A stretch of 64,000 nucleotides of DNA, taken from positions 5,131,122 to 5,195,121 of the forward strand of contig OX465580.1 in NCBI GenBank assembly GCA_950022655.1. The letters are read 5' to 3'. This document shows positions 1-64,000 of the stretch, piece after piece. Position numbers and translations under genes: made by a program. Position 1 is the first letter of the stretch, and each line of letters opens with the position of its first letter. The notes under the pieces were generated by a model. The model saw nothing but the letters and a program-made list of their open reading frames with translations. It ran no database searches and had not been told where the DNA came from. The DNA comes from Alentia gelatinosa. Lineage: Eukaryota > Annelida > Polychaeta > Phyllodocida > Polynoidae.

Positions 1-123
1 AGATCCTCTAGGGCAGCGACAGCTGGATTCGGTCGAGACTTTGTGTTCGCCAGCATTGCCTCATCCTCCGAATCCAGTTCATCTTGGAAACCAGCAACAA
101 GTGGATTCCCACCTTCGCCCTCA
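1..123 (-). CDS. RABL6: RABL6 coding exon 11, cut by window edge
   Basis: Begins at residue 485. It encodes [20 protein letters not shown] and continues to the window edge without a stop. The GNPxVAGFQD block is a RABL6 signature. Acceptor TTTTTCAG|TGAGGG. Whether the exon ends at or beyond base 1 cannot be told. Confidence 0.88.
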
Positions 124-3100
124 CTGAAAAACATCAAGGCAAGAAATAACCACACGAACTAGATTTTCATCTTCAGCTTATCACAAAACATATAAAGAAC
201 GACTGAACATATTATTGGCTTAGCCATCATATACCCATCTTTATCTATGGGAAACTGAGTGAATTATCAACTAGACAGGCCATACTTGGTATCACAACAT
301 CCTAATTTGTACCATCAGCCATATCTTGCTAAAAACAAGTCTTGCACTCACACCTACTTTCCACACTCCAGATATAAAAGTTTCGAATTCCATAAGCGCA
401 AGAGTAAGCGGTGGTTGACCAAGCAACAGCATAATGCTTTGTATGTTGTTTGTTGGATTGTTTTAACCCTTTCCCTGCAGCACCCAGTTCCTCTGACCAC
501 CATTGTTCAGCAGGCATTGCCTGCATAAACGACCCTGCTACAGAAGGCAGGTAATTGGAAAAAAGCAATGTCACATGATGTGTCATGTGATTTGAGTAAT
601 TTACCTTGGTAGCTGATGATATTTCGTAATACCAAATCAAAGGTCAATATGCTGTTTTTACTATGTCAAAATTTCTTTCAATTCAAACAATTATTTTTTT
701 ATTTATTGAATTTTGTATATAAGTATCAATTAGCCAAGGGAATGCCTGGAGGCATCATGCTGCTGTTAAAGGGTTAATGTCCAGTTAACCATTACAGGTC
801 CTTCCAAGACTTTCTCAAGGTTCCCTTACACCACAAGGGTGGTGATCGAATCTATGTGATGAATTTAGGTAGAAATCTCACCCCTACACATTTACCGGGG
901 TGAGAGTTCTTTTACTTCCCACATCACATAGATATGGTATGAGAAGGACTGGCCTTTGATATAGCAGTAAGTCTACCACTGCTGGGGATGAAGGAGAAAG
1001 ATGGCTGTACACCACACCACATAGACATGGTATGAGAAGGACTGGTCTTTGATATAGCAGTAAATCTACCACTGCTGGGGATGAAGGAGAAAGGTGGCTG
1101 TACACCACACCACACAAACATGATATGAGAAGGACTGGCCTTTGATATAGCAGTAAGCCTACCACTGCTGGGGATGAAGGAGAAAGATGGCTGTACACCA
1201 CACCACATAGACATGGTATGAGAAGGACTGGTCTTTGATATAGCAGTAAATCTACCACTGCTGGGGATGAAGGAGAAAGGTGGTTGTACACCACACTGCA
1301 TAGACATGGTATGAGAAGGACTGGCCTTTGATATAGCAGTAAATCTAACACTGCTGGGGATGAAGGAGAAAGGTGGCTGTACACCACACCACATAGACAT
1401 GGTATGAGAAGGACTGGTATTTGATATAGCAGTAAATCTACCCCTGCTGGGGATGAGGGAGAAAAGTGGCTGCAGTGGGACTCAAACCCACAACCTTGGT
1501 GACTTAACCTAACTACCACGATGGAACCAACATTCACTCCGTGCCATACAGGCTTGGCGGTGAGAGTTCCCGAGCCCCAGTCTCACCTGTCACTGGTGTC
1601 CGCTGTCGGCGGGGCTGATGACCCGAAGCCTTTCACGTCCTTCGTGTCCTCCAGGAAACTGGCATCGAGACCTTCATCAGGCGCAAAGTCCTCGATGCTG
1701 CCCACTGGTTCTGCGGAAGCTGATGCCGATAGAGCTGAAATGAAATCCAAACATAAATTAACAATTTTAGACGTTGCGGGTAGGATGTAGCGACTATGAG
1801 TATCCCAAAAAAAAATTGGGATAAAATCGGGGCCCCGATTTCCGAAATTTTATTTTGGGTAAAATCGGGGACCGATTGACACAAATCGGGGTACCGATTT
1901 ATGCCAGAAAAGTTCCCACACATAAATTAAAAATTCACAGGGTTCGTTGGTTGGTGTTTTACTCTGTAGCAATAGCCAGGGTCATATCATAGCGAGACTG
2001 AATCAACGAGACGAGAATTTTAGTTTTGGTTTTGTTGGTTTTGTTTACTTGAAATCCTCGGGGAACCTGAGGGTATATAGGGACTAACTCATGGTTCAGC
2101 TTTTCTCGCTGGTTTTACACCACAAGGGTGGTGATTGAATCTATGAGATGAATTCAGACATTTACCGAGGTGAGAGATCTTTTACTTCCCACACCACATA
2201 GACATGGTAAGAGAAGGACTAACCTTTGATATAGCAGTAAGTCTACCACTGCTGGGGTTGAAGGAGAAAATTAGCTGCTGTGGGACTCAAACCCACAAAG
2301 TCCCACAACCTTGGGATTATGAGACAAGAGCTCTTTACTACTGAGCTAACTCCCAACCCCGGTCGCTTTAGTTATGCTTACATGCAGGCATATCCGGCCT
2401 GCACCATGCAGAGGCGAGGCGACCAAGAGGGTGAACAGATTGGTAATTTCTGTCCACCCCGGCCGGCCACAAGTGAGTGTATTATGATGTCAATGTTAAG
2501 TGTTTACAGAGCCGCCATAGTGTATATCATTAGGGATTATATTTTTGCTCCCCAGCACTATGGGACTATTTTCCCGTAATCAATTGCTTTGAGGCTGTAA
2601 TCAATGGGTTTCAAATCTGTAATCAATGGGTTTATGGGTTCTGACAACATAGAAACAATGGGTTGTGGTTTACTCTGGCCCAATACACTTTCAATGGGGA
2701 CTTTGCAATCGATGGATAATAAAATTGAAATCGTAGAAGGTAAAAGGCACTCTATAGCGTGTATTTCTCCCATATAGCATGGCTTTGAGGCTGCATACCA
2801 CAGATTGGAATCTGTATACCACAGTTATGGTATCTGACAGGTTTTATATAATGGGTTGTGGTTTATTGAATCCCCATACATTCTCAATGGAGAATTTGTA
2901 TATGATGGATATTACACAATGGGTCGTGGTTTACTAAGTCTCCATACATTTTCAAGGGATAATAAACTTTGATATTCAAATAAGATTCTCACCTCCAGAA
3001 AGATCCCCTGCTTTCTCCTTCTCTTTATCCTTCTTGCCGAACCAGCGCGACATGAAGCCGCCAGACTTCTCGGCTGACGGCGTGGTGGCGGGGGTGGTCG

Positions 3101-6100
3101 CTGGTGTTGTGCTTGGTGTGGCGGCTGGGGTCGGGGAGGCAGGCGTGGCGGCTGTGGTGGAGGGTGTGTCAGACGCGCTGTTCACCGGATGCGATACATT
3201 GGGAGCTGACACTGATGACGTCATGGCGCGTGTCGGCGGGGAGGGCGCTGATAGCGCCATCTGGAGGCCCGGTATGGGTCTGGCCGGGGGCGCTGTGAAT
3301 AAAAAATAGGTAAATTCTACATTTATTCTTTTTCTTTTTACATCAAAATCCATGTAAACAACAAACAAGAGCTAAGAGTGCATTTTGAAATAGAAATATT
3401 GGCCTTTAAAGGCCAAATTAGCAGGTGGACGCATTTAAAACTCTATACAAGGTCCACCCATAATTAATTACTATGAGATCAAGGAAGCCCCCCAGGAGTT
3501 GGAAGGAATTGGAGATATAGGGGAGGGGGAAAGGGAGATGTTGGGTTACCATAGGAGAAACTTATACAAGTCTTGTGCATATCTTACAAGTCTTTGATTA
3601 CTGGGCCTGTCAGGTGTTTGGGGAATTTCATAAAGTAGTTTGTCTTTTTAAAATCTATGTCAGAATACTAAATAATAAAACTATAGGATATTGCATTGCC
3701 ATAAAACTTGTCCAGAAAAAAGAAATCATTTACCTATCTGTACTTAGTTATGGCTCCATCTAGTGTTAGTTTGTCATACTACAGGCTCCATGTTCAAAGT
3801 GAGGCTGAGCTTCAACCAGATACTTAGTGTTCTTATAAGGATATAGGTATAGGGCATGTGCCAATATGCTTGGAGAGTGACAGCAACTAGATTCCTCTGG
3901 GGGAACATGACTGCACTAAAATTCAAAAATGGCTGCTACCCCCCCCCCCCCCCATGCTCTGAAATTAGGCAAAAATACATGAATACATGCCAAATACAAG
4001 TTTAACCTAAATAATGACACTTCCTAGAGGGTAACCAACTGTCAGTGCCACTTATGGAGATGGTAAATGGTACACCAATGCTCACTGCAAATCATTATTG
4101 AGTAAACTTCTGTTTCAGTATGCCCATTCCAACCAAAATCCCCCCCACTTTCAACAAATACTTGAATATCTCAGTAAATATAGAATCTACCTAGAAAATT
4201 CCACTTCCTAGCACCTACTGCTTTTTATTCTCTTTCAAATGAGGCATATCATATTATGATTCAACCAGTTCGAGGGATAGAAATATGTGCATAAAGGAGT
4301 TCTTAAAAATGGACCTGTGACTACAATAGTCCCCCCCCCCCCAAACTGAATTCACTATTTTTTTTAAATCCATACCAAAATACTAAATATCTAAACTGTA
4401 AGGCATTGTACCACCATAAAACCTTCTGTCCAAAACAGAAATTATATTCCTATCTGTACTTAGTTAGCTATAAAAGGCAAAAATGTGGTCAGGTCATCTA
4501 GTGACTTTACAAGCATGTGTACTACATAGACAATAATCAATGGTTTTGTGGACAGGCAGCCGTAAACCACGAGTGGTTGACACGTAGTAATACACGAGCG
4601 CTGGCAAGTGTATTACGAGGTCAACTGCGAGTGGTTTACAGAGCTGCCTGTCCACAAAATAATCGTTTGTTGCATTTATTATCCATCTTTTTGAATGAAT
4701 TAAACCCAGTAATTGCCACATTAACGGGTATAACAATAGGAACTATTTCTTTGCTCTCTAGCAAAAGGGACTATTTTTCCCGTATACCATGGTTTTGAGG
4801 CCGTATACCACAGGTTTGAATCCATATACCACAGTTATGGTATCTGACAGGTTTTATACAATTGGTTGTGGTTTACTGAGTCCCCATACATTTTCAACGG
4901 GGGCTTTGTATACGATGAATAATAAAGTACGCTATAGCCATAACCTAAATGCCAACCGTCCACCTGCTAATAAGATATCCATGTGTTGAGACAGTCCAGT
5001 GGCGGAAGAGATCAGTTGTGAAACCTACCCTTATGTATCGATGCTATGTGAACATCTTGCTATTTACAACTATCTTTACACGAAACCATTGGTTATTTAC
5101 TTGCAAAAGGCCACTAAGACACCGAATTGTTGTAAAGAGACTGTTCTAATAAAGACTACATCAAACAGAATTGGGCGGCACTCCAGTTGTACATGTCTCC
5201 CTAACTGGTTATTTACTATACACCCATGCCGTATATGCTGTAAATACGTACTGCCTCACCATCTAACCTAAAAAATACTGTACATAACAGTGTTCCATAT
5301 TGTAAAATATGGAACACTGTTCCGTACATGTGGACTAAAACATTAATTGTTAGACAAAATTAAGTTAATACAAGCTACAAAACTCATTGATAATACACGG
5401 TTCATACGGAACTCGGCTTAAATGCCTCATTCCGTACAAACCGTAAATTAACATCGCGTTTTGTACCTTATACAGCATGGTCAGGACACTCTATGCAATC
5501 ACTTGATAAGATATCCATGTGTTGAGACAGTCCAGTGGGGGAAAAGACTAGTTGTGAAACCTACCCTTATGTATCGATGCTATGTGAACATCTTGCTATT
5601 TACAAATATCTTGACACAAAACCATTGGTTATTTACTTAATAAGATTTGTTTGTTTGTTTGTTGGATTGATTTAACATCCAGTCAACCATTATAGGTTCT
5701 TACCAGACTTTCTCAAGGTTCTTTTACACCACAAGGGTGATGATCGAATCTATGTATTGAATTCAGGTAGAAATCTCACCCCTTCACATTTACTGAGGTG
5801 AGAGTTCTTTTACTTCCCACACCACATAAACATGGTATGAGAATGATGGCCTTTGTTATAGCAGTAAATCTACCACTGCTGGGGGTGGGACTCAAACCCA
5901 CAAAGTCCTACAAGTCCTACAAGTCCGGTGCTCTAACCACTGAGCTAACTCCCCACCCCCCACTTAATAAGATATCCATGTGTTGAGACAGTTTGGTGGG
6001 GGTTGAAAACAGTTGCGAAACTCACCCTCGCGTATCGGTGCTATGTGAACATCTTGCTATTTACAAATATCTCTACACGAAACCATTGGTTATTTACTTA

Positions 6101-9100
6101 ATAAGATATCCATGTGTTGAGACAGTTTGGTGGGGGTTGAAAACAGTTGCGAACCTCACCCTCGCGTATCGGTGCTATGTGAACATCTTGCTATTTACAA
6201 ATATCTCTACACAAAACCATTGGTTATTTACTTAATAAGATATCCATGTGTTGAGACAGTTTGGTGGGGGTTGAAAACAGTTGCGAACCTCACCCTCGCG
6301 TATCGGTGCTATGTGAACATCTTGCTATTTACAAATATCTCTACACGAAACCATTGGTTATTTACTTAATAAGATATCCATGTGTTGAGACAGTTTGGTG
6401 GGGGTTGAAAACAGTTGCGAACCTCACCCTCGCGTATCGGTGCCGGTGTGGAGGAGGCTGGCGTGGATGGCGCAGACACAGACGTGGTGCTGTTGTTGGT
6501 GGCCGCGACAGCCGCAGCCTCCGCTGCCACGCGTACCTCCGATTCCTTCACCTTGGCTTCCTGTATGGCGTTCTCTGCCAACTTCTCCTGGGCTTGTCGC
6601 CGCTTCTCTGTCAGACTCTCCAGGAACCTGTAACGCGAGAACAAACTCTCCAAAGTGACGGAACATAAACACAGCAATGACGGCAGACGGTATCACAGAA
6701 AAATTGGAAATTTAAAACCATTTTTAACATCAACATAGAACATAGTGGCTAATATTGATATACTATAGAGGAAACCTATGAAAGTTTAGGGTCAGAGCTC
6801 GGATAACATCGAGTTTAAATCACATAGTGATTCACAAGGCGAAGCCACATGAATTACATAGCGATTCAAAAAGATAGGATCAAGCTCTGACCCTAAACTT
6901 GAAAAGGTTTCTGAATTTGTCTCACCCTTCACATTGACTAATGGGCTAACCTTTGTGAAATAGTCCCCTATTGAATATATTTTTTAAATACTCCATGGGC
7001 GTTGAATACGAGTTCCCAATGTTAATTCTATGGGGAAAAATACCAGGGGTGAGATAAATATGTATATACAGTAGACTCTCGCTATTGCGACCACCTTAGA
7101 AATTGAACAAATATCGTCACATTGGCGAGGTGGTCGCATTACAGACTAAAGGACAAAATCCACCAGGCCGATTTCTCACCCGATCAATTGTTCCTGGGCC
7201 CTTAAGAGGAAGCTCACGTATTGTAATTTATTTAATTCTGATAATAATAGTTAAATAAATGACCATTTTCAAAGATTTGAGCAATTCTAGGGCATCCGAT
7301 AATAATCGACGATTCTCTAGCTACGGAATCGGCTACCGTCGGTCCAGTGGAACCAGACCATAAGATAGCAGATACCATATCATGGTATCATAACATATTG
7401 ATATACATTTGATTATGGTTTCAGAGTGGGCTTCTATTTCTTAATTACACCTATGGTATCTGTTTATCTCATTTATACACCCTTTTTAAGGTATATAATT
7501 TAAAATATTCAGATTTAGACATACAGCTGGTCGCATTAGTGAGAGCAAGTTTGACATTTAGATCTTGAAATGAGTGGTCGCAAGAGCGAGGTGGTCACAT
7601 CACTTAGCATTTTGTAAACAATGACAAGAGGGTGAAATGTCCGTAATTAAGGGGTGGTCGTTTTAGTAAGTCAGGGTTCGTACATAGACAGCCTAATAAA
7701 ATTCCAGGCTTTTTCCAGGCTTTTCCAGGCTCTAATATTGTTTTTTCCAGGCACATCTGGTCACTGTTTTTAAAACCATGTCTGATTCATCACCAAATTT
7801 AGTCTTCCTTACTACCTAGAGGTTTGGGATAGATATCTTCAAAATTATTTTTTTGCCACTTTTAAATATGAAGACAAATAATCAAATCCATTCTATATTA
7901 TTAGCAATTTCCTAAACATGGTCAAATAAAGGATTTTTTGGAGCTATTTAATCCAAGTCACTAAAATTTCATTGGCAGTCAGGCTACATAGTTAAGGAAA
8001 GCTAATAATGACCAGAATTTCATAGACTAAAGAAAAAAGTTTTTATGCAAGACTAAATTTTCCAGGCTCTTCCAGGTTTTTCCAGGCTCTCTGTGAGAAT
8101 TCCAGGCTTTTCCAGGCCTGGAAAACCCAAAAGCATAATTCCAGGCTTTTCCAGGTTTTCCAGGCTCTGTACGAACCCTGGTAAGTCTACTCTATATACA
8201 TATTCTAATTTATTACCCAACTAATACAGAGTTTCCATACTAACCTATAGTACCTGCTAATCGCTACTGAGTAGAATATGGATAGCCATATTCTCCTAGG
8301 AGAATATTGAATAAGAAAAATCTCTGTCGTGCAAAGTTGTGCGTGGGAAAATTTTGTTTTTCCTTTGATAACTTATATTTAGAATGCGGACTAATAAATA
8401 CAACATTACCATGATTTTGATCTGCGTGGTCATATTTTCCTTGACCTTGACACTATGCAAAATCCTCACATTCGCTTCGACATTACTAGGCCTAAAATAG
8501 GCTGAGAATATGACTAGTTAAATTTGTATTTATCTTTATTATACTGCTATTTTTAGTATTTTTTAGAGAGATAGATGTTAAACTAAACAGGAGATGCCAC
8601 TCTAAAATGGCCATACTGTCAGTGCGTAGGAAATATTGTAATTCCGTCATTTGTCGGCAAACTTGCATCCATAGACCCTATTGAGGTATCCCAGAATTCA
8701 GTCTGTTTACAAGTTCCGGTGCTCGCTGGTTGCTGACATTGTATGGTGATAGACCCTTGAACCGTAACCCACAATTATCCAGTTTAACCGTTTTCAGAAA
8801 TCTTCAAATTGAAATTCTGATGCCAGATAAGGAAATTTCAGCTATTTCTACATATAAATCCGAAATTATATGTAGTTTCTCCAATTATAAATAAGGAAAC
8901 TGTGGTTCATGCGGTCGTGGTGTGCCCAGTCAGTCGCGAGCGGAACTTGTATTTACCCCGGGCGATAATGGGGAGTTTAGTAACCTCTGGAGGGCGTATG
9001 AATCTACTTTATAAATCAAGAAACACTTGTGCTACATTGAAAATGACAACTTGCTGTTAGTTCTAAACCATGTAACTATAGTTTTTTTTAATATTTTTTT

Positions 9101-12100
9101 CGTTTTGTCGGGGTTTACGAGAAAATCCATGGTTGGAAAAAATGTTGCTTTAGTTTGTTTGTGTGTTTGGGTAGTTTAACGTCCAATTTGTTCAATTCGA
9201 CTTACTTTGGTTTACTTTAGTCAAATTTGCATATCCTGTTGGAATAACAAGGTACGCTGCCTGGTTGATCCAGGTATGTTTATTATAACCCCGCTCAGGC
9301 TAGGATATTACTACGCGTCAACTACACGGAGTATAGATCCACTAGTATCAGAAACATGTCAATATTGTATATTAATCTAAATCATCAAAGTATAAACATA
9401 AACCAGATTGAGACACAACATAACTCTGTGTTTCCCCGATATAAACAGTAGGAAACCTATTATTGTTTTTGTGTTATTATTTTTTAATTAATGACCAATT
9501 AGTGACTAATGAAATAAATTCCATTACGTCCTATTAATGGAGAACACCACAATCAGGTTAGAACGGTGAAGTGTTATGAGAAATAAAAATAGTCCAGTTT
9601 TAGGTTGCGCTATGACATTAATATCTAAACAACAGGATGACCATAGGGGCCATCCATAAAGTATGTAGAAAATGAGGGGGGGGGGGGGGGAGATAAATTC
9701 TGGAAATTTTGCGTTATGTCCGTTCTTTAATCTATTGCATATGATACGAAAAGTTTTTCTGAGAATTTGAAGCTGGCCCCATGAGAGAGGCACAATTAAG
9801 AAATATAATTTCATGAAGCAAACCTACAGGGGGCCAGCCAGAAAGTAGTATATACTGAGGGTTTTTTTGTTTTTGTTTTTTTTGTTTTTTTTTATTTATG
9901 CACACAATTCACCCCGAAGGATGGTTTTACATTATGGCGATATGACGCGTAGGTCGTTTCTTCATTCCATGTCGAAAGTTATCTCGATACAATACCTTTG
10001 TCAGGTGTGAAATAACTGAACACAAACATTTATGAATTATGATTATGAGATGTGATGGATTGATTTATACGGATGAATGGAAAAATACGGATGAATGGAG
10101 ATGCGGTCAAAAATATTTTGGAAATTTTGCGTATGCGCCTTCTGTGTTTTATTGTGTACAAGATCAGGAAGGGGGGGGGGGGGAGGTTAAAAATTTCGGA
10201 AATTCTGCATACATACTTTATGGATGGCTCCCAAGGAATGAATCGTGCATATTTAACAAAAAATTTAGAGGTTTTATCTCAAATTTTTATATTTTCAGAT
10301 ACATTAGTTGATGAAATAGAATTATGTGATGTACGCATGGACTTTTAAATGATGTTACAGGCATTTTCCACAGAAATAAAGGATGATAAAGAAATTTTCA
10401 AATTTTCAGAAAAAGTATTTAAATGAAAATAAATGATGCCTTCCTTGATCATTTACAAAATCTGCGCATCTTACTTGATAATGAAGCTTAGTGTTTAAGT
10501 CCATCACCAAGCGAAGTTAATTCTTGGAAAAAAAAACTACGTACTCTGGCTGAAGTAGATAGCTAGTAATGAGAAATGAATTTATGTTATTGCATTATCT
10601 TCACCTCAAAATACAACATGATTCTCAAACAGTTTCTGATGATGTTAGCTTCTATGACAATTCTAAGATTTAAACAGCCATCAAAGTTGATTTACTGATG
10701 TCAGAGACAGGCACTGCCTCTGCTATCCATACAGAATAAGGTTTACAGTTAGGGTATGGCAAAAGTGGATGAAAAGCGAACTCGTAAACTCCACTCTGTA
10801 TACAGCCGAGTGAATATCGCGTAGCGGTCAAACGAGTTGGAGAAAAATGACCTTGATCAAAACAACTCGCTTTCTGCATTTATCTCACCCTGTACAGACT
10901 ATATGAACGGATGCCACACAGGATATAGACCATGGAGAATGGACTACAATACTCATAGGGGCATCGAGAATGAGTTCCCAATGTTAAGCCAATGGAACAA
11001 AAATACCAGGGGTGAGATAAAGAACCGATGCTAAACTTAAGATCCACACAGGTATTCCCATACTCAAACGTCAATACAATATATCAGCCATCCGTCAGTT
11101 ATTTAGGCAATTCTGTTTACGGTGCCTGCCGAGTTTGGTGATTTTTTGTACAGGGTGTACAGTAGGAGTAGGGCAAAAGGGTTAAAAGCTACCATGCCCT
11201 CTAGTGGATGACCAGAAAACTAGGACTGTGGCAGGGTACCAGTCAACTTAGGTTTTCCAGATTCTCAGCAATCGTATGACTGGAAATTTTTAGTGCTTTT
11301 TTTGTTTTTTATCCATTGTACACAGATGTAGTCTTATTCAAATTGTATAGACGCGGCAATTGATCTTCACCATCCCGCAGTACAACCACGAATAGAGAGA
11401 AATGGGTCTGGGTGAACGCGTTTTTCGCGAGTCCCCTCGTTTGAAATTTTTTTTCCAACGAGTGCAAGCCATTGCATGAAAACGAAAGAATTTTTAGCAA
11501 CACAGATAAAGTCTTAGCCACGTTTTCAAAAAATATTTTAGAAAAAAAGTTTTTAAAGAAGAAGAAAAATGGAAATATTCAGTGTAAAGAGTGAACTTGC
11601 TGAGACATTCTCAACCTATTGGTTAAAAGTTTAGGTTGAACAGAGCAGGTCTCTACTGAGGCTCAACAACCCACAATCTGTAAATAAATTATGGATATTT
11701 AAGGTGTTATATGAACGTTTCAGAAATATTTGGGGGATAATGGTTGCTTAATAAAGATGAAAGTTAACATTATGGAACTTTAAAATAATATGTCTCAATC
11801 TAATTGATGGTTTTGCCTTAAGGCAGATACCACTAAAAAATTCAGATTATGAAAGTTAGAAATAATATATATTAATCTGATTGGTGGATTTGCATTAAGG
11901 CAAATACCAGCCCAAAACTGAAAAAGTTACTATGGATTGAGAAAGTTAATCCAACCTCTGATGTTTGTAATGGTGTAAGTTACAGTCGACGAATGCTTAA
12001 TAAACGCTACTCTACTTTTAAAAAGAAGAAGCTACCATGGAACTTACAGGTCATAGTTCTGTTCCTCTGATTCTTCGTGTATGTCAAGTTCATCGACAAC

Positions 12101-15100
12101 AGTTCGCATTTCTTTTCGATTCGTCTCGAGTTGTTGGAGTAATGTTTCTCGCTGTAAAGGAAATATATCAATTTGTAATGTGAGAATTACGCCACACAGG
12201 CCAAGGCTGATAGGGGCCATCCATAAAGTACGTACACAGTGAGGGGGAGTGAGGGGGTAAAAAATTTCTGATATTTTGCGTATGCTCCTTCTTTGTTCTA
12301 TTGCGTACAAAATCAGGAGGAGGGGTCGGGGGTCCAAAATTTCAGAAATTCTGCGTACATACTTTATGGATGGCCCCATATAGACAATACAAAAAATGAT
12401 ATAAAAATACACCAACTTGTAATCTCAAATATAGACAATACAAAAAACAATGTATGGAAATACATCAAATTGTAGTGTGAAGATTACGCTACACAGGCCA
12501 CGGCCGATATAGACAATACAAAAAATTATATAGAAATACATCTAAAATAAAGAAACCAAAGTTTTGGTCAAAGTCGTTCTCCACAAATTTGATGCGGAGT
12601 GATATGAATGAGGCAACAGCCGAGTGAATATCACGTAGTGCTCCAACGAGTTGGAGAATAATGACTTTGACCAAAACGAGTTGCTTTCTGTATTTATATC
12701 ACCTCCTGTACACACTAAACGAATGGATGATACATAGGATATAGACCATGGAGAACAGACTGCAGTTACTGATCCAAATATACAAAATGACAAGAAACCC
12801 GGAGTGCATTGCCGAAAGAACTTATGCAACGAGAAGTGAAGATGGAGTACGGATCAAACACAAAAGACCAAGAACATGCTTTTATCAAAGAAGTCTGCTA
12901 TGGCGGGGTATCAAATTATGGGAGAAGCTCCCGGTTATAGTGCCGAACCTGCAAAACCTTGAACATTTTAAAAGCATGGTCTAGAACTGTCACTCTCGTA
13001 GACTGTACATCCCATACTTCATTAGCCTCATCAAGTCTTACATATTTCATCCTACTAACCATACAGCTGCTGATATTGTTTTACTTGTACAAAGAGTGTT
13101 GTGGGACTCGGCTTATTGCCCGGAAGAGCTTCAAAATGGAGAAAGGACAATAAAAGTTAACAAAAAAAACACAAAAAAATGGAGAACGAGTTCCAATGTT
13201 AATCTTACGGAACAAAAATACCAGGAGTGAGTTAACGAGTGCATACTGACCTGTAGCTGTAGAAACGGCAGGTTGAAGAACTTGTGGATGTATTTGAGGC
13301 CGAATCCATTCCTCATCGATGCCTCGGCATACCTAACCTCTCCACCGTTCTCGCCCCTGATAAACAGATACCATCAGCACTTTTAAAACATCACCTTCTC
13401 AATAAACCTCCCATTTCTGTGTTTATAGTGAAAACTTTTTTTTCAAAAAACAAATTTTTTTTTTGCTCATTGTCACCAAGAATTTTTTAATTTTTTTATT
13501 GATCCAAATTGTGTTCGATGATACATACATCGTTCTTCCGCACAATCGACTTTCTGGAGACGCTATAGCAACATGGTTCAAAATTGACAGGAAATTGTCA
13601 CCATCGGCTTTCAACGTAAGGGAGCAGACGTTGCCTCGTCTCGAATCAAAATTCCAAAATATCAGATATCCGTCATTTGTTGGAAAACTTACATCCCTGT
13701 TGATGTTTAATACATGGAAAAAACCTGTGTTGATATTGTGGCGAATAAAGCATATAAGGAACTTATTGGTACTCTTTTTTTATGTGGTACAGAATCAACT
13801 GGTCTTTGTAAAAAAAAAAAAAAAATTAAAAAAAAAAAATTTAAAAAAAAGAGGGGACTGAGCTGTATCAAATATGTTGAGCTTTTCTCACAAGATGAGT
13901 GGATCTAGTAACAGTTTATAAAGAAGTCTCCTTGGCAGTAGATCTACAACTTAAACCCACATGCTGGAAGGCACTCTCTTCAAGAATAAAGTGTAATAAC
14001 GAGATTCTAATTGTAAAAATGTGTAATTAACAAGACAAACCACAGTCATCTGTAAGGAAAAGAAGTTCTGCTTACTACTAGAGATTGCAGTGAGTATATA
14101 CAGACAGAGTCAGGTAATATGTACAGTAAAACTCTGCTTCTGGGACACCCCGCTTAACCCTTTCACAGCAGGAGGATGCCTTAAGGCATTACCGCTGTAC
14201 GGCAGGAAGATGCCTTAAGGCATTACCGCTGTACGGCAGGAAGATGCCTTAAGGCATTACCGCTGTACGGCAGGAAGATGCCATAAGGCATTACCACTGT
14301 ACGGTAGGAAGATGCCTTAAGGCATTACCACTGTACGGCAGGAAGATGCCATAAGGCATTACCACTGTACGGTAGGAAGATGCCTTAAGGCATTACCACT
14401 GTACGGTAGGAAGATGCCTTAAGGCATCTTTTTGTGTTTTTTTCCATAATCATTTTTTTCAAAATATATCAGATGAATTCGCAAAATTCCTTCAGGTTAT
14501 CAAAATCATTAATGTATTTAAGGGGTTCAATACTATTAAGAAATATGGGGAAATAAATTGAATAAATCATCAATTTGTGGAGAAAATGGCGAAAATCATG
14601 GCAAAACACGCCTGCCGTTCACACGTTCACTATGTAACGTCTTCCTGCCTCTAGTATAGGCGAACGTCGATGGTGGCGCTGCCTCTGCTTTCCCATCTGT
14701 GTGAGGCGTGCGGCCGTTAAAGGGTTAGGGGGGAAATTTGCTCAGAATGGAAATTTTTCCCTCTATTAATAGTTTATTTTAACCCCGCTTAAGGGGACAG
14801 TTATTTCGGTACAGAATGTTTCTTAACCCTGCTTAAGGGGACACTTTGGAGGGACACCTTATCAAATCTGATGGGACACTCTAGATTATCTTGATTATGG
14901 TGTGTGAGTGAGGCAGGTAGACTGGTTTCTAGACGATCAGACACAAGGCAACAGCCTACGTAGGCTCATATAGACATCTGGGTAGGTGTCTGTGGGTGTG
15001 TGGTGTCTGTGGGGGGTGTGGTTATAACAGTGTATCTATGTCATAATATCAACTGTATGAAGATATCATATACTACATAGACTAACCATCGGCAGACTGG

Positions 15101-18100
15101 AAACCCCGCTTAAGGGGGCATCTCACTTAATGGGACAGTTTGCACGGATGGAGGTTGACCCCTTAAACGGTAAATATCTTTTCGACCAGACAGAGTTGGG
15201 TATATGTATAAGGATCTTACTAATGGGCGGTCGGTCAGTGCGGAAGGGCATAGTCTTTACGACCAGACAGAGTTGGGCTCAGGTTCGTATGATGGGCAGA
15301 CAGTGACTCAGTTCTGTCTGTAGACTGTGCTGGGAGACTGCTCTCCCCAGGGGATTACTCTCCAAGCACTCCAGTAGCCGACTGACTCAAAGTTTATCAA
15401 GTGTGATTCCCCAGTTACTAATCTACAGTCAGGAACCACCAATGGACCTTTAGCACTCCTGACGCAAAATCAGTCAATGGAAACAGACTTTAAGTTGAAC
15501 TCAAAAAATCTCCGCCACTTAGTCAGCCAATGAAAATGGGCTTTTTAGGGGACTTCACATGGTCGGCCCCGATCAGAACCTAGTTCGGGCCCTCATCCGA
15601 ACAGTACCTGACCAGGTCCAAGCTCAGTGGCTAAGTGGTAGGGGCGTTCGCCTCGAGCATGGGAGGTCGTGGGTTCAAACCCCGGCCGGGTCATACCAAA
15701 GACTTACACAAAAATGGTACCCACTGCCCATTCGGCTAAACACTCGCCATTAGAATGAGGAGTAGGAGGCTAGGGCCTGAGTGGAAGAACGGCTGTATAG
15801 TCAAATCTGGTGATTGTGTAAGACAATATTCCCCTAATAAAAATTGCTTACAAAAAAAAGGCCCTAATCCCCTCCAAATACTACCTAATAAATAATTATT
15901 GTACATAAAAATCACTAGAATTTATTACAATTTATAGTTTTTATAAAGTCCAATGCACACCAAATGACCTGGGGTTGAACGATTAATTCCCAAATTGTAT
16001 AGTTGCCCGGGAACTTTTCGCAGGCAAAATGTGGGAGTTAGTCCTAAGCAAATCAGTCTGCACTTACTGACAGTGATATGATGTTCTACCCCACCGACTG
16101 TGTTACGACTCTCGTCATTGGTCAATTTGAGGGCACTAGTTGGTGAGGAACCACATAAAGACCACATATCGGAGTGTGGCACCCCCATTTCTCCTCACCC
16201 AGCAACTAATTCATGCTAATTATGGGTCGATATTGGTAAGTACCACAGGAGGGAGGTTTTTTTTTCAATGTTCTGTTGTTGCCGACTGGATTTATCAACA
16301 TGTTGATACACTTTTAGCCTAGTGATTTAGGAACAGCGATCGACAACTTGGCGGCGACAAAAGAACATCTCAAGGGGTGGGTATCACTAATCGTTGGCTG
16401 ACCCTTGCCTAGCTGCCCCACATCTACCGACTAGGGCCGACTCCGTTAGGATGCCTCGCCTGAGACAAAGTACTGTTCCTTTGTTGTGGACAAAGGGACA
16501 TTGATGTTCAGAAATCAATAGATGTGCATTGGACTTTATGCTTCTTAAAACTGACTATCACAGTACAATCGCTTTAATGAAGTAATGTTTCTTGTCTGTA
16601 ATAAACATTATTTTCGTCCGCTCCAGACTTTTTAATCGAGCCTTAACAGAGGAACTATGATACAAGTTGACCTTTTGGAACCTTCATTGTGAGTGTGAGA
16701 ATTCTTTCTTTTGATATTTTACTTATTTTGAACTTAACTAACCCCGAACCTCTTACTAATCAGCTTTAGTACCACATCCACCACTGTGAACAAAACCAGG
16801 ATTAACCAGTGATAGCTTTAATAAAATAAAAAAAGGTGAAATTTCTCCTTTTTTTTTATATTTTTTTTTTTAGATAAGTATGACCTTCGCTCTAATTCGT
16901 GATTTAATTTTCTTTATGAAAATAAATAATACTGCCTGTCAACATAATGATATCGACATCAAAATGTACATTATGGTTGTCTTTCCCAAAGGTTACTGGA
17001 GAACTCAACCCGACACAAACTCAATTCATAGTTGTCAGGAGAACTCGACTCGTTTGATTGGAGAACTTGACCCGTTTCAGATACTTATGAATGAGACTTT
17101 TTCATATAGAAGGAAAGGTCTGACTAGTTAACTTTTAGACAAATAAAGCAGCGGATATAGATAATAAGTCCAGTAATGTTTTGGGTTAGGGTTAGGGTTG
17201 GGGATAGGGTTAGAGATAGGGTTAGGGTTAGGTTTAAGGTTGGTGATGGGATAGGGTTAGGGTAAGGGTTAGGGATAAGTGTAGGGTGTTCAGTTTGTTG
17301 TCTTCGCAATAGAAGACGAAATTTGAAGCCAAGATAATATACTTACTACTAAGTATAGTATTTATTCACAGTTGAAATACTTCAGTTGGGAAGATTTAAA
17401 ATGTGTCGAGTTCGTTACGGGTCAAGTCTTTTTATGTGTCGAGTTCGTTACGGGTCAAGTTCTCCAGTATTCCTCCCAAAATACCCAATTTTATTGGTTG
17501 CCGGATGTTGCAAACGATGGATTTATTCATCTGAATTTGTTTCAAAATCCAAAGCTTGTCAATCGCTAGTAGTGATCAGTAGGGATAACATGAGGGTTCA
17601 GGTTAAACAAAATTCTTACTTCTTGATTCAGAGGACAAGGTCAAGGTCATGGGTCAAGGTCATGAGTCAAGGTCAAGGGAATGATATTCAAAATGGCAGT
17701 GCAATGAGTCTCACCTTGAAGATTTCAGCAATAAAGTGTCCAGTATTAAATATATGACACATGTTTTAATCTAAGCCTTCAAAGAGTATGCACACCTTAA
17801 ATGTTATCATTTAATTATCATTTAGTTACACACCTTAAATGTTATCATTTAATTATCATTTAGTTTTCTGAGGAGACAGCCACCTTTATGTATAGATTTT
17901 TGAACACCTTAAGCCCATCTTTAGCCTTGAGGTGTGAACTCTTAAAGGCCCATTTCCACATAGCGACATAAGCCCCAGCAACTGGCAACCCCGGTAGTCA
18001 CCGAGAAACGCCAGTCGCACAGCAGGTGGGAGGGTGAGTAGTCGGCCTGTCGCAACCGTGACACGAAAAATATCAAACACGTTTGATATCGAAATCACAA

Positions 18101-21100
18101 GAGACTATGGAAAAACCAAACAAGAGTTAGTTGTGTTGTTGTTTATCGCACGACGGCAAGATCGCGTATTACTGCACGAGGCGAAGCCGAGAGCAGTAAT
18201 ACGCGATCTTGCCAGGGTGCGATGAACAATAACACAACTAACTCGAGTTTGGTTTGGAATTTATCCTACGCCGCCCGTCTAAATTACTTCTACATTAACA
18301 AATGACGTCATTTGTCAAGTGTTTCCCACTAGAGCGATATTTTTCATTTTTCTGAACTCCAGACCGAATACAGTGACCCAATGTTAAGCCTATGGAGTTT
18401 TTTATAAGGGGTAGGATAATGGAGTGTTTCTGGAGCCGCCACTGCAGGGGGTGAGGCTCTAATCTCCGATTAATGGGAAAACTGTTTCTTCGGTCGAGCG
18501 GGCTCTTCCCATGAGTGGGAGGCGCACTCGTTGGACTAAATTGAAAATTGTATGTTCCCACTACGCGACGTGGACTCTAGTCGCGGGCTCATAGAAATGT
18601 TGGATACTAGTCACCAACTAAAGCTCCGAAATCTATCAGTGGAAATAGGCCTAAACGATTATCAATATGTTATTCAATGGTGATAGCTTGAGCTACTCTT
18701 TTTTTAAAGAATATCGAACTTAATTTGGAGAGGACCCATCACCATGTGCCTAGTAAAAATAATCAGAAGAAAAGAAGGACACTTATCGTTACTGGGTTAC
18801 TGCCTTGGAAAAGTGCGAGTCTTTATAAATTCACTTCGAGTTACAGACACAGAAGGATTAAATCCGCAGCCACCTTGACCCAGTAGCGGGAACTGTTTGT
18901 TACTCTCCCAACAGATCTTTCCTACTGCTTGGAGAGTGTGTTTTTTATATAACCTCGAAGCCAATTTACCATTTTGTTATTTCCTTTTGTGTGTATTTTT
19001 GTAAAATACAATGAATATATAACTAAGTTTCATTATCAATTTCTTAGCTATGTATATTTCTTATTAAGCATTTCTGCATTTAGGTCCATCATAGAACATA
19101 ATCACTTGGTTCGACGCACACACTGCAGATACCATATGTGACCAAACCAACCTCTTAGTCGGTACAGAGTGGAGACAGAGGTGGCGACCAATCTAAACCC
19201 TATATGACATTGACATTTCCCGATTCATCCTGACCATCGGTGAGAGTCGGAATAAACTTATACCTATAAGACATCAACATATAGACTGTTCCCGATCACA
19301 CCTACCACCTTCATTACCTCGTAAAGTGACCCGATTGAGATCAAAGAGAGCGGACGGGAGCCAGACCCGGCTGGGCCCTGCGCCAGGAGGGAGAATGATA
19401 TAGATATAACACAAACTTTGATAACTTCTGTTCTACTCACGACATCAGAAAACGGTTTTCAGATCTATAATCACCGCCGTCTCCCCTACAAATCAGTATG
19501 AAATAATGCAAGGAATGGAGAAATTCAAAGCATCACTACATAAGCAGCCTACACAGAATCGAAAAGGATCTGTGAAGTGCATACATTGATATCTTAAGGT
19601 CGGGGAGAGTCTGTCATATCTGACATGGTAATAATGCCCTGCACATTATTATTGGAAAAGCTATAGAATCGGATCGGTGAGCTGCATACATTGACCCGAT
19701 TGACACAGATTGTCACCGAACCGATGGATCTGTCAAACTGTCGGGCAAAGGTAGAATCGGGCACAGTCTGTTTTTCAATGTCTTATGGGCTTAAGTTGTT
19801 TATAAAAAAAAATTTCAGCAATCGGTGTCCTGATTTCATCCAAAAAATTTAATGGGCTTAAGGTCCAAAACTCCCCATGAGCCGTCTAGCGGATTGTCAG
19901 AGAAGCAGGATAGGCTCTGTGCCATGTAGTGAGTGTTGTTTTAACCACAGAAGAACAGTGAGTTTAGCCATCCTAGTTTGACGAGGGTAGAGCAGGGAGG
20001 TTTCTTGGTAAGCTTGTGAGAGTTTTTCTTAGTAAATTTAATCAGTGTGCATCTAGTGTGTGCAAAGCTGAAGTTCAAATTGGAAGCGTGGTTACCTTTT
20101 GTAGTCGCTATGTTTTTTTCAGGCCCGTCAGAAAACATTGTGATAAGTTATTTATTATTTACTACAAGTGAAATTATTTTGTAGACAGCAAAGAAAACAG
20201 TATTTGAGTTTTTTTGAGCTTTGTGAAATTGTGAGCGGCAAGATTTGTAAGAAATCACTTCACACTGTTAATCAAGAGACCAGAATCTGACTAATTAGTC
20301 TCGGAAACTCTAGCATATAAACATTTTTATCTCACCCCAGATATTTTTTCTCCATAGACTTAACATTGGGAACTCGTATCTAACGCCCATTAGATATTTA
20401 GGTAAAATATCCAATGGGGGATAATGTCACAAATGTTAGCCCATTAGTCAATATTAAAGGTGAGATAAATTCAGAAACCCATTCAAGTTTAGGGTCAGAG
20501 TTCGATCCCATCTCAATTGAATCACATAGTAATTCACGCGGCTTCGCCTTGTGAATTACTATGTGATTCAAACTCGATGGGATACGGGCTCAGACTCTAA
20601 ACTTTCATGGGTTTCCTCTATATTATCTCACCCCTGATATTTTTCTCCATAGCCTTAACATTGGGAACTTGTATCCAACAGCCATTGAGTATTTAATAAA
20701 AATACCTAGTGGGGGATTATGTCACAAAGGTTCGCCCATTAGTCAAAGTGAAGGGTGAGATAAATTCAGAAACCTATTCAAGTTTAGGTCAGAGCTCGAG
20801 CCCATCTTGAATGAATCGCTGCGTAATTCATGCGGCTTTGCCTTGTGAATTACTATGCAATTCAAACTCGATGTGATACAAGCTCTGACCCTGAACTTTT
20901 ATAGGTTTCCTCTATAATAACAATATATAAATAAGTTATGAAAAATATATGATGATATTTGCCTTGCAAACCTTTCTAAAATATTATATAGTATTTCCAG
21001 TTTAGTATAATGCACACCATTAATAATCCTTTTTTAAAAACGTCACACAACTTCAAAATAAGTGGAGACATTTTTCTCATTAAATCGAATCTGAGAGTTC

Positions 21101-24100
21101 TAGCTTTATTTAGCATTAAACCTATTACTATATACCCATGCCGTATATACTGTAAATATGCACCGTTTTGGCATATGACGTAAAAATACTGTACGGACAG
21201 CCGGTCCGTACACTAAAATACGGACCACCTAGCCATACACATTTATTAAAATTTTGGTTGTTAAGAAAAATGAAATTGATTTTTTTTTTTAAATTTCGGT
21301 TATATAGTAAATATATAACGTCCAACCATGCTTGTACAAGTCACAGAACTCGATGATAATTTACCGTTTGTACGGAACTTGGCATAAATGCCTCGGTCCG
21401 TACAAACGGTAAATTAGCATCTCATTGTGACTTGTACAGCATGGTCAGGACGTTCTATATAAATACTGATGTAGGTCACATGTTAAGAAGGAACGGCATC
21501 GAGATCCATAGCCACTGACAATATGCCATGAGTTTTGGTTGCAGAGTAATCTCACGAGGCACAGTCGAGTGAAATTGATCAGACCAAAATGAATGGGATT
21601 TTTTCAGCAGCTACGGCTTGAGTGTGGTTCAGATTTTATCTCACCACTAACTACTGACTAACGTTTTGACATTATTGCCCATTTAGTATATTTTTAGAAT
21701 ACTCCACGGGCGTTGAGTACGAGTTCCCAATGTTAAGTCTATGGGGAAGAAATACCAGGGGTGAGATAAAGACCCAGAATAATACATGACCAGAACCTAC
21801 ATCCTAAATCCAGTTTAGAATAATCCTGGTAGGATAGTTAGAACACAAAATACAAATGTATTTTCTTGCCATTATGAAATATCATCTTAAAAAAATAGTC
21901 TAACGTCTATCAGAAGTATCATGAAAGTCTTCAGAAAAAGGCAGAAATTTCTAAAAGTCAACTATTCATCTTCAGTTAAATGAAAATTCACACAAAAATG
22001 GAAATATCAAGAAAACTTACACCTATGATCTATGTAAAGGTATGAATTCTGGTACAATTTTATCACTGATTTGAATGTCAATAGTTGTGTTTTTTTGTGT
22101 GTTTTTTTTTGGACCGAGTGGCTTCCCACATAACTGCAATGAGTAAAGTATAACCTAAATTACCATGATTTTTATCTGTATGGTCGTATTCTCTACGCAG
22201 TTGACATGCAGTAATATCCGAGCCAATGTGAGGATATTGCATATCATCAACTATGAGGAGAATACGACCACACAGAAAATCATGGTAATGTTGATTTTAT
22301 TACTCAGCATTGCAAATCTAAGCTATCAAAAAAAAGTAAAAATAGATAAATAAATAATTAAAAAGAAAAAGAGTTATCAAAGACAAAATAGCAACCAATA
22401 TTCTCACGGTTTATTTTTCCGTATTCTCCTGGGAGATTATAACTCTCTATAATCTCCTCGGTAGGGCCCTCATGACTCTATACGTTTATATTGACAGGTT
22501 TGTATTTGGTAGAAAATAATTAAAAGGAAACTCACGAGATGAAAATTACTTTGTCCGTACTCCATCGAGTTTGACCGCAGAAAATTCATGAAGCGAAGCT
22601 GAGTGAATTACTCTGCAGTCAAACAAGGTGGAGTACAGACCAAGTTATTTTAAATCGAGTGGGTTTCTGATTTTATCTCACCCCATATAACATTATCAAT
22701 TAATAAAATGAATCACCCAATTAGCCATTGAGTATTGGGTACACTACCTTCACAGCCATGTAGTATGAGTTCCTAATGTTAAACCTATGGAGAAATATAC
22801 CGGTGTTAGATAAAGACTTATACTCACCGGTTGAGGTCTTCGATGAAGTAGCGAACCGAGTCTTCGGTCACAGTTCGGTGATGCCCCATGTCTCGGTGGT
22901 TGGCCAACACCAGCACAGGAATGTGATTAGGAACCTTCGGCAACTCCCTCTGAACATAGTCAAATGTCCTGTGTGAGAGAGGAGAAGTTGACAGGTTATT
23001 ATACCAGAGATGTCAGTGGGGCCTAGAAAAAACCCTGGAAAATATCTGAATCCTGATTTTATTACCCACCAAATACGGAGTCTCCATAGGAAATGTATAG
23101 AGCACCTGGAAACAGGTACCGGGAGATTCTGACATGTCAGAATCTCCTGCAGGAGATTCCGGAAAAAAGTCCCATCCATAACGAGGTCAAATTATCATGT
23201 ATTTCAAAATAAGTTTTTGGAATGTTCATTCAATATCAATCATTTAAAATCAGTCATAATAATCTCATTTACCATCAGAAATCACTGGCAGAGCATGCTT
23301 TTCACGCTAAAATCAAGGGGAAATGGCGAACTATATTATTGGTGTAGGCTTGTCAGTGCTGTGGTGTTTGGAAGTAAATGTCTTGCAGAAATATATTTAT
23401 TGCAATAAATTTGTTATCAATCTTGAAGGTGGGTAATAAATACAATAACGACTGGTTTTGTATGCGAGTGACCGTAATCTCCTTGTAGTTGACGGCGTAA
23501 TATCCTCGCTAATCATTTGGATATTACTACGCGTCAACTCCTCAGATATTACGGCCACTCGTACACAAAACCAGTCATTATTGTGTATATATCCACTATT
23601 CCTATATACACATTTACGAAACCTCTATAGTTACATACCGCTGCTGGGGGTGCAGTAATTATGAGTTATGTATTGAGGGTGATGTTTTCGTCCCAGGCTG
23701 ATGTTTTCGTCCTGGGCTGACCATATGATATAAAGAGCGCCGAGACATAGCTGTTACAGTTACTCAATGATGGTGGCCATTTTTCTTGGGGCTATCATAA
23801 GTAAAGAAATAACCATTGTTATGAATATTTTAGTTCAATTTACCACTGTTTAGTGATGTTTGTTTGTTTGTTTGTTTGTTTGTTTGTTTTGGTAGTTTAT
23901 TGTCTGATGTGTTCTATTAGACTTATTTTGGGTTTGACCAAATCTATGTAGATATCTCACCCCTACACATTTACCGAGGTGAGAGTTCTTTTACTTCCCA
24001 CACCACATAGACATGGTATGAGAAGGATTGGTCTTTGATATAGCAGGAAGTCTACCACAGCTGGGGATGAAGGAGAAATGTGGCTGTACACCACACCACA

Positions 24101-27100
24101 CAGACATGGTATGAGAAGGACTGGTCTTTGATATAGCAGGAAGTCTACCACAGCTGGGGATGAAGGAGAAATGTGGCTGTACACCACACCACACAGACAT
24201 GGTATGAGAAGGACTGGTCTTTGATATAGCAGGAAGTCTACCACAGCTGGGGATGAAGGAGAAATGTGGCTGTACACTACACCACATAGACATGGTATGA
24301 GAAGGATTAGCCTTTGATATAGCAGTAAGTCTACCACTGCTGGGAATGAAGGAGAAAACTGGCTGCACTGGTATTTAAACCCACAATGTCCTACGACCTT
24401 GGGATTACAAGTCCAGTGCTCTTTACCACTGAGCTAACTCCCCACCCTGGTCACTTTTGTTATGCTTGTATGCAAACATATTTGCCCTGCAGTACGTAGA
24501 GGCAAGGCGACCAAGAGGGTGAACAGATTGATAATTGCTGTCCACAGCTATATATATGACAGTTCTACTTACCACTGTTTTGTGATGTCAGTGGGTCGGT
24601 TATAAATCAGACAGTTCTACTCACCACCGTTTAGCGATGTCAGTGGGTCGGTTATAAATCAGACAGTTCTACTTACCACCGTTTAGCGATGTCAGTGGGT
24701 CGGTTATAAATCAGACAGTTCTACTCTCCACTGTTAAGCGATGTCAGTGGGTCGGCTATAAATCAGACAATTCTACTCTCCACTGTTTAGCGATGTCAGT
24801 GGGTCGGTTATATATCAGACAGTTCTAGTCTCCACTGTTTAGCGATGTCAGTGGATCGGCTATAAATCAGACAGTTCTACTTACCACTGTTTCGTGATGT
24901 CAGTGGGTCGGTTATAAATCAGACAGTTCTACTCACCACCGTTTAGCGATGTCAGTGGGTCGGTTATAAATCAGACAGTTCTACTTACCACTATTTAGCG
25001 ATGTCAGTGGGTCGGTTATAAATCAGACAGTTCTACTCACCACCGTTTAGCGATGTCAGTGGGTCGGTTATAAATCAGACAGTTCTACTTACCACTGTTT
25101 AGCGATGTCAGTGGGTCGGTTATAAATCAGACAGTTCTACTCATCCCTGTTTAGCGATGTCTGTGGGTCGGTTATAAATCAGACAGTTCTACTCACCACT
25201 ATTTAGCGATGTCAGTGGGTCGCTTATAAATCAGACAGTTCTACTCACCCCTGTTTAGCGATGTCAGTGGGTCGGCTATAAATCAGACAGTTCTACTCAC
25301 CACTATTTAGCGATGTCTGTGGGTCGGTTATAAATCAGACAGTTCTACTCTCCACTGTTAAGCGATGTCAGTGGGTCGGCTATAAATCAGACAATTCTAC
25401 TCTCCACTGTTTAGCGATGTCAGTGGGTCGGTTATATATCAGACAGTTCTAGTCTCCACTGTTTAGCGATGTCAGTGGATCGGCTATAAATCAGACAGTT
25501 CTACTTACCACTGTTTCGTGATGTCAGTGGGTCGGTTATAAATCAGACAGTTCTACTCACCACCGTTTAGCGATGTCAGTGGGTCGGTTATAAATCAGAC
25601 AGTTCTACTTACCACTATTTAGCGATGTCAGTGGGTCGGTTATAAATCAGACAGTTCTACTCACCACCGTTTAGCGATGTCAGTGGGTCGGTTATAAATC
25701 AGACAGTTCTACTTACCACTGTTTAGCGATGTCAGTGGGTCGGTTATAAATCAGACAGTTCTACTCATCCCTGTTTAGCGATGTCTGTGGGTCGGTTATA
25801 AATCAGACAGTTCTACTCACCACTATTTAGCGATGTCAGTGGGTCGCTTATAAATCAGACAGTTCTACTCACCCCTGTTTAGCGATGTCAGTGGGTCGGC
25901 TATAAATCAGACAGTTCTACTCACCACTATTTAGCGATGTCTGTGGGTCGGTTATAAATCAGACAGTTCTACTCACCCCTGTTTCGTGATGTCAGTGGGT
26001 TGGTTATAAATCAGACAGTTCTACTCACCACCGTTTCGTGATGTCAGTGGGTTGGTTATAAATCAGACAGTTCTACTCACCACCGTTTAGCGATGTCAGT
26101 GGGTCGGTTATAAATCAGACAGTTCTACTCACCCCTGTTTCGTGATGTCAGTGGGTTGGTTATAAATCAGACAGTTCTACTCACCACTATTTAGCGATGT
26201 CAGTGGGTGGGTTATAAATCAGACAGTTCTACTCACCCCTGTTTAGCGATGTCAGTGGGTCGGTTATAAATCAGACAGTTCTACTCACCCCTGTTTCGTG
26301 ATGTCAGTGGGTTGGTTATAAATCAGACAGTTCTACTCACCACTATTTAGCGATGTCAGTGGGTCGGTTATAAATCAGACAGTTCTACTCACCACCGTTT
26401 AGCGATGTCTGTGGGTCGGTTATAAATCAGACAGTTCTACTTACCACTGTTTAGCGATGTCTGTGGGTCGGTTATAAATCAGACAGTTCTACTTACCCCT
26501 GTTTAGCGATGTCAGTGGGTCGGCTATAAATCAGACAGTTCTACTCACCACTATTTAGCGATGTCAGTGGGTCGGTTATAAATCAGACAGTTCTACTCAC
26601 CACCGTTTAGCGATGTCTGTGGGTCGGCTATAAATCAGACAGTTCTACTCACCACCGTTTAGCGATGTCAGTGGGTCGGTTATAAATCAGACAGTTCTAC
26701 TCACCACTATTTAGCGATGTCAGTGGGTCGGCTATAAATCAGACAGTTCTACTTACCACCGTTTAGCGATGTCAGTGGGTTGGTTATAAATCAGACAGTT
26801 CTACTTACCACCGTTTAGCGATGTCAGTGGGTCGGTTATAAATCAGACAGTTCTACTCACCACCGTTTAGCGATGTCAGTGGGTCGGTTATAAATCAGAC
26901 AGTTCTACTCACCACCGTTTAGCGATGTCTGTGGGTCGGTTATAAATCAGACAGTTCTACTCACCACCGTTTAGCGATGTCTGTGGGTCGGCTATAAATC
27001 AGACAGTTCTACTCACCACCGTTTCGCAATGTCAGTGGGTCGGTTTTAAATCAGACAGTTCTACTCACCACCGTTTAGCGATGTCGGTGGGTCGGCTATA

Positions 27101-30100
27101 AATCAGACAGTTCTAGTCACCACTATTTAGCGATGTCAGTGGGTCGGTTATAAATCAGACAGTTCTACTCACCACTGTTTCGCAATGTCAGTGGGTCGGT
27201 TTTAAATCAGACAGTTCTACTCACCACCGTTTAGCGATGTCGGTGGGTCGGTTATAAATCAGACAGTTCTACTCACCACTGTTTCGTGATGTCCATCATC
27301 ATTATGACGCCGTGGGTTCCTTTGTAGACGTCGATAAACTCGGCATCCAGACACGCGTCCCCCGTCAACTGTGTGGATGTGAAAGTCTTACATCAGATTT
27401 CCGCTGTGTGAAAAATCCTGTATCAAATCTCTTGTTCCCGAGTGTGAAATCCTAATTCTCAGTTGGGTGTGTGTGAAAATCCTGTATCAAATCTCTTGTT
27501 CGTAAATATTTGCAGTTAGGTGTAAAAGTTTAAATACAAATTTTAGCGGTCGAATGTAAAAGTATCCTATCAAATATATTCATTGGAAGGACTATACAAT
27601 TACTAAAAAAAATGAAAAAAGACATTATTCTATCAAGATATAAAATGTCTTGTATGCAAGTGTAAAATTCTAACAGTAAATCTTAGCTCTGCGCTACTGT
27701 GAAAGTACTCAATCAAATACCTGTTTTTTGGGGTTTGAAAACCTTATGTCAAGTATGTTATGTAGTTTGTATAATTGAAAAGAGTTAGGTAGATGTTAAG
27801 GTGTGGCATGAGCTCAGATAATTGATTGTGAAAGTGTAAAATCCTTGCTGTTTTTCCCATGAGAAACCTACAGCAACAATATCTTTTTACCAAATTCAGG
27901 GATGAAAGTCAGTACTCCTGATTAAATCAGAAATCTAAAACCCTTAAAAAAGAAGCATTTATAACTTTATTTTGGAACATAATGGCTATGAAGCGATATA
28001 TATTTTTAATTTCTCTTGATGAGACGGTTACTTTTAGTATTTGAAGGGGGATAGATGTGAAAGTTAACGGATGCCGCTCTAACATTGCGGTGTTGTCAGA
28101 GCGTACGAAATGTTGGAATTCTGTTATTTTTCAACTAACGTGCATCCATGCAAATCTGACGAAAACCTCCACCATAATTGTACGTATTTAGAATCTACCA
28201 CCAACAGTTTACTAATCATTTATCATGTATTTATCAAATACAGAAGTCCACATGGACAACTTGAAACCATTTATCTGGAGTTTGAGTTAACTTGTCAAGT
28301 TTGAGGGTTGTTCTATTTTGTTGATTTAATCATTTATCAGTACCACCCATGTTCTCAAACCTGAGATTACTTATGTTTAGTAAGGACTATGTTCTTGTAC
28401 AGTAATTTCCTAATTATGGGACATCGACTTTAGATAGCACCACCTGCAGACCAGACAATGGAGAAGCTGTCCTCATTTCTTAACTTTTTTTTTAATCTTA
28501 GTTTATTTTTTTCAGTTTCTTCCCATGATAAATAAATATGACCGCTTAGGCTTTTCCGAGATGTATTAGTAGTCTTCATTTTTACTTTGTAAAGCACTCA
28601 CAACTAGCTTCATGTTTTACAAGGAAAACATAACAAGATTAATAACGTAAAGGTTCCATAGCAACAGCTTAAACATATAAAAAACAGAATACATTTAATA
28701 TATTTATATCGTACGGTCATTGACAACACTTAAAATCCATGCACCAATAAATACTAAATAATACACACATCAATAATCAGAGTAATTAAAATGAAAGAGA
28801 ATCAAAGTCAATTTCCAACAGGCGACAGAATTTCCAAGCTCGATAATTTTAGGATGAAGAGGGTTATAGGAACATTACTCAAAACATGTAATTACTGAAT
28901 TTGGGAAGCTGGTATGATGTAAAACTTTTGAAATATAATTTATTTTGAAGAAATAAAAATGTGCTATGAACCCAATTCAATTTACGTGAAATAGTGAAGT
29001 CTTCTTGCAAAATCTACAGCAAATATGAAATCTGTGCTGCTAGTGGACTTTGACTTTTAGACAGGGGCCCGTTTAATAATCTAGGATCGTACATGTAGAC
29101 CCTTTCTGTATGCCATAGAGACCCAGGGACGATGTGGGTCAACTTTACTCAACACTTATGGACGACCTTATGGACGACCAATACTGTCTTAGCGAACAGA
29201 CTTAAATATTACCAAACGATAACCCTTGTACGAGATACATAAAAAGGTCTTCATGTACGATCCTAGATTAGTTAACGGGGCGGTGGAGGACTTGACCATG
29301 CATACCGTTTTATCACCAACATCGGCGTCACTCTGAGCTTGCTCTTGTGCTTGAGCTGCAGCCTTAAAGGTACAGGGAACAACGAACTATAACATAAACA
29401 ACTACATCAAACAAACAACTAACAACTAAAACAACCTCCACTCGGGGTAACTGAACAAATGGAGGGTAAAGTAGACAGTCGGTATCTGCTTTGTAAATGG
29501 CGATGATAAGTTTGTTTTATTTGATGAATTTGTATTTATTTCTGTTATCACAAAGTAAAACTCATAACTCTGACACGTGTCAGTGGTCGCAAAGTAGAAT
29601 TCATAACTCTGACACACATCAGTGACCACAGAGTAAAACTCGTAACTCTGACACACATCAGCGATCACAAAGTAAAACTCATAACTCTGACACGTGTCAG
29701 TGGTCGCAAAGTAGAATTCATAACTCTGACACATGTCAGTGATCACAAAGTAAAACTCGTAACTCTGACACACATCAGTGATCACAGAGTAAAACTCGTG
29801 ACTCTGACACACATCAGCGATCACAGAGTAAAACTCGTGACTCTGACACACATCAGTGATCACAGAGTAAAACTCGTGACTCTGACACACATCAGTGATC
29901 ACAAAGTAAGACTCGTAACTCTGACACACATCACTGGTCACAAAGTAAAACTTGTAACTCTGATATGCATCAGTGATCACAAAGTAAAACTCACAACTCT
30001 GACATGCATCAGTGATCAAAGAGTAAAACTCGTGAATTTGACACACATCAGTGGTCACAGAGTAAAACTCGTGAATTTGACATGCATCAGTGATCACAGA

Positions 30101-33100
30101 GTAAAACTCATAACTCTGACACACATCACTGGTCACAAAGTAAAACTTGTAACTCTGATATGCATCAGTGATCACAAAGTAAAACTCACAACTCTGACAT
30201 GCATCAGTGATCAAAGAGTAAAACTCGTGAATTTGACACACATCAGTGATCACAGAGTAAAACTCGTGAATTTGACACACATCAGTGGTCACAGAGTGAA
30301 ACTCGTGAATTTGACATGCATCAGTGATCACAGAGTAAAACTCATAACTCTGACACACATCAGTGGTCACAGAGTAAAACTCGTGAATTTGACATGCATC
30401 AGTGATCACAGAGTAAAACTCATAACTCTGACACGCATCAGTGATCACAAAGTAAAACTCGTGAATCTGACATGCATCAGTGGTCACAGAATAAAACTCA
30501 TAACTCTGACACACATCAGTGATCACAAAGTAGAACACAAAACTCTGATACGCATCAGTGATCACAAAGTAAAACTCGTCACTCTGACACGCGTCAGTGA
30601 TCACAAAGTAAAACTCGTGAATCTGACATGCATCAGTGATCTGAGAATGAAACTTTAAATCTGATGCTCATCAATGTTCAGCTAATGGGAGTTACCCACT
30701 ATTTTTATCATCGCCATTTACAAAATCGACACAATTTGATGCTTCATTTAAGAAGGCATTCTTTATACTGGGCAGAAAACTGAGGGGCGTTTCATAAAAC
30801 ACATCAGAACTTGTAAGAAGATGGCAGTTCTATTTTTATTGCTTTTGAAATATTTATCCTCCTTTAGAAAATATTTCATATGCTTTGTAAATTTGCTTGT
30901 ATGTCACACGGTGAATTTTGCATCGACTGGCCTGATTTACATTTTTTCATAGAAATAATTATCATTTTACACCAGAAGGTATATAATTATACTGGAGACT
31001 GGAAAGTCTTCTTTACTGCTTTTGTTCTAATGGCAAAACTGAAATGACCCCCATGGGGATAATAACAACATAACAAGAAAACAACAACATGCTTACTGAA
31101 CTCTTAGATTGTGAGTGAAGGTTTTCTTCCATGTATTATTATTACCCAATATGTTTTTCCACTCCCCTATAACATAATGTCACTGAAATCATTTAACAAA
31201 TCCCTCTTGACTGAACTTCATTATTCTTTCTTTGAACATATTTCATTTGAGGTCTAATTAAGAAGACCTTCGTAATAGAAGCCAAGCTCGGTGGCTAAGT
31301 GGTAGGGGTGTTCGCCTCGAGCATGGGAGATCAGGGGTTCAAGCCCCGGTCGGGTCATACCAAAGACTAAGACAAAAATGGTACCCACTGCCCATTCAGC
31401 GTAACACCCGCCATTAGGATGAGGAGTAGAGGTCTAGGGCCCGAGTTGAAGGATGGCTGTATCGCCGAATTCGGTGATTGTGTACACACAATACTCCCTT
31501 AACAGAAATTGCTTAAAAAAAAAAAAAGGAGGAACTGTATTGAGAGCAGAGCCACTGAAAAGATGCCATGAATTTTGGTTGCGTAGTAATTTTACGAAGC
31601 AAAGCTGAGTCAGATTACATTGACAAAAACCAATGGCATATTTCCAGTGACTACGGATGGAATGTGGTTCAGATTTTATCTCACCCCTATCATTGACTGA
31701 TTGGCTAACGTTTGTGATGTCATGACCCAGTGATTCTTTTCTTACAATACTCCATGGGCGTTGAGTACGAGTTCCTAATATTAAGTCTAAAGGGGGAAAA
31801 TACCAGGAGTCACATAATCATTGAAGTTGGCAATAGGCATACTGGGGTCTACTGTTGCTGATTTACATTGTAAAAGATCCAGTAGGGTGTTTATCATAGC
31901 AGGTATTGATTTAGAGAAATGTGCTAAATCCTACACTATGTGTTTTATCTCAGCTAAAACACATGCAATCCATGTTTTCCTCCAGAATCTTAAAGATTCT
32001 TATACTATTCACTCATATTGAGCGACTGTTGAGTTAATCTTTTTTACTTATGGCACTAAATCTGACAGCATATTATAAACTTGATCAACGTAATTAAAAG
32101 CCTGCAGTTCACAAGCAAAGGTATAGACTTAGATGGAACATGCACTTGTCTCAATATAAATGCTATGCTATATAATGATATAGTGAAAGTCGCTATCACT
32201 ATTCTGACACTGTACGCTGATGTGGGGATCGAGTGGTGGTTTACTTCTTCTCGGTAGAGGATGTATTGTGTCCACCCCTGGCTGCGAGTAATAGAGCCGA
32301 ACCTATGAACAGATGCTACAGGGTCTCCCTTTGTTACGTAACTTGACTGTATATATAGTCTGGGTCGCATCTCGGCCGGCAGATCACTCATCGTGCTTCT
32401 CGAGAGAGGAGCATACCTTGGTTCTCACAGAGAGTGCAGACTTTCCTTACTTTTTCAGTAAAAGGCTCAGGGTTATTCAACTTCTGTTGATTGTACCTGA
32501 CCCACCTGTGAGTTTCCTAGCCTTGGCTAGGGAATGAATAGCTAAATCAGTATAGTATGCTTTGCTTGATAAACTCTCGTTTATTATAGTTATGTGTTTT
32601 GTCTGGGTGTGAGTAGTAGAAAGGCCTCTTTTTTTTAACCGACATGTGATTCGGCAATCATAGAGTAGCATATTAACCAATGTCGGGCTAGTTTGATCAT
32701 CAAGGTCTGGTAACTAACCTACCCTGGCGACCGCTACACTTATATAGTTAAGGTCACTCTATCTTTGGTTTGGTTTGGTTTCATTTAATGTCCGATAATC
32801 ATAACTGACTGTTATCAGCCTGCTGTGGTTAAGGTCACTGTATGCTGGTAAAGTGAAGGTCACAGTATGCTGGTACAGTGAAGGTCACTGTATGCTGATA
32901 TAGTGAAGGTTACAGTATGCTGATATAGTGGAGGTCACTGTATGCTGATAAAGTGAAGGTAGCAGTATGCTGATAGAGTGAAGATCACAGTATGCTGATA
33001 TAGTGGAGGTCACTGTATGCTGATATAATGAAGGTCACTCCATGCTGATATAGTGAAGGTCACTGTACAATGATAGAGTGAAGGTCACTGGACAATGATA

Positions 33101-36100
33101 AAGTGAAGGTCACTGTATGCTGATGTAGTGAAGGTCACAGTATGCTGATATAGTGAAGGTCACAGTATGCTGATATAGTGAAGGTCACTGTATGCTGATA
33201 TAGTGAAGGTCACTGTATGCTGATATAGTGAAGGTCACTGTATGCTGATAAAGTGAAGGTCACTGTGTGCTGATATAGTGAAGGTCACTGTGTGCTGATA
33301 TAGTGAAGGTCACTGTATGCTGATAAAGTGAAGATCACTGTATGCTGATATAGTGAAGGTCACTGTATGCTGATAAAGTGAAGGTCCCTGTATGCTGATA
33401 TAGTGGAGGTCCCTGTATGCTGATATAGTGGAGGTCACTCTATGCTGATATAGTGAAGGTCACTCTATGCTGATATAGTGAAGGTCACAACATACTGAGA
33501 TAGTGAAGACCAATATATACTGATACAGTGAGTAACATTTTACTGACATTATAGGAGCAGAAGTGGAACCGGCTGAAACTGAGATACCCGTTAACTGCTG
33601 AGGTGAAGTGAAAACGAAGCTTTCTCTGTGCGCAAATAGTTGAAATTAAGTTTTGATTTCTTCTCAAATATGATATAAATCTAGTTGAGTTCTCATGTAA
33701 TAAACTGTGTAGAGACTGCAAACAACAAACTTGAACCAGAGAAAGCCTCCATCACCACTGACCTCCAAGACTTATTCAGTAAGAGGGTAGGAGTCTATTG
33801 CAGCCCATTTACTTCAGAGGCTCACATTATCACATCATACAAAAACATGAAGACAAACAAGGGCGCATGACCCCATCTTTTACCCCCTGTCCGTTGTCGA
33901 GTTTAAGTCCGTCGATCTTCTTCTTCTTCTTGCCTTTGTCGACAACGTCCCAGACCTCCACCTTGACGATGTCGTCTGTCGCCTTATAGTTCCACTGGAT
34001 ACTGGCCACCTGATGGAGGAATGACATACTATAGATACGGGAACTGCGCATTTGGTTTAAGGTGGATTGAGAAAGTGGAGTTCTATACCGTGAGAATCCT
34101 GTTGTCTTTATCCCAACCAAACTGACCTGCCATCCGGTAGCAGTGACGGAACTATAATTTAGGTTCGTCTAAACATGGAGAGCCAGAGTCAGTGACGCCC
34201 TCTTGTGTAGGACACGGAGTTCAGTGCTCTAGGAAGTGCAACTGGATAACTCTGTTATAACATTCTCACAGTTAAACGAGAGAGTGGAGTCATACTCGTC
34301 AGCACTGATGAGCTATCTAAACTTTATAGTTGATAATTATCTTGGTTTGAACTTGGAAAAGGATAAACCTGTTATAGCTAGGCCTTCCAATGTATTAGTG
34401 TGTATCCATTTTCGTTGTCCCTGTGTTATCTAAGCTATATGGATCTAAAGTATCATTGAGGTGATATACATGTATGATACATCGAAATGGAGCTTGAATA
34501 CCATAGAATACGATGAAATCACTGTTATTTCTCTGCAAATGATATACACGGGTATTATGAACGTATTACGCTCATATACTGAGTGATTCAATGCTAAAGA
34601 ATACGTTGCCAGGGGCTTGTTTGGCTGCAGGCATTGCGTAACCAAGCAGATAAGGTGCGACACCGGCCTGTGGAAAAAGTTCTATTCACTGCAGCTTTCG
34701 GTCTCACGAGACACAGACTTACCTGAATCTCCTCCGTCGGAATGTATTCCTCTTTAAACTTCTGGCCCTGAAGCCGTAAAAAGACACAAGTCTTTCCCAC
34801 ATTTCTGTCACCTTTTAGGATCAGTTTCACTGAAATGAACAAAAACTAAAATTAGAATTTACATGAATGATGTTTATAGAGGGAGTCTTCCATTGACCGT
34901 ACGGATAGTTAACGTTGTTGGGTGTGTGCTCAACACGTTTATAGAAGAGACCCACAGTTTATCAGGGAAAATAGAGCCAACTGATGTCCTACCATCGGCA
35001 ATTTCAGGAATCCCACAGTATCTTTTGTTTGTTTGTTTGGGTAGTTTAACGTCCAATTTGTTCAATTAGACTTACTATGGATTTGACCGAATCTATGAGA
35101 TGAATGTAGGTGGAAATCTCACCCCTACACATTTACCGAGGTGTTCTTTTACTTCCCACACTACATAGACATGGTATGAGAAGGACTGTCCTTTGATATA
35201 GCAGTGAATCTACCACTGCTGGGGATGAAGGAGAAAGGTGGCTGCACACCACACCAAATAGACATGGTATGAGAAGGGTTGTCCTTTGATATAGCAGTAA
35301 GTCTACCACTGCTGGGGATGAAGGAGAAAGGTGGCTGTACACCACACAACATAGACATGGTATGAGAAGGACTGGCCTTTGATATAGAAGTAAATCTACC
35401 ACTGCTGGGGACGAAGGAAAAAGGTGGTTGTACACCACACCACATAGACATGGTATGAGAAGGACTGGCCTTTGATATAGCAGTAAGTCTACCACTGCTA
35501 GTGATGAAGGAGAAAAGTGGCTGCACACCACACCACATAGACATAGTATGAAAGGACTGGTCTTTGATATAGCAGTAAATCTACCACTGCTGGGGACGAA
35601 GGAGAATGGTGGCTGTACACCACACCACATAGACATGGTATGAGAAGGATTGGCCTTTGATATAGCAGTAAATCTACCACTGCTGGGGACGAAGGAGAAG
35701 AGCGGCTGCAGTGGGACTCGAACCCACAACCTTGGGATTACAAGTCCAATTCCTTAACCAGTGAGCTAACTCCCCACCCCCTGATGTTGGGTGGTAGCTG
35801 CCCATGTCCTTTTGGTGAATGCAGGCCTTCTTTTCGATACTTAAATCAGCTTAATGGAATACTTGTTTCGGGAATATAACATAACCAAGAAACACCCATA
35901 ACTAGGTTGTTTAAAATTCAATTCAATAAGTTGTACTTGGCACAACGTTTTGGGACTAGATAAAAAGAATTTTTAATAAGAATTGATTACAGCATGCAAA
36001 ACATTATTCACGTAAAGTTAGATTAATAGCATTTATATATATGGAAAAAAAGCATAACAATTAATGGCTTTACTGACTGCAGTTTGCCTAAACCACCGTT

Positions 36101-37732
36101 AAGCCATAGACAGTGCAGCTTCTCTTAAAAAAAAATTATCCCACAATTTACTCATGTACTAAACTGATTGTTGGGTAGCTTAACGTCCAATTTTTTTCAA
36201 GTAAACTTCATATACTGAAGGCACTATATTTAAATTATTTTTCCACACGACCTATCAACATCTTGTAAAGTTCTATGTCGAAAGTGCAATAAGTCACTGT
36301 CATACTGAACTCTGTATCGTTGAACTTTTTATATTTTACGACATATATGATATCATCATCTCGTAAAGTTCTATGTAGGAAGGTAAACAACTCACTGGAC
36401 TCAGTAGACGTAAACTTCTTTGTTTGTTTGCATAGTTTTACGTCTCAGTAGGCTAGTTGAGACTGACTCATTAACTGACCTATCTGATTCTGGAAAGGTA
36501 TGTTGTGTAATTTCCTCTTTGGCTCTCTCTGTTACGATAACAGCATATTTTCTAACATTGTTATCATAATAGAGAGAATGAAAGAGGAAATTACACAACA
36601 TGATTCTGGAAAGGTATACTAACTCAACTTTAGTCTCCTTGTAGCAGCAGGACCTAAGAAGACTTAAACTGTTTATAACTTTATGAGATTATGATATGTT
36701 GTAAAACTATAAACAACTTTTGTAGACTTGAACTGTTCATAATTTTACAACATATCATAATCTTGTAAAGTTCTATATAAGAAGGTCACGAACTTACTGT
36801 TATACTGAACTCCCTATCGTTAAACTCTATATTTTACGACATATCGTCATCTTGTAAAGTTCTATATGAGAAGGTCAGTGACTTACTGTTATACTGAACT
36901 CCCTATCGTTAAACTCTATATTTTACGACATATCGTCATATTGTAGAGTTCTATATGAGAAGGTCAGTGACTTACTGTTATACTGAACTCCCTATCGTTA
37001 AACTCTATATTTTACGACATATCGTCATATTGTAGAGTTCTATATGAGAAGGTCAGTGACTTACTGTTATACTGAACTCCCTATCGTTGACTCCTTATAT
37101 TTTACGACATATCGTCATCTTGTAAAGTTCTATATGAGAAGGCACAATAACTTACTGTTATACTGAACTCCCTATCGTTAAACTCTATATTTTACGACAT
37201 ATCGTCATATTGTAGAGTTCTATATGAGAAGGTCAGTGACTTACTGTTATACTGAACTCCCTATCGTTAAACTCTATATTTTACGACATATCGTCATATT
37301 GTAGAGTTCTATATGAGAAGGTCAGTGACTTACTGTTATACTGAACTCCCTATCGTTGACTCCTTATATTTTACGACATATCGTCATCTTGTAAAGTTCT
37401 ATATGAGAAGGCACAATAACTTACTGTTATACTGAACTCCCTATCGTTAAACTCTATATTTTACGACATATCGTCATATTGTAAAGTTCTATATGAAAAG
37501 GTCAATAACTTACTGTTATACTGAACTCCCTATCGTTAAACTCTATATTTTACGACATATTGTCATATTGTAAAGTTTTATATGAGAAGGTCAATGACTT
37601 ACTGTTATACTGAACTCCCTTGGCAAACTTGCGCTGCAGGTTGGCACCCATCGTCTGCATGCCGGGCGGGGTGGCCCCCTTCTTCTCCTCCGTCTTGGCA
37701 TCGCTACTGCCCAGTAACTTCCTGAAGAACAT
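1..37732 (-). CDS. RABL6: RABL6 (Rab-like GTPase 6), spliced, 11 coding exons, 3' end off window
   Basis: Spliced minus-strand gene for a Rab-like protein 6 orthologue, an atypical Ras-superfamily GTPase. Exon joins, all in consistent phase: 37603-37732, 34723-34829, 33884-34009, 27277-27368, 22828-22968, 13251-13356, 12048-12151, 6428-6627, 2993-3292, 1587-1734, and 123 to the window edge. About 525 residues are visible. The P-loop GDRNVGKT is at residues 50-57, a switch-II-like WDVVDKG at 99-105, and a variant G4 motif ANHRD at 174-178 in place of NKxD. After the GTPase fold comes a charged helical stretch, then an S/T/P/A-rich linker with SRWFGKK, then the conserved acidic blocks IEDFAPDE and [11 protein letters not shown] known from the family. 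In vertebrates RABL6 (PARF/RBEL1) is linked to cell-cycle control; that role is family knowledge. The lysine- and acid-rich C-terminus expected for the family lies left of the window. Three introns begin with donor-derived minisatellites. Confidence 0.95.
438..1521 (-). mobile_element. SINE-like element with 93-bp internal minisatellite, copy 1
   Basis: Minus-oriented copy. Its tail is GTTTGTTGGATTG; its body has about six 93-bp units (925-1465); its head is a damaged tRNA-like end (GTGGGACTCAAACCCACAA) at about 1475. A TTAA-type inverted-repeat element (467-773) is inserted in the tail. The 93-bp period keeps reading frames open, so long ORFs here are artefacts. Confidence 0.75.
467..773. 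mobile_element. TTAA-flanked MITE (piggyBac-like ends)
   Basis: A 307-bp element beginning CCCTTT and ending AAAGGG, with TTAA at 463-466 and at 774-777. The uninterrupted sequence is visible in a related SINE copy at 5.67 kb (GGATTGATTTAACATCCAGT), showing a single TTAA before insertion. Subterminal GCAGCA repeats are shared with the element at 14.2 kb. Confidence 0.75.
1587..1734 (-). CDS. RABL6: RABL6 coding exon 10
   Basis: Residues 436-484 plus two bases. It encodes [20 protein letters not shown] and then SFLEDT. Family members carry VEDFVPDD and RSFLEDT here. Acceptor ATTTCAG|CTCTAT; donor AGTGACAG|GTGAGA, phase 2. Confidence 0.9.
2114..2455 (-). mobile_element. 93-bp-family SINE, copy 2 (single unit, extended head)
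   Basis: One unit of the 93-bp body, the tRNA-like head (AACCCACAAAG to GAGCTAACTCCC), then about 95 bp more (GAGGCGACCAAGAGGGTGAA) that is shared with the 24 kb copy but absent from the 5.6 kb copy. Confidence 0.65.
2560..2975. repeat. two copies of a dispersed GGGTTGTGGTTTACT repeat
   Basis: Two adjacent copies (about 2560-2765 and 2775-2975) of a roughly 200-bp repeat with ATGGGTTGTGGTTTACT and TTCTCAATGG motifs. Related pieces occur at 4790-4935, 47325-47385 and 49765-49830. No coding content. Confidence 0.6.
2993..3292 (-). CDS. RABL6: RABL6 coding exon 9 (S/T/P/A-rich linker)
   Basis: Residues 336-435. It is low-complexity Ser/Thr/Pro/Ala sequence followed by [20 protein letters not shown]. 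Vertebrate RABL6 has a similar ISRLFG motif after a proline-rich linker. Acceptor TATTCACAG|CGCCCC; donor TCTGGAG|GTGAGA, phase 1. GC content is clearly higher than in the flanking introns. Confidence 0.87.
4517..4668. repeat. hairpin element with GTTGAC...GTAGTAATA core, copy 1
   Basis: Long inverted repeat: TTTTGTGGACAGGCAGC with its complement at the right end, then AAACCAC, enclosing a core GTTGACACGTAGTAATACAC that pairs with GTGTATTACGAGGTCAAC. See the related hairpins at 22.2, 23.5 and 40.0 kb. Confidence 0.75.
5215..5495. repeat. multi-hairpin element, copy 1 of 3
   Basis: Starts CTATACACCCATGCCGTAT, contains a short hairpin (GTTCCATATTGTAAAATATG) and ends in a long imperfect hairpin around CTCGGCTTAAATGCCTCA with CAGCATGGTCAGGAC at its end. 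Homologous to 21125-21465 and, reversed, to 51943-52280. Confidence 0.7.
5647..5961 (-). mobile_element. 93-bp-family SINE, copy 3, with 12-bp TSD
   Basis: A 315-bp copy flanked by ACTTAATAAGAT at 5635-5646 and 5962-5973, which fixes both ends of the element. Read on the minus strand it begins with a tRNA-like head (TTAGCTCAGTGGTTAGAG as box A, GGGTTTGAGTCCC as box B), has one short unit of the 93-bp body, and ends in repeated CAAA. It is inserted in a unit of the RABL6 exon 8 donor array. Confidence 0.88.
6428..6627 (-). CDS. RABL6: RABL6 coding exon 8
   Basis: Residues 269-335 plus one base. It begins [18 protein letters not shown], a charged helical segment, then runs into an Ala/Ser/Thr/Pro-rich linker ending TPAPIRE. 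Acceptor CGTTACAG|GTTCCTG; donor CGCGAGG|GTGAGG. The last 16 exon bases plus the donor recur in the 134-bp units on the intron side. Confidence 0.88.
6770..7062. repeat. bipartite foldback element with GCGAAGCC loop
   Basis: Left hairpin: stem around AAGTTTAGGGTCAGAGCTC, loop AAGGCGAAGCC. Right module: TGTCTCACCC ... CCCAATGTTAATTCTATGG ... GGGGTGAGATAAA. Same family as about twelve other sites in the window. Confidence 0.75.
7069..8192. mobile_element. Tc1/mariner-type (pogo/Tigger-like) non-autonomous element
   Basis: Left end CAGTAGACTCTCGCTATTG with GCGACCACC; right end, reversed, GAGTAGACTTACTAAAACG with ACCACC. TA lies on both sides. No transposase ORF. It is interrupted by another element at 7672-8180. 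Confidence 0.6.
7672..8180. mobile_element. CAGGGTTCGTACA inverted-repeat element nested in 7069-8192
   Basis: A 509-bp element with CAGGGTTCGTACA and its exact reverse complement at the ends, flanked by GTAAGT at 7666-7671 and 8181-8186. The subterminal regions are rich in TTCCAGGCTTTTCCAGG repeats. No ORF. Confidence 0.75.
8193..9645. other. RABL6 intron 7, repeat-derived sequence without genes
   Basis: Holds half-copies of the GTAGTAATAT hairpin family (8400-8525 and 9250-9345, the latter with GGATATTACTACGCGTCAAC) and a SINE tail fragment at about 9155-9215 (GGGTAGTTTAACGTCCAAT). No exon-like sequence recognised. Confidence 0.5.
9646..10231. repeat. two partial GGGGCCATCCATAAAGTA MITE copies
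   Basis: A left half (9646-9735) and a second copy whose degraded left end is near 9826 and whose right end (ATACTTTATGGATGGC) is at about 10205-10227, with unrelated sequence and a poly-G run inside. Intact relatives are at 12213-12377 and 51320-51483. Confidence 0.6.
10670..11035. repeat. bipartite foldback element (CAGCCGAGTGAAT loop)
   Basis: Loop sequence ACAGCCGAGTGAATATCGCG near 10800, a partly decayed stem (AAAGCGAACTCG and CAACTCGCTTT), then the TTATCTCACCC ... CCAATGTTAAG ... GGGGTGAGATAAAG module. Confidence 0.65.
12048..12151 (-). CDS. RABL6: RABL6 coding exon 7
   Basis: Residues 235-268 plus two bases. It encodes [20 protein letters not shown] and ends EESEEQNYD; family members read RETLLRQLETN at this place. 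Acceptor CTTTACAG|CGAGAA; donor GACCT|GTAAGT, phase 2. Confidence 0.95.
12155..12545. repeat. short tandem repeat beside RABL6 exon 7 acceptor, carrying a MITE
   Basis: Three or four imperfect units with TAGACAATACAAAAAA, ATACATCAAATTGTA and ATTACGCCACACAGGCCA. The first unit directly adjoins the exon 7 acceptor, but the AG itself is not repeated. Confidence 0.65.
12213..12377. mobile_element. GGGGCCATCCATAAAGTA MITE, intact
   Basis: A 165-bp element with terminal inverted repeats of about 20 bp (GGGGCCATCCATAAAGTA at the left, its complement at the right) and G/C-rich tracts inside. No ORF. Inserted in the tandem repeat next to exon 7. Confidence 0.8.
12555..13235. repeat. bipartite foldback element split by a LINE fragment
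   Basis: Left hairpin stem TTTTGGTCAAAGTCGTTCTC with its complement near 12665, loop GAGGCAACAGCCGAGTGAAT; right module CCAATGTTAATCTTACGG and CCAGGAGTGAGTTAA. The interruption is 12757-13178. Confidence 0.7.
12757..13178 (+). mobile_element. 5'-truncated LINE, C-terminal ORF2 remnant, 9-bp TSD
   Basis: ATGGAGAAC occurs at 12748-12756 and 13179-13187. Between them is the end of a LINE ORF ([20 protein letters not shown] and then HFKSMV, stop), a short 3' UTR and an A-rich tail. The block resembles the C-terminus of the intact LINE at 53-56 kb, but from another family. Confidence 0.75.
13251..13356 (-). CDS. RABL6: RABL6 coding exon 6
   Basis: Residues 199-234. It encodes [20 protein letters not shown] and ends NLPFLQLQ, nearly identical to the vertebrate block. 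Acceptor TTTATCAG|GGGCGA; donor CTACAG|GTCAGT, phase 0. Confidence 0.95.
14158..14724. mobile_element. TTAA-targeted MITE carrying a 34-bp palindromic array
   Basis: Begins CCCTTTCAC and ends AAAGGG with TTAA at the left and TTAG (one change) at the right, inside a CCCCGCTTAAGGGG context that is present uninterrupted nearby (14780). Its left half is about eight units of GATGCCTTAAGGCATTACC plus GCTGTACGGCAGGAA (34 bp). Subterminal motifs match the 467-773 element. Confidence 0.7.
15617..15859 (+). mobile_element. tRNA-derived SINE, copy 1
   Basis: Head AGCTCAGTGGCTAAGTGGTA (box A) and GGGTTCAAACCCCGG (box B), then a conserved body (CATACCAAAGACT, TGGTACCCACTGCCCATTC), then a tail AAAATTGCTTACAAAAAAAA. 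Homologous over its full length to 31281-31526. Confidence 0.85.
16990..17480. repeat. interstitial telomere-like repeats between inverted repeats
   Basis: Degenerate TTAGGG repeats at about 17184-17288 on the plus strand (GGGTTAGGGTTAGGGTTGGG). They sit between GGAGAACT(C/T)(A/G)ACCCG motifs on the left (16997, 17067) and their complements on the right (17433-17466). Confidence 0.65.
18115..18440. repeat. bipartite foldback element with GAGGCGAAGCCGAGA loop
   Basis: A roughly 60-bp stem (GCAAGATCGCGTATTACTGC and its complement) around loop ACGAGGCGAAGCCGAGA, then the module TTTATCCTACGCC ... CCCAATGTTAAGCCTATGG ... AGGGGTAGGATAATG. The stem is unrelated to those of other copies. Confidence 0.8.
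18600..20330. other. RABL6 intron 5, no gene recognised
   Basis: Mostly unique-looking AT-rich sequence. A segment at 19145-19190 (CCAACCTCTTAGTCGG, GACAGAGGTGGCG) is repeated in inverse orientation at 43695-43745. No exon or intact element seen. Confidence 0.4.
20330..20910. repeat. two tandem foldback elements (GCGGCTTCGCCTT loops)
   Basis: Two head-to-tail copies. Each has the module TTATCTCACCCC ... TTAACATTGGGAACT ... GGTGAGATAAATTCAG and then a long hairpin with stem TTTAGGGTCAGAG and loop GCGGCTTCGCCTT (near 20540 and 20830). Stems match the copy at 6.8 kb; the loop is the reverse complement of that in most other copies. Confidence 0.75.
21125..21465. repeat. multi-hairpin element, copy 2 of 3
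   Basis: Starts TATATACCCATGCCGTATA, has an internal hairpin around ACGGACAGCCGGTCCGT and a roughly 140-bp imperfect hairpin (AACGTCCAACCATGC to GCATGGTCAGGACGTT). Same layout as 5.2 and, inverted, 52.0 kb. Confidence 0.75.
21500..21770. repeat. bipartite foldback element
   Basis: Loop GAGGCACAGTCGAGTGAAAT near 21558, stem partly decayed (GCCATGAGTTTTGGTTG), then TTTTATCTCACC ... CCCAATGTTAAGTCTATGG ... GGGGTGAGATAAAG. Stem related to the copy at 31.6 kb. Confidence 0.7.
22160..22293. repeat. hairpin element with AGTTGAC...GTAATATCC core, copy 2
   Basis: Arms TTACCATGATTTTTATCTG and GGTCGTATTCTC pair with the right side; core AGTTGACATGCAGTAATATC pairs with GATATTGCATATCATCAACT. A damaged relative with the same outer arm lies at 8405. 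Confidence 0.75.
22545..22815. repeat. bipartite foldback element beside RABL6 exon 5
   Basis: Stem TTTGTCCGTACTCCATCGAG and complement around loop GAAGCGAAGCTGAGTGAAT, then TTTTATCTCACCCC and a degraded module (CCTAATGTTAAACCTATGG). It ends within about 15 bp of the exon 5 donor. Confidence 0.7.
22828..22968 (-). CDS. RABL6: RABL6 coding exon 5 (G4 motif)
   Basis: Residues 152-198 plus two bases. It encodes [20 protein letters not shown], then ANHRDMG, then the segment ending RYFIEDLN. The variant G4 box (ANxxD) is typical of RABL6. Acceptor TCACACAG|GACATT; donor AACCG|GTGAGT, phase 2. Confidence 0.95.
23453..23579. repeat. hairpin element with AGTTGAC...GTAATATCC core, copy 3
   Basis: Arms GACTGGTTTTGTATGCGAG and GTAATCTCC pair across a core AGTTGACGGCGTAATATCC / GGATATTACTACGCGTCAAC. 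The outermost GACTGGTT is shared with the copies at 40.0 and 48.5 kb; the inner arms are not. Confidence 0.8.
23859..24545 (-). mobile_element. 93-bp-family SINE, copy 4, inside the exon 4 donor array
   Basis: Tail of repeated TTTG (23859), four 93-bp units (about 24000-24360), tRNA-like head near 24370-24445, and the extra roughly 95-bp segment with GAGGCAAGGCGACCAAGAGG. It separates an isolated 52-bp unit from the main array. Confidence 0.75.
24551..27276 (-). repeat. 52-bp minisatellite copied from the RABL6 exon 4 donor, about 52 units
   Basis: About 2.7 kb of tandem 52-bp units runs into exon 4. On the minus strand each unit reads GACATCGCTAAACAGTG or a close variant, then GTGAGTAGAACTG; the real junction is GACATCACGAAACAGTG then the same donor. 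Several units keep the exon version of the variable bases. Most units retain a donor, either GTGAGT or the more consensus-like GTAAGT; about eight have lost the GT. Blocks of units have been duplicated as a group. An isolated unit also lies at 23838-23861, left of a SINE insertion. Confidence 0.95.
27277..27368 (-). CDS. RABL6: RABL6 coding exon 4 (92 bp)
   Basis: Residues 122-151 plus two bases of Trp152. It encodes [15 protein letters not shown] and MMDITKQ, matching the family block before TFNYILRELP. Acceptor CACACAG|TTGACG; donor CAGTG|GTGAGTAG. The donor and the last roughly 17 exon bases are the seed of the 52-bp minisatellite directly downstream. Confidence 0.93.
27369..29489. other. 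RABL6 intron 3, AT-rich, no gene recognised
   Basis: Low-complexity AT-rich sequence. A segment at 28035-28140 (GGATAGATGTGAAAG, GTCAGAGCGTACGAAATGTT) is related to 8575-8690. No exon-like sequence seen. Confidence 0.4.
29490..30724. repeat. 39-bp minisatellite bounded by 20-bp inverted repeats
   Basis: About 28 units of 39 bp (ATCAGTGATCACAAAGTAAA, CTCGTAACTCTGACACAC) between perfect inverted repeats TTTGTAAATGGCGATGATAA at 29490-29509 and 30705-30724. Because 39 is divisible by three, both strands show long ORFs; these have no start context or non-repeat content and are not called as genes. Confidence 0.88.
31281..31526 (+). mobile_element. tRNA-derived SINE, copy 2
   Basis: Box A region AGCTCGGTGGCTAAGTGGTA, box B GGGTTCAAGCCCCGG, same body as copy 1 and tail AGAAATTGCTT plus 12 A. 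About 90 percent similar to 15617-15859 by eye. Confidence 0.85.
31550..31815. repeat. bipartite foldback element
   Basis: Stem GCCATGAATTTTGGTTGCG, loop ACGAAGCAAAGCTGAGTC, then TTTTATCTCACCCC ... CCTAATATTAAGTCTAAAG. The stem matches the copy at 21.5 kb. Confidence 0.7.
32223..32728 (+). repeat. possible solo LTR or LTR plus PBS remnant
   Basis: A stretch with a TATA-like TGTATATATAG at about 32346 ends at TGGCGACCGC (32723), which resembles a gypsy-type primer-binding site. No direct-repeat partner or TSD is seen. Confidence 0.25.
32825..33535. repeat. 25-bp minisatellite in RABL6 intron 3
   Basis: About 28 units of AGTGAAGGTCACTGTATGCT plus GATAT. Units differ at a few positions. It lies about 350 bp from the exon 3 donor but shares no sequence with it. 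Confidence 0.9.
33884..34009 (-). CDS. RABL6: RABL6 coding exon 3 (switch II region)
   Basis: Residues 80-121, 42 whole codons. It encodes [13 protein letters not shown] and [12 protein letters not shown] followed by a run of five lysines. Acceptor CCATCAG|GTGGCC; donor GACAGGGG|GTAAAAG is weaker than the others and was chosen because phase 0 joins cleanly to exon 4. Confidence 0.92.
34723..34829 (-). CDS. RABL6: RABL6 coding exon 2 (P-loop)
   Basis: Residues 44-79. Acceptor CATTTCAG|TGAAAC completes a split Met codon with exon 1. It encodes [13 protein letters not shown] and ends [10 protein letters not shown], the most conserved part of the family. The donor is ATTCAG|GTAAGT, phase 0. Confidence 0.95.
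35024..35781 (-). mobile_element. 93-bp-family SINE, copy 5 (about six units)
   Basis: Tail TTTGTTTGTTTGTTTGGG and AGTTTAACGTCCAATTTG, about six 93-bp units (35155-35705), and a well-kept tRNA-like head: on the minus strand GAGTTAGCTCACTGGTTAAG (box A) and GGGTTCGAGTCCCAC (box B). Located in RABL6 intron 1. Confidence 0.82.
36485..36617. mobile_element. 100-bp foldback with 17-bp direct flanking repeat
   Basis: TGATTCTGGAAAGGTAT occurs at 36485-36501 and 36601-36617. Between them is a hairpin with arms TGTTGTGTAATTTCCTCTTT and its complement. A short SINE-tail-like TTTGTTTGTTTGC precedes it. Confidence 0.7.
36745..37602 (-). repeat. 89-bp minisatellite copied from the RABL6 exon 1 donor
   Basis: About nine tandem 89-bp units abut exon 1. 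Each unit contains, on the minus strand, AGGGAGTTCAGTATAACA, identical to the last 18 bases of exon 1, followed by GTAAGT, the real donor. The remaining roughly 70 bp is intronic and AT-rich. The real junction is the rightmost copy; spacing from it to the next is exactly 89 bp (37601 versus 37512 in a shared motif). More diverged copies appear at about 36239-36400 and 36640-36745. Two longer-period variants show partial homogenisation. Confidence 0.93.
37603..37732 (-). CDS. RABL6: RABL6 coding exon 1
   Basis: Residues 1-43, beginning MFFRKLLGS and ending GVQYN. The start is the first ATG after the CRE-containing promoter and matches the short N-terminus of vertebrate RABL6. The donor is TATAACA|GTAAGT (phase 1). 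The last 18 exon bases are repeated in the array immediately downstream in the intron. Confidence 0.93.
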
Positions 37733-37960
37733 ACTTCCAGTTTTTTTGTGGAGCGACTCCCCACTTCCTTAACTAGAACGAGGCTGAGGGTTGATGCCTA
37801 CGTCACCCCCTCATAATGACGTCACTTAGTACAGTATTGTGACGTCACTCCCTTGAATTCACTTTGCAATCTGTGACGTCAGTGTCAGAGGCATACGTCA
37901 CATCATGGCTGCCGCTTCGTTTCCGGTGTAGTTATGGCTCGGCACTGTCATCCATGCCGT
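37733..37960 (-). promoter_or_regulatory. RABL6: RABL6 promoter with CRE/ATF cluster
   Basis: Directly upstream of the RABL6 start are three perfect TGACGTCA palindromes at 37817-37824, 37840-37847 and 37874-37881, flanked by TACGTCA half-sites at 37799-37805 and 37894-37900. An ETS-like TTCCGG lies at 37921-37926 and an ATGGCTGCC box (YY1-like) at 37905. No TATA box is evident. The motif density suggests CREB/ATF control of a broad promoter; this is inferred from motifs only. Confidence 0.7.
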
Positions 37961-38244
37961 TTGACTATTAGTGATTCGATGCCTGGGCAGGAAAAGGAGG
38001 GAAAACATGAAATTTAGACTCTAAATCTTAATAACTCCACCAAAAGAGTCTAGAAAAGGATATATCACGTTCAAATTCAAAGTGGCCAGATATGTATCTG
38101 CATGGGTAATTTTCTTTGAGCAAAATGTTACAAGATAATTAATATGAGAATCAGATTTAGATTTTTTTTTCAAGTTGCGGTCATTGTAAAGAGTTGGACT
38201 AAGACTTGTAAGCACATCACAACCAGATATTGAGGATAAATCGT

Positions 38245-38313
38245 CTTCTTTCCAGTGCAATATACCCTTGATCTTGGTCATTAAGATCAAGGGTATATTG
38301 CACTGGAAAGAAG
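38245..38313. repeat. perfect 31-bp inverted repeat, 7-nt loop
   Basis: CTTCTTTCCAGTGCAATATA and the next 11 bases (38245-38275) pair perfectly with 38283-38313 across GGTCATT. It would form a stable hairpin in DNA or RNA. No element ends are seen. Confidence 0.85.
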
Positions 38314-38631
38314 GTTAGTTGGGGTTAGTGAAAGAAAGCGGTCATATCATTCATTTGGAATTCACTGCCTCAGAGAGACTAAGAAAACATGGAAAACACA
38401 TAAGTTTTGGTCTAAAAATTGTTGTTGAGGGTGTGTGGGGAGGTTCAAACCAGTTCCATTGTCGTGAATTAGGCAAAAGGAAAAATTATGTTATAAACTG
38501 GAAATGAAAAAAGGATTTCCTTTATAAAGTGTTAAACAGTTTTAAAAATAAACAGACAATGAACATTGAAGGGTTCGTTCATGCTCTATTGTCACATCTG
38601 AGGCAAGCGACACAGGAGAGTCCCATATAGA

Positions 38632-39021
38632 TTTATTTGTTTGGGTAGTTTAACGTCCAATATGTTCTATTAGATTTGGTGGTGATCCAATCTATGAGAT
38701 AAATTTAGGTAGAAATCTCACCCCTACACATTTACCAAGGTAAGAGTTCATTTAGTTCCCACACCACATAGACATGGTATGAGAAGGATTGGCCTTTGAT
38801 ATAGCAGTAAATCTACCACTGCTGGGGATGAAGGAGAAAGGTGGCTGTAAACCACACCACATAGACATGGTATGAGAAGGACTGGCCTTTGATATAGCAG
38901 TAAATCTACCACTGCCGGCAGTGAAGGAGAAAGTTGGCTACAGTGGGACTCAAACCCACAAAGTCTTAAAACCTTTGGGTTACAAGTCCAGTGCCTTAAC
39001 CACTAAGCTAACTCCCAACCC
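38632..39021 (-). mobile_element. 93-bp-family SINE, copy 6 (two units)
   Basis: Tail TTTGTTTGGGTAGTTTAACG, two 93-bp units and a tRNA-like head (GGGACTCAAACCCACAAAG to AAGCTAACTCCC). Intergenic, left of the CRE pair. Confidence 0.78.
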
Positions 39022-39981
39022 AAAGATACTGGCATTATTATGCTAACCAATAGCTCTTATCATTAACTGATCAATATTTCTGATAACGGGTGGTAAAGCT
39101 ATACATTATTTATAATGGCTCATTAAATCAAAACTAATTTACTCGTTGATGATTGAGTTGCCTTCAGACTTTAACATTGTTTATCTTATTCCATCATCTA
39201 TCTTCTTTACTAAAATTACTCTATACACTAGCGACTTCGTTGATTTGTACTTAGCTACCACCTCTGTGCACCCTGCCTCTCGTCTAACGATTCCTAACTG
39301 CCGTGGTGCCATAGAGCTGTCTAGTTACAGCTCTATGCGTGGTGCCCTCTAGCAGGTGAACGGGGAACAATCGGAAATTCGCGGATATCATTTCGTATGA
39401 CACAGGTATTTTGCCGGCAACCAGCGTAGTGATCTCATTGCTTTCTCTCGAGACTGGCAGATAAAAAAAACTACATTACTAAACTTTGATTCCAGCATGG
39501 CCCGAAATAAATCATGATAGAAAAGGTATTTCAGCCAATAGATCTACAAAAAAGAAGAGCTGATTCTAGTTTTCCCTCCACGAGATTCTCACTCTCGTGG
39601 CACCTCAGTCTCCAAGCCTAAGTTTGGTTCACTATGTCTCTATGTGCGGGAGAGTCTCCAAGCGGATATCACAGAAATTTACACGTTTTAGATGTAGTAG
39701 GTAATAAATGTGGAAATTATAAATTGTTCTTATCATATCATATTTCCTGTCTCTTTTCTAAAAAAAAATGAAAAAGAAACACTTTGCCGAGTGTGCATCC
39801 AAGTGACAATAAATATCGCCACTTAAATTGTCGTCAAGCTTGTGGTTATATTTCACTGCATTTTTTTTTTTGTACAGAAAAGTTAATTGACAATATAGAT
39901 TCATCAATATGTTTGACGAACTTCCATCTAGATGTCTTTATGGCTAATATATTGAAGACGACATGTATGCATCCGCAATAT

Positions 39982-40115
39982 TGACTGGTTTCAGATACAA
40001 GCAGCCGTATGCTCCAAGGAGTTGACGTGTAGTGATATCAGAGTGTATGCGAGGATATTGTATAGAGTAAACTCCGAGGAGCATACGACTGCTTTTGTCT
40101 GAAACCAGTCTATAT
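39982..40115. repeat. hairpin element with AGTTGAC...GTAGTGATATC core, copy 4
   Basis: Arms GACTGGTTTCAGATACAAGC and CGTATGCTCC with complements on the right, core AGTTGACGTGTAGTGATATC. The outer arm is shared with a damaged copy at 48485 and an arm-decayed one at 50334. Confidence 0.78.
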
Positions 40116-40244
40116 TGTATTTATTATCTACCTTTTCTGGACAAGTGGCATGTCTATATCAGTTTGTTTTAGCTATGCACTATTTTTCCATATGTGCTCC
40201 AAGGAGCATACAACATATCCGTATGTGCAGGATATGTCCATACA

Positions 40245-41110
40245 CACTCCCTATGTGTTTTTTATAGACACTTTGTATTAGGTGGATATATCTGTATGCT
40301 CCGGGTATGGTGATACACACACTCTATTTGTTTTCGATTGACACTTTGTATCAGGTGGATATATCTGTTTGCTCCGGGTATGTCCATACACACTCCCTAT
40401 GTGTTTTCTATGGACACTTTGTATTAGGTGGATATATCTGTTTGCTCTGGGTATGTCCATACACACTCCCTATGTGTTTTCTATGGACACTTTGTATTAG
40501 GTGGATATATCTGTATACTCTGGGTATGGTGATACATACTCCCTATGTGTTTTCTATGGACACTTTGTATTAGGTGGATATATCTGTATACTCTGGGTAT
40601 GGTGATACATACTCCCTATGTGTTTTCTATGGACACTTTGTATCAGGTGGATATATCTGTATGCTCCAGGTATGGTGATACACACTCCGTATGTGTTTTC
40701 TATGGACACTTTGTATCAGGTGGATATATCTGTATGCTCCGGGTATGGTGGTACACACTCCCTATATGTTTTCTATGGACACTTTCTATAAGGTGGATAT
40801 ATCTGTATGCTTCTGGTATGTCCCTACTCACTCCCTATGTGTTTTCTATAGACACTTTGTATTAGGTGGATATATCTGTATGCTCCGGATATGGTGATGC
40901 ACACTCCCTATGTGTTTTCTATGGACACTTTGTATTAGGTGGATATATCTGTATGCTCCGGATATGGTGATGCACACTCCCTATGTGTTTTATATGGACA
41001 CTTTGTATCAGGTGGATATATCTGTATGTTCCGGGTATGGTGATGCACACTCCCTATGTGTTTTCTATGGACACTTTGTATCAGGTGGATATATCTGTAT
41101 GCTCCAGGTA
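40245..41110. repeat. 73-bp minisatellite, about 12 units
   Basis: Units with TTTTCTATGGACACTTTGTA, TTAGGTGGATATATCTGTAT and CTCCGGGTATGGTGATACAC. Intergenic. The plus-strand segment TTTGTATCAG|GTGG resembles an acceptor, but no exon is recognised nearby. Confidence 0.9.
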
Positions 41111-41224
41111 TGGTAGAGTACAGTACAGTTACCGTACAGTTAACTAGTACGGCTGTTGTTGTTACATATAATCCGTACCGTATTAAACAATACAAGCACA
41201 AGACAAAAACAGCGACATAACACG

Positions 41225-41515
41225 ACTAACATAGTTTCAGACTTTATCCTATCCCTAATAAAAAAACGCCATAGGCTTAACATGGGATTTCTTTATGTCA
41301 CGGGTGTGACATAAAGTGTTGTTTATGCCACTACTTTCTAATACAAAAAAAATTAGAAAAGGGGTAGGATAAAATCTAGATGCCACTCGTTTGAGTTTGA
41401 GTTTACGTATGTCACTCATTTTGTGGGCTCTGCAATATCACTCATCTTCGACTCGTGAAATCATGGAGCCAACAAAATGTGTGACATAAATTAACCCAGA
41501 CTCAAACTCGTGACG
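41225..41515. repeat. foldback element, module order reversed
   Basis: Begins TTTATCCTATCCCTAATA, contains CGCCATAGGCTTAACATGGG and GGGGTAGGATAAAAT, followed by a hairpin with stem GTTTGAGTTTGAGT and loop around CATCTTCGACTCGTGA. Related to the 18.1 and 50.0 kb copies. Confidence 0.6.
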
Positions 41516-41770
41516 TCTCTTCATATTATCAGGGTTTACTTTCGGTACCGGGGCCGGTATTAGAATCCCCAAAACAGTTGATATGACATCTATGCTAGAT
41601 TTGATTATTTTACAGTACACATAAGGTGACACATGGATCCAAGTTGCCTTATTTATGTAATACTGTCTAGAAGAAACGATTACAAGTGGGTGACACGAGA
41701 TAGGGGTCAGTCTGTCAGTGTCACTGTCAGCTGTGACATCACAATGTGGATACGGGCGTCACACGGCCTC

Positions 41771-41791
41771 TGACGTCATAGAATGACGTCA
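41771..41791. promoter_or_regulatory. second CRE pair (two TGACGTCA, 13 bp apart)
   Basis: Perfect TGACGTCA palindromes at 41771-41778 and 41784-41791, preceded by CGTCAC and TGACATCA half-sites from 41735 on. No coding exon is recognised beside them; a distal RABL6 element or an unannotated transcript is possible. Confidence 0.45.
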
Positions 41792-42658
41792 TTGACTATA
41801 AACAGAGCCTTCTGCAGTAAACACCTTCTCCTAGGTTAATAAATGAACAGGCAATCAATTCACAAGTTGTGAGTATCGTTTATTTTGTGGTTTCACCAAT
41901 ATCAATGTCCGATACTGTTGTTGTTAAGCTCATCAACCAATTAACTACAGAACAAGTGTATTTCTGATTTAAAAAACTGGTCATGAATGGTCTTCATTTA
42001 ATTTTTTTTTCTATATCTACTTTTGACTTGTAATGATATCAGCACCTTTCGTATACTGGACACTACGCTTCATAACCAGCATGCTTGGGACACCACGCCT
42101 CGTTTTTGTGAGATAGCGCCATGACCGCCTTGAATTGCAATGTAGTGAATTAAAAGAGCAAATACTAAAGGAATAGTTTTTCCATCAGGAGCACACAGAC
42201 ATGGACGAGTGTAGCACATGCACCATTTAAAAAAAGTGAACGAGAACTATGGACTAAAGAAATGCCTATAGTAGTAATAGTAATAGTGTTACCTAAGGTC
42301 GAAAAGAATTACTCTCACCAAGCTACGCACGAATAATACCAGCCTACAAAAGTGGTTGGAAAGTTTAAAGGGGGGGGGGGGGGGACACACAAACCGACAG
42401 TCATTATAGGTATATATGTAAAACATGTGATGATGGAGAAATGAATTCCACCTCTTTTCTATTGTAGCAATACAAAAACAGTGCAACTGTGTAAACAATA
42501 TCTCAAGGACTATGTAAAAAGACCAATATATACAGGCTAGTCACTCTCTTGAAATCTGACAAAGAAAAAATTATATTAATAGCAACAGTCAATTTCTATT
42601 CTAAGGACACTGAAGGACTGAAGACTAAGCATGTACTGGTATGTGGTATAGCCCATGT

Positions 42659-42660
<2 letters not shown>

Positions 42661-42733
<73 letters not shown>
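42661..42733. repeat. (TA)n microsatellite
   Basis: Uninterrupted TA dinucleotides for about 70 bp; open frames across it are artefacts. Confidence 0.97.
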
Positions 42734-42737
<4 letters not shown>

Positions 42738-43287
42738 ATCTGCTTGTCCTTTTTTCTTCTTTTTTTGTGTGTATTTTTTGTTTGCAGTTTTATTTGTAGT
42801 ATGCTGTATTTGTATCTACTTTCCTGGTTATTTTTCTTTAGCTTGTATTTGATGACGTTGATGTAAAATGTGTCATTTACCATGTAATCCCCATACTGAA
42901 TAAAATAGTCTGAATAAATTGAATTGAAATAGAAATTAGAATGGCAATACCCACTTAATAACTGTGAGTGCTAGAGCGTCTAGACCTTGCTTGTCTAAAG
43001 TATAAAGGCCGTTCTTTACTAGACCCTAAAATAGCACTGAGATAACTTGTAATCATGTGACGCGTTTACAGTAATTATAGTCTGAAGGATTTGATTGTAG
43101 CTTCCCTGTTGTGGGTGGGCAGGGCTGTGCAACTTAGCGAACCGCTGACAGATGTCAACCACTCAGTTCAGAAGCGTCCCTTCCCCATCCTCTCCCCTCC
43201 ACTCACAAGAGACGCTGCATACGACAGACCCTCATCAACATGCCCGAAATGCTGCAGTGAATTAAAGATGGCTAACTGGTAACTTAC

Positions 43288-43410
43288 AGGCTTGGTTTTG
43301 TCCACGGAACGTACTCTCTGGAGTTGCCAAATCAACACACACTCCGCAGTGCCCGGAAGTTGCTGTACGCTGATGATGCGCGTGTGCAGAAGTCTACTTC
43401 CGGTGGTTAG
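43288..43410 (-). promoter_or_regulatory. possible minus-strand promoter: inverted ETS pair plus downstream donor
   Basis: CCGGAAGT at 43353-43360 and ACTTCCGG at 43396-43403 form an inverted ETS pair in a CpG-containing stretch. About 65 bp downstream on the minus strand is a consensus donor, AAGCCT|GTAAGT, ending at 43288. This could be a distal non-coding first exon for RABL6 or a lncRNA. No protein is recognised. Confidence 0.3.
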
Positions 43411-44297
43411 TGTGGGGATTTACCACCAGACGGCGCCGTAGTGTGGGACTCTTACAACTAAGATTTAGTTTGCCCAGCTAAGTCGGAGCAGCAAAGAATG
43501 CGATTTGAGAAACATTACTATGGCCTAACCTTGTTTGGGGGACCCAGACTGTTTTACGATTTCCACCGGCTACACTTAAAACTCACTTCCCTGCATTTAA
43601 CAGATCATTTCTCCGGATATCTCACAATTCCCAATGGACCGAATGGTGCCACCTGGTGATTTTTAAAGATTACCGGAGAACTTGACACCTGGGAAAACCT
43701 AGATTGGCCGCCACCTCTGTCTACACTACGTTCCAACTAAGAGGTTGGTAAGTTAAACCATGGACGTGTCCACGGTTTCTCACTCTCAGACCAAACCACT
43801 TTGTCCTAAATAAGTTCTGGGATCCAAAATACTTGCAAAGAAATCTCCATATATTAATAAATTGATAAAGAACCTTATCTCTGTGGCCATTTTATTAAAA
43901 ATACTCATTAAAAGTGACTTCCAGGTAAGAATGTGGGTCATGGGCATGGCAGGGTCAAGGGGGCATGGCCAGAGCGTGGTCGGACCACAGAGTAAAAATA
44001 GATACACAGAGTAAAAATAGATACCAAACCCTGAAGTCCTAACTCCCAACCTAAAAATAGCTAAAGTGAAGTTCCTTTACCCACTGCAATGGCATAAGAT
44101 ACCCGCTACCATGCCATGTCAAGGCCCCTGTCAATTTAACGTGACCAGAGCTAACGTAGTGTAGCTCGGGTGGCCAGTGTAAACCTTGCCCCGCTACTAT
44201 AGTGTTGATTTTAAAGATAATTGTATAGCCAGCAATGTTTGAATCAATATAAAATGAGTGCGATACGATGGTTGCTAATATTATGGACAGTGTATCC

Positions 44298-44646
44298 CTA
44301 TAGGGAGCCAAAGTGAACCCGCTGAAACCACAGATACCCACCTACAAAACACCGTTTCCGGTGGCCAGTAAGAACGAGGCTTAGTGCTAAAGCTATGGGG
44401 GTTTGAGGCTAGACTTTCGTTTTTGGTCTCTTTTGAAGTGTAGTTTACTACTATCGTCTCTGAATAACTCTGTTTCGAAACTACGATGACAGTTGTTAAG
44501 TTTATTAAAAATTTGGATCTAAAAGATTGGAGAATGACACATAATCTTGAACCTACATAGTCAAAGTACTGAGCGCCTATGCCCGGAAATAGTATTTTGT
44601 GACCGGCTATCTGTGGTTGCAACGGGTTCACTTTGGCTCCCTATAG
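44298..44646. mobile_element. MITE with about 40-bp terminal inverted repeats
   Basis: Ends CTATAGGGAGCCAAAGTGAA and exact complement, extending with few mismatches for about 40 bp. A second inner inverted repeat (CGGAAACGGTGTTTTGTA) lies near 44350. Non-coding. Confidence 0.8.
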
Positions 44647-45312
44647 TAGAGGACTAATGTACTTGCCAATATATGTGCAATAGGCAAATTTTTATTTTCT
44701 TGATGTTTAGGAAAAATAAGCATTTATTCCATTCCCTCAAACACAAGGACTTAATGTGTGTAGTATTGTAAACTTTAAATCACATGCTGGGTAAATTTTT
44801 GTCCATAACTTAGACATGTAAAGCAGTTGTTTATATATTTTTTGGAAACTCCACATTATAGAAATATATAAGAATTGTTCGTTTGGGTTCACAATTCAGG
44901 ACAACGCAATTGTCCAAGTTTGTAAAATATATTGTATTGAATTGGTTAAGTTCTAACAATTTCTTTCCATTACAAGTGTTCACTATTTTACAGACCCCCC
45001 CCCCCCCCCTCTTAGAATGGTGAGCACCACTGAAAGAAAATTTTAAAACTGAAATACAAAAAGGCGATCCAACCCAGTCTGAACTGAGTGATCAATTACA
45101 AAATCATCTGGGATATACTAAATATCCAACTGCTTTGGAAAAAGGCCTGAAGAGCTTTTCACAATCGAAACCACTGAGAAGTCATGGGTTTCCAAATAGG
45201 AAAAAAAGGCTGCAGTATTACCTCTATCTTTTCATATAGAAAAAGTTGGGACTGCACACATAGTTACCTACATACATGTGTATGTACTGATAGGCACAGT
45301 CTGAGAAGCTGA

Positions 45313-46125
45313 GAACTGATAAAATAACGAATACCAGAGAACTAGGTACCAAACGAGAACTCGGTACCAGGAGAAGTAGGTACCATGGAGACTTAGGTAC
45401 CAGGAGATTTAGGTACCATTAATTCAACCTGGTGTAACTTTGTATAGCATAAAGATATTTTCATTCCGATTTTTGCATCCGATAGCCCTATATTTCAGCT
45501 TCTAATTAACACCTGGATCAATGAATTATTCAAAGTATAAGTGCCCCAAAATCGAAAAGTCGCGCAGGTCACGTTTAAGGCCGTAATACGGCCGCTACAA
45601 CACCTACCCTCTTTGATGTGCTAGATGACAGTAGGTGTCTGTATCTTCAAAGAAGGTGTGATCCGTTGAGTTGTGAGGTGTGAGGAGTTGAGTTGTGAAG
45701 TGTCAGTCACAGAACGGATTCTGGTGCATAAAAACGGCCGTTTTCGCATCTCAAATCACATTCCTCCACTACTCATAGTGGAGTGAACACCTGCTCAACT
45801 GCTGACATCTCCTGCCGTGTCTACCTGCCTCCTGCCATGTCTACCTGCCTCCTGCTGTGTCTACCTGCCTCCTGCTACACACATTAGCCTCTCCTTAGTC
45901 TCTGGTCGAAAAGTGCTATCAATCTCATGAACTTGTAAAAGTTCTATCAAATCTCACTATGAAACCCAGAGCTAAGAAGGCTAAGAAGTCTGAGCTTGTA
46001 CCCGAGCCAGACTTTGACTTTGGTACCTAAATCTCCTGGTACCTACTTCACCATGGTACCTAGTTCTCCATAGTTATCCTGGTACCTAATTCTCTCTGGT
46101 ACCTAAATCTCCAGTTATCAAAATG
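45313..46125. mobile_element. inverted-repeat element with GGTACC subterminal arrays
   Basis: Left arm has GGTACC at 45345, 45363, 45379, 45396 and 45412; right arm has it at 46022, 46038, 46055, 46081 and 46098. The arms are about 100-bp inverted repeats of a 16-17-bp unit GGTACCAGGAGATTTA. The interior is non-repetitive apart from a short CTGCCTCCTGC repeat and has only a 23-codon ORF (45959-46030). Confidence 0.78.
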
Positions 46126-46311
46126 ACAAACACACATTTTGTGATAAGCATTTATTACAAAACCTAACACTGTGGACTTCCATTTTCCCAACGTGCTTGT
46201 GTTTATTTTACATGCTGTCCACTGTTAAACCCGTCAAGATATCGTACAATCATATTTCTTGATTCTATGTTTGTGGTCAATGATAGTATTTGCATTGATT
46301 GTTTTGCTTAA

Positions 46312-46576
46312 GGGCTGGTTCCACCAACACGATGGATTTGCTGTGGTATATCTTGGTATATCTTGTTATATTTTACAGTGTCGTGATATGCCGTACCTCT
46401 GTTGTCGCGATATGTAGCACGCAATGTCGTTTGTCTATTTTGGTGCTCCACCACCACGATACCTCTAGACACATCGCGGCAAATATGCACTGATTATTTA
46501 AGACCTAGCAAGATTTAGTAAAACAACCAAATCATGACTAATCGCGCTCTATCTTATGTGTCGGTGGAATCACCAC
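46312..46576. mobile_element. 265-bp TTAA-flanked MITE
   Basis: TTAA at 46308-46311 and 46577-46580. Terminal inverted repeats GGGCTGGTTCCACCAACAC (left) and, reversed, GTGGTGATTCCACCGACAC (right). Different ends from the CCCTTT family. No ORF of note. Confidence 0.8.
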
Positions 46577-46579
46577 TTA

Positions 46580-48009
46580 ACTGAAGTCCTGCAGGCAACA
46601 ACTTGTTGGCAAAGCTGATATCGATAACAAACGTTTCCAGGACTCTTTGTGTTCACATGTCAGTAAATCCAGGCAGAGATTTCTAAGACACGTCTAAACA
46701 CCTCTGAATAAAGCGGATGTTGAAAAAAAAAAAAAAAAAAAAAAAAATTATCAGATCTTAAGTGGTGGTCATGTGACCGTTGTTGAGGTCACATGTTACA
46801 AAGCGATGCCACTTTGTGGAAATACCGCGAAAATTATGTACTTGAAGACAACTGACAGAGCGACCTTATCATTAATGAAAAACTAATATCGAAAATATAA
46901 AAAACTCTCACCTCACCTAGACGTCCAACATCGACAATGTGAGTTACGTTTCCCCCCTTTTCTATGAATTACTTTGCGGTTCTCCCTTTCACTCACAAAA
47001 GTAAAGATTAATAATATGTAAATATTCTGTATTCGAATTCAATAATATGTAAATAACACATGGGAGAAAGAATTTATGACGTGGCAAAAACACCTCTTAA
47101 CAAAGCCAATGGTACCTTGATTTGAAAAAAAAGTGACTCCTTAATGAATATGTGCCACGCTCACCTTCTCACCTCTCTTTAGCGCTTTAAAGAAGAAACC
47201 AACGAGTTTTGGTCAAAGTTGTCATTCTCCGTGAGTTTGATGCGGAGTGATATGAACGAGGCGACAGCCGAGTGAATATCACATAGCATTCAAACGAGTT
47301 GGATGATGGGTAGTCGTTTACTGAGTCCCCATTAATTCTCAATGGGAACTTTGTATATATATGGATAATAAATACAACAGTCACATTGGCATGTGGCACC
47401 TTACAATTTTACAACCAATCCGGAGTTTGAAAAGGCACATCAGGAACACTGAGACTCAAGATGGAAATCAGTAACATACTACACTTATCTGATAAGTGGT
47501 GTTTCTTTTCACAATTAAAACTGAGTGATCGTTGATGCCGGTGACAGCGCAAACTTTAACAAGACTCTTCATGAGAACCAAGATTCGCACTCGCAAGTTA
47601 CAATATGGTAACTTTAAGAAAATATAAAGTAGGGGCGAGGGGTAAGTAGAATAGGTCTGTGTCCATTGAGAAAACAAATCAGGGTAGAAACAATATCTCC
47701 AGTCCAGGTTTTTATAAACCTGTAGACTTTCAAACAAATCTTTAATTACAGTGATGGAAATAACTTATTCTCAATTTGATATTTTTTTGGGAGAATATCT
47801 GGACGCGTCTTCCATGGCTTCCACTCTGGTTAATGAAGTTAATGAAAACATAAAACCAGGTAAAAAAAACACGAGTCCAGCCTAATTACTGACTGAAACC
47901 GTTTAGTTTTATAACGAGATATTATCAATAAACTGGTTTTTTTTGTAGCAGGTCATGTTCATCGAGCCCTGGTAATAGGAATTCAAATCTATGTATGCCT
48001 AAATTATGT
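46580..48009. other. DR1 downstream region, repeat fragments, no gene
   Basis: Contains a 27-A run at about 46721, a foldback copy at 47185-47315 (loop CGAGGCGACAGCCGAGTGAA) and a fragment of the GGGTTGTGG repeat family. No exon recognised. Confidence 0.45.
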
Positions 48010-48015
48010 TTTATT
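48010..48015 (-). promoter_or_regulatory. candidate DR1 poly(A) signal
   Basis: AATAAA on the minus strand about 300 bases past the DR1 stop; the interval contains a small inverted-repeat element (48136-48279). It is a plausible cleavage signal, but position is the only evidence. Confidence 0.4.
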
Positions 48016-48135
48016 TAAATAATTTGTGTTGAATTACAGTTCAATACAAACTATTCATGTTACATTAGGTTTATAATCGTAGATACATTTAATCTCCTCT
48101 CACTATACTCCCACCTACCACTATGTATGACAATA

Positions 48136-48279
48136 AAGGCTTGATTCCATTCGGCTGAATCTGGTGCCGGTTACCACTCAGGCCCGAATCGGGGCGCTGC
48201 TTTAGCCCTAATCTGAATGGGGACCGTACATGGCCCGAGCAGGATTGGGACATAATTCGGGTAAATGGAATCAAGCCTT
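48136..48279. mobile_element. 144-bp MITE in the DR1 3' flank
   Basis: Ends AAGGCTTGATTCCATT and exact complement AATGGAATCAAGCCTT. No coding. It lies within the probable DR1 3' UTR. Confidence 0.8.
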
Positions 48280-48312
48280 ACAACAGAAAGCAAATTTGAA
48301 AAGTGGAGTTAG

Positions 48313-48456
48313 TTAATCGTAGTCATCATCATCGTCTTCTTGTTTGACCGTTTGTTGAGCTTGCTGCATTAACTGTTGTTGCTGTTGTTGTTGTTGTGCT
48401 TTGGCCTGCATTTCCAACCACTGTTGTTGTTCTAGCGCTGCTTGTTCTTCCCTCGC
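48313..48456 (-). CDS. DR1: DR1 last coding exon (Q-rich, acidic tail)
   Basis: Residues 129-175 and TAA. Acceptor TACTTTCAG|GCGAGG. It encodes REEQAALEQQQWLEMQAKA, eight Gln, then a KQEDDDDDYD terminus, consistent with the Q-rich and acidic end of the family. Confidence 0.93.
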   Translation of the reverse strand, partial: AREEQAALEQQQWLEMQAKAQQQQQQQQLMQQAQQTVKQEDDDDDYD

Positions 48457-51400
48457 CTGAAAGTAACGGGGATATACACAATGTTGACTGGTCTCAGATA
48501 CAAGCGGCGTAACCTCTGGGGAAGAGATGCGTATTACTATATACCTATGGCCGAATACTCTATGGTTACACCACGCTCCGGGGGGTGGAATAACATATGT
48601 TTACTACCCACGGCTGACCTTTACTACCCAAGGTTGATGTTTAGACCAATCAGATCGTCTCTTACAAAATTCATATGAAAAGCAGTTGGGGAGAAAGCAT
48701 AGACTGTCAAGTTACTTGATAAGCCTGGAACTGGCTTCACGTTTGAAACTATTAAACACTATTCATCATTATCTATCTACATTTGAAGGTAGCTAACTCT
48801 AACTTATATGCGAAAAAAGTTTATCGAGGAATATGGTGATATTAACGAAGTCAACACTGGAGCTGATACCCAAAATGAACCAACCAATACAGGTATGGTC
48901 TTAAGATCAGATAGAAGGCTTATGTTTAAACTGGAGAGACCGAATACTGAGTTTTTTGAAAAATCGCCAAGCTATAGGGGTAAACAACTGTGGAATAAAT
49001 TAAATAAAGATGTTAAGGGGGGCCCTACAAAGGTCATGTTTAAATCGCGTCTGAGAAATCTCGATGTAATATAATCGCATAATATAATCATCTAAGATAA
49101 CACCTACCCATATATAGCCAACTGTTACCTGTACTATAACGCTTTTGTCATGTACATAGTTACCCCTTTGCCAGTACTGTGCATACTCTATAACCTATTT
49201 GGTGATTTGAACACATTGGTCATCATATCTTGCAGAGATAACCCCTATTCATTTTTACTGAAGTTACAATCTTAATTCCATCTCTCAATATTTCTGATAC
49301 TTTACTTTAACGTGACCCTGTGTTGAAGGTATTTCTTGATTTATTATTCATCACACACATCTCATTTTCATTAATAACATTATTGTACGGTGGTGGGGCA
49401 TCTAAGATGCAAATGCTAGGTTTGTCTGCTTACTAGACTTTTCTCAATCCGCTGTTGGATATGTAGAACAGGATCTACCCATGTATATCGAAAAGGATTT
49501 CTTGTACTCAATAGACATACCACAAAGGAAGACCAGCCTCGTGATGATTTGTGTGTGAATAAAAAAAAAATATATATAAAAAAAGGTATAAATGAATAGG
49601 GAAACCAAGCTTCCCGGAGAGATAAAGTCAAAGTTACTCGGTAAGGCTCGAAAAAAATTACTGCCCACAGCTAAGGCCATGGGCAGTAATTTTTCTGAGC
49701 CTTAACTCATAACTTTGACTTTCTCTCACCAGAACATAGTTTCCCTCTATTCCATTATATACTTAATACAAAGTCTCCGTAATAAACCTATAGACAGTGT
49801 GTATTATCCACTTAATACCAAGTCTCCATACTAAACCTATAGGGAGTGTGTAATTCAGTAGCCTTAGATTACATGTGGTCGTAATCTGCCACCTATGCAG
49901 AGCAGAGATTACGTTTAAAAAAGAGTCCCAGCATACAAAGTGGTATGTGAGAAGATTGGTAGACATTTCGTCTTTTCTTTGATAACTTCAAATTATAGTG
50001 CTGAATGATAAATACTATCGTAAAACCTGATGAGGTTTAATCTTGGCCACCGTATTCCACGACTGAAGTTTGGCAAAGCGACTTCATGAGGCGAAGCCGA
50101 GTGAAGTCCGCAGCCAAAACTTCAGGAGTGGAATGCGGTGGGCAAGATTAAAACGAATCAGGTTTTGATTTTATCCTACCCTATCTCCTCGATTTTGGAA
50201 TATTACGTGAAAACAATGCTGTATGCCACTAGTGGCATATAAAACTCTGTATCAGTCAGCGTGGCATACGAAAACCCAATGTTAAGCCTATGGGATTTTA
50301 TATTAGGGGTAGGATAAACAATAAAATCTAGTTTCAGATAAAAGCCGTCATAATCTCCTTGGATTAGACTCTACGTAATATCCTCACGTTCACTTGGATA
50401 TTACTATTAGGAGACATGGATGTTGTGATAATAAAATGGGATAAATTCAGTTTGTGATCATGTGACTTAACATATAATAAACAATTTTTTATTTTCATCA
50501 TGCCAATCGGTCCTGTAAGGACACACTTAAAAAAGATAAGTAACAACTCACCTTGGCAAAAAGTTCCTGTTGTTGCCTTAAAAGTTCCTCTTCTGGAATT
50601 CCCAAGTTCTCTAACTTTGAGGATGCTCGGCGTTTTTTGGCAGCGACTGCTTTTGCCTCTTGTAGGACTGCCTCGGCATCTTCCCGGTAAGACCCGAAAC
50701 CCAAACTGTCTAAGGCTGAAAGATAGAGATCAGTTTATAGAGCATGTATAGTTCAACAAAAGAATTAGTAGAAACTGAACGAGAGTTAGACTTGTCAGTG
50801 TTTATGCCACGATGGGAAGGTCGTGTATTACTATGTGAAGCGTTAGCTGAGCATAGTGAGGAACAGACCTGACCGGAGTTCGGTTTCGTATTTATCCTAC
50901 CCAGTCTCTACGCTTTTGGATTACTAAAATATAAATATCGAGTGAACGACCAACCAAAGTCCAACCGGAACTTTTGAGTCCAACCGGACCTTTTCTCAGA
51001 GCAGCTCACAATCTGGTTGCTGATTGGTCGATTTTTTATGCCCCTAAAGGCATAAATCGCACTTTATGTCATGGCATGCCGCATAAAATTTGCCTATGTT
51101 ATGCCTAGGGACCGTTTTTATTAGGGGTAGGATAATGGGCCCTACCATCCAGAAGAAAGAAATAGGAACTAGAACTTATTGCATTCCAATTTTTCTGTAT
51201 CGTGTATGTGAAACATACATGCACTTTCACTTGGTGTAACTAATTATGCTGTCTCCTAGTAACACTCCACTGGAGGAGCCCCTTGGTTACTGCGAGCTCA
51301 AGCGTAAATTTTACAGATTGGGGCCATCCATAAAGTATGTACGCAGAATTTCTGAAATTTTGGACCCCCCACCCCCTCTCCCAATCTTGTACGCAATAGA

Positions 51401-52808
51401 ACAAAGAGGGAGCATATGCAGATTTTCCAAAATTTCTGACCCCCCACCCCCCCTCGGTGCGTACATACTTTATGGATGGCCCCATAGTAAAGCAGTAAGA
51501 TAAGCCGTCCCAATTAGGTTAACTAGTTTCCCTAAAGTACTCAAAATGAAAAAGTGGATTTTCATGGAAAAAGACCATCTTTGCTATGTTGTTTGCATTA
51601 ATATATAGAAAAAAGTGGTATTTGGAAACAAATTGTGTATGGACAGAACAAGATAAAGACCACATATAAATTTATGTGAATCTTTGTACAATAAAAAGAA
51701 AGTGGGCCACACTACTGTCTTGAGTAAATTATAAAGTCTTGTGGTGTGTAGTTCTGTCAGTCTAACCTTCATCATATTCTTCTCATTGTCATGATTGTCC
51801 TACTCTAGACCCAAATTCCATATTATATTACAGTCTTGTACAATGTCCCATGTACCATGTCTAATAATGTTTTATTCTTCTTTAATGTCATCTCCAGTCA
51901 CCCATATTGGGTACACTAGGGACTGCTGATTGGAATATTTATATAGAACGTCCTGACCATGCTGTACAAGTCACAGAATGAGATGGTAATTTACGGTTTG
52001 TACGGAATGAGGCATTTATGCCGAGTTCCGTGAAAACCGTAAATCATCATCGAGTTCTGTGACTTGTACAAGCATGGTTGGACGTTATATATTTACTATA
52101 TACCCAAAATTTAAAAAAAAATCATTAATTTAATTTTTAACAACTGATATGTTAATAAACGTGTTTGACAAGGTGGTCCGTACTTTAGTGTACGGACCAG
52201 TGGTCCGTACAGTATTTTTACGTTATATGTCAGAACGGTACGTATTTACAGTAAATACGGCATGGGTATATAGTAAAGTTATGAACTAAATTCATAGATA
52301 GTCAGAGAGAACCATAAAGAACTCTGAGTAACATGAATATTCACCTTACATACTGATACATATTAAAAAAGAGTCAAAACATAAAAAGATCATGGCAGCA
52401 AAGAAACAGACCACAAGGTAATACAATCCTTTTATTGGTGATTAACAGAATTATTCATATTAAGACCTGTAAAATCTGAAATGGCTGATTGAATTTGAAA
52501 TTAATTTTTTTTTTTCGGCTTGTAGTAGACGTGTCATAGCCACGTCTCACGAATTTGAATTTGAAATTAAAAAAAGGGCCACACTGACCTTGTAGAACAT
52601 GCTCAGGTGATATGGTTTTCTTGTGGCCACGGTTACAGATGTCGTTGGCCTCAGAGGAGAGAAGGTGGATGAACTCGGTGCAGCAGTTGAGGATCAGTTC
52701 TCGGGCATCGTTCGCAACTCGTACGTTCGGAACGAGCTCTTTAATCATCTTATTGAGAGCGGCACGGGGAATGCTCAAGTCATCATCCTCTTTTGGGTCG
52801 GACATCAT
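48313..52808 (-). CDS. DR1: DR1 / NC2-beta, TBP-binding histone-fold repressor, three coding exons
   Basis: Spliced CDS join: 52589-52808, 50552-50715, 48313-48456; 175 codons plus stop, against 176 residues in human DR1. Residues about 11-80 form the H2B-like histone fold (IPRAALNKMIKELVPNVRVA, then CTEFIHLLSSEANDIC and KTISPEHVL). Exon 3 gives LDSLGFGSY and LENLGIPEEELLRQQQELFA, the hallmark of DR1. The last exon is glutamine-rich with eight consecutive Gln and ends in a DDDDD acidic tail. With DRAP1, DR1 forms NC2, which binds TBP on DNA and blocks TFIIA/TFIIB entry. The start was chosen at the first ATG of the tandem ATGATG; an upstream GTG is non-coding. All splice phases agree. Confidence 0.96.
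48640..49570 (+). mobile_element. 5'-truncated LINE relic (ORF2 C-terminus at 48808-49074)
   Basis: The 88-codon frame ends with RPNTEFFEKSPSYRGKQLWN and then DVKGG, similar in pattern to the C-terminal YRGALEWN block of the intact LINE at 53-56 kb. A possible 3' tail, GTGTGTGAATAAAAAA, lies near 49555. Located in the last DR1 intron. Confidence 0.5.
49590..49740. repeat. foldback element with ACAGCTAAGGCC loop
   Basis: Stem AAAGTCAAAGTTACTCGGTA and AATTACTGCCCA paired with the right side around CAGCTAAGGCCATG. The ends (GAGAGATAAAGTC, CTTTCTCTCACC) resemble the TTATCTCACC module of the main foldback family. Confidence 0.6.
50022..50325. repeat. bipartite foldback element with ATGAGGCGAAGCCGAGTGAA loop
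   Basis: About 60-bp stem (AAAACCTGATGAGGTTTAAT outer, GCAAAGCGACTTC inner) and complement; loop as named. Then TTTTATCCTACCC ... CCCAATGTTAAGCCTATGGG ... AGGGGTAGGATAAAC. Confidence 0.8.
50552..50715 (-). CDS. DR1: DR1 middle coding exon
   Basis: Residues 74-128. Acceptor ATCTTTCAG|CCTTAG; donor GCCAAG|GTGAGT. It encodes LDSLGFGSYREDAEAVLQEA and LGIPEEELLRQQQELFAK, nearly identical to vertebrate DR1. Confidence 0.96.
50770..51140. repeat. foldback element, decayed stem
   Basis: Loop TGTGAAGCGTTAGCTGAGCA, stem remnants (ACGAGAGTTAGACTTGTCAG), then TTTATCCTACCC and AGGGGTAGGATAATG. The stem resembles the 18.1 kb copy. Confidence 0.6.
51320..51483. mobile_element. GGGGCCATCCATAAAGTA MITE, intact
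   Basis: A 164-bp copy with perfect ends GGGGCCATCCATAAAGTATG and complement, G/C tracts inside. Located in a DR1 intron. Confidence 0.85.
51943..52280. repeat. multi-hairpin element, copy 3 of 3 (inverted)
   Basis: Reverse orientation of 21125-21465: starts TATAGAACGTCCTGACCATG, then the long hairpin, then GTGGTCCGTACTTTAGTGTA and ends TACGGCATGGGTATATAG. Confidence 0.75.
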
Positions 52809-52814
52809 TGACAC
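52589..52814 (-). CDS. DR1: DR1 first coding exon (histone fold)
   Basis: The exon begins at 52814 after ACATTTTCAG with six untranslated bases, then ATGATG. It encodes residues 1-73, most of the histone fold. Donor CTACAAG|GTCAGT, phase 1. Confidence 0.94.
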
Positions 52815-52983
52815 CTGAAAATGTACAGATATGCCTTTATTACAAATATATCACATAAATATACATAATTATTTAAATAGTTCCACATCATTAACACATG
52901 TAATTGTACCGATATGCCTTTATTATGAATATATTCCATAAATATACATAATTATTTAAATCGTCCTACATCATTGACACATG

Positions 52984-55900
52984 CCCCCTGTCCCCCCCCT
53001 ATTTCCCCTAAATGAGGACTAACTGGGTAAAATTTCCTGTCCACCTACTTACCTGTGACACATATCAACTAATTGCAATAAGTCAAATCGAGGGAAACAA
53101 GCCCAGAGTGGCAAAGTTAGGCCGAAATAAGGACACTAAACCGAAGGTGAGCCAGAACTATAGTTAAGAGTTACACCTAATTAACCTGTTCGTTTCCTCT
53201 TTGTGGGACTGGCACCCTGGTGTTTGCCAAACAAACAAGTTATATAACTACTATGAACCCAGGCAGTCATGGACTGTCAGGCGATAACAACCGGCCTCAG
53301 ACATCTTGGTTATCTTCCGCAACTAATAATGTTGACCGAAGGGGGAGGCAGTGAAAGCCATAAACTCCCTAACTTAGTGACTACATGTATCAAAGCCGAA
53401 TGTGTAATAATCGGAAATGATTGTCAAACTAGAGTAATATCTAACAATAATGGCATTTGATGTGGTGAGGGACGCGAGAGGTCTGAAGATGGGTCACCTA
53501 AATATACGGAGCCTTCTAGGGGGGTACGATGTTTTTGCGGCACAAATAGACGATATTTTTGATGTAATGTCTATCTCCGAAAGCTGGCTCAAAGAGTCAA
53601 TACCATCAGACTTAGTCAATCTTAGGGACTATAACTTGTACCGACTAGACAGAGCATGGTGTGATGAAGGGAAAACCGAACCAAAAATAGGTGGTGGTAT
53701 ATGTACGTATGCTAGAAAAGGTATTGACTTAAGACAAATTGAAATGGGCTTATTTGATGTCTCAACCAAGGATGCTGAGGTACAATGGTTTGAAATCCAC
53801 AGACCAAATCAAATGAACATTATTTATGCAACTATCTATCGACCACCGTATGGATCGGTGTCCGACTTTATTGAGTATCTACAAAGCACTCTAGACAAAA
53901 TAAAAAAAACCAGGAAAATTATCATTCTTAACGGAGACTTTAACATAAACATTAGGGATGCAAATGACAATGACACAAAAGCACTAAAAAACTGGTTAAG
54001 GGCATACGGTCTATCACAGATTGTCAAAGAGCCAACAAGAGTAACAGATATAACATCAACCTGTATTGATTTGATAGCCACTAACTCAGAGCAAATTAAA
54101 GATAATGGTGTGATCAAGGTTAACCTTAGCGATCATTCACTAACCTACCTAGTTATGGGAAAGCACAAAATAGTTACTGAAAAAGAAACCTTTAGTGGGA
54201 GATCGCATAGGAACTTTGACTACACTAAATACCAAGACATGATTAAAAAATCAGACTGGAAGGACTTTGACACAGAGAATAATGTTGACACTGCTTGGGA
54301 TATGATGCTCTCAATTTTCATGGATAATCTCGACAAACTAAGCCCGATCAAAACTTACACTATCAAAAAAACTAAAGAACCTTGGCTGAGCAATGAAGTA
54401 CTCGAACTTATAAGAGACAAAGACCTTGCCCTCAAAAAAGCCCACAAGACAAACAAAGGTACAGACTGGGAGATAGCACGTAAATTGAGAAACCAAGCCA
54501 AAAAAACCACAACACATGCAAAATCAACTTATATCAAAGATAATTTAGAATCATATAAGGACGACAGTAAGAAATTTTGGGGTGAGATAAAGAAGATTCT
54601 GCCAGGAAGGGATAAGCAACAGAAGATAACTTTAGTCCATGACAACACAAATGCAACAGTCGAAGAAAATGAAACATGTAACTATATAAACTCATTTTTT
54701 GCCAATATCGGCCCCGAGTTAGCTGCTAAATTTAAAGGAAACTGGGTGGCACCACCCATAGACTATGATTGTGAAATCAACGATATAGAGTTTGAGGAAG
54801 ACGAGGTGCGAAAACTAATAGATGAAATCAATATTTGGAAGTCGACTGGTATCCCAGGTATCACCGCTCGTTTCCTTAAATCGGCTCTACAAGCCACAAC
54901 AGACAAACTATGCTATCTCTTCAAGTTGTCACTCAGAACAGGTAATTTTCCCGCTGCCTGGAAAGACGGTTTAATTGTACCGATCCCCAAAGAAGGTAAC
55001 CCACACTCAGTTAATAATCTAAGACCAATCACTTTATTGCCCATCCCTGGGAAACTACTCGAAAAGGTCGTACATTCAAAGTTAATCAATTATCTAGAGG
55101 GAAATAGTATACTGATACCAGAACAGGGTGGTTTTAGGCCAGGTTATTCGACATCTGAATCCGTTTCCAAATTAACTAAAGACATTTATGAAGCAATAAA
55201 TAATAGAATGTTAACAATAGCGGTTTTCATAGATCAAAAAAAAGCATTTGATACGGTTAATCACAAAATTTTAATTTCAAAATTATCAAAAATTGGGGTA
55301 AAGGGAAAGCTACACACATGGGTTACAAACTATTTGAATGGGAGAAGACAACGAACAATAGCGAATAGTACCACCTCATCATGGTTAGATGTAAGATGTG
55401 GAGTCCCACAGGGGTCCATTTTAGGACCCCTGTTTTTTCTAGTATACATAAACGATGTTGTAAGATGTATTGACAAATGTGCTTGTAAGTTATACGCAGA
55501 CGATTTGGTTGTATACACGTCTAATAGGGATATTAACGCAGCAGCAGAAAATCTTAACAAATGTCTAAATAGTATTAATAAATGGTGTACGGAAAGTCAA
55601 CTTACTGTAAATGAACGAAAAACAAAGTATATCATTTTTGGGTCGAGCCAAATGATCAAAAAGTGTGCAAATGTGAAGATAATGCTGAATGATGTACAAC
55701 TTGAAAGAGTGACCACATACAAATATTTAGGGATCTATCTGGATCAGCATATGACCATGTCGAAACATTTTGACAATGTAGTCAAACTGGTGTCGCACAA
55801 AATGTTCATCTTGTCAAAAATTCGTAAATATCTGGATGTCAATAGTGCAACGCTGCTGTACAAAACAATGATACTCCCGTACATTGACCACGGTGATACG

Positions 55901-56767
55901 ATATACGACTGCCTTCCGAATCATAAGTTAGAAAAACTGCAAAATATGCAAAACCGCTGTTTGCGTCTATGTCTTAATAAAAATACACATGTACCAGTGA
56001 TACGCTTACATCAACTTGCAAAGATAGCCAACCTCAAAGCCTGTAGAAGAGCAAGAGTAAGAAACTTCATGTATAAACAGCAAAAATTCGAAGATCTATG
56101 TGAAACCCCAAATGAAGGTAACGTAACCCGTCTTTATGATGCACCTGTGTTCAAGGTAGTTAGACCGATAAACGAAATGTACAAAAGATGTCTGTTTTAT
56201 CGTGGGGCACTCGAATGGAATGAGATGTCTAGTGATGTAAGAAATATAGAAAATTATGATGACTTTAAAAGATTCCAAAAATGGTGGTCACTAGGGTATA
56301 ACTGGCCTCACTTATAGACAAGTTGTGATATCCATTTAATCTGCTGTTGAAATATTGGGTGACCTTGCAGACCGAGAAGCGCCACACCCACTGATAGATA
56401 CAGTACTGTACCATGCAAAAATGACATGCGACTAAATTATCGCCATTACATAGTGACGTAGAATTGGAAAATTTTCCGAACAGTGATGAAGCGCTTGCGA
56501 ACCAACTACGAAGAGCTAATGGCAATTGGATGACACAGGAGGCATACTAGGATGATGAACAATCACTAAATAATGCGAAACCTTATATTATTTCTGATAT
56601 TTCTTTATTCACGGATCTGTACATAACATGTATTTTTGTAGAGAAAGGATGACTATGTCAAGCAAAACCAGGTAAACAGCCATGTGAGTGATGTAAGGCT
56701 GGAACCGAAATCAAACCGGCTAACAACCGATCGTTTTCCAGGATAAATAAAGAATTCAAAAAAAAAA
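52984..56767 (+). mobile_element. CR1/L2-like LINE inserted in the DR1 acceptor array
   Basis: The flanks reconstruct one 83-bp repeat unit when the element is removed, which sets the boundaries. The 5' part is about 460 bp without a recognised ORF; the 3' UTR of about 440 bp ends in GGATAAATAAAGAATTC and a short A tail at about 56767. Only a 3-bp ATG is shared by the two flanks, so any target-site duplication is very short. Confidence 0.8.
53450..56317 (+). CDS. LINE ORF2: AP-endonuclease plus reverse transcriptase, 955 aa, intact
   Basis: Non-LTR retrotransposon polyprotein of the CR1/L2/Jockey-like group. The endonuclease occupies about residues 15-240: NIRSL (18-22), catalytic Glu in SISESWL (Glu44), GDFNIN (Asp163, Asn165) and SDHS (227-230). 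The reverse transcriptase covers about 500-745: LRPITLL, QGGFRPGYSTSE, FIDQKKAFD (Asp595), GVPQGSILGPL and the active site YADD (682-685). The C-terminal YRGALEWNEM block is typical of LINE tails and is seen in relics elsewhere in the window. No stop or frameshift interrupts 955 codons, so the copy is young or active. No ORF1 is seen in the roughly 460 bp upstream, so the element may be 5' truncated. It lies opposite to DR1 transcription in the DR1 5' intron. Confidence 0.9.
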   Translation: MAFDVVRDARGLKMGHLNIRSLLGGYDVFAAQIDDIFDVMSISESWLKESIPSDLVNLRDYNLYRLDRAWCDEGKTEPKIGGGICTYARKGIDLRQIEMGLFDVSTKDAEVQWFEIHRPNQMNIIYATIYRPPYGSVSDFIEYLQSTLDKIKKTRKIIILNGDFNINIRDANDNDTKALKNWLRAYGLSQIVKEPTRVTDITSTCIDLIATNSEQIKDNGVIKVNLSDHSLTYLVMGKHKIVTEKETFSGRSHRNFDYTKYQDMIKKSDWKDFDTENNVDTAWDMMLSIFMDNLDKLSPIKTYTIKKTKEPWLSNEVLELIRDKDLALKKAHKTNKGTDWEIARKLRNQAKKTTTHAKSTYIKDNLESYKDDSKKFWGEIKKILPGRDKQQKITLVHDNTNATVEENETCNYINSFFANIGPELAAKFKGNWVAPPIDYDCEINDIEFEEDEVRKLIDEINIWKSTGIPGITARFLKSALQATTDKLCYLFKLSLRTGNFPAAWKDGLIVPIPKEGNPHSVNNLRPITLLPIPGKLLEKVVHSKLINYLEGNSILIPEQGGFRPGYSTSESVSKLTKDIYEAINNRMLTIAVFIDQKKAFDTVNHKILISKLSKIGVKGKLHTWVTNYLNGRRQRTIANSTTSSWLDVRCGVPQGSILGPLFFLVYINDVVRCIDKCACKLYADDLVVYTSNRDINAAAENLNKCLNSINKWCTESQLTVNERKTKYIIFGSSQMIKKCANVKIMLNDVQLERVTTYKYLGIYLDQHMTMSKHFDNVVKLVSHKMFILSKIRKYLDVNSATLLYKTMILPYIDHGDTIYDCLPNHKLEKLQNMQNRCLRLCLNKNTHVPVIRLHQLAKIANLKACRRARVRNFMYKQQKFEDLCETPNEGNVTRLYDAPVFKVVRPINEMYKRCLFYRGALEWNEMSSDVRNIENYDDFKRFQKWWSLGYNWPHL

Positions 56768-57074
56768 ATGTAAATGTACCGATACAGACTTATTATGAAT
56801 ATATCACACAAATATACATAATCATTTAAATAGTCCCACATCATTGACACCTGTAAATGTACCGATATGCCTTTGCTATAAATATATCACATAAATATAC
56901 CTAATTTTTTAAATCATCCTACATCATTGACACATGTAGGTGTACCGTTACACATTTATTATAAATATATCACATAAATATATGTAATTATCTAAACAGA
57001 CATCATTGGCACCTGTAATTGTACCGATATGCCTTTATCATAAATATATCACATAAATATACATAATTTTTTAA

Positions 57075-57440
57075 ACAGTCTGCAGGACATTAGGGCCCAC
57101 CAACTGAAAGTCAGGACATTAGGGCCCAGCAGCTGAAAGTCAGGACGTTAGGGCCCAGCAGCTGAAAGTCCGGACGTTAGGGCCCAGCAGCTGAAAGTCA
57201 GGACATTAGGGCCCATCAGCTAAAAGTCAGGACCCAGCAGCTGAAAGTCAGGACGTTAGGGCCCAGCAGCTGAAAGTCAGGACATTAAGGCCCAGCAGCT
57301 AAAAGTCAGGACCCAGCAGCTAAAAGTCAGGACGTTAGGGCCTAGCAGCTGAAAGTCAGGACGTTAGGGCCTAGCAGCTAAAAGTCAGGACATTAGGGCC
57401 CACCAGCTAAATGTCAGAATGTTAGGGCCCACCAGCTGAA
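57075..57440. repeat. 29-bp tandem array upstream of the DR1 acceptor array
   Basis: About 13 units of CAGCTGAAAGTCAGGACGTT plus AGGGCCCAG, some shortened by loss of GTTAGGG. The array directly adjoins the 83-bp array. On the minus strand each unit reads CTAACGTCCTGACTTTCAG, which resembles a branch point plus 3' splice site. Confidence 0.85.
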
Positions 57441-57444
57441 ATTA

Positions 57445-58950
57445 TATAATAAGCATAGATCTAGTGCTCTTAATTTACAACTGTGTATTTAGAGGTACGG
57501 TAGTTTTAGAGCAGAGCTTCCCTCCTTCTGAAGTCCTATACTAGAGCTCGCATGTTTTTTTAATTTTTTTTTATTTAAAGGTTCGCTAAAGGGGTCTACC
57601 GCCATACCCAGTTTGTCTGTGCGCACTATTAAACTATGTACAAAAGGTTTCCGTATATATAGATTACAATAATTCTATAGTCTAGTAACATCTAGTAACA
57701 ATTAAAATAACACCATAAAATTGATGTTCTTTATATTGATTAACTAAATTATGTATTAAATAAAGTTATAATTAATTACATAATTCAGTGTTGACATAGA
57801 ACAGCTGATCACCCCTCAACTGGCTCAAGCCAATGGAGATGAGGGGTGAATACTGAATAATTTACCTAGTAGTATAGGTCAGGAAGGCATATTAGGGACT
57901 TTGGGGGGGATCTGGATTCAAATAGTGTTTTCCTAAAAAATCTTAAAGATTGACTTATGCTGCATATCTAATTAGTTTAAGTTAGCATTTGTTCGTAAAT
58001 AATAACTAAAGGAAAAGTATTCTCTGAAATTATGATATAAAAACATCACATCATTTCCAACCAAGCCTTTCTTCTCCATGTTCTGCCTACCATGACAATG
58101 CTTTGACATGTGGTAGATATCACAAAAGGGGCTTTTTGCTACTGTTCTCTTTTGATAAGAAAACATGCCATTTTAATTTCTACTGTGAGTACAACAAACG
58201 ATAAGGTATCGAAATGATCATATAGGAAATCTTTACTTGATTAAACTGGGTTTTGATTTTGCCTCCATATGGAATTCTATGGAATCTTCACTCATATTCT
58301 AGAAGTCAAACATTTTGCCTAGCTTTTAACATGATATCCGAGAAAAAACGTCAAAAATTAAAACAGATAAATTATTTAAATAACCTAAAGATATATATGA
58401 CAATAAAGCCCATAATCTCTGATTTAATATGGTACCGTTTGCAAACCTGAATATTTTGTACAGTCTAAGATATGAAAAATTGTGTATATCAAGTCAAAAA
58501 TAACTAGTTTTCAGTCCCCAATATGGTTTCACGGCCTATAGTAGTAGTAGGCCTACACTAACACTAGTAACAGCTGCAGGAATGTGACTACGGTATATAA
58601 TCATTACTTTATAACTATACCACACTAAAGTGATGGGAGCTTCTAAACCTATGCTGAACATGGACTCAGACTAGATCTAATGACGGTTTTTCTATTTCTC
58701 TGACTGTCACTACAGTATCAGTGTAGATCTAGTGCCACTACACTAGTGACTAGAGTCTCTAGATCTAGTACCATAGTAGTCTAAATGAACCCGTCTAGAA
58801 TCTAGATCTAGCGTCCTACGTCGAGTTAGATATATCTAAAATTACAAACCCAAACCTAACAGGACACAGCCACTGGTAGCAGTGCATCACAGAGACGAAT
58901 CGTCGTCAACCACGATCTCATCGTTTCAGTAATCACATTGTAACAGAAAC
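57445..58950. other. DR1 5' intron, AT-rich, no feature recognised
   Basis: AT-rich sequence with repeated CTAGATCTAG-type words near 58660-58820. No exon, element ends or tandem array seen. Confidence 0.4.
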
Positions 58951-58957
58951 AACTTAC

Positions 58958-59130
58958 TTGTTATTTTCCTTTCTGCCGTGTATTTGAGCGATAATACCGG
59001 GTTTGACGACGCAACCGACTGCCACGCCATCTCGTGCGTAAAGAGAGCAGTAAACACAGTTAGTTTGGAGGGAAACCGCCAGGTGGCCATTGTTGTACAC
59101 ACGGTGTACACTGGCCACCAGAGCAGACGT
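58958..59130 (-). promoter_or_regulatory. candidate DR1 non-coding first exon and promoter
   Basis: The first coding exon of DR1 starts with only six untranslated bases after an acceptor, so an upstream non-coding exon is required. A strong donor, ACAA|GTAAGT, lies at 58958 on the minus strand, just downstream of a locally GC-richer stretch holding CAATGGCCACC, a YY1-like box of the sort seen at ubiquitous promoters. Exon start and use are inferred. Confidence 0.4.
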
Positions 59131-59423
59131 TTGCTACGCACGTTGATATAATAATCTGTATGATAAAAGCAGACTAAGAAATACAATCTGGAGATACTCG
59201 AGATACTCAAGATCGGACTGTGCCAACCCCTAAGTCGTACAGGGGTTGGTTGCCAATCTACACACGATGAAGTAGACCCTAGTACAGTCTGTTGTCGCCA
59301 GGGCCAGGGCGCACAGGCTCAAACCAGAGTCTGGCTCAAACTAAGACTGTTAGGGGTGCCATTTTGAGGCAGGAATTCCTGCCTCCGCTGGTACTAAGCT
59401 GGCCTGAGGGATTTGCCAGTGAC

Positions 59424-59880
59424 CCAGTGGCGTCAGAATGGGGGGGGGGGGGGGTGGACTGCCCCCCCCCCCACTTTTTTGCCAGCCCAAAAAAGTCAGC
59501 AGCTTCAAGCGAGGGTATCTCCACACAGGATCGATGATACCTTGCTATCCGAAGTACATGCATGCGGTACGCCAAGCCGGTACCTCCAGTCTGAGACTGG
59601 AGGTACAGGATCGCAAGCTCCCCCAGTCGCACAGTGGAGACAGGCCTTAAGCGCTGACTTTTCACCATGGAAAAGTGTCAAAGTCCGCCTTTTTAGCGTA
59701 CAACAATGGCTTAGCCCTGACTTTTCACCATGGAAAAGTGTCAAAGTCTGACTTTTCGCAGATTCACGGTAAATCCAGAGGTTCAGGCAAATGTTGAAGT
59801 CTGACTTCATACCAATAAAAAAGTCAGTAATTTTTCAGTTCGCCCCCCCCCCCCCAATTTCAAAATGTTCTGACGCCCCT
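59424..59880. mobile_element. hAT-like small element with G/C homopolymers
   Basis: Ends CAGTGGCGTCAGAA (left) and TTCTGACGCCCCTG (right) are inverted repeats of the CAGNGGCGT type common in hAT elements. Long G and C runs lie just inside each end. The interior holds two copies of a palindromic segment around TTTTCACCATGGAAAAGTG (59658 and 59720). No clean 8-bp duplication is visible. Confidence 0.55.
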
Positions 59881-59993
59881 GTAAATTAACCAGAGTATTA
59901 CTCTTCAAGCATAGGTCCTAAAATTAGAACAGCCAATCACGAAATTCCTTTCTCCAATTATGCAGAGGGAACAGGCAAATGGGAGCTGTACTC

Positions 59994-60157
59994 TGTTAGA
60001 GCCTTATGGACCGTAAGCCTTTGGTGTTGTATTGTGTATTACATATACTGCCATCTGGTGTTAACTGCCAGTACTACTAAAGATTGTGGGGGAGAATAAA
60101 ACTCACTTCCAGTTTTGCCTAGTCATGTGTTCAGACTCAATACTTGATAACACAACA
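59994..60157 (+). repeat. putative 5' LTR of the gypsy element
   Basis: A 164-bp segment bounded by TGTTAG and ACAACA (TG...CA) containing AATAAA near 60095. It is followed directly by TGGTGGCAGCGG, a plausible tRNA primer-binding site. The 3' LTR is outside the window, so the boundary cannot be confirmed by comparison. Confidence 0.5.
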
Positions 60158-60172
60158 TGGTGGCAGCGGTTT
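60158..60172 (+). promoter_or_regulatory. candidate primer-binding site
   Basis: TGGTGGCAGCGG begins immediately after the putative LTR, the position and TGG start expected for a tRNA-primed minus-strand initiation site. Confidence 0.4.
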
Positions 60173-60554
60173 TGTGATGAATTTACAGGATAAGTACCCA
60201 CTCTAAATGGTATTTGCTCCCTAAGACTTTGATCTACCTGCTGGTATGTTTGTTGGTTGTTGAAACTCACCAGGTTTCTTGTAAAACTCTGTCAACGTGC
60301 CAACTGCACGCATTATCACTCAGCAGCATGGTTTAGCTGGAAGTCTTGACAGTCAATGGGAATTGTCACTGGTATTTCTGCAGGACTCAGTGACTCTGTA
60401 GGATTCTCATAGACGTGTGTGTCTACATCATCTCTGTGCTGTCAGCAGTTGGCAGTGTGTTGTTCTAGTGACAGTACTAAACTCAGTGACAGTGTAATCT
60501 GTGTGCTGGCTTGTGTCAGCCTACTACTGTCAGTTTCCCATCTCTTGGATCACC

Positions 60555-63500
60555 ATGGCCACTGCACTTCCTAACTACCCATCCTTTGAGGGTCAAGAGG
60601 GCCCTTCTCTAGCCACTGAGTGGGAGGATTGGTTGGAGGGGTTGGATTCTATGTTGGCTGCAATGAAAGTGACTGAAAATAATGAAAAGTTTGAAAAGCT
60701 CTACCACTATCTAGGTTCTACTAGAAAAGTTTTGAAGAAATTAGATGCAAATGGCATTCAGGGTAAGGATTATGCTTTAGCAGTAGCAGCCCTCACCAAG
60801 CACTATAGTCCCCAGAGGAACTCTATCTATCTCCTCAATCAGTTGTATCACATGAGGCAAAATCCTGGTGAATCTATGGATCACTTCTATATGAGAGTAA
60901 AGGAGCAGATCCAGTTGATAGATATTCAAGCTAAAACAGCTGCTCAAATTGAGGAACTCTTAACTCTTGCACAACTTGTGATATCCACAAATGATGCAAC
61001 TCTCAGAACAAGAGCTCTTAGGGATGGTGACTTGAAACTAAAGAACTTTCTCGAAAATGCACGTGCTCATGAGATGGCTAAGCGCCAGTCAAATGAGATA
61101 GGTGGAACTGCTGAATCACTAGCAGTCAAAAAGAAGTTCATACCTCAAAAGAAAAAGCCTAACCCTCAAATTGCCAAGAAGACCCATGGTACTTCCCAGA
61201 CATCATCAGAATGTCAGTTTTGTGGTAGAGGGTCACATCCTCGTGCAACCTGTCCTGCAAAGAATTCTGTCTGTCATCACTGCAAACTCAAAGGACATTT
61301 TGCAAAGGTATGCCAGAAAAAGTCTGTCAACCACGTTGCAAGTAGCATGTCTGAGGACACCTCATGCGAAGACTCATCTCAACTGCAACAAGAGTTTTTC
61401 TTGGGTATGGTGATAACCGACAACGAGCCAGTTTCGAAGAAAATCGTTGAAGTCAGTGTCAATGGCGTCTCAGTTCCCTTGCGCATTGATACTGGTGCAG
61501 AAGCAACTCTAATTGACACCAATCTGCTCAAGAGACATTTCTCGAAGGAAATACTGAAACCATCAAATTGTATCTTCAGAGGTGCAAAGCAGCAGGAATT
61601 CACCGCTCACGGGTATTTCCCTGCAACACTCAGATATCAGGACCACACTCATGTGGAAGATATCTATGTCATCAACGATGCCTCTCATTTGCTCAGTTGC
61701 AAGGCCTCAACTGCTCTTGGCCTTGTAAAATTCACCTGTTCAGTGTATTCTGAGAAATTTCCTTCACTCTTTAATGGTCTAGGTAAGATGGTGCACCCCT
61801 ACGAAATAAAACTCATGGACAATGCTGAGCCGTATGCAGTTCACACTCCACGTCGTGTGCCCCATCCAATCTTGCCTAAGCTGGAAAAGGAACTCAAGCG
61901 ACTCCAGGACCTCGATGTCATATCTCCAGTGACCAGTCCCACAGAGTGGTGTGCTCCAATTGTGGTCGTTCCTAAGCCTAATGGGAAAGACGTTAGACTC
62001 TGTGTGGACTTGACAAAACTCAACAAAGCTGTGCTCCGTCCACGTTATATCTTGCCTTCCGTTGACTATGTGTTAGGTCAACTTGGGAATGCCAAGGTGT
62101 TCTCGAAGCTCGACGCCAATAGTGGATTTCACCAAGTAGTGCTCACAGAGGAATCAAAGCTCCTCACTACATTCATTACGCCATTTGGTCGTTATGCTTA
62201 TAATCGACTGCCATTCGGTATTACATCAGCACCCGAATTCTACCAGAGGCAGGTATCACAGATACTGGCAGGACTGCCTGGGACAGTCTGCCTGATGGAT
62301 GACATTCTAGTCGCTGGCTGCGATGAGGCCGAACATGATCAACGACTCCAAGCAACTCTAAGCAGGCTTGCAGCTGCAGGAGTTACCCTCAATAAGGAAA
62401 AGTGTGAGTTCAAGAAAACGGAAATCAGCTTCCTTGGTCAAATCGTTTCTGGAGATGGTATCAGAGCTGATCCTAGTAAGGTAGCTGCCATCACCGAAAT
62501 GGATACTCCGAGTGACATTTCAGAACTACGGAGGTTCCTGGGTATGGTCAACCAGTTAGGGAAGTTCACTCCTGACATCACGTCTCTCTCCCGACCTCTA
62601 CATGAACTTCTCAGTACCAAGAACAATTGGCACTGGGGACCATCCCAAGAGGAAGCGTTTGTGAAAATCAAGGATGTGCTCACTAAAACTCCAGTTCTCG
62701 CTCTCTACAGTCCAGAAGCCGAGACCAAAATCTCTGCAGACACATCGTCTTATGGCCTTGGCGCAGTGCTTTTGCAGCAGAAAGGCACTCAATGGCACCC
62801 TGTTGCCTATGCCTCAAGAGCCATGTCAGACACCGAACAATGATATGCCCAAATAGAAAAGGAGGCCTTGGCGCTCACATGGGCATGTGAAAAGTTCCGT
62901 GTCTATCTGGTCGGTAATAAGTTTCTCATCGAGACTGACCACAAACCACTTGTACCTCTCTTAGGAGGGCGTGACTTAGACCAACTCCCAGTGCGAGTCC
63001 AACGGTTCAGGATGCGCCTGATGTGGTTTGATTATGACATAATTCATGTTCCTGGGAAGGAGCTCTACACTGCAGATACACTCTCAAGAGCCCCAAGAAA
63101 TGGTCCATCTGTCGCTAATATATCACTCCAGGAGGAAGTGACAGCATATGTTAATGCTGTGCATGCATCCCTCCCCGCATCTGATCGCCGTCTCGATCAC
63201 ATCCGTGATCATCAGTGGGAGGATGACATCTGTCGTCAAGTATGTATGTACGTACAGGAAGGGTGGCCTGATAACTCTTCACTGAAGGGTATTGTGAAGA
63301 AATATGCACCCTACAAGTCTGATCTCACCATCGTCAATGACCTTCTTCTTATGGGAACTCGGATACTCATTCCCTCAAGCTTGCGACCAGAAATGCTCTG
63401 CAAGTTGCACGAAGGTCATCAGGGCATAACTAAATGCCGTCAACTCGCCCGTGATGCAATTTGGTGGCCAGGCATCAGTTCTGACATCGAGGAACTAGTC

Positions 63501-64000
63501 AGTAAAAAAAAAAATTTTTTGTTAACGCTAGACACCCCACACCCACACCCGGGACCAGGGCTGCGAACGCGCACGCGAAATATTTTGCCTCAGAACTAGT
63601 CAGTAGCTGCCACCATTGCAGAAAGAACAGACCAACTCAGTTTGAACCATTGATTCCATCAACTCCTCCGGAGCAGGTATGGTTCAAAGTCGCCACAGAT
63701 CTCTTTCAACTTGGCAAAGACCAGTATATTGTTCTAGTGGACATGTACTCAAGATTCCCAGAATATGCCAAGCTGGAGGAGACTACATCTCGTTGTGTGA
63801 TTAACCATCTGAAGTCATTCTTCGCCCGCCATGGTATTCCACGAATACTGTGCTCTGACAATGGTCCCCAATACAGCAGTCAAGAATTTGCTGCATTTGC
63901 TATAGACTATGGCTTCACTCACATAACTAGCTCTCCTTACCATCCCTCAGGAAACGGTGCTGCTGAGAGAGCCGTCCGCACTGTGAAAGACCTTGTGAAG
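60555..64000 (+). pseudogene. Ty3/gypsy Gag-Pol, broken by one stop and one insertion; runs off window
   Basis: Single Gag-Pol frame from a well-placed ATG (ACC ATG G) at 60555. In order: capsid-like region (about residues 10-190), two CCHC zinc knuckles from residue 220, protease DTGA at 312, reverse transcriptase with FSKLDANSG and the active site as LMDD (Asp582-583), and RNase H from Asp729. An in-frame TGA at 62841-62843 interrupts RNase H, and the same frame stays open beyond it. The integrase zinc domain (HEGHQ, WWPG) is interrupted at 63505 by an 88-bp insertion that shifts frame. The integrase core resumes at 63602 with the Asp-Asp-Glu set (TDLFQ, SDNGPQYSS, GAAERAV). The copy is not functional as it stands but is only lightly decayed. 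It lies to the right of DR1. Confidence 0.9.
63505..63592. mobile_element. 88-bp micro-insertion in gypsy integrase with 13-bp TSD
   Basis: GAACTAGTCAGTA occurs at 63492-63504 and again at 63593-63605, flanking 88 bp that starts A-rich then T-rich and continues GC-rich with CACACCCACACCC. Insert plus duplication (101 bp) shifts the integrase frame. The duplication length and the homopolymer at one end suggest a short retroposed sequence on the minus strand; identity unknown. Confidence 0.8.

Follow-up and report, generated by a model that had tools for sequence, protein, structure and literature searches.

Four minisatellite arrays in the window (the whole stretch of 64,000 nucleotides that was analysed), which lie in the adjacent genes RABL6 and DR1 and whose units run from an exon end across a splice junction into the intron, belong, judged by their sequence, to the kind already described in amphioxus as mirages, and are no new kind of thing. 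We consider it likely that they are neutral tandem duplications straddling the junctions, which were later extended, aged and broken by transposons, with the exon copy protected.

From the window we reconstructed gene models of DR1 and of RABL6, which lies on the minus strand and of which 12 exons were read, and we scanned 28 splice junctions by searching queries of 20 exon and 30 intron bases across the window (blastn-short, E ≤ 0.01). Same-strand copies elsewhere in the window were found at exactly 4 of the 28 junctions, namely the RABL6 donors after exons 1, 5 and 9 (9, 53 and 3 matches, respectively) and the acceptor ahead of the DR1 start codon (3 matches). Twenty-three of the other 24 junctions gave no match in the window at this threshold and one gave a single 16-bp opposite-strand match; none of 37 exon-internal positions was copied. 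All four arrays were recovered by Tandem Repeats Finder (Table 1), and their 89-, 52-, 134- and 83-bp units reach 18, 17, 16 and 13 bp into the exon, respectively. The scan and the repeat search together bear out an earlier sequence-only reading, which had proposed four independent arrays at three donors and one acceptor. Its statements that full units carry the exon tail and the splice site (sometimes, as we found, in decayed form) and that the exon-side copy is the authentic site, "functional" here resting on protein homology, were also correct. The DR1 protein matches NC2 beta (1jfi_B, E 1.1e-72), and the DR1 acceptor and 5' leader exon are predicted from sequence. Because exon 4 had been overlooked, introns 5 and 9 of RABL6 in the rebuilt model had been numbered 4 and 8. 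A possible match between a 39-bp array and that exon was judged by eye to be chance, and neither junction of exon 4 is copied.

Table 1. Features at and near the copied junctions, in positions of the window; a slash marks the exon-intron boundary.
Feature	Position	Strand	Details
RABL6 exon 1 (from ATG)	37603..37732	-	authentic donor ACA/GTAAGT at low end
89-bp array	36742..37620	-	89 bp x 9.8; Tandem Repeats Finder
Two diverged relic copies of 89-bp unit	36211..36397	-	identity about 75%
RABL6 exon 4	29306-29362		57 bp; absent from the sequence-only model
RABL6 exon 5	27277..27368	-	authentic donor GTG/GTGAGT; tail codes MDITKQW, W split by intron
52-bp array	24558..27293	-	52 bp x 52.6; Tandem Repeats Finder
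Short relic of 52-bp unit	23832..23859	-	28 bp; beyond tRNA-like/93-bp repeat
RABL6 exon 9	6428..6627	-	authentic donor AGG/GTGAGG; tail codes PIRE, then A
134-bp array	5962..6443	-	134 bp x 3.6; copies 99-100% identical
Older copy of 134-bp unit	5501..5646	-	junction half about 78%, intron half about 95% identical
Second older copy of 134-bp unit	4968..5102	-	
DR1 first coding exon	52589..52814	-	inferred acceptor ...TTTTCAG/GTGTCAATGATGTCC
Putative DR1 5' leader exon	58958..59090	-	donor CAA/GTAAGT; read from sequence
83-bp array, exon side	52802..52983	-	83 bp x 2.2
83-bp array, far side	56769..57080	-	83 bp x 3.8
LINE-like ORF	53438..56314	+	endonuclease + reverse transcriptase; inserted in 83-bp array

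The sequence-only reading knew of no named system like this, which was mistaken, since mirages, as minisatellite-like tandem copies of an exon-intron boundary are called in amphioxus, are in print (PMC3087553, PMC3902484). They have been described in the globin genes BflGb6 and BflGb9 (PMC3087553), in troponin C and PGBD5 (PMC3902484) and in Adh3 (Canestro et al. 2002). In these accounts, the units measure about 10-160 bp (PMC3087553), 5' and 3' boundaries are both involved, splice signals are intact in some copies and not in others, turnover takes place inside the array, and splicing is reported to proceed without disturbance (PMC3087553, PMC3902484). The authors regarded the generating mechanism as unclear and proposed mirages as a source of new introns (PMC3087553). 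The arrays in the window resemble these in that their units, of 52-134 bp, span the boundary and in that they occur at both ends of introns. They differ in lying four together in two adjacent genes and in size, with 53 units at a strict 52-bp step in the 52-bp array compared with 3 or 6 described for amphioxus BflGb6. The reported host, which is not part of the definition, is a cephalochordate, whereas the window's RABL6 groups with lophotrochozoans in a tree in which no row is known as a deuterostome; of 1550 RABL6 matches 120 were listed, and those of them that carry a name include no Branchiostoma. A study of 1995, cited in PMC3618361, is said to have described a minisatellite that, like the arrays here, lies over an exon end and has units carrying a splice donor; to go by its title, however, the repeated donors were used there. 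Internal tandem repeats at exon-intron boundaries in human segmental duplications can alter gene structure and splicing (PMC2812944), but about half of those described lie in coding exons and they were sought only in recent paralogues, whereas in the window the array lies in the intron and leaves the exon intact. Tandem genomic duplication that gives rise to introns also copies splice signals (PMC4974935), although no new intron is evident in the window.

The arrays themselves suggest how they may have formed. The stub copied at RABL6 exon 1 is the last 18 bases of the exon, coding for GVQYN and then an M split by the intron; counting the authentic junction, there are 10 copies, the last of them partial. 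The 52-bp array holds a block of 12 consecutive units (624 bp) that is repeated identically. A tRNA-like/93-bp repeat piece separates the older 134-bp copy at 5501-5646 from the main array, and a LINE-like element splits the 83-bp array into its exon-side and far-side parts, its A-tract adjoining the latter. No match above 43% identity to the LINE-like ORF was found among the 120 listed of 255 matches; the one match there that carries a species name is from a fish, at 31%. We propose that each of the four arrays began with the tandem duplication of a short segment reaching from 13-18 bases inside the exon into the intron, as the unit sequences show, and that it was then lengthened by slippage or unequal exchange, block duplications such as that of 12 units included. 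The sequence also shows ageing at the far end and disruption by transposons, while the exon-side copy, to judge by the conserved protein, would have stayed intact because it consists of coding sequence and the splice site in use.

The intronic copies would accordingly be splice-site look-alikes that the cell probably ignores, because each stub has only 13-18 exon bases and would lack the exon's enhancers; the shortness of the stubs would also be the reason why duplications at junctions are tolerated. Use of a decoy donor would lead to a premature stop, reached about 17, 1 and 20 codons beyond the authentic site, and from there presumably to message decay. Most likely, the intronic copies are neutral. 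Some observations stand against this account. A simple donor score built on base frequencies rates 37 of the 52 decoys in the 52-bp array no lower than the authentic donor, which makes it hard to see why the cell passes over them. The 10 copies in the 89-bp array all share one 24-base junction string without a single difference, while the rest varies, as if the string were constrained: among the 8 full decoys, 0 of 24 junction columns and 12 of 67 others are variable (P 0.019, a value that ignores the copies' shared ancestry).

Such observations bear on another suggestion of the sequence-only reading, that of selection for decoys. Decoys under selection could act as splicing brakes, say, or as poison sites by which less RABL6 and DR1 is made. 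The invariant string of the 89-bp array, the strong donor scores of the 52-bp array and the premature stops behind decoy donors would all agree with such a role. In the 52-bp array, however, the mean minor-base fraction is 0.075 in exon-derived and 0.074 in donor columns compared with 0.026 in other intron columns (the share of variable columns is similar, 12/24 for exon-derived and donor columns vs 15/28 for the rest), and 8 of 52 decoys no longer have GT. In the 83-bp array, 3 of the 5 decoys have lost AG, and both old 134-bp copies are most decayed in their junction half. Selection on decoys as a class, which these data do not generally support although the 89-bp array goes the other way, is improbable. 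The direction of copying can be judged from the protein. That the RABL6 arrays grew from exon into intron, as had been claimed, follows from exon tails that are conserved protein: among the 120 matches listed, the exon 1 tail GVQYNMK occurs in 114, and the exon 5 tail occurs as DITKQW in 80 and as D.TK.W in all 120. The motif spanning the exon 9 junction occurs in 8 of the 120, and the 7 rows that share the window's tree group are all among these; that it was not found in the other 112, an observation that stands against our preferred account, means that the age of this tail is established within the window's own group only. The closest RABL6 protein among the matches listed (P0001) reads normally through the three copied RABL6 junctions. 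It is very improbable that, conversely, the arrays are older repeats that spread past the end of the intron, so that today's exon ends derive from them. The narrow distribution of the exon 9 tail would fit this course, as would DR1, where most of the exon sequence that was copied is untranslated leader, together with the ATGs, and cannot be dated by conservation; but nearly all matches listed share the tails of exons 1 and 5, which largely refutes it for these two exons, the exon 9 motif is shared by the whole tree group, and a search of the window (E ≤ 1e-4) gave no more same-strand copies of any junction unit beyond its own intron. A transposon origin of the four units was ruled out on the same search, all four being confined to their own introns rather than found at several unlinked places, as in transposon-borne arrays; the first 93-bp array, by contrast, has matches at five further places in the window.

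Whether the arrays fall at junctions more often than by chance depends on the null, since the placement nulls give conflicting P values. Of 54 Tandem Repeats Finder rows, 20 loci were entered, of which 19 or 9 were used in the placement and founding tests and 18 in the rotation; before counting, we set aside the four 93-bp arrays, which form a repeat family, the distant part of the 83-bp array, which belongs to the same locus as its near part, and any row that had a period under 20 or duplicated an array in the count. Counted by base, junctions show no enrichment, since 4 of the 28 are repeated as against 292 of 1378 intronic positions. Per founding duplication, four units span a junction against 0.19 (9 arrays, P 1.7e-5) or 0.24 (19 arrays, P 6e-5) expected, and the earlier statement of "far more than chance" therefore holds for founding events and fails for positions. 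Joint rotation of 18 arrays gave P 0.00024 for at least 4 arrays with 10-30 exon bases and P 0.18 for at least 4 with at least 10. When arrays were placed at random without regard to exons, 2.0 (9 arrays) or 2.5 (19 arrays) were expected to overlap an exon by 10 bases or more (P 0.10-0.22 for at least 4), compared with 0.115 or 0.226 when at most 30 exon bases were tolerated (0 of 200000 runs, or P 4.5e-5) and 0.46 or 0.85 for 5-60 exon bases (P 0.0006 or 0.009). The exon reach is tightly grouped at 13-18 (P 0.0007, 0.0035 and 0.03 if uniform over 5-100, 5-60 and 5-30). A founding excess of this kind, together with the rotation at 10-30 bases and the grouped reach, would be expected if splicing or transcription promoted mutation, through R-loops where exons end or through pausing at splice sites, so that more duplications were founded at junctions than elsewhere in introns, a view that is compatible with the mirage label and differs on why junctions are hit. 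The per-base counts and the tests without an exon limit argue against it, the window, nulls and tests were chosen after the pattern had been seen, and the same excess would follow from longer survival of junction arrays; a bias in founding is possible, although such a mutational origin seems to us rather unlikely.

Under neutral duplication with a protected exon copy, junction-anchored arrays may be over-represented, and perhaps long-lived, because that copy would act as a permanent seed. At all four junction loci, diverged copies are present further out than the exon-side array, although one of these copies measures no more than 28 bp; among five other arrays, two weak matches were found for the 25-bp array, one doubtful match for the 39-bp array and none for the 34-, 73- and 29-bp arrays, short units giving less power. 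Because relics also accompany the 25-bp and perhaps the 39-bp array, a greater age of the junction arrays is only suggestive, and the case for persistence via the protected exon copy is weak.

With four mirages in neighbouring genes of an animal whose RABL6 groups with lophotrochozoans, the phenomenon seems to be more than a cephalochordate oddity. The arrays offer a simple genome-wide test of whether minisatellites are founded, or kept, at splice junctions and, as a natural series of identical donors, a ready experiment on the spliceosome's choice. Tentatively, splice junctions may be preferred birthplaces or protected long-term homes of minisatellites from amphioxus to lophotrochozoans, with a stub of about 13-18 bases as the longest that can be copied without decoy use, and mirages may thereby serve generally as a reservoir of ready-made splice sites that is replenished again and again and through which introns could be gained and exons shifted.

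A scan of 28 junctions in rebuilt gene models found same-strand copies at four, namely the donors of RABL6 exons 1, 5 and 9 and a DR1 junction that appears from its sequence to be an acceptor. The sequence-only reading, which had described four junction minisatellites in these genes, was sound as an observation, and all four are among the 54 rows reported by Tandem Repeats Finder in the window. Its placement in RABL6 introns 1, 4 and 8 is right for intron 1, the other two being introns 5 and 9, because a 57-bp exon (29306-29362) had been overlooked. RABL6 was confirmed via named relatives, and DR1 by an NC2 beta match (1jfi_B, E 1.1e-72) and a histone-fold family match.

Coordinates of genes, junction arrays and other repeats in the window
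Feature	Position	Strand	Remark
RABL6 exons 1-12	37732 down to 1, continuing past window edge	minus	rebuilt gene model
DR1 coding exons	52589-52814, 50552-50715, 48313-48456	minus	rebuilt gene model
DR1 leader exon, tentative	58958-59090	minus	rebuilt gene model
89-bp array	36742-37620		RABL6 exon 1 donor; 18 exon bases
52-bp array	24558-27293		RABL6 exon 5 donor; 17 exon bases
134-bp array	5962-6443		RABL6 exon 9 donor; 16 exon bases
83-bp array	52802-52983, 56769-57080		DR1 acceptor; 13 exon bases
29-bp array	57083-57441		adjoins far half of 83-bp array
73-bp array	40240-41114		upstream of RABL6
Inverted, diverged piece of 73-bp array unit	49756-49852		DR1 intron
tRNA-like/93-bp dispersed repeat	919-1472, 5817-5887, 23998-24365, 35156-35710, 38759-38939, 2189-2277		
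Degenerate interstitial telomere-like GGGTTA tract	17183-17287		RABL6 intron
Ty3-like retrotransposon ORFs	60498-64000, continuing past window edge		

The sequence-only reading knew of no named system of this type, a claim that fails, since minisatellite-like tandem copies of exon-intron boundaries have already been named mirages in amphioxus (PMC3087553, PMC3902484). Amphioxus mirages have units of 10-160 bp at both boundary types, are unstable in length, apparently leave splicing undisturbed, and have been proposed as an intron-gain route, their generating mechanism being unclear (PMC3087553); lancelet PGBD5 and troponin C provide further cases (PMC3902484), and human exon-intron boundary repeats are covered in PMC2812944. 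The four arrays are new members of the mirage kind. A minisatellite of IFI6 is also said to carry multiple splice donors.

The exon bases copied into the RABL6 arrays (stubs) encode GVQYN(M), DITKQ(W) and PIRE(A), the tails of exons 1, 5 and 9. Among the 120 relatives in the matches listed, GVQYNMK occurs in 114, DITKQW in 80 and D.TK.W in all, and the exon 9 motif in 8, including all seven other rows of the window's group in the RABL6 tree. On these counts the exon is the source of the copied unit: securely so at the exon 1 and exon 5 junctions, and at the exon 9 junction as far as the window's tree group goes. The DR1 stub consists of leader and start codons, where conservation cannot give the direction of copying.

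The claim that four junctions are far more than chance would give depends on what is counted. By position, there was no enrichment: 14% of the 28 junctions were copied, versus 292 of 1378 intronic 50-mers (21%) with a same-strand copy within 6 kb, and 0/37 exon-internal 50-mers. By founding duplication, 0.19 (9 arrays) or 0.24 (19 arrays) junction-spanning events were expected and four observed (P 1.7e-5 and 6e-5, respectively), and on this count the claim holds. The two nulls disagree, and we give more weight to counting founding duplications because the units carry an exon stub. Joint rotation of 18 arrays gave P 0.00024 for at least four arrays with 10-30 exon bases and P 0.18 for at least four with at least 10, and random array placement gave values from P 0.22 down to 0/200000 runs, depending on the exon overlap tolerated. 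These tests were devised once the pattern had been seen and cover one window; the data suggest, but do not prove, that splice junctions favour either the founding or the survival of such arrays.

We propose as most likely that duplication would take in a segment running from slightly within the exon into the intron, and that the new intronic copy would be ignored by splicing because its stub is too short for enhancers. Limited exon context reportedly weakens duplicated splice sites, as described by Reed and Maniatis in 1986. The array would then turn over as any minisatellite does, and selection would maintain the exon copy, so that an intact seed would always be available for regrowth and could let junction arrays outlast purely intronic ones. 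Diverged copies past the exon-side array at 4/4 junction loci (a single 28-bp match at the 52-bp array, and the far half of the split 83-bp array at DR1) fit longer-lived junction arrays; this is only suggestive, because relics of other arrays were also seen (weak for a 25-bp array, doubtful for a 39-bp array) and power is lower for short units.

The 52-bp array comprises 53 units at a step of exactly 52 bp, with no length change anywhere, and a block of 12 consecutive units is present twice, identical. The 134-bp copies fall into a recent set, 99-100% identical, and two older copies (5501-5646 and 4968-5102) that have diverged chiefly in the junction half (about 78-79% versus 95-97% identity), with CpG transitions making up 5/21 and 4/18 changes over the whole copies. 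A LINE-like element splits the 83-bp array, its A-tract adjoining the far half.

The intronic junction copies (decoys) are mostly not kept. Within the 52-bp array, minor-base fractions were 0.075 in exon-derived and 0.074 in donor columns versus 0.026 in other intron columns, the share of variable columns was similar (12/24 versus 15/28), and GT was lost in 8 of 52 decoys, although 37 of the 52 equalled or exceeded the authentic donor on a simple donor score; AG was lost in 3/5 decoys of the 83-bp array. The 89-bp array counts against this: a 24-base junction string is the same in all 10 copies, with the remainder variable, and in its eight full decoys 0/24 junction columns vary versus 12/67 others (P 0.019, shared ancestry ignored), for which constraint or conversion with the exon is possible. 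In the three donor arrays, splicing at a decoy would bring in a stop codon after about 17, 1 or 20 codons, ahead of the first decoy.

Other repeats were also noted. The dispersed repeat, where read, joins a tRNA-like head to a 93-bp unit present one to six times, making it a SINE-like element with its own minisatellite; one copy adjoins the 52-bp array and another lies among the 134-bp copies. The unit of the 29-bp array, CCCTAACGTCCTGACTTTCAG, resembles by eye a branch site plus acceptor, and the array may hold further decoy acceptors. The Ty3-like ORFs gave a weak aspartyl protease, reverse transcriptase, RNase H and an integrase zinc domain.

Within the best 120 of 1550 RABL6 matches, the closest protein was 74% identical overall and 90% over 288 columns, the best species-named matches were Lingula (53%), with nemerteans and molluscs next, and Branchiostoma was absent from the named rows. 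A 32-row tree paired the window with the closest protein (100/99) within an eight-row group including two nemerteans (95/94), separate from molluscs, Lingula and Owenia. As no row is known to be a deuterostome, we infer, rather than read from the tree, that the window's RABL6 is lophotrochozoan. No mirage outside amphioxus was found among the papers listed in searches of the freely accessible literature, and absence from print is not claimed. The arrays extend the mirage kind to a probably new branch of animals.
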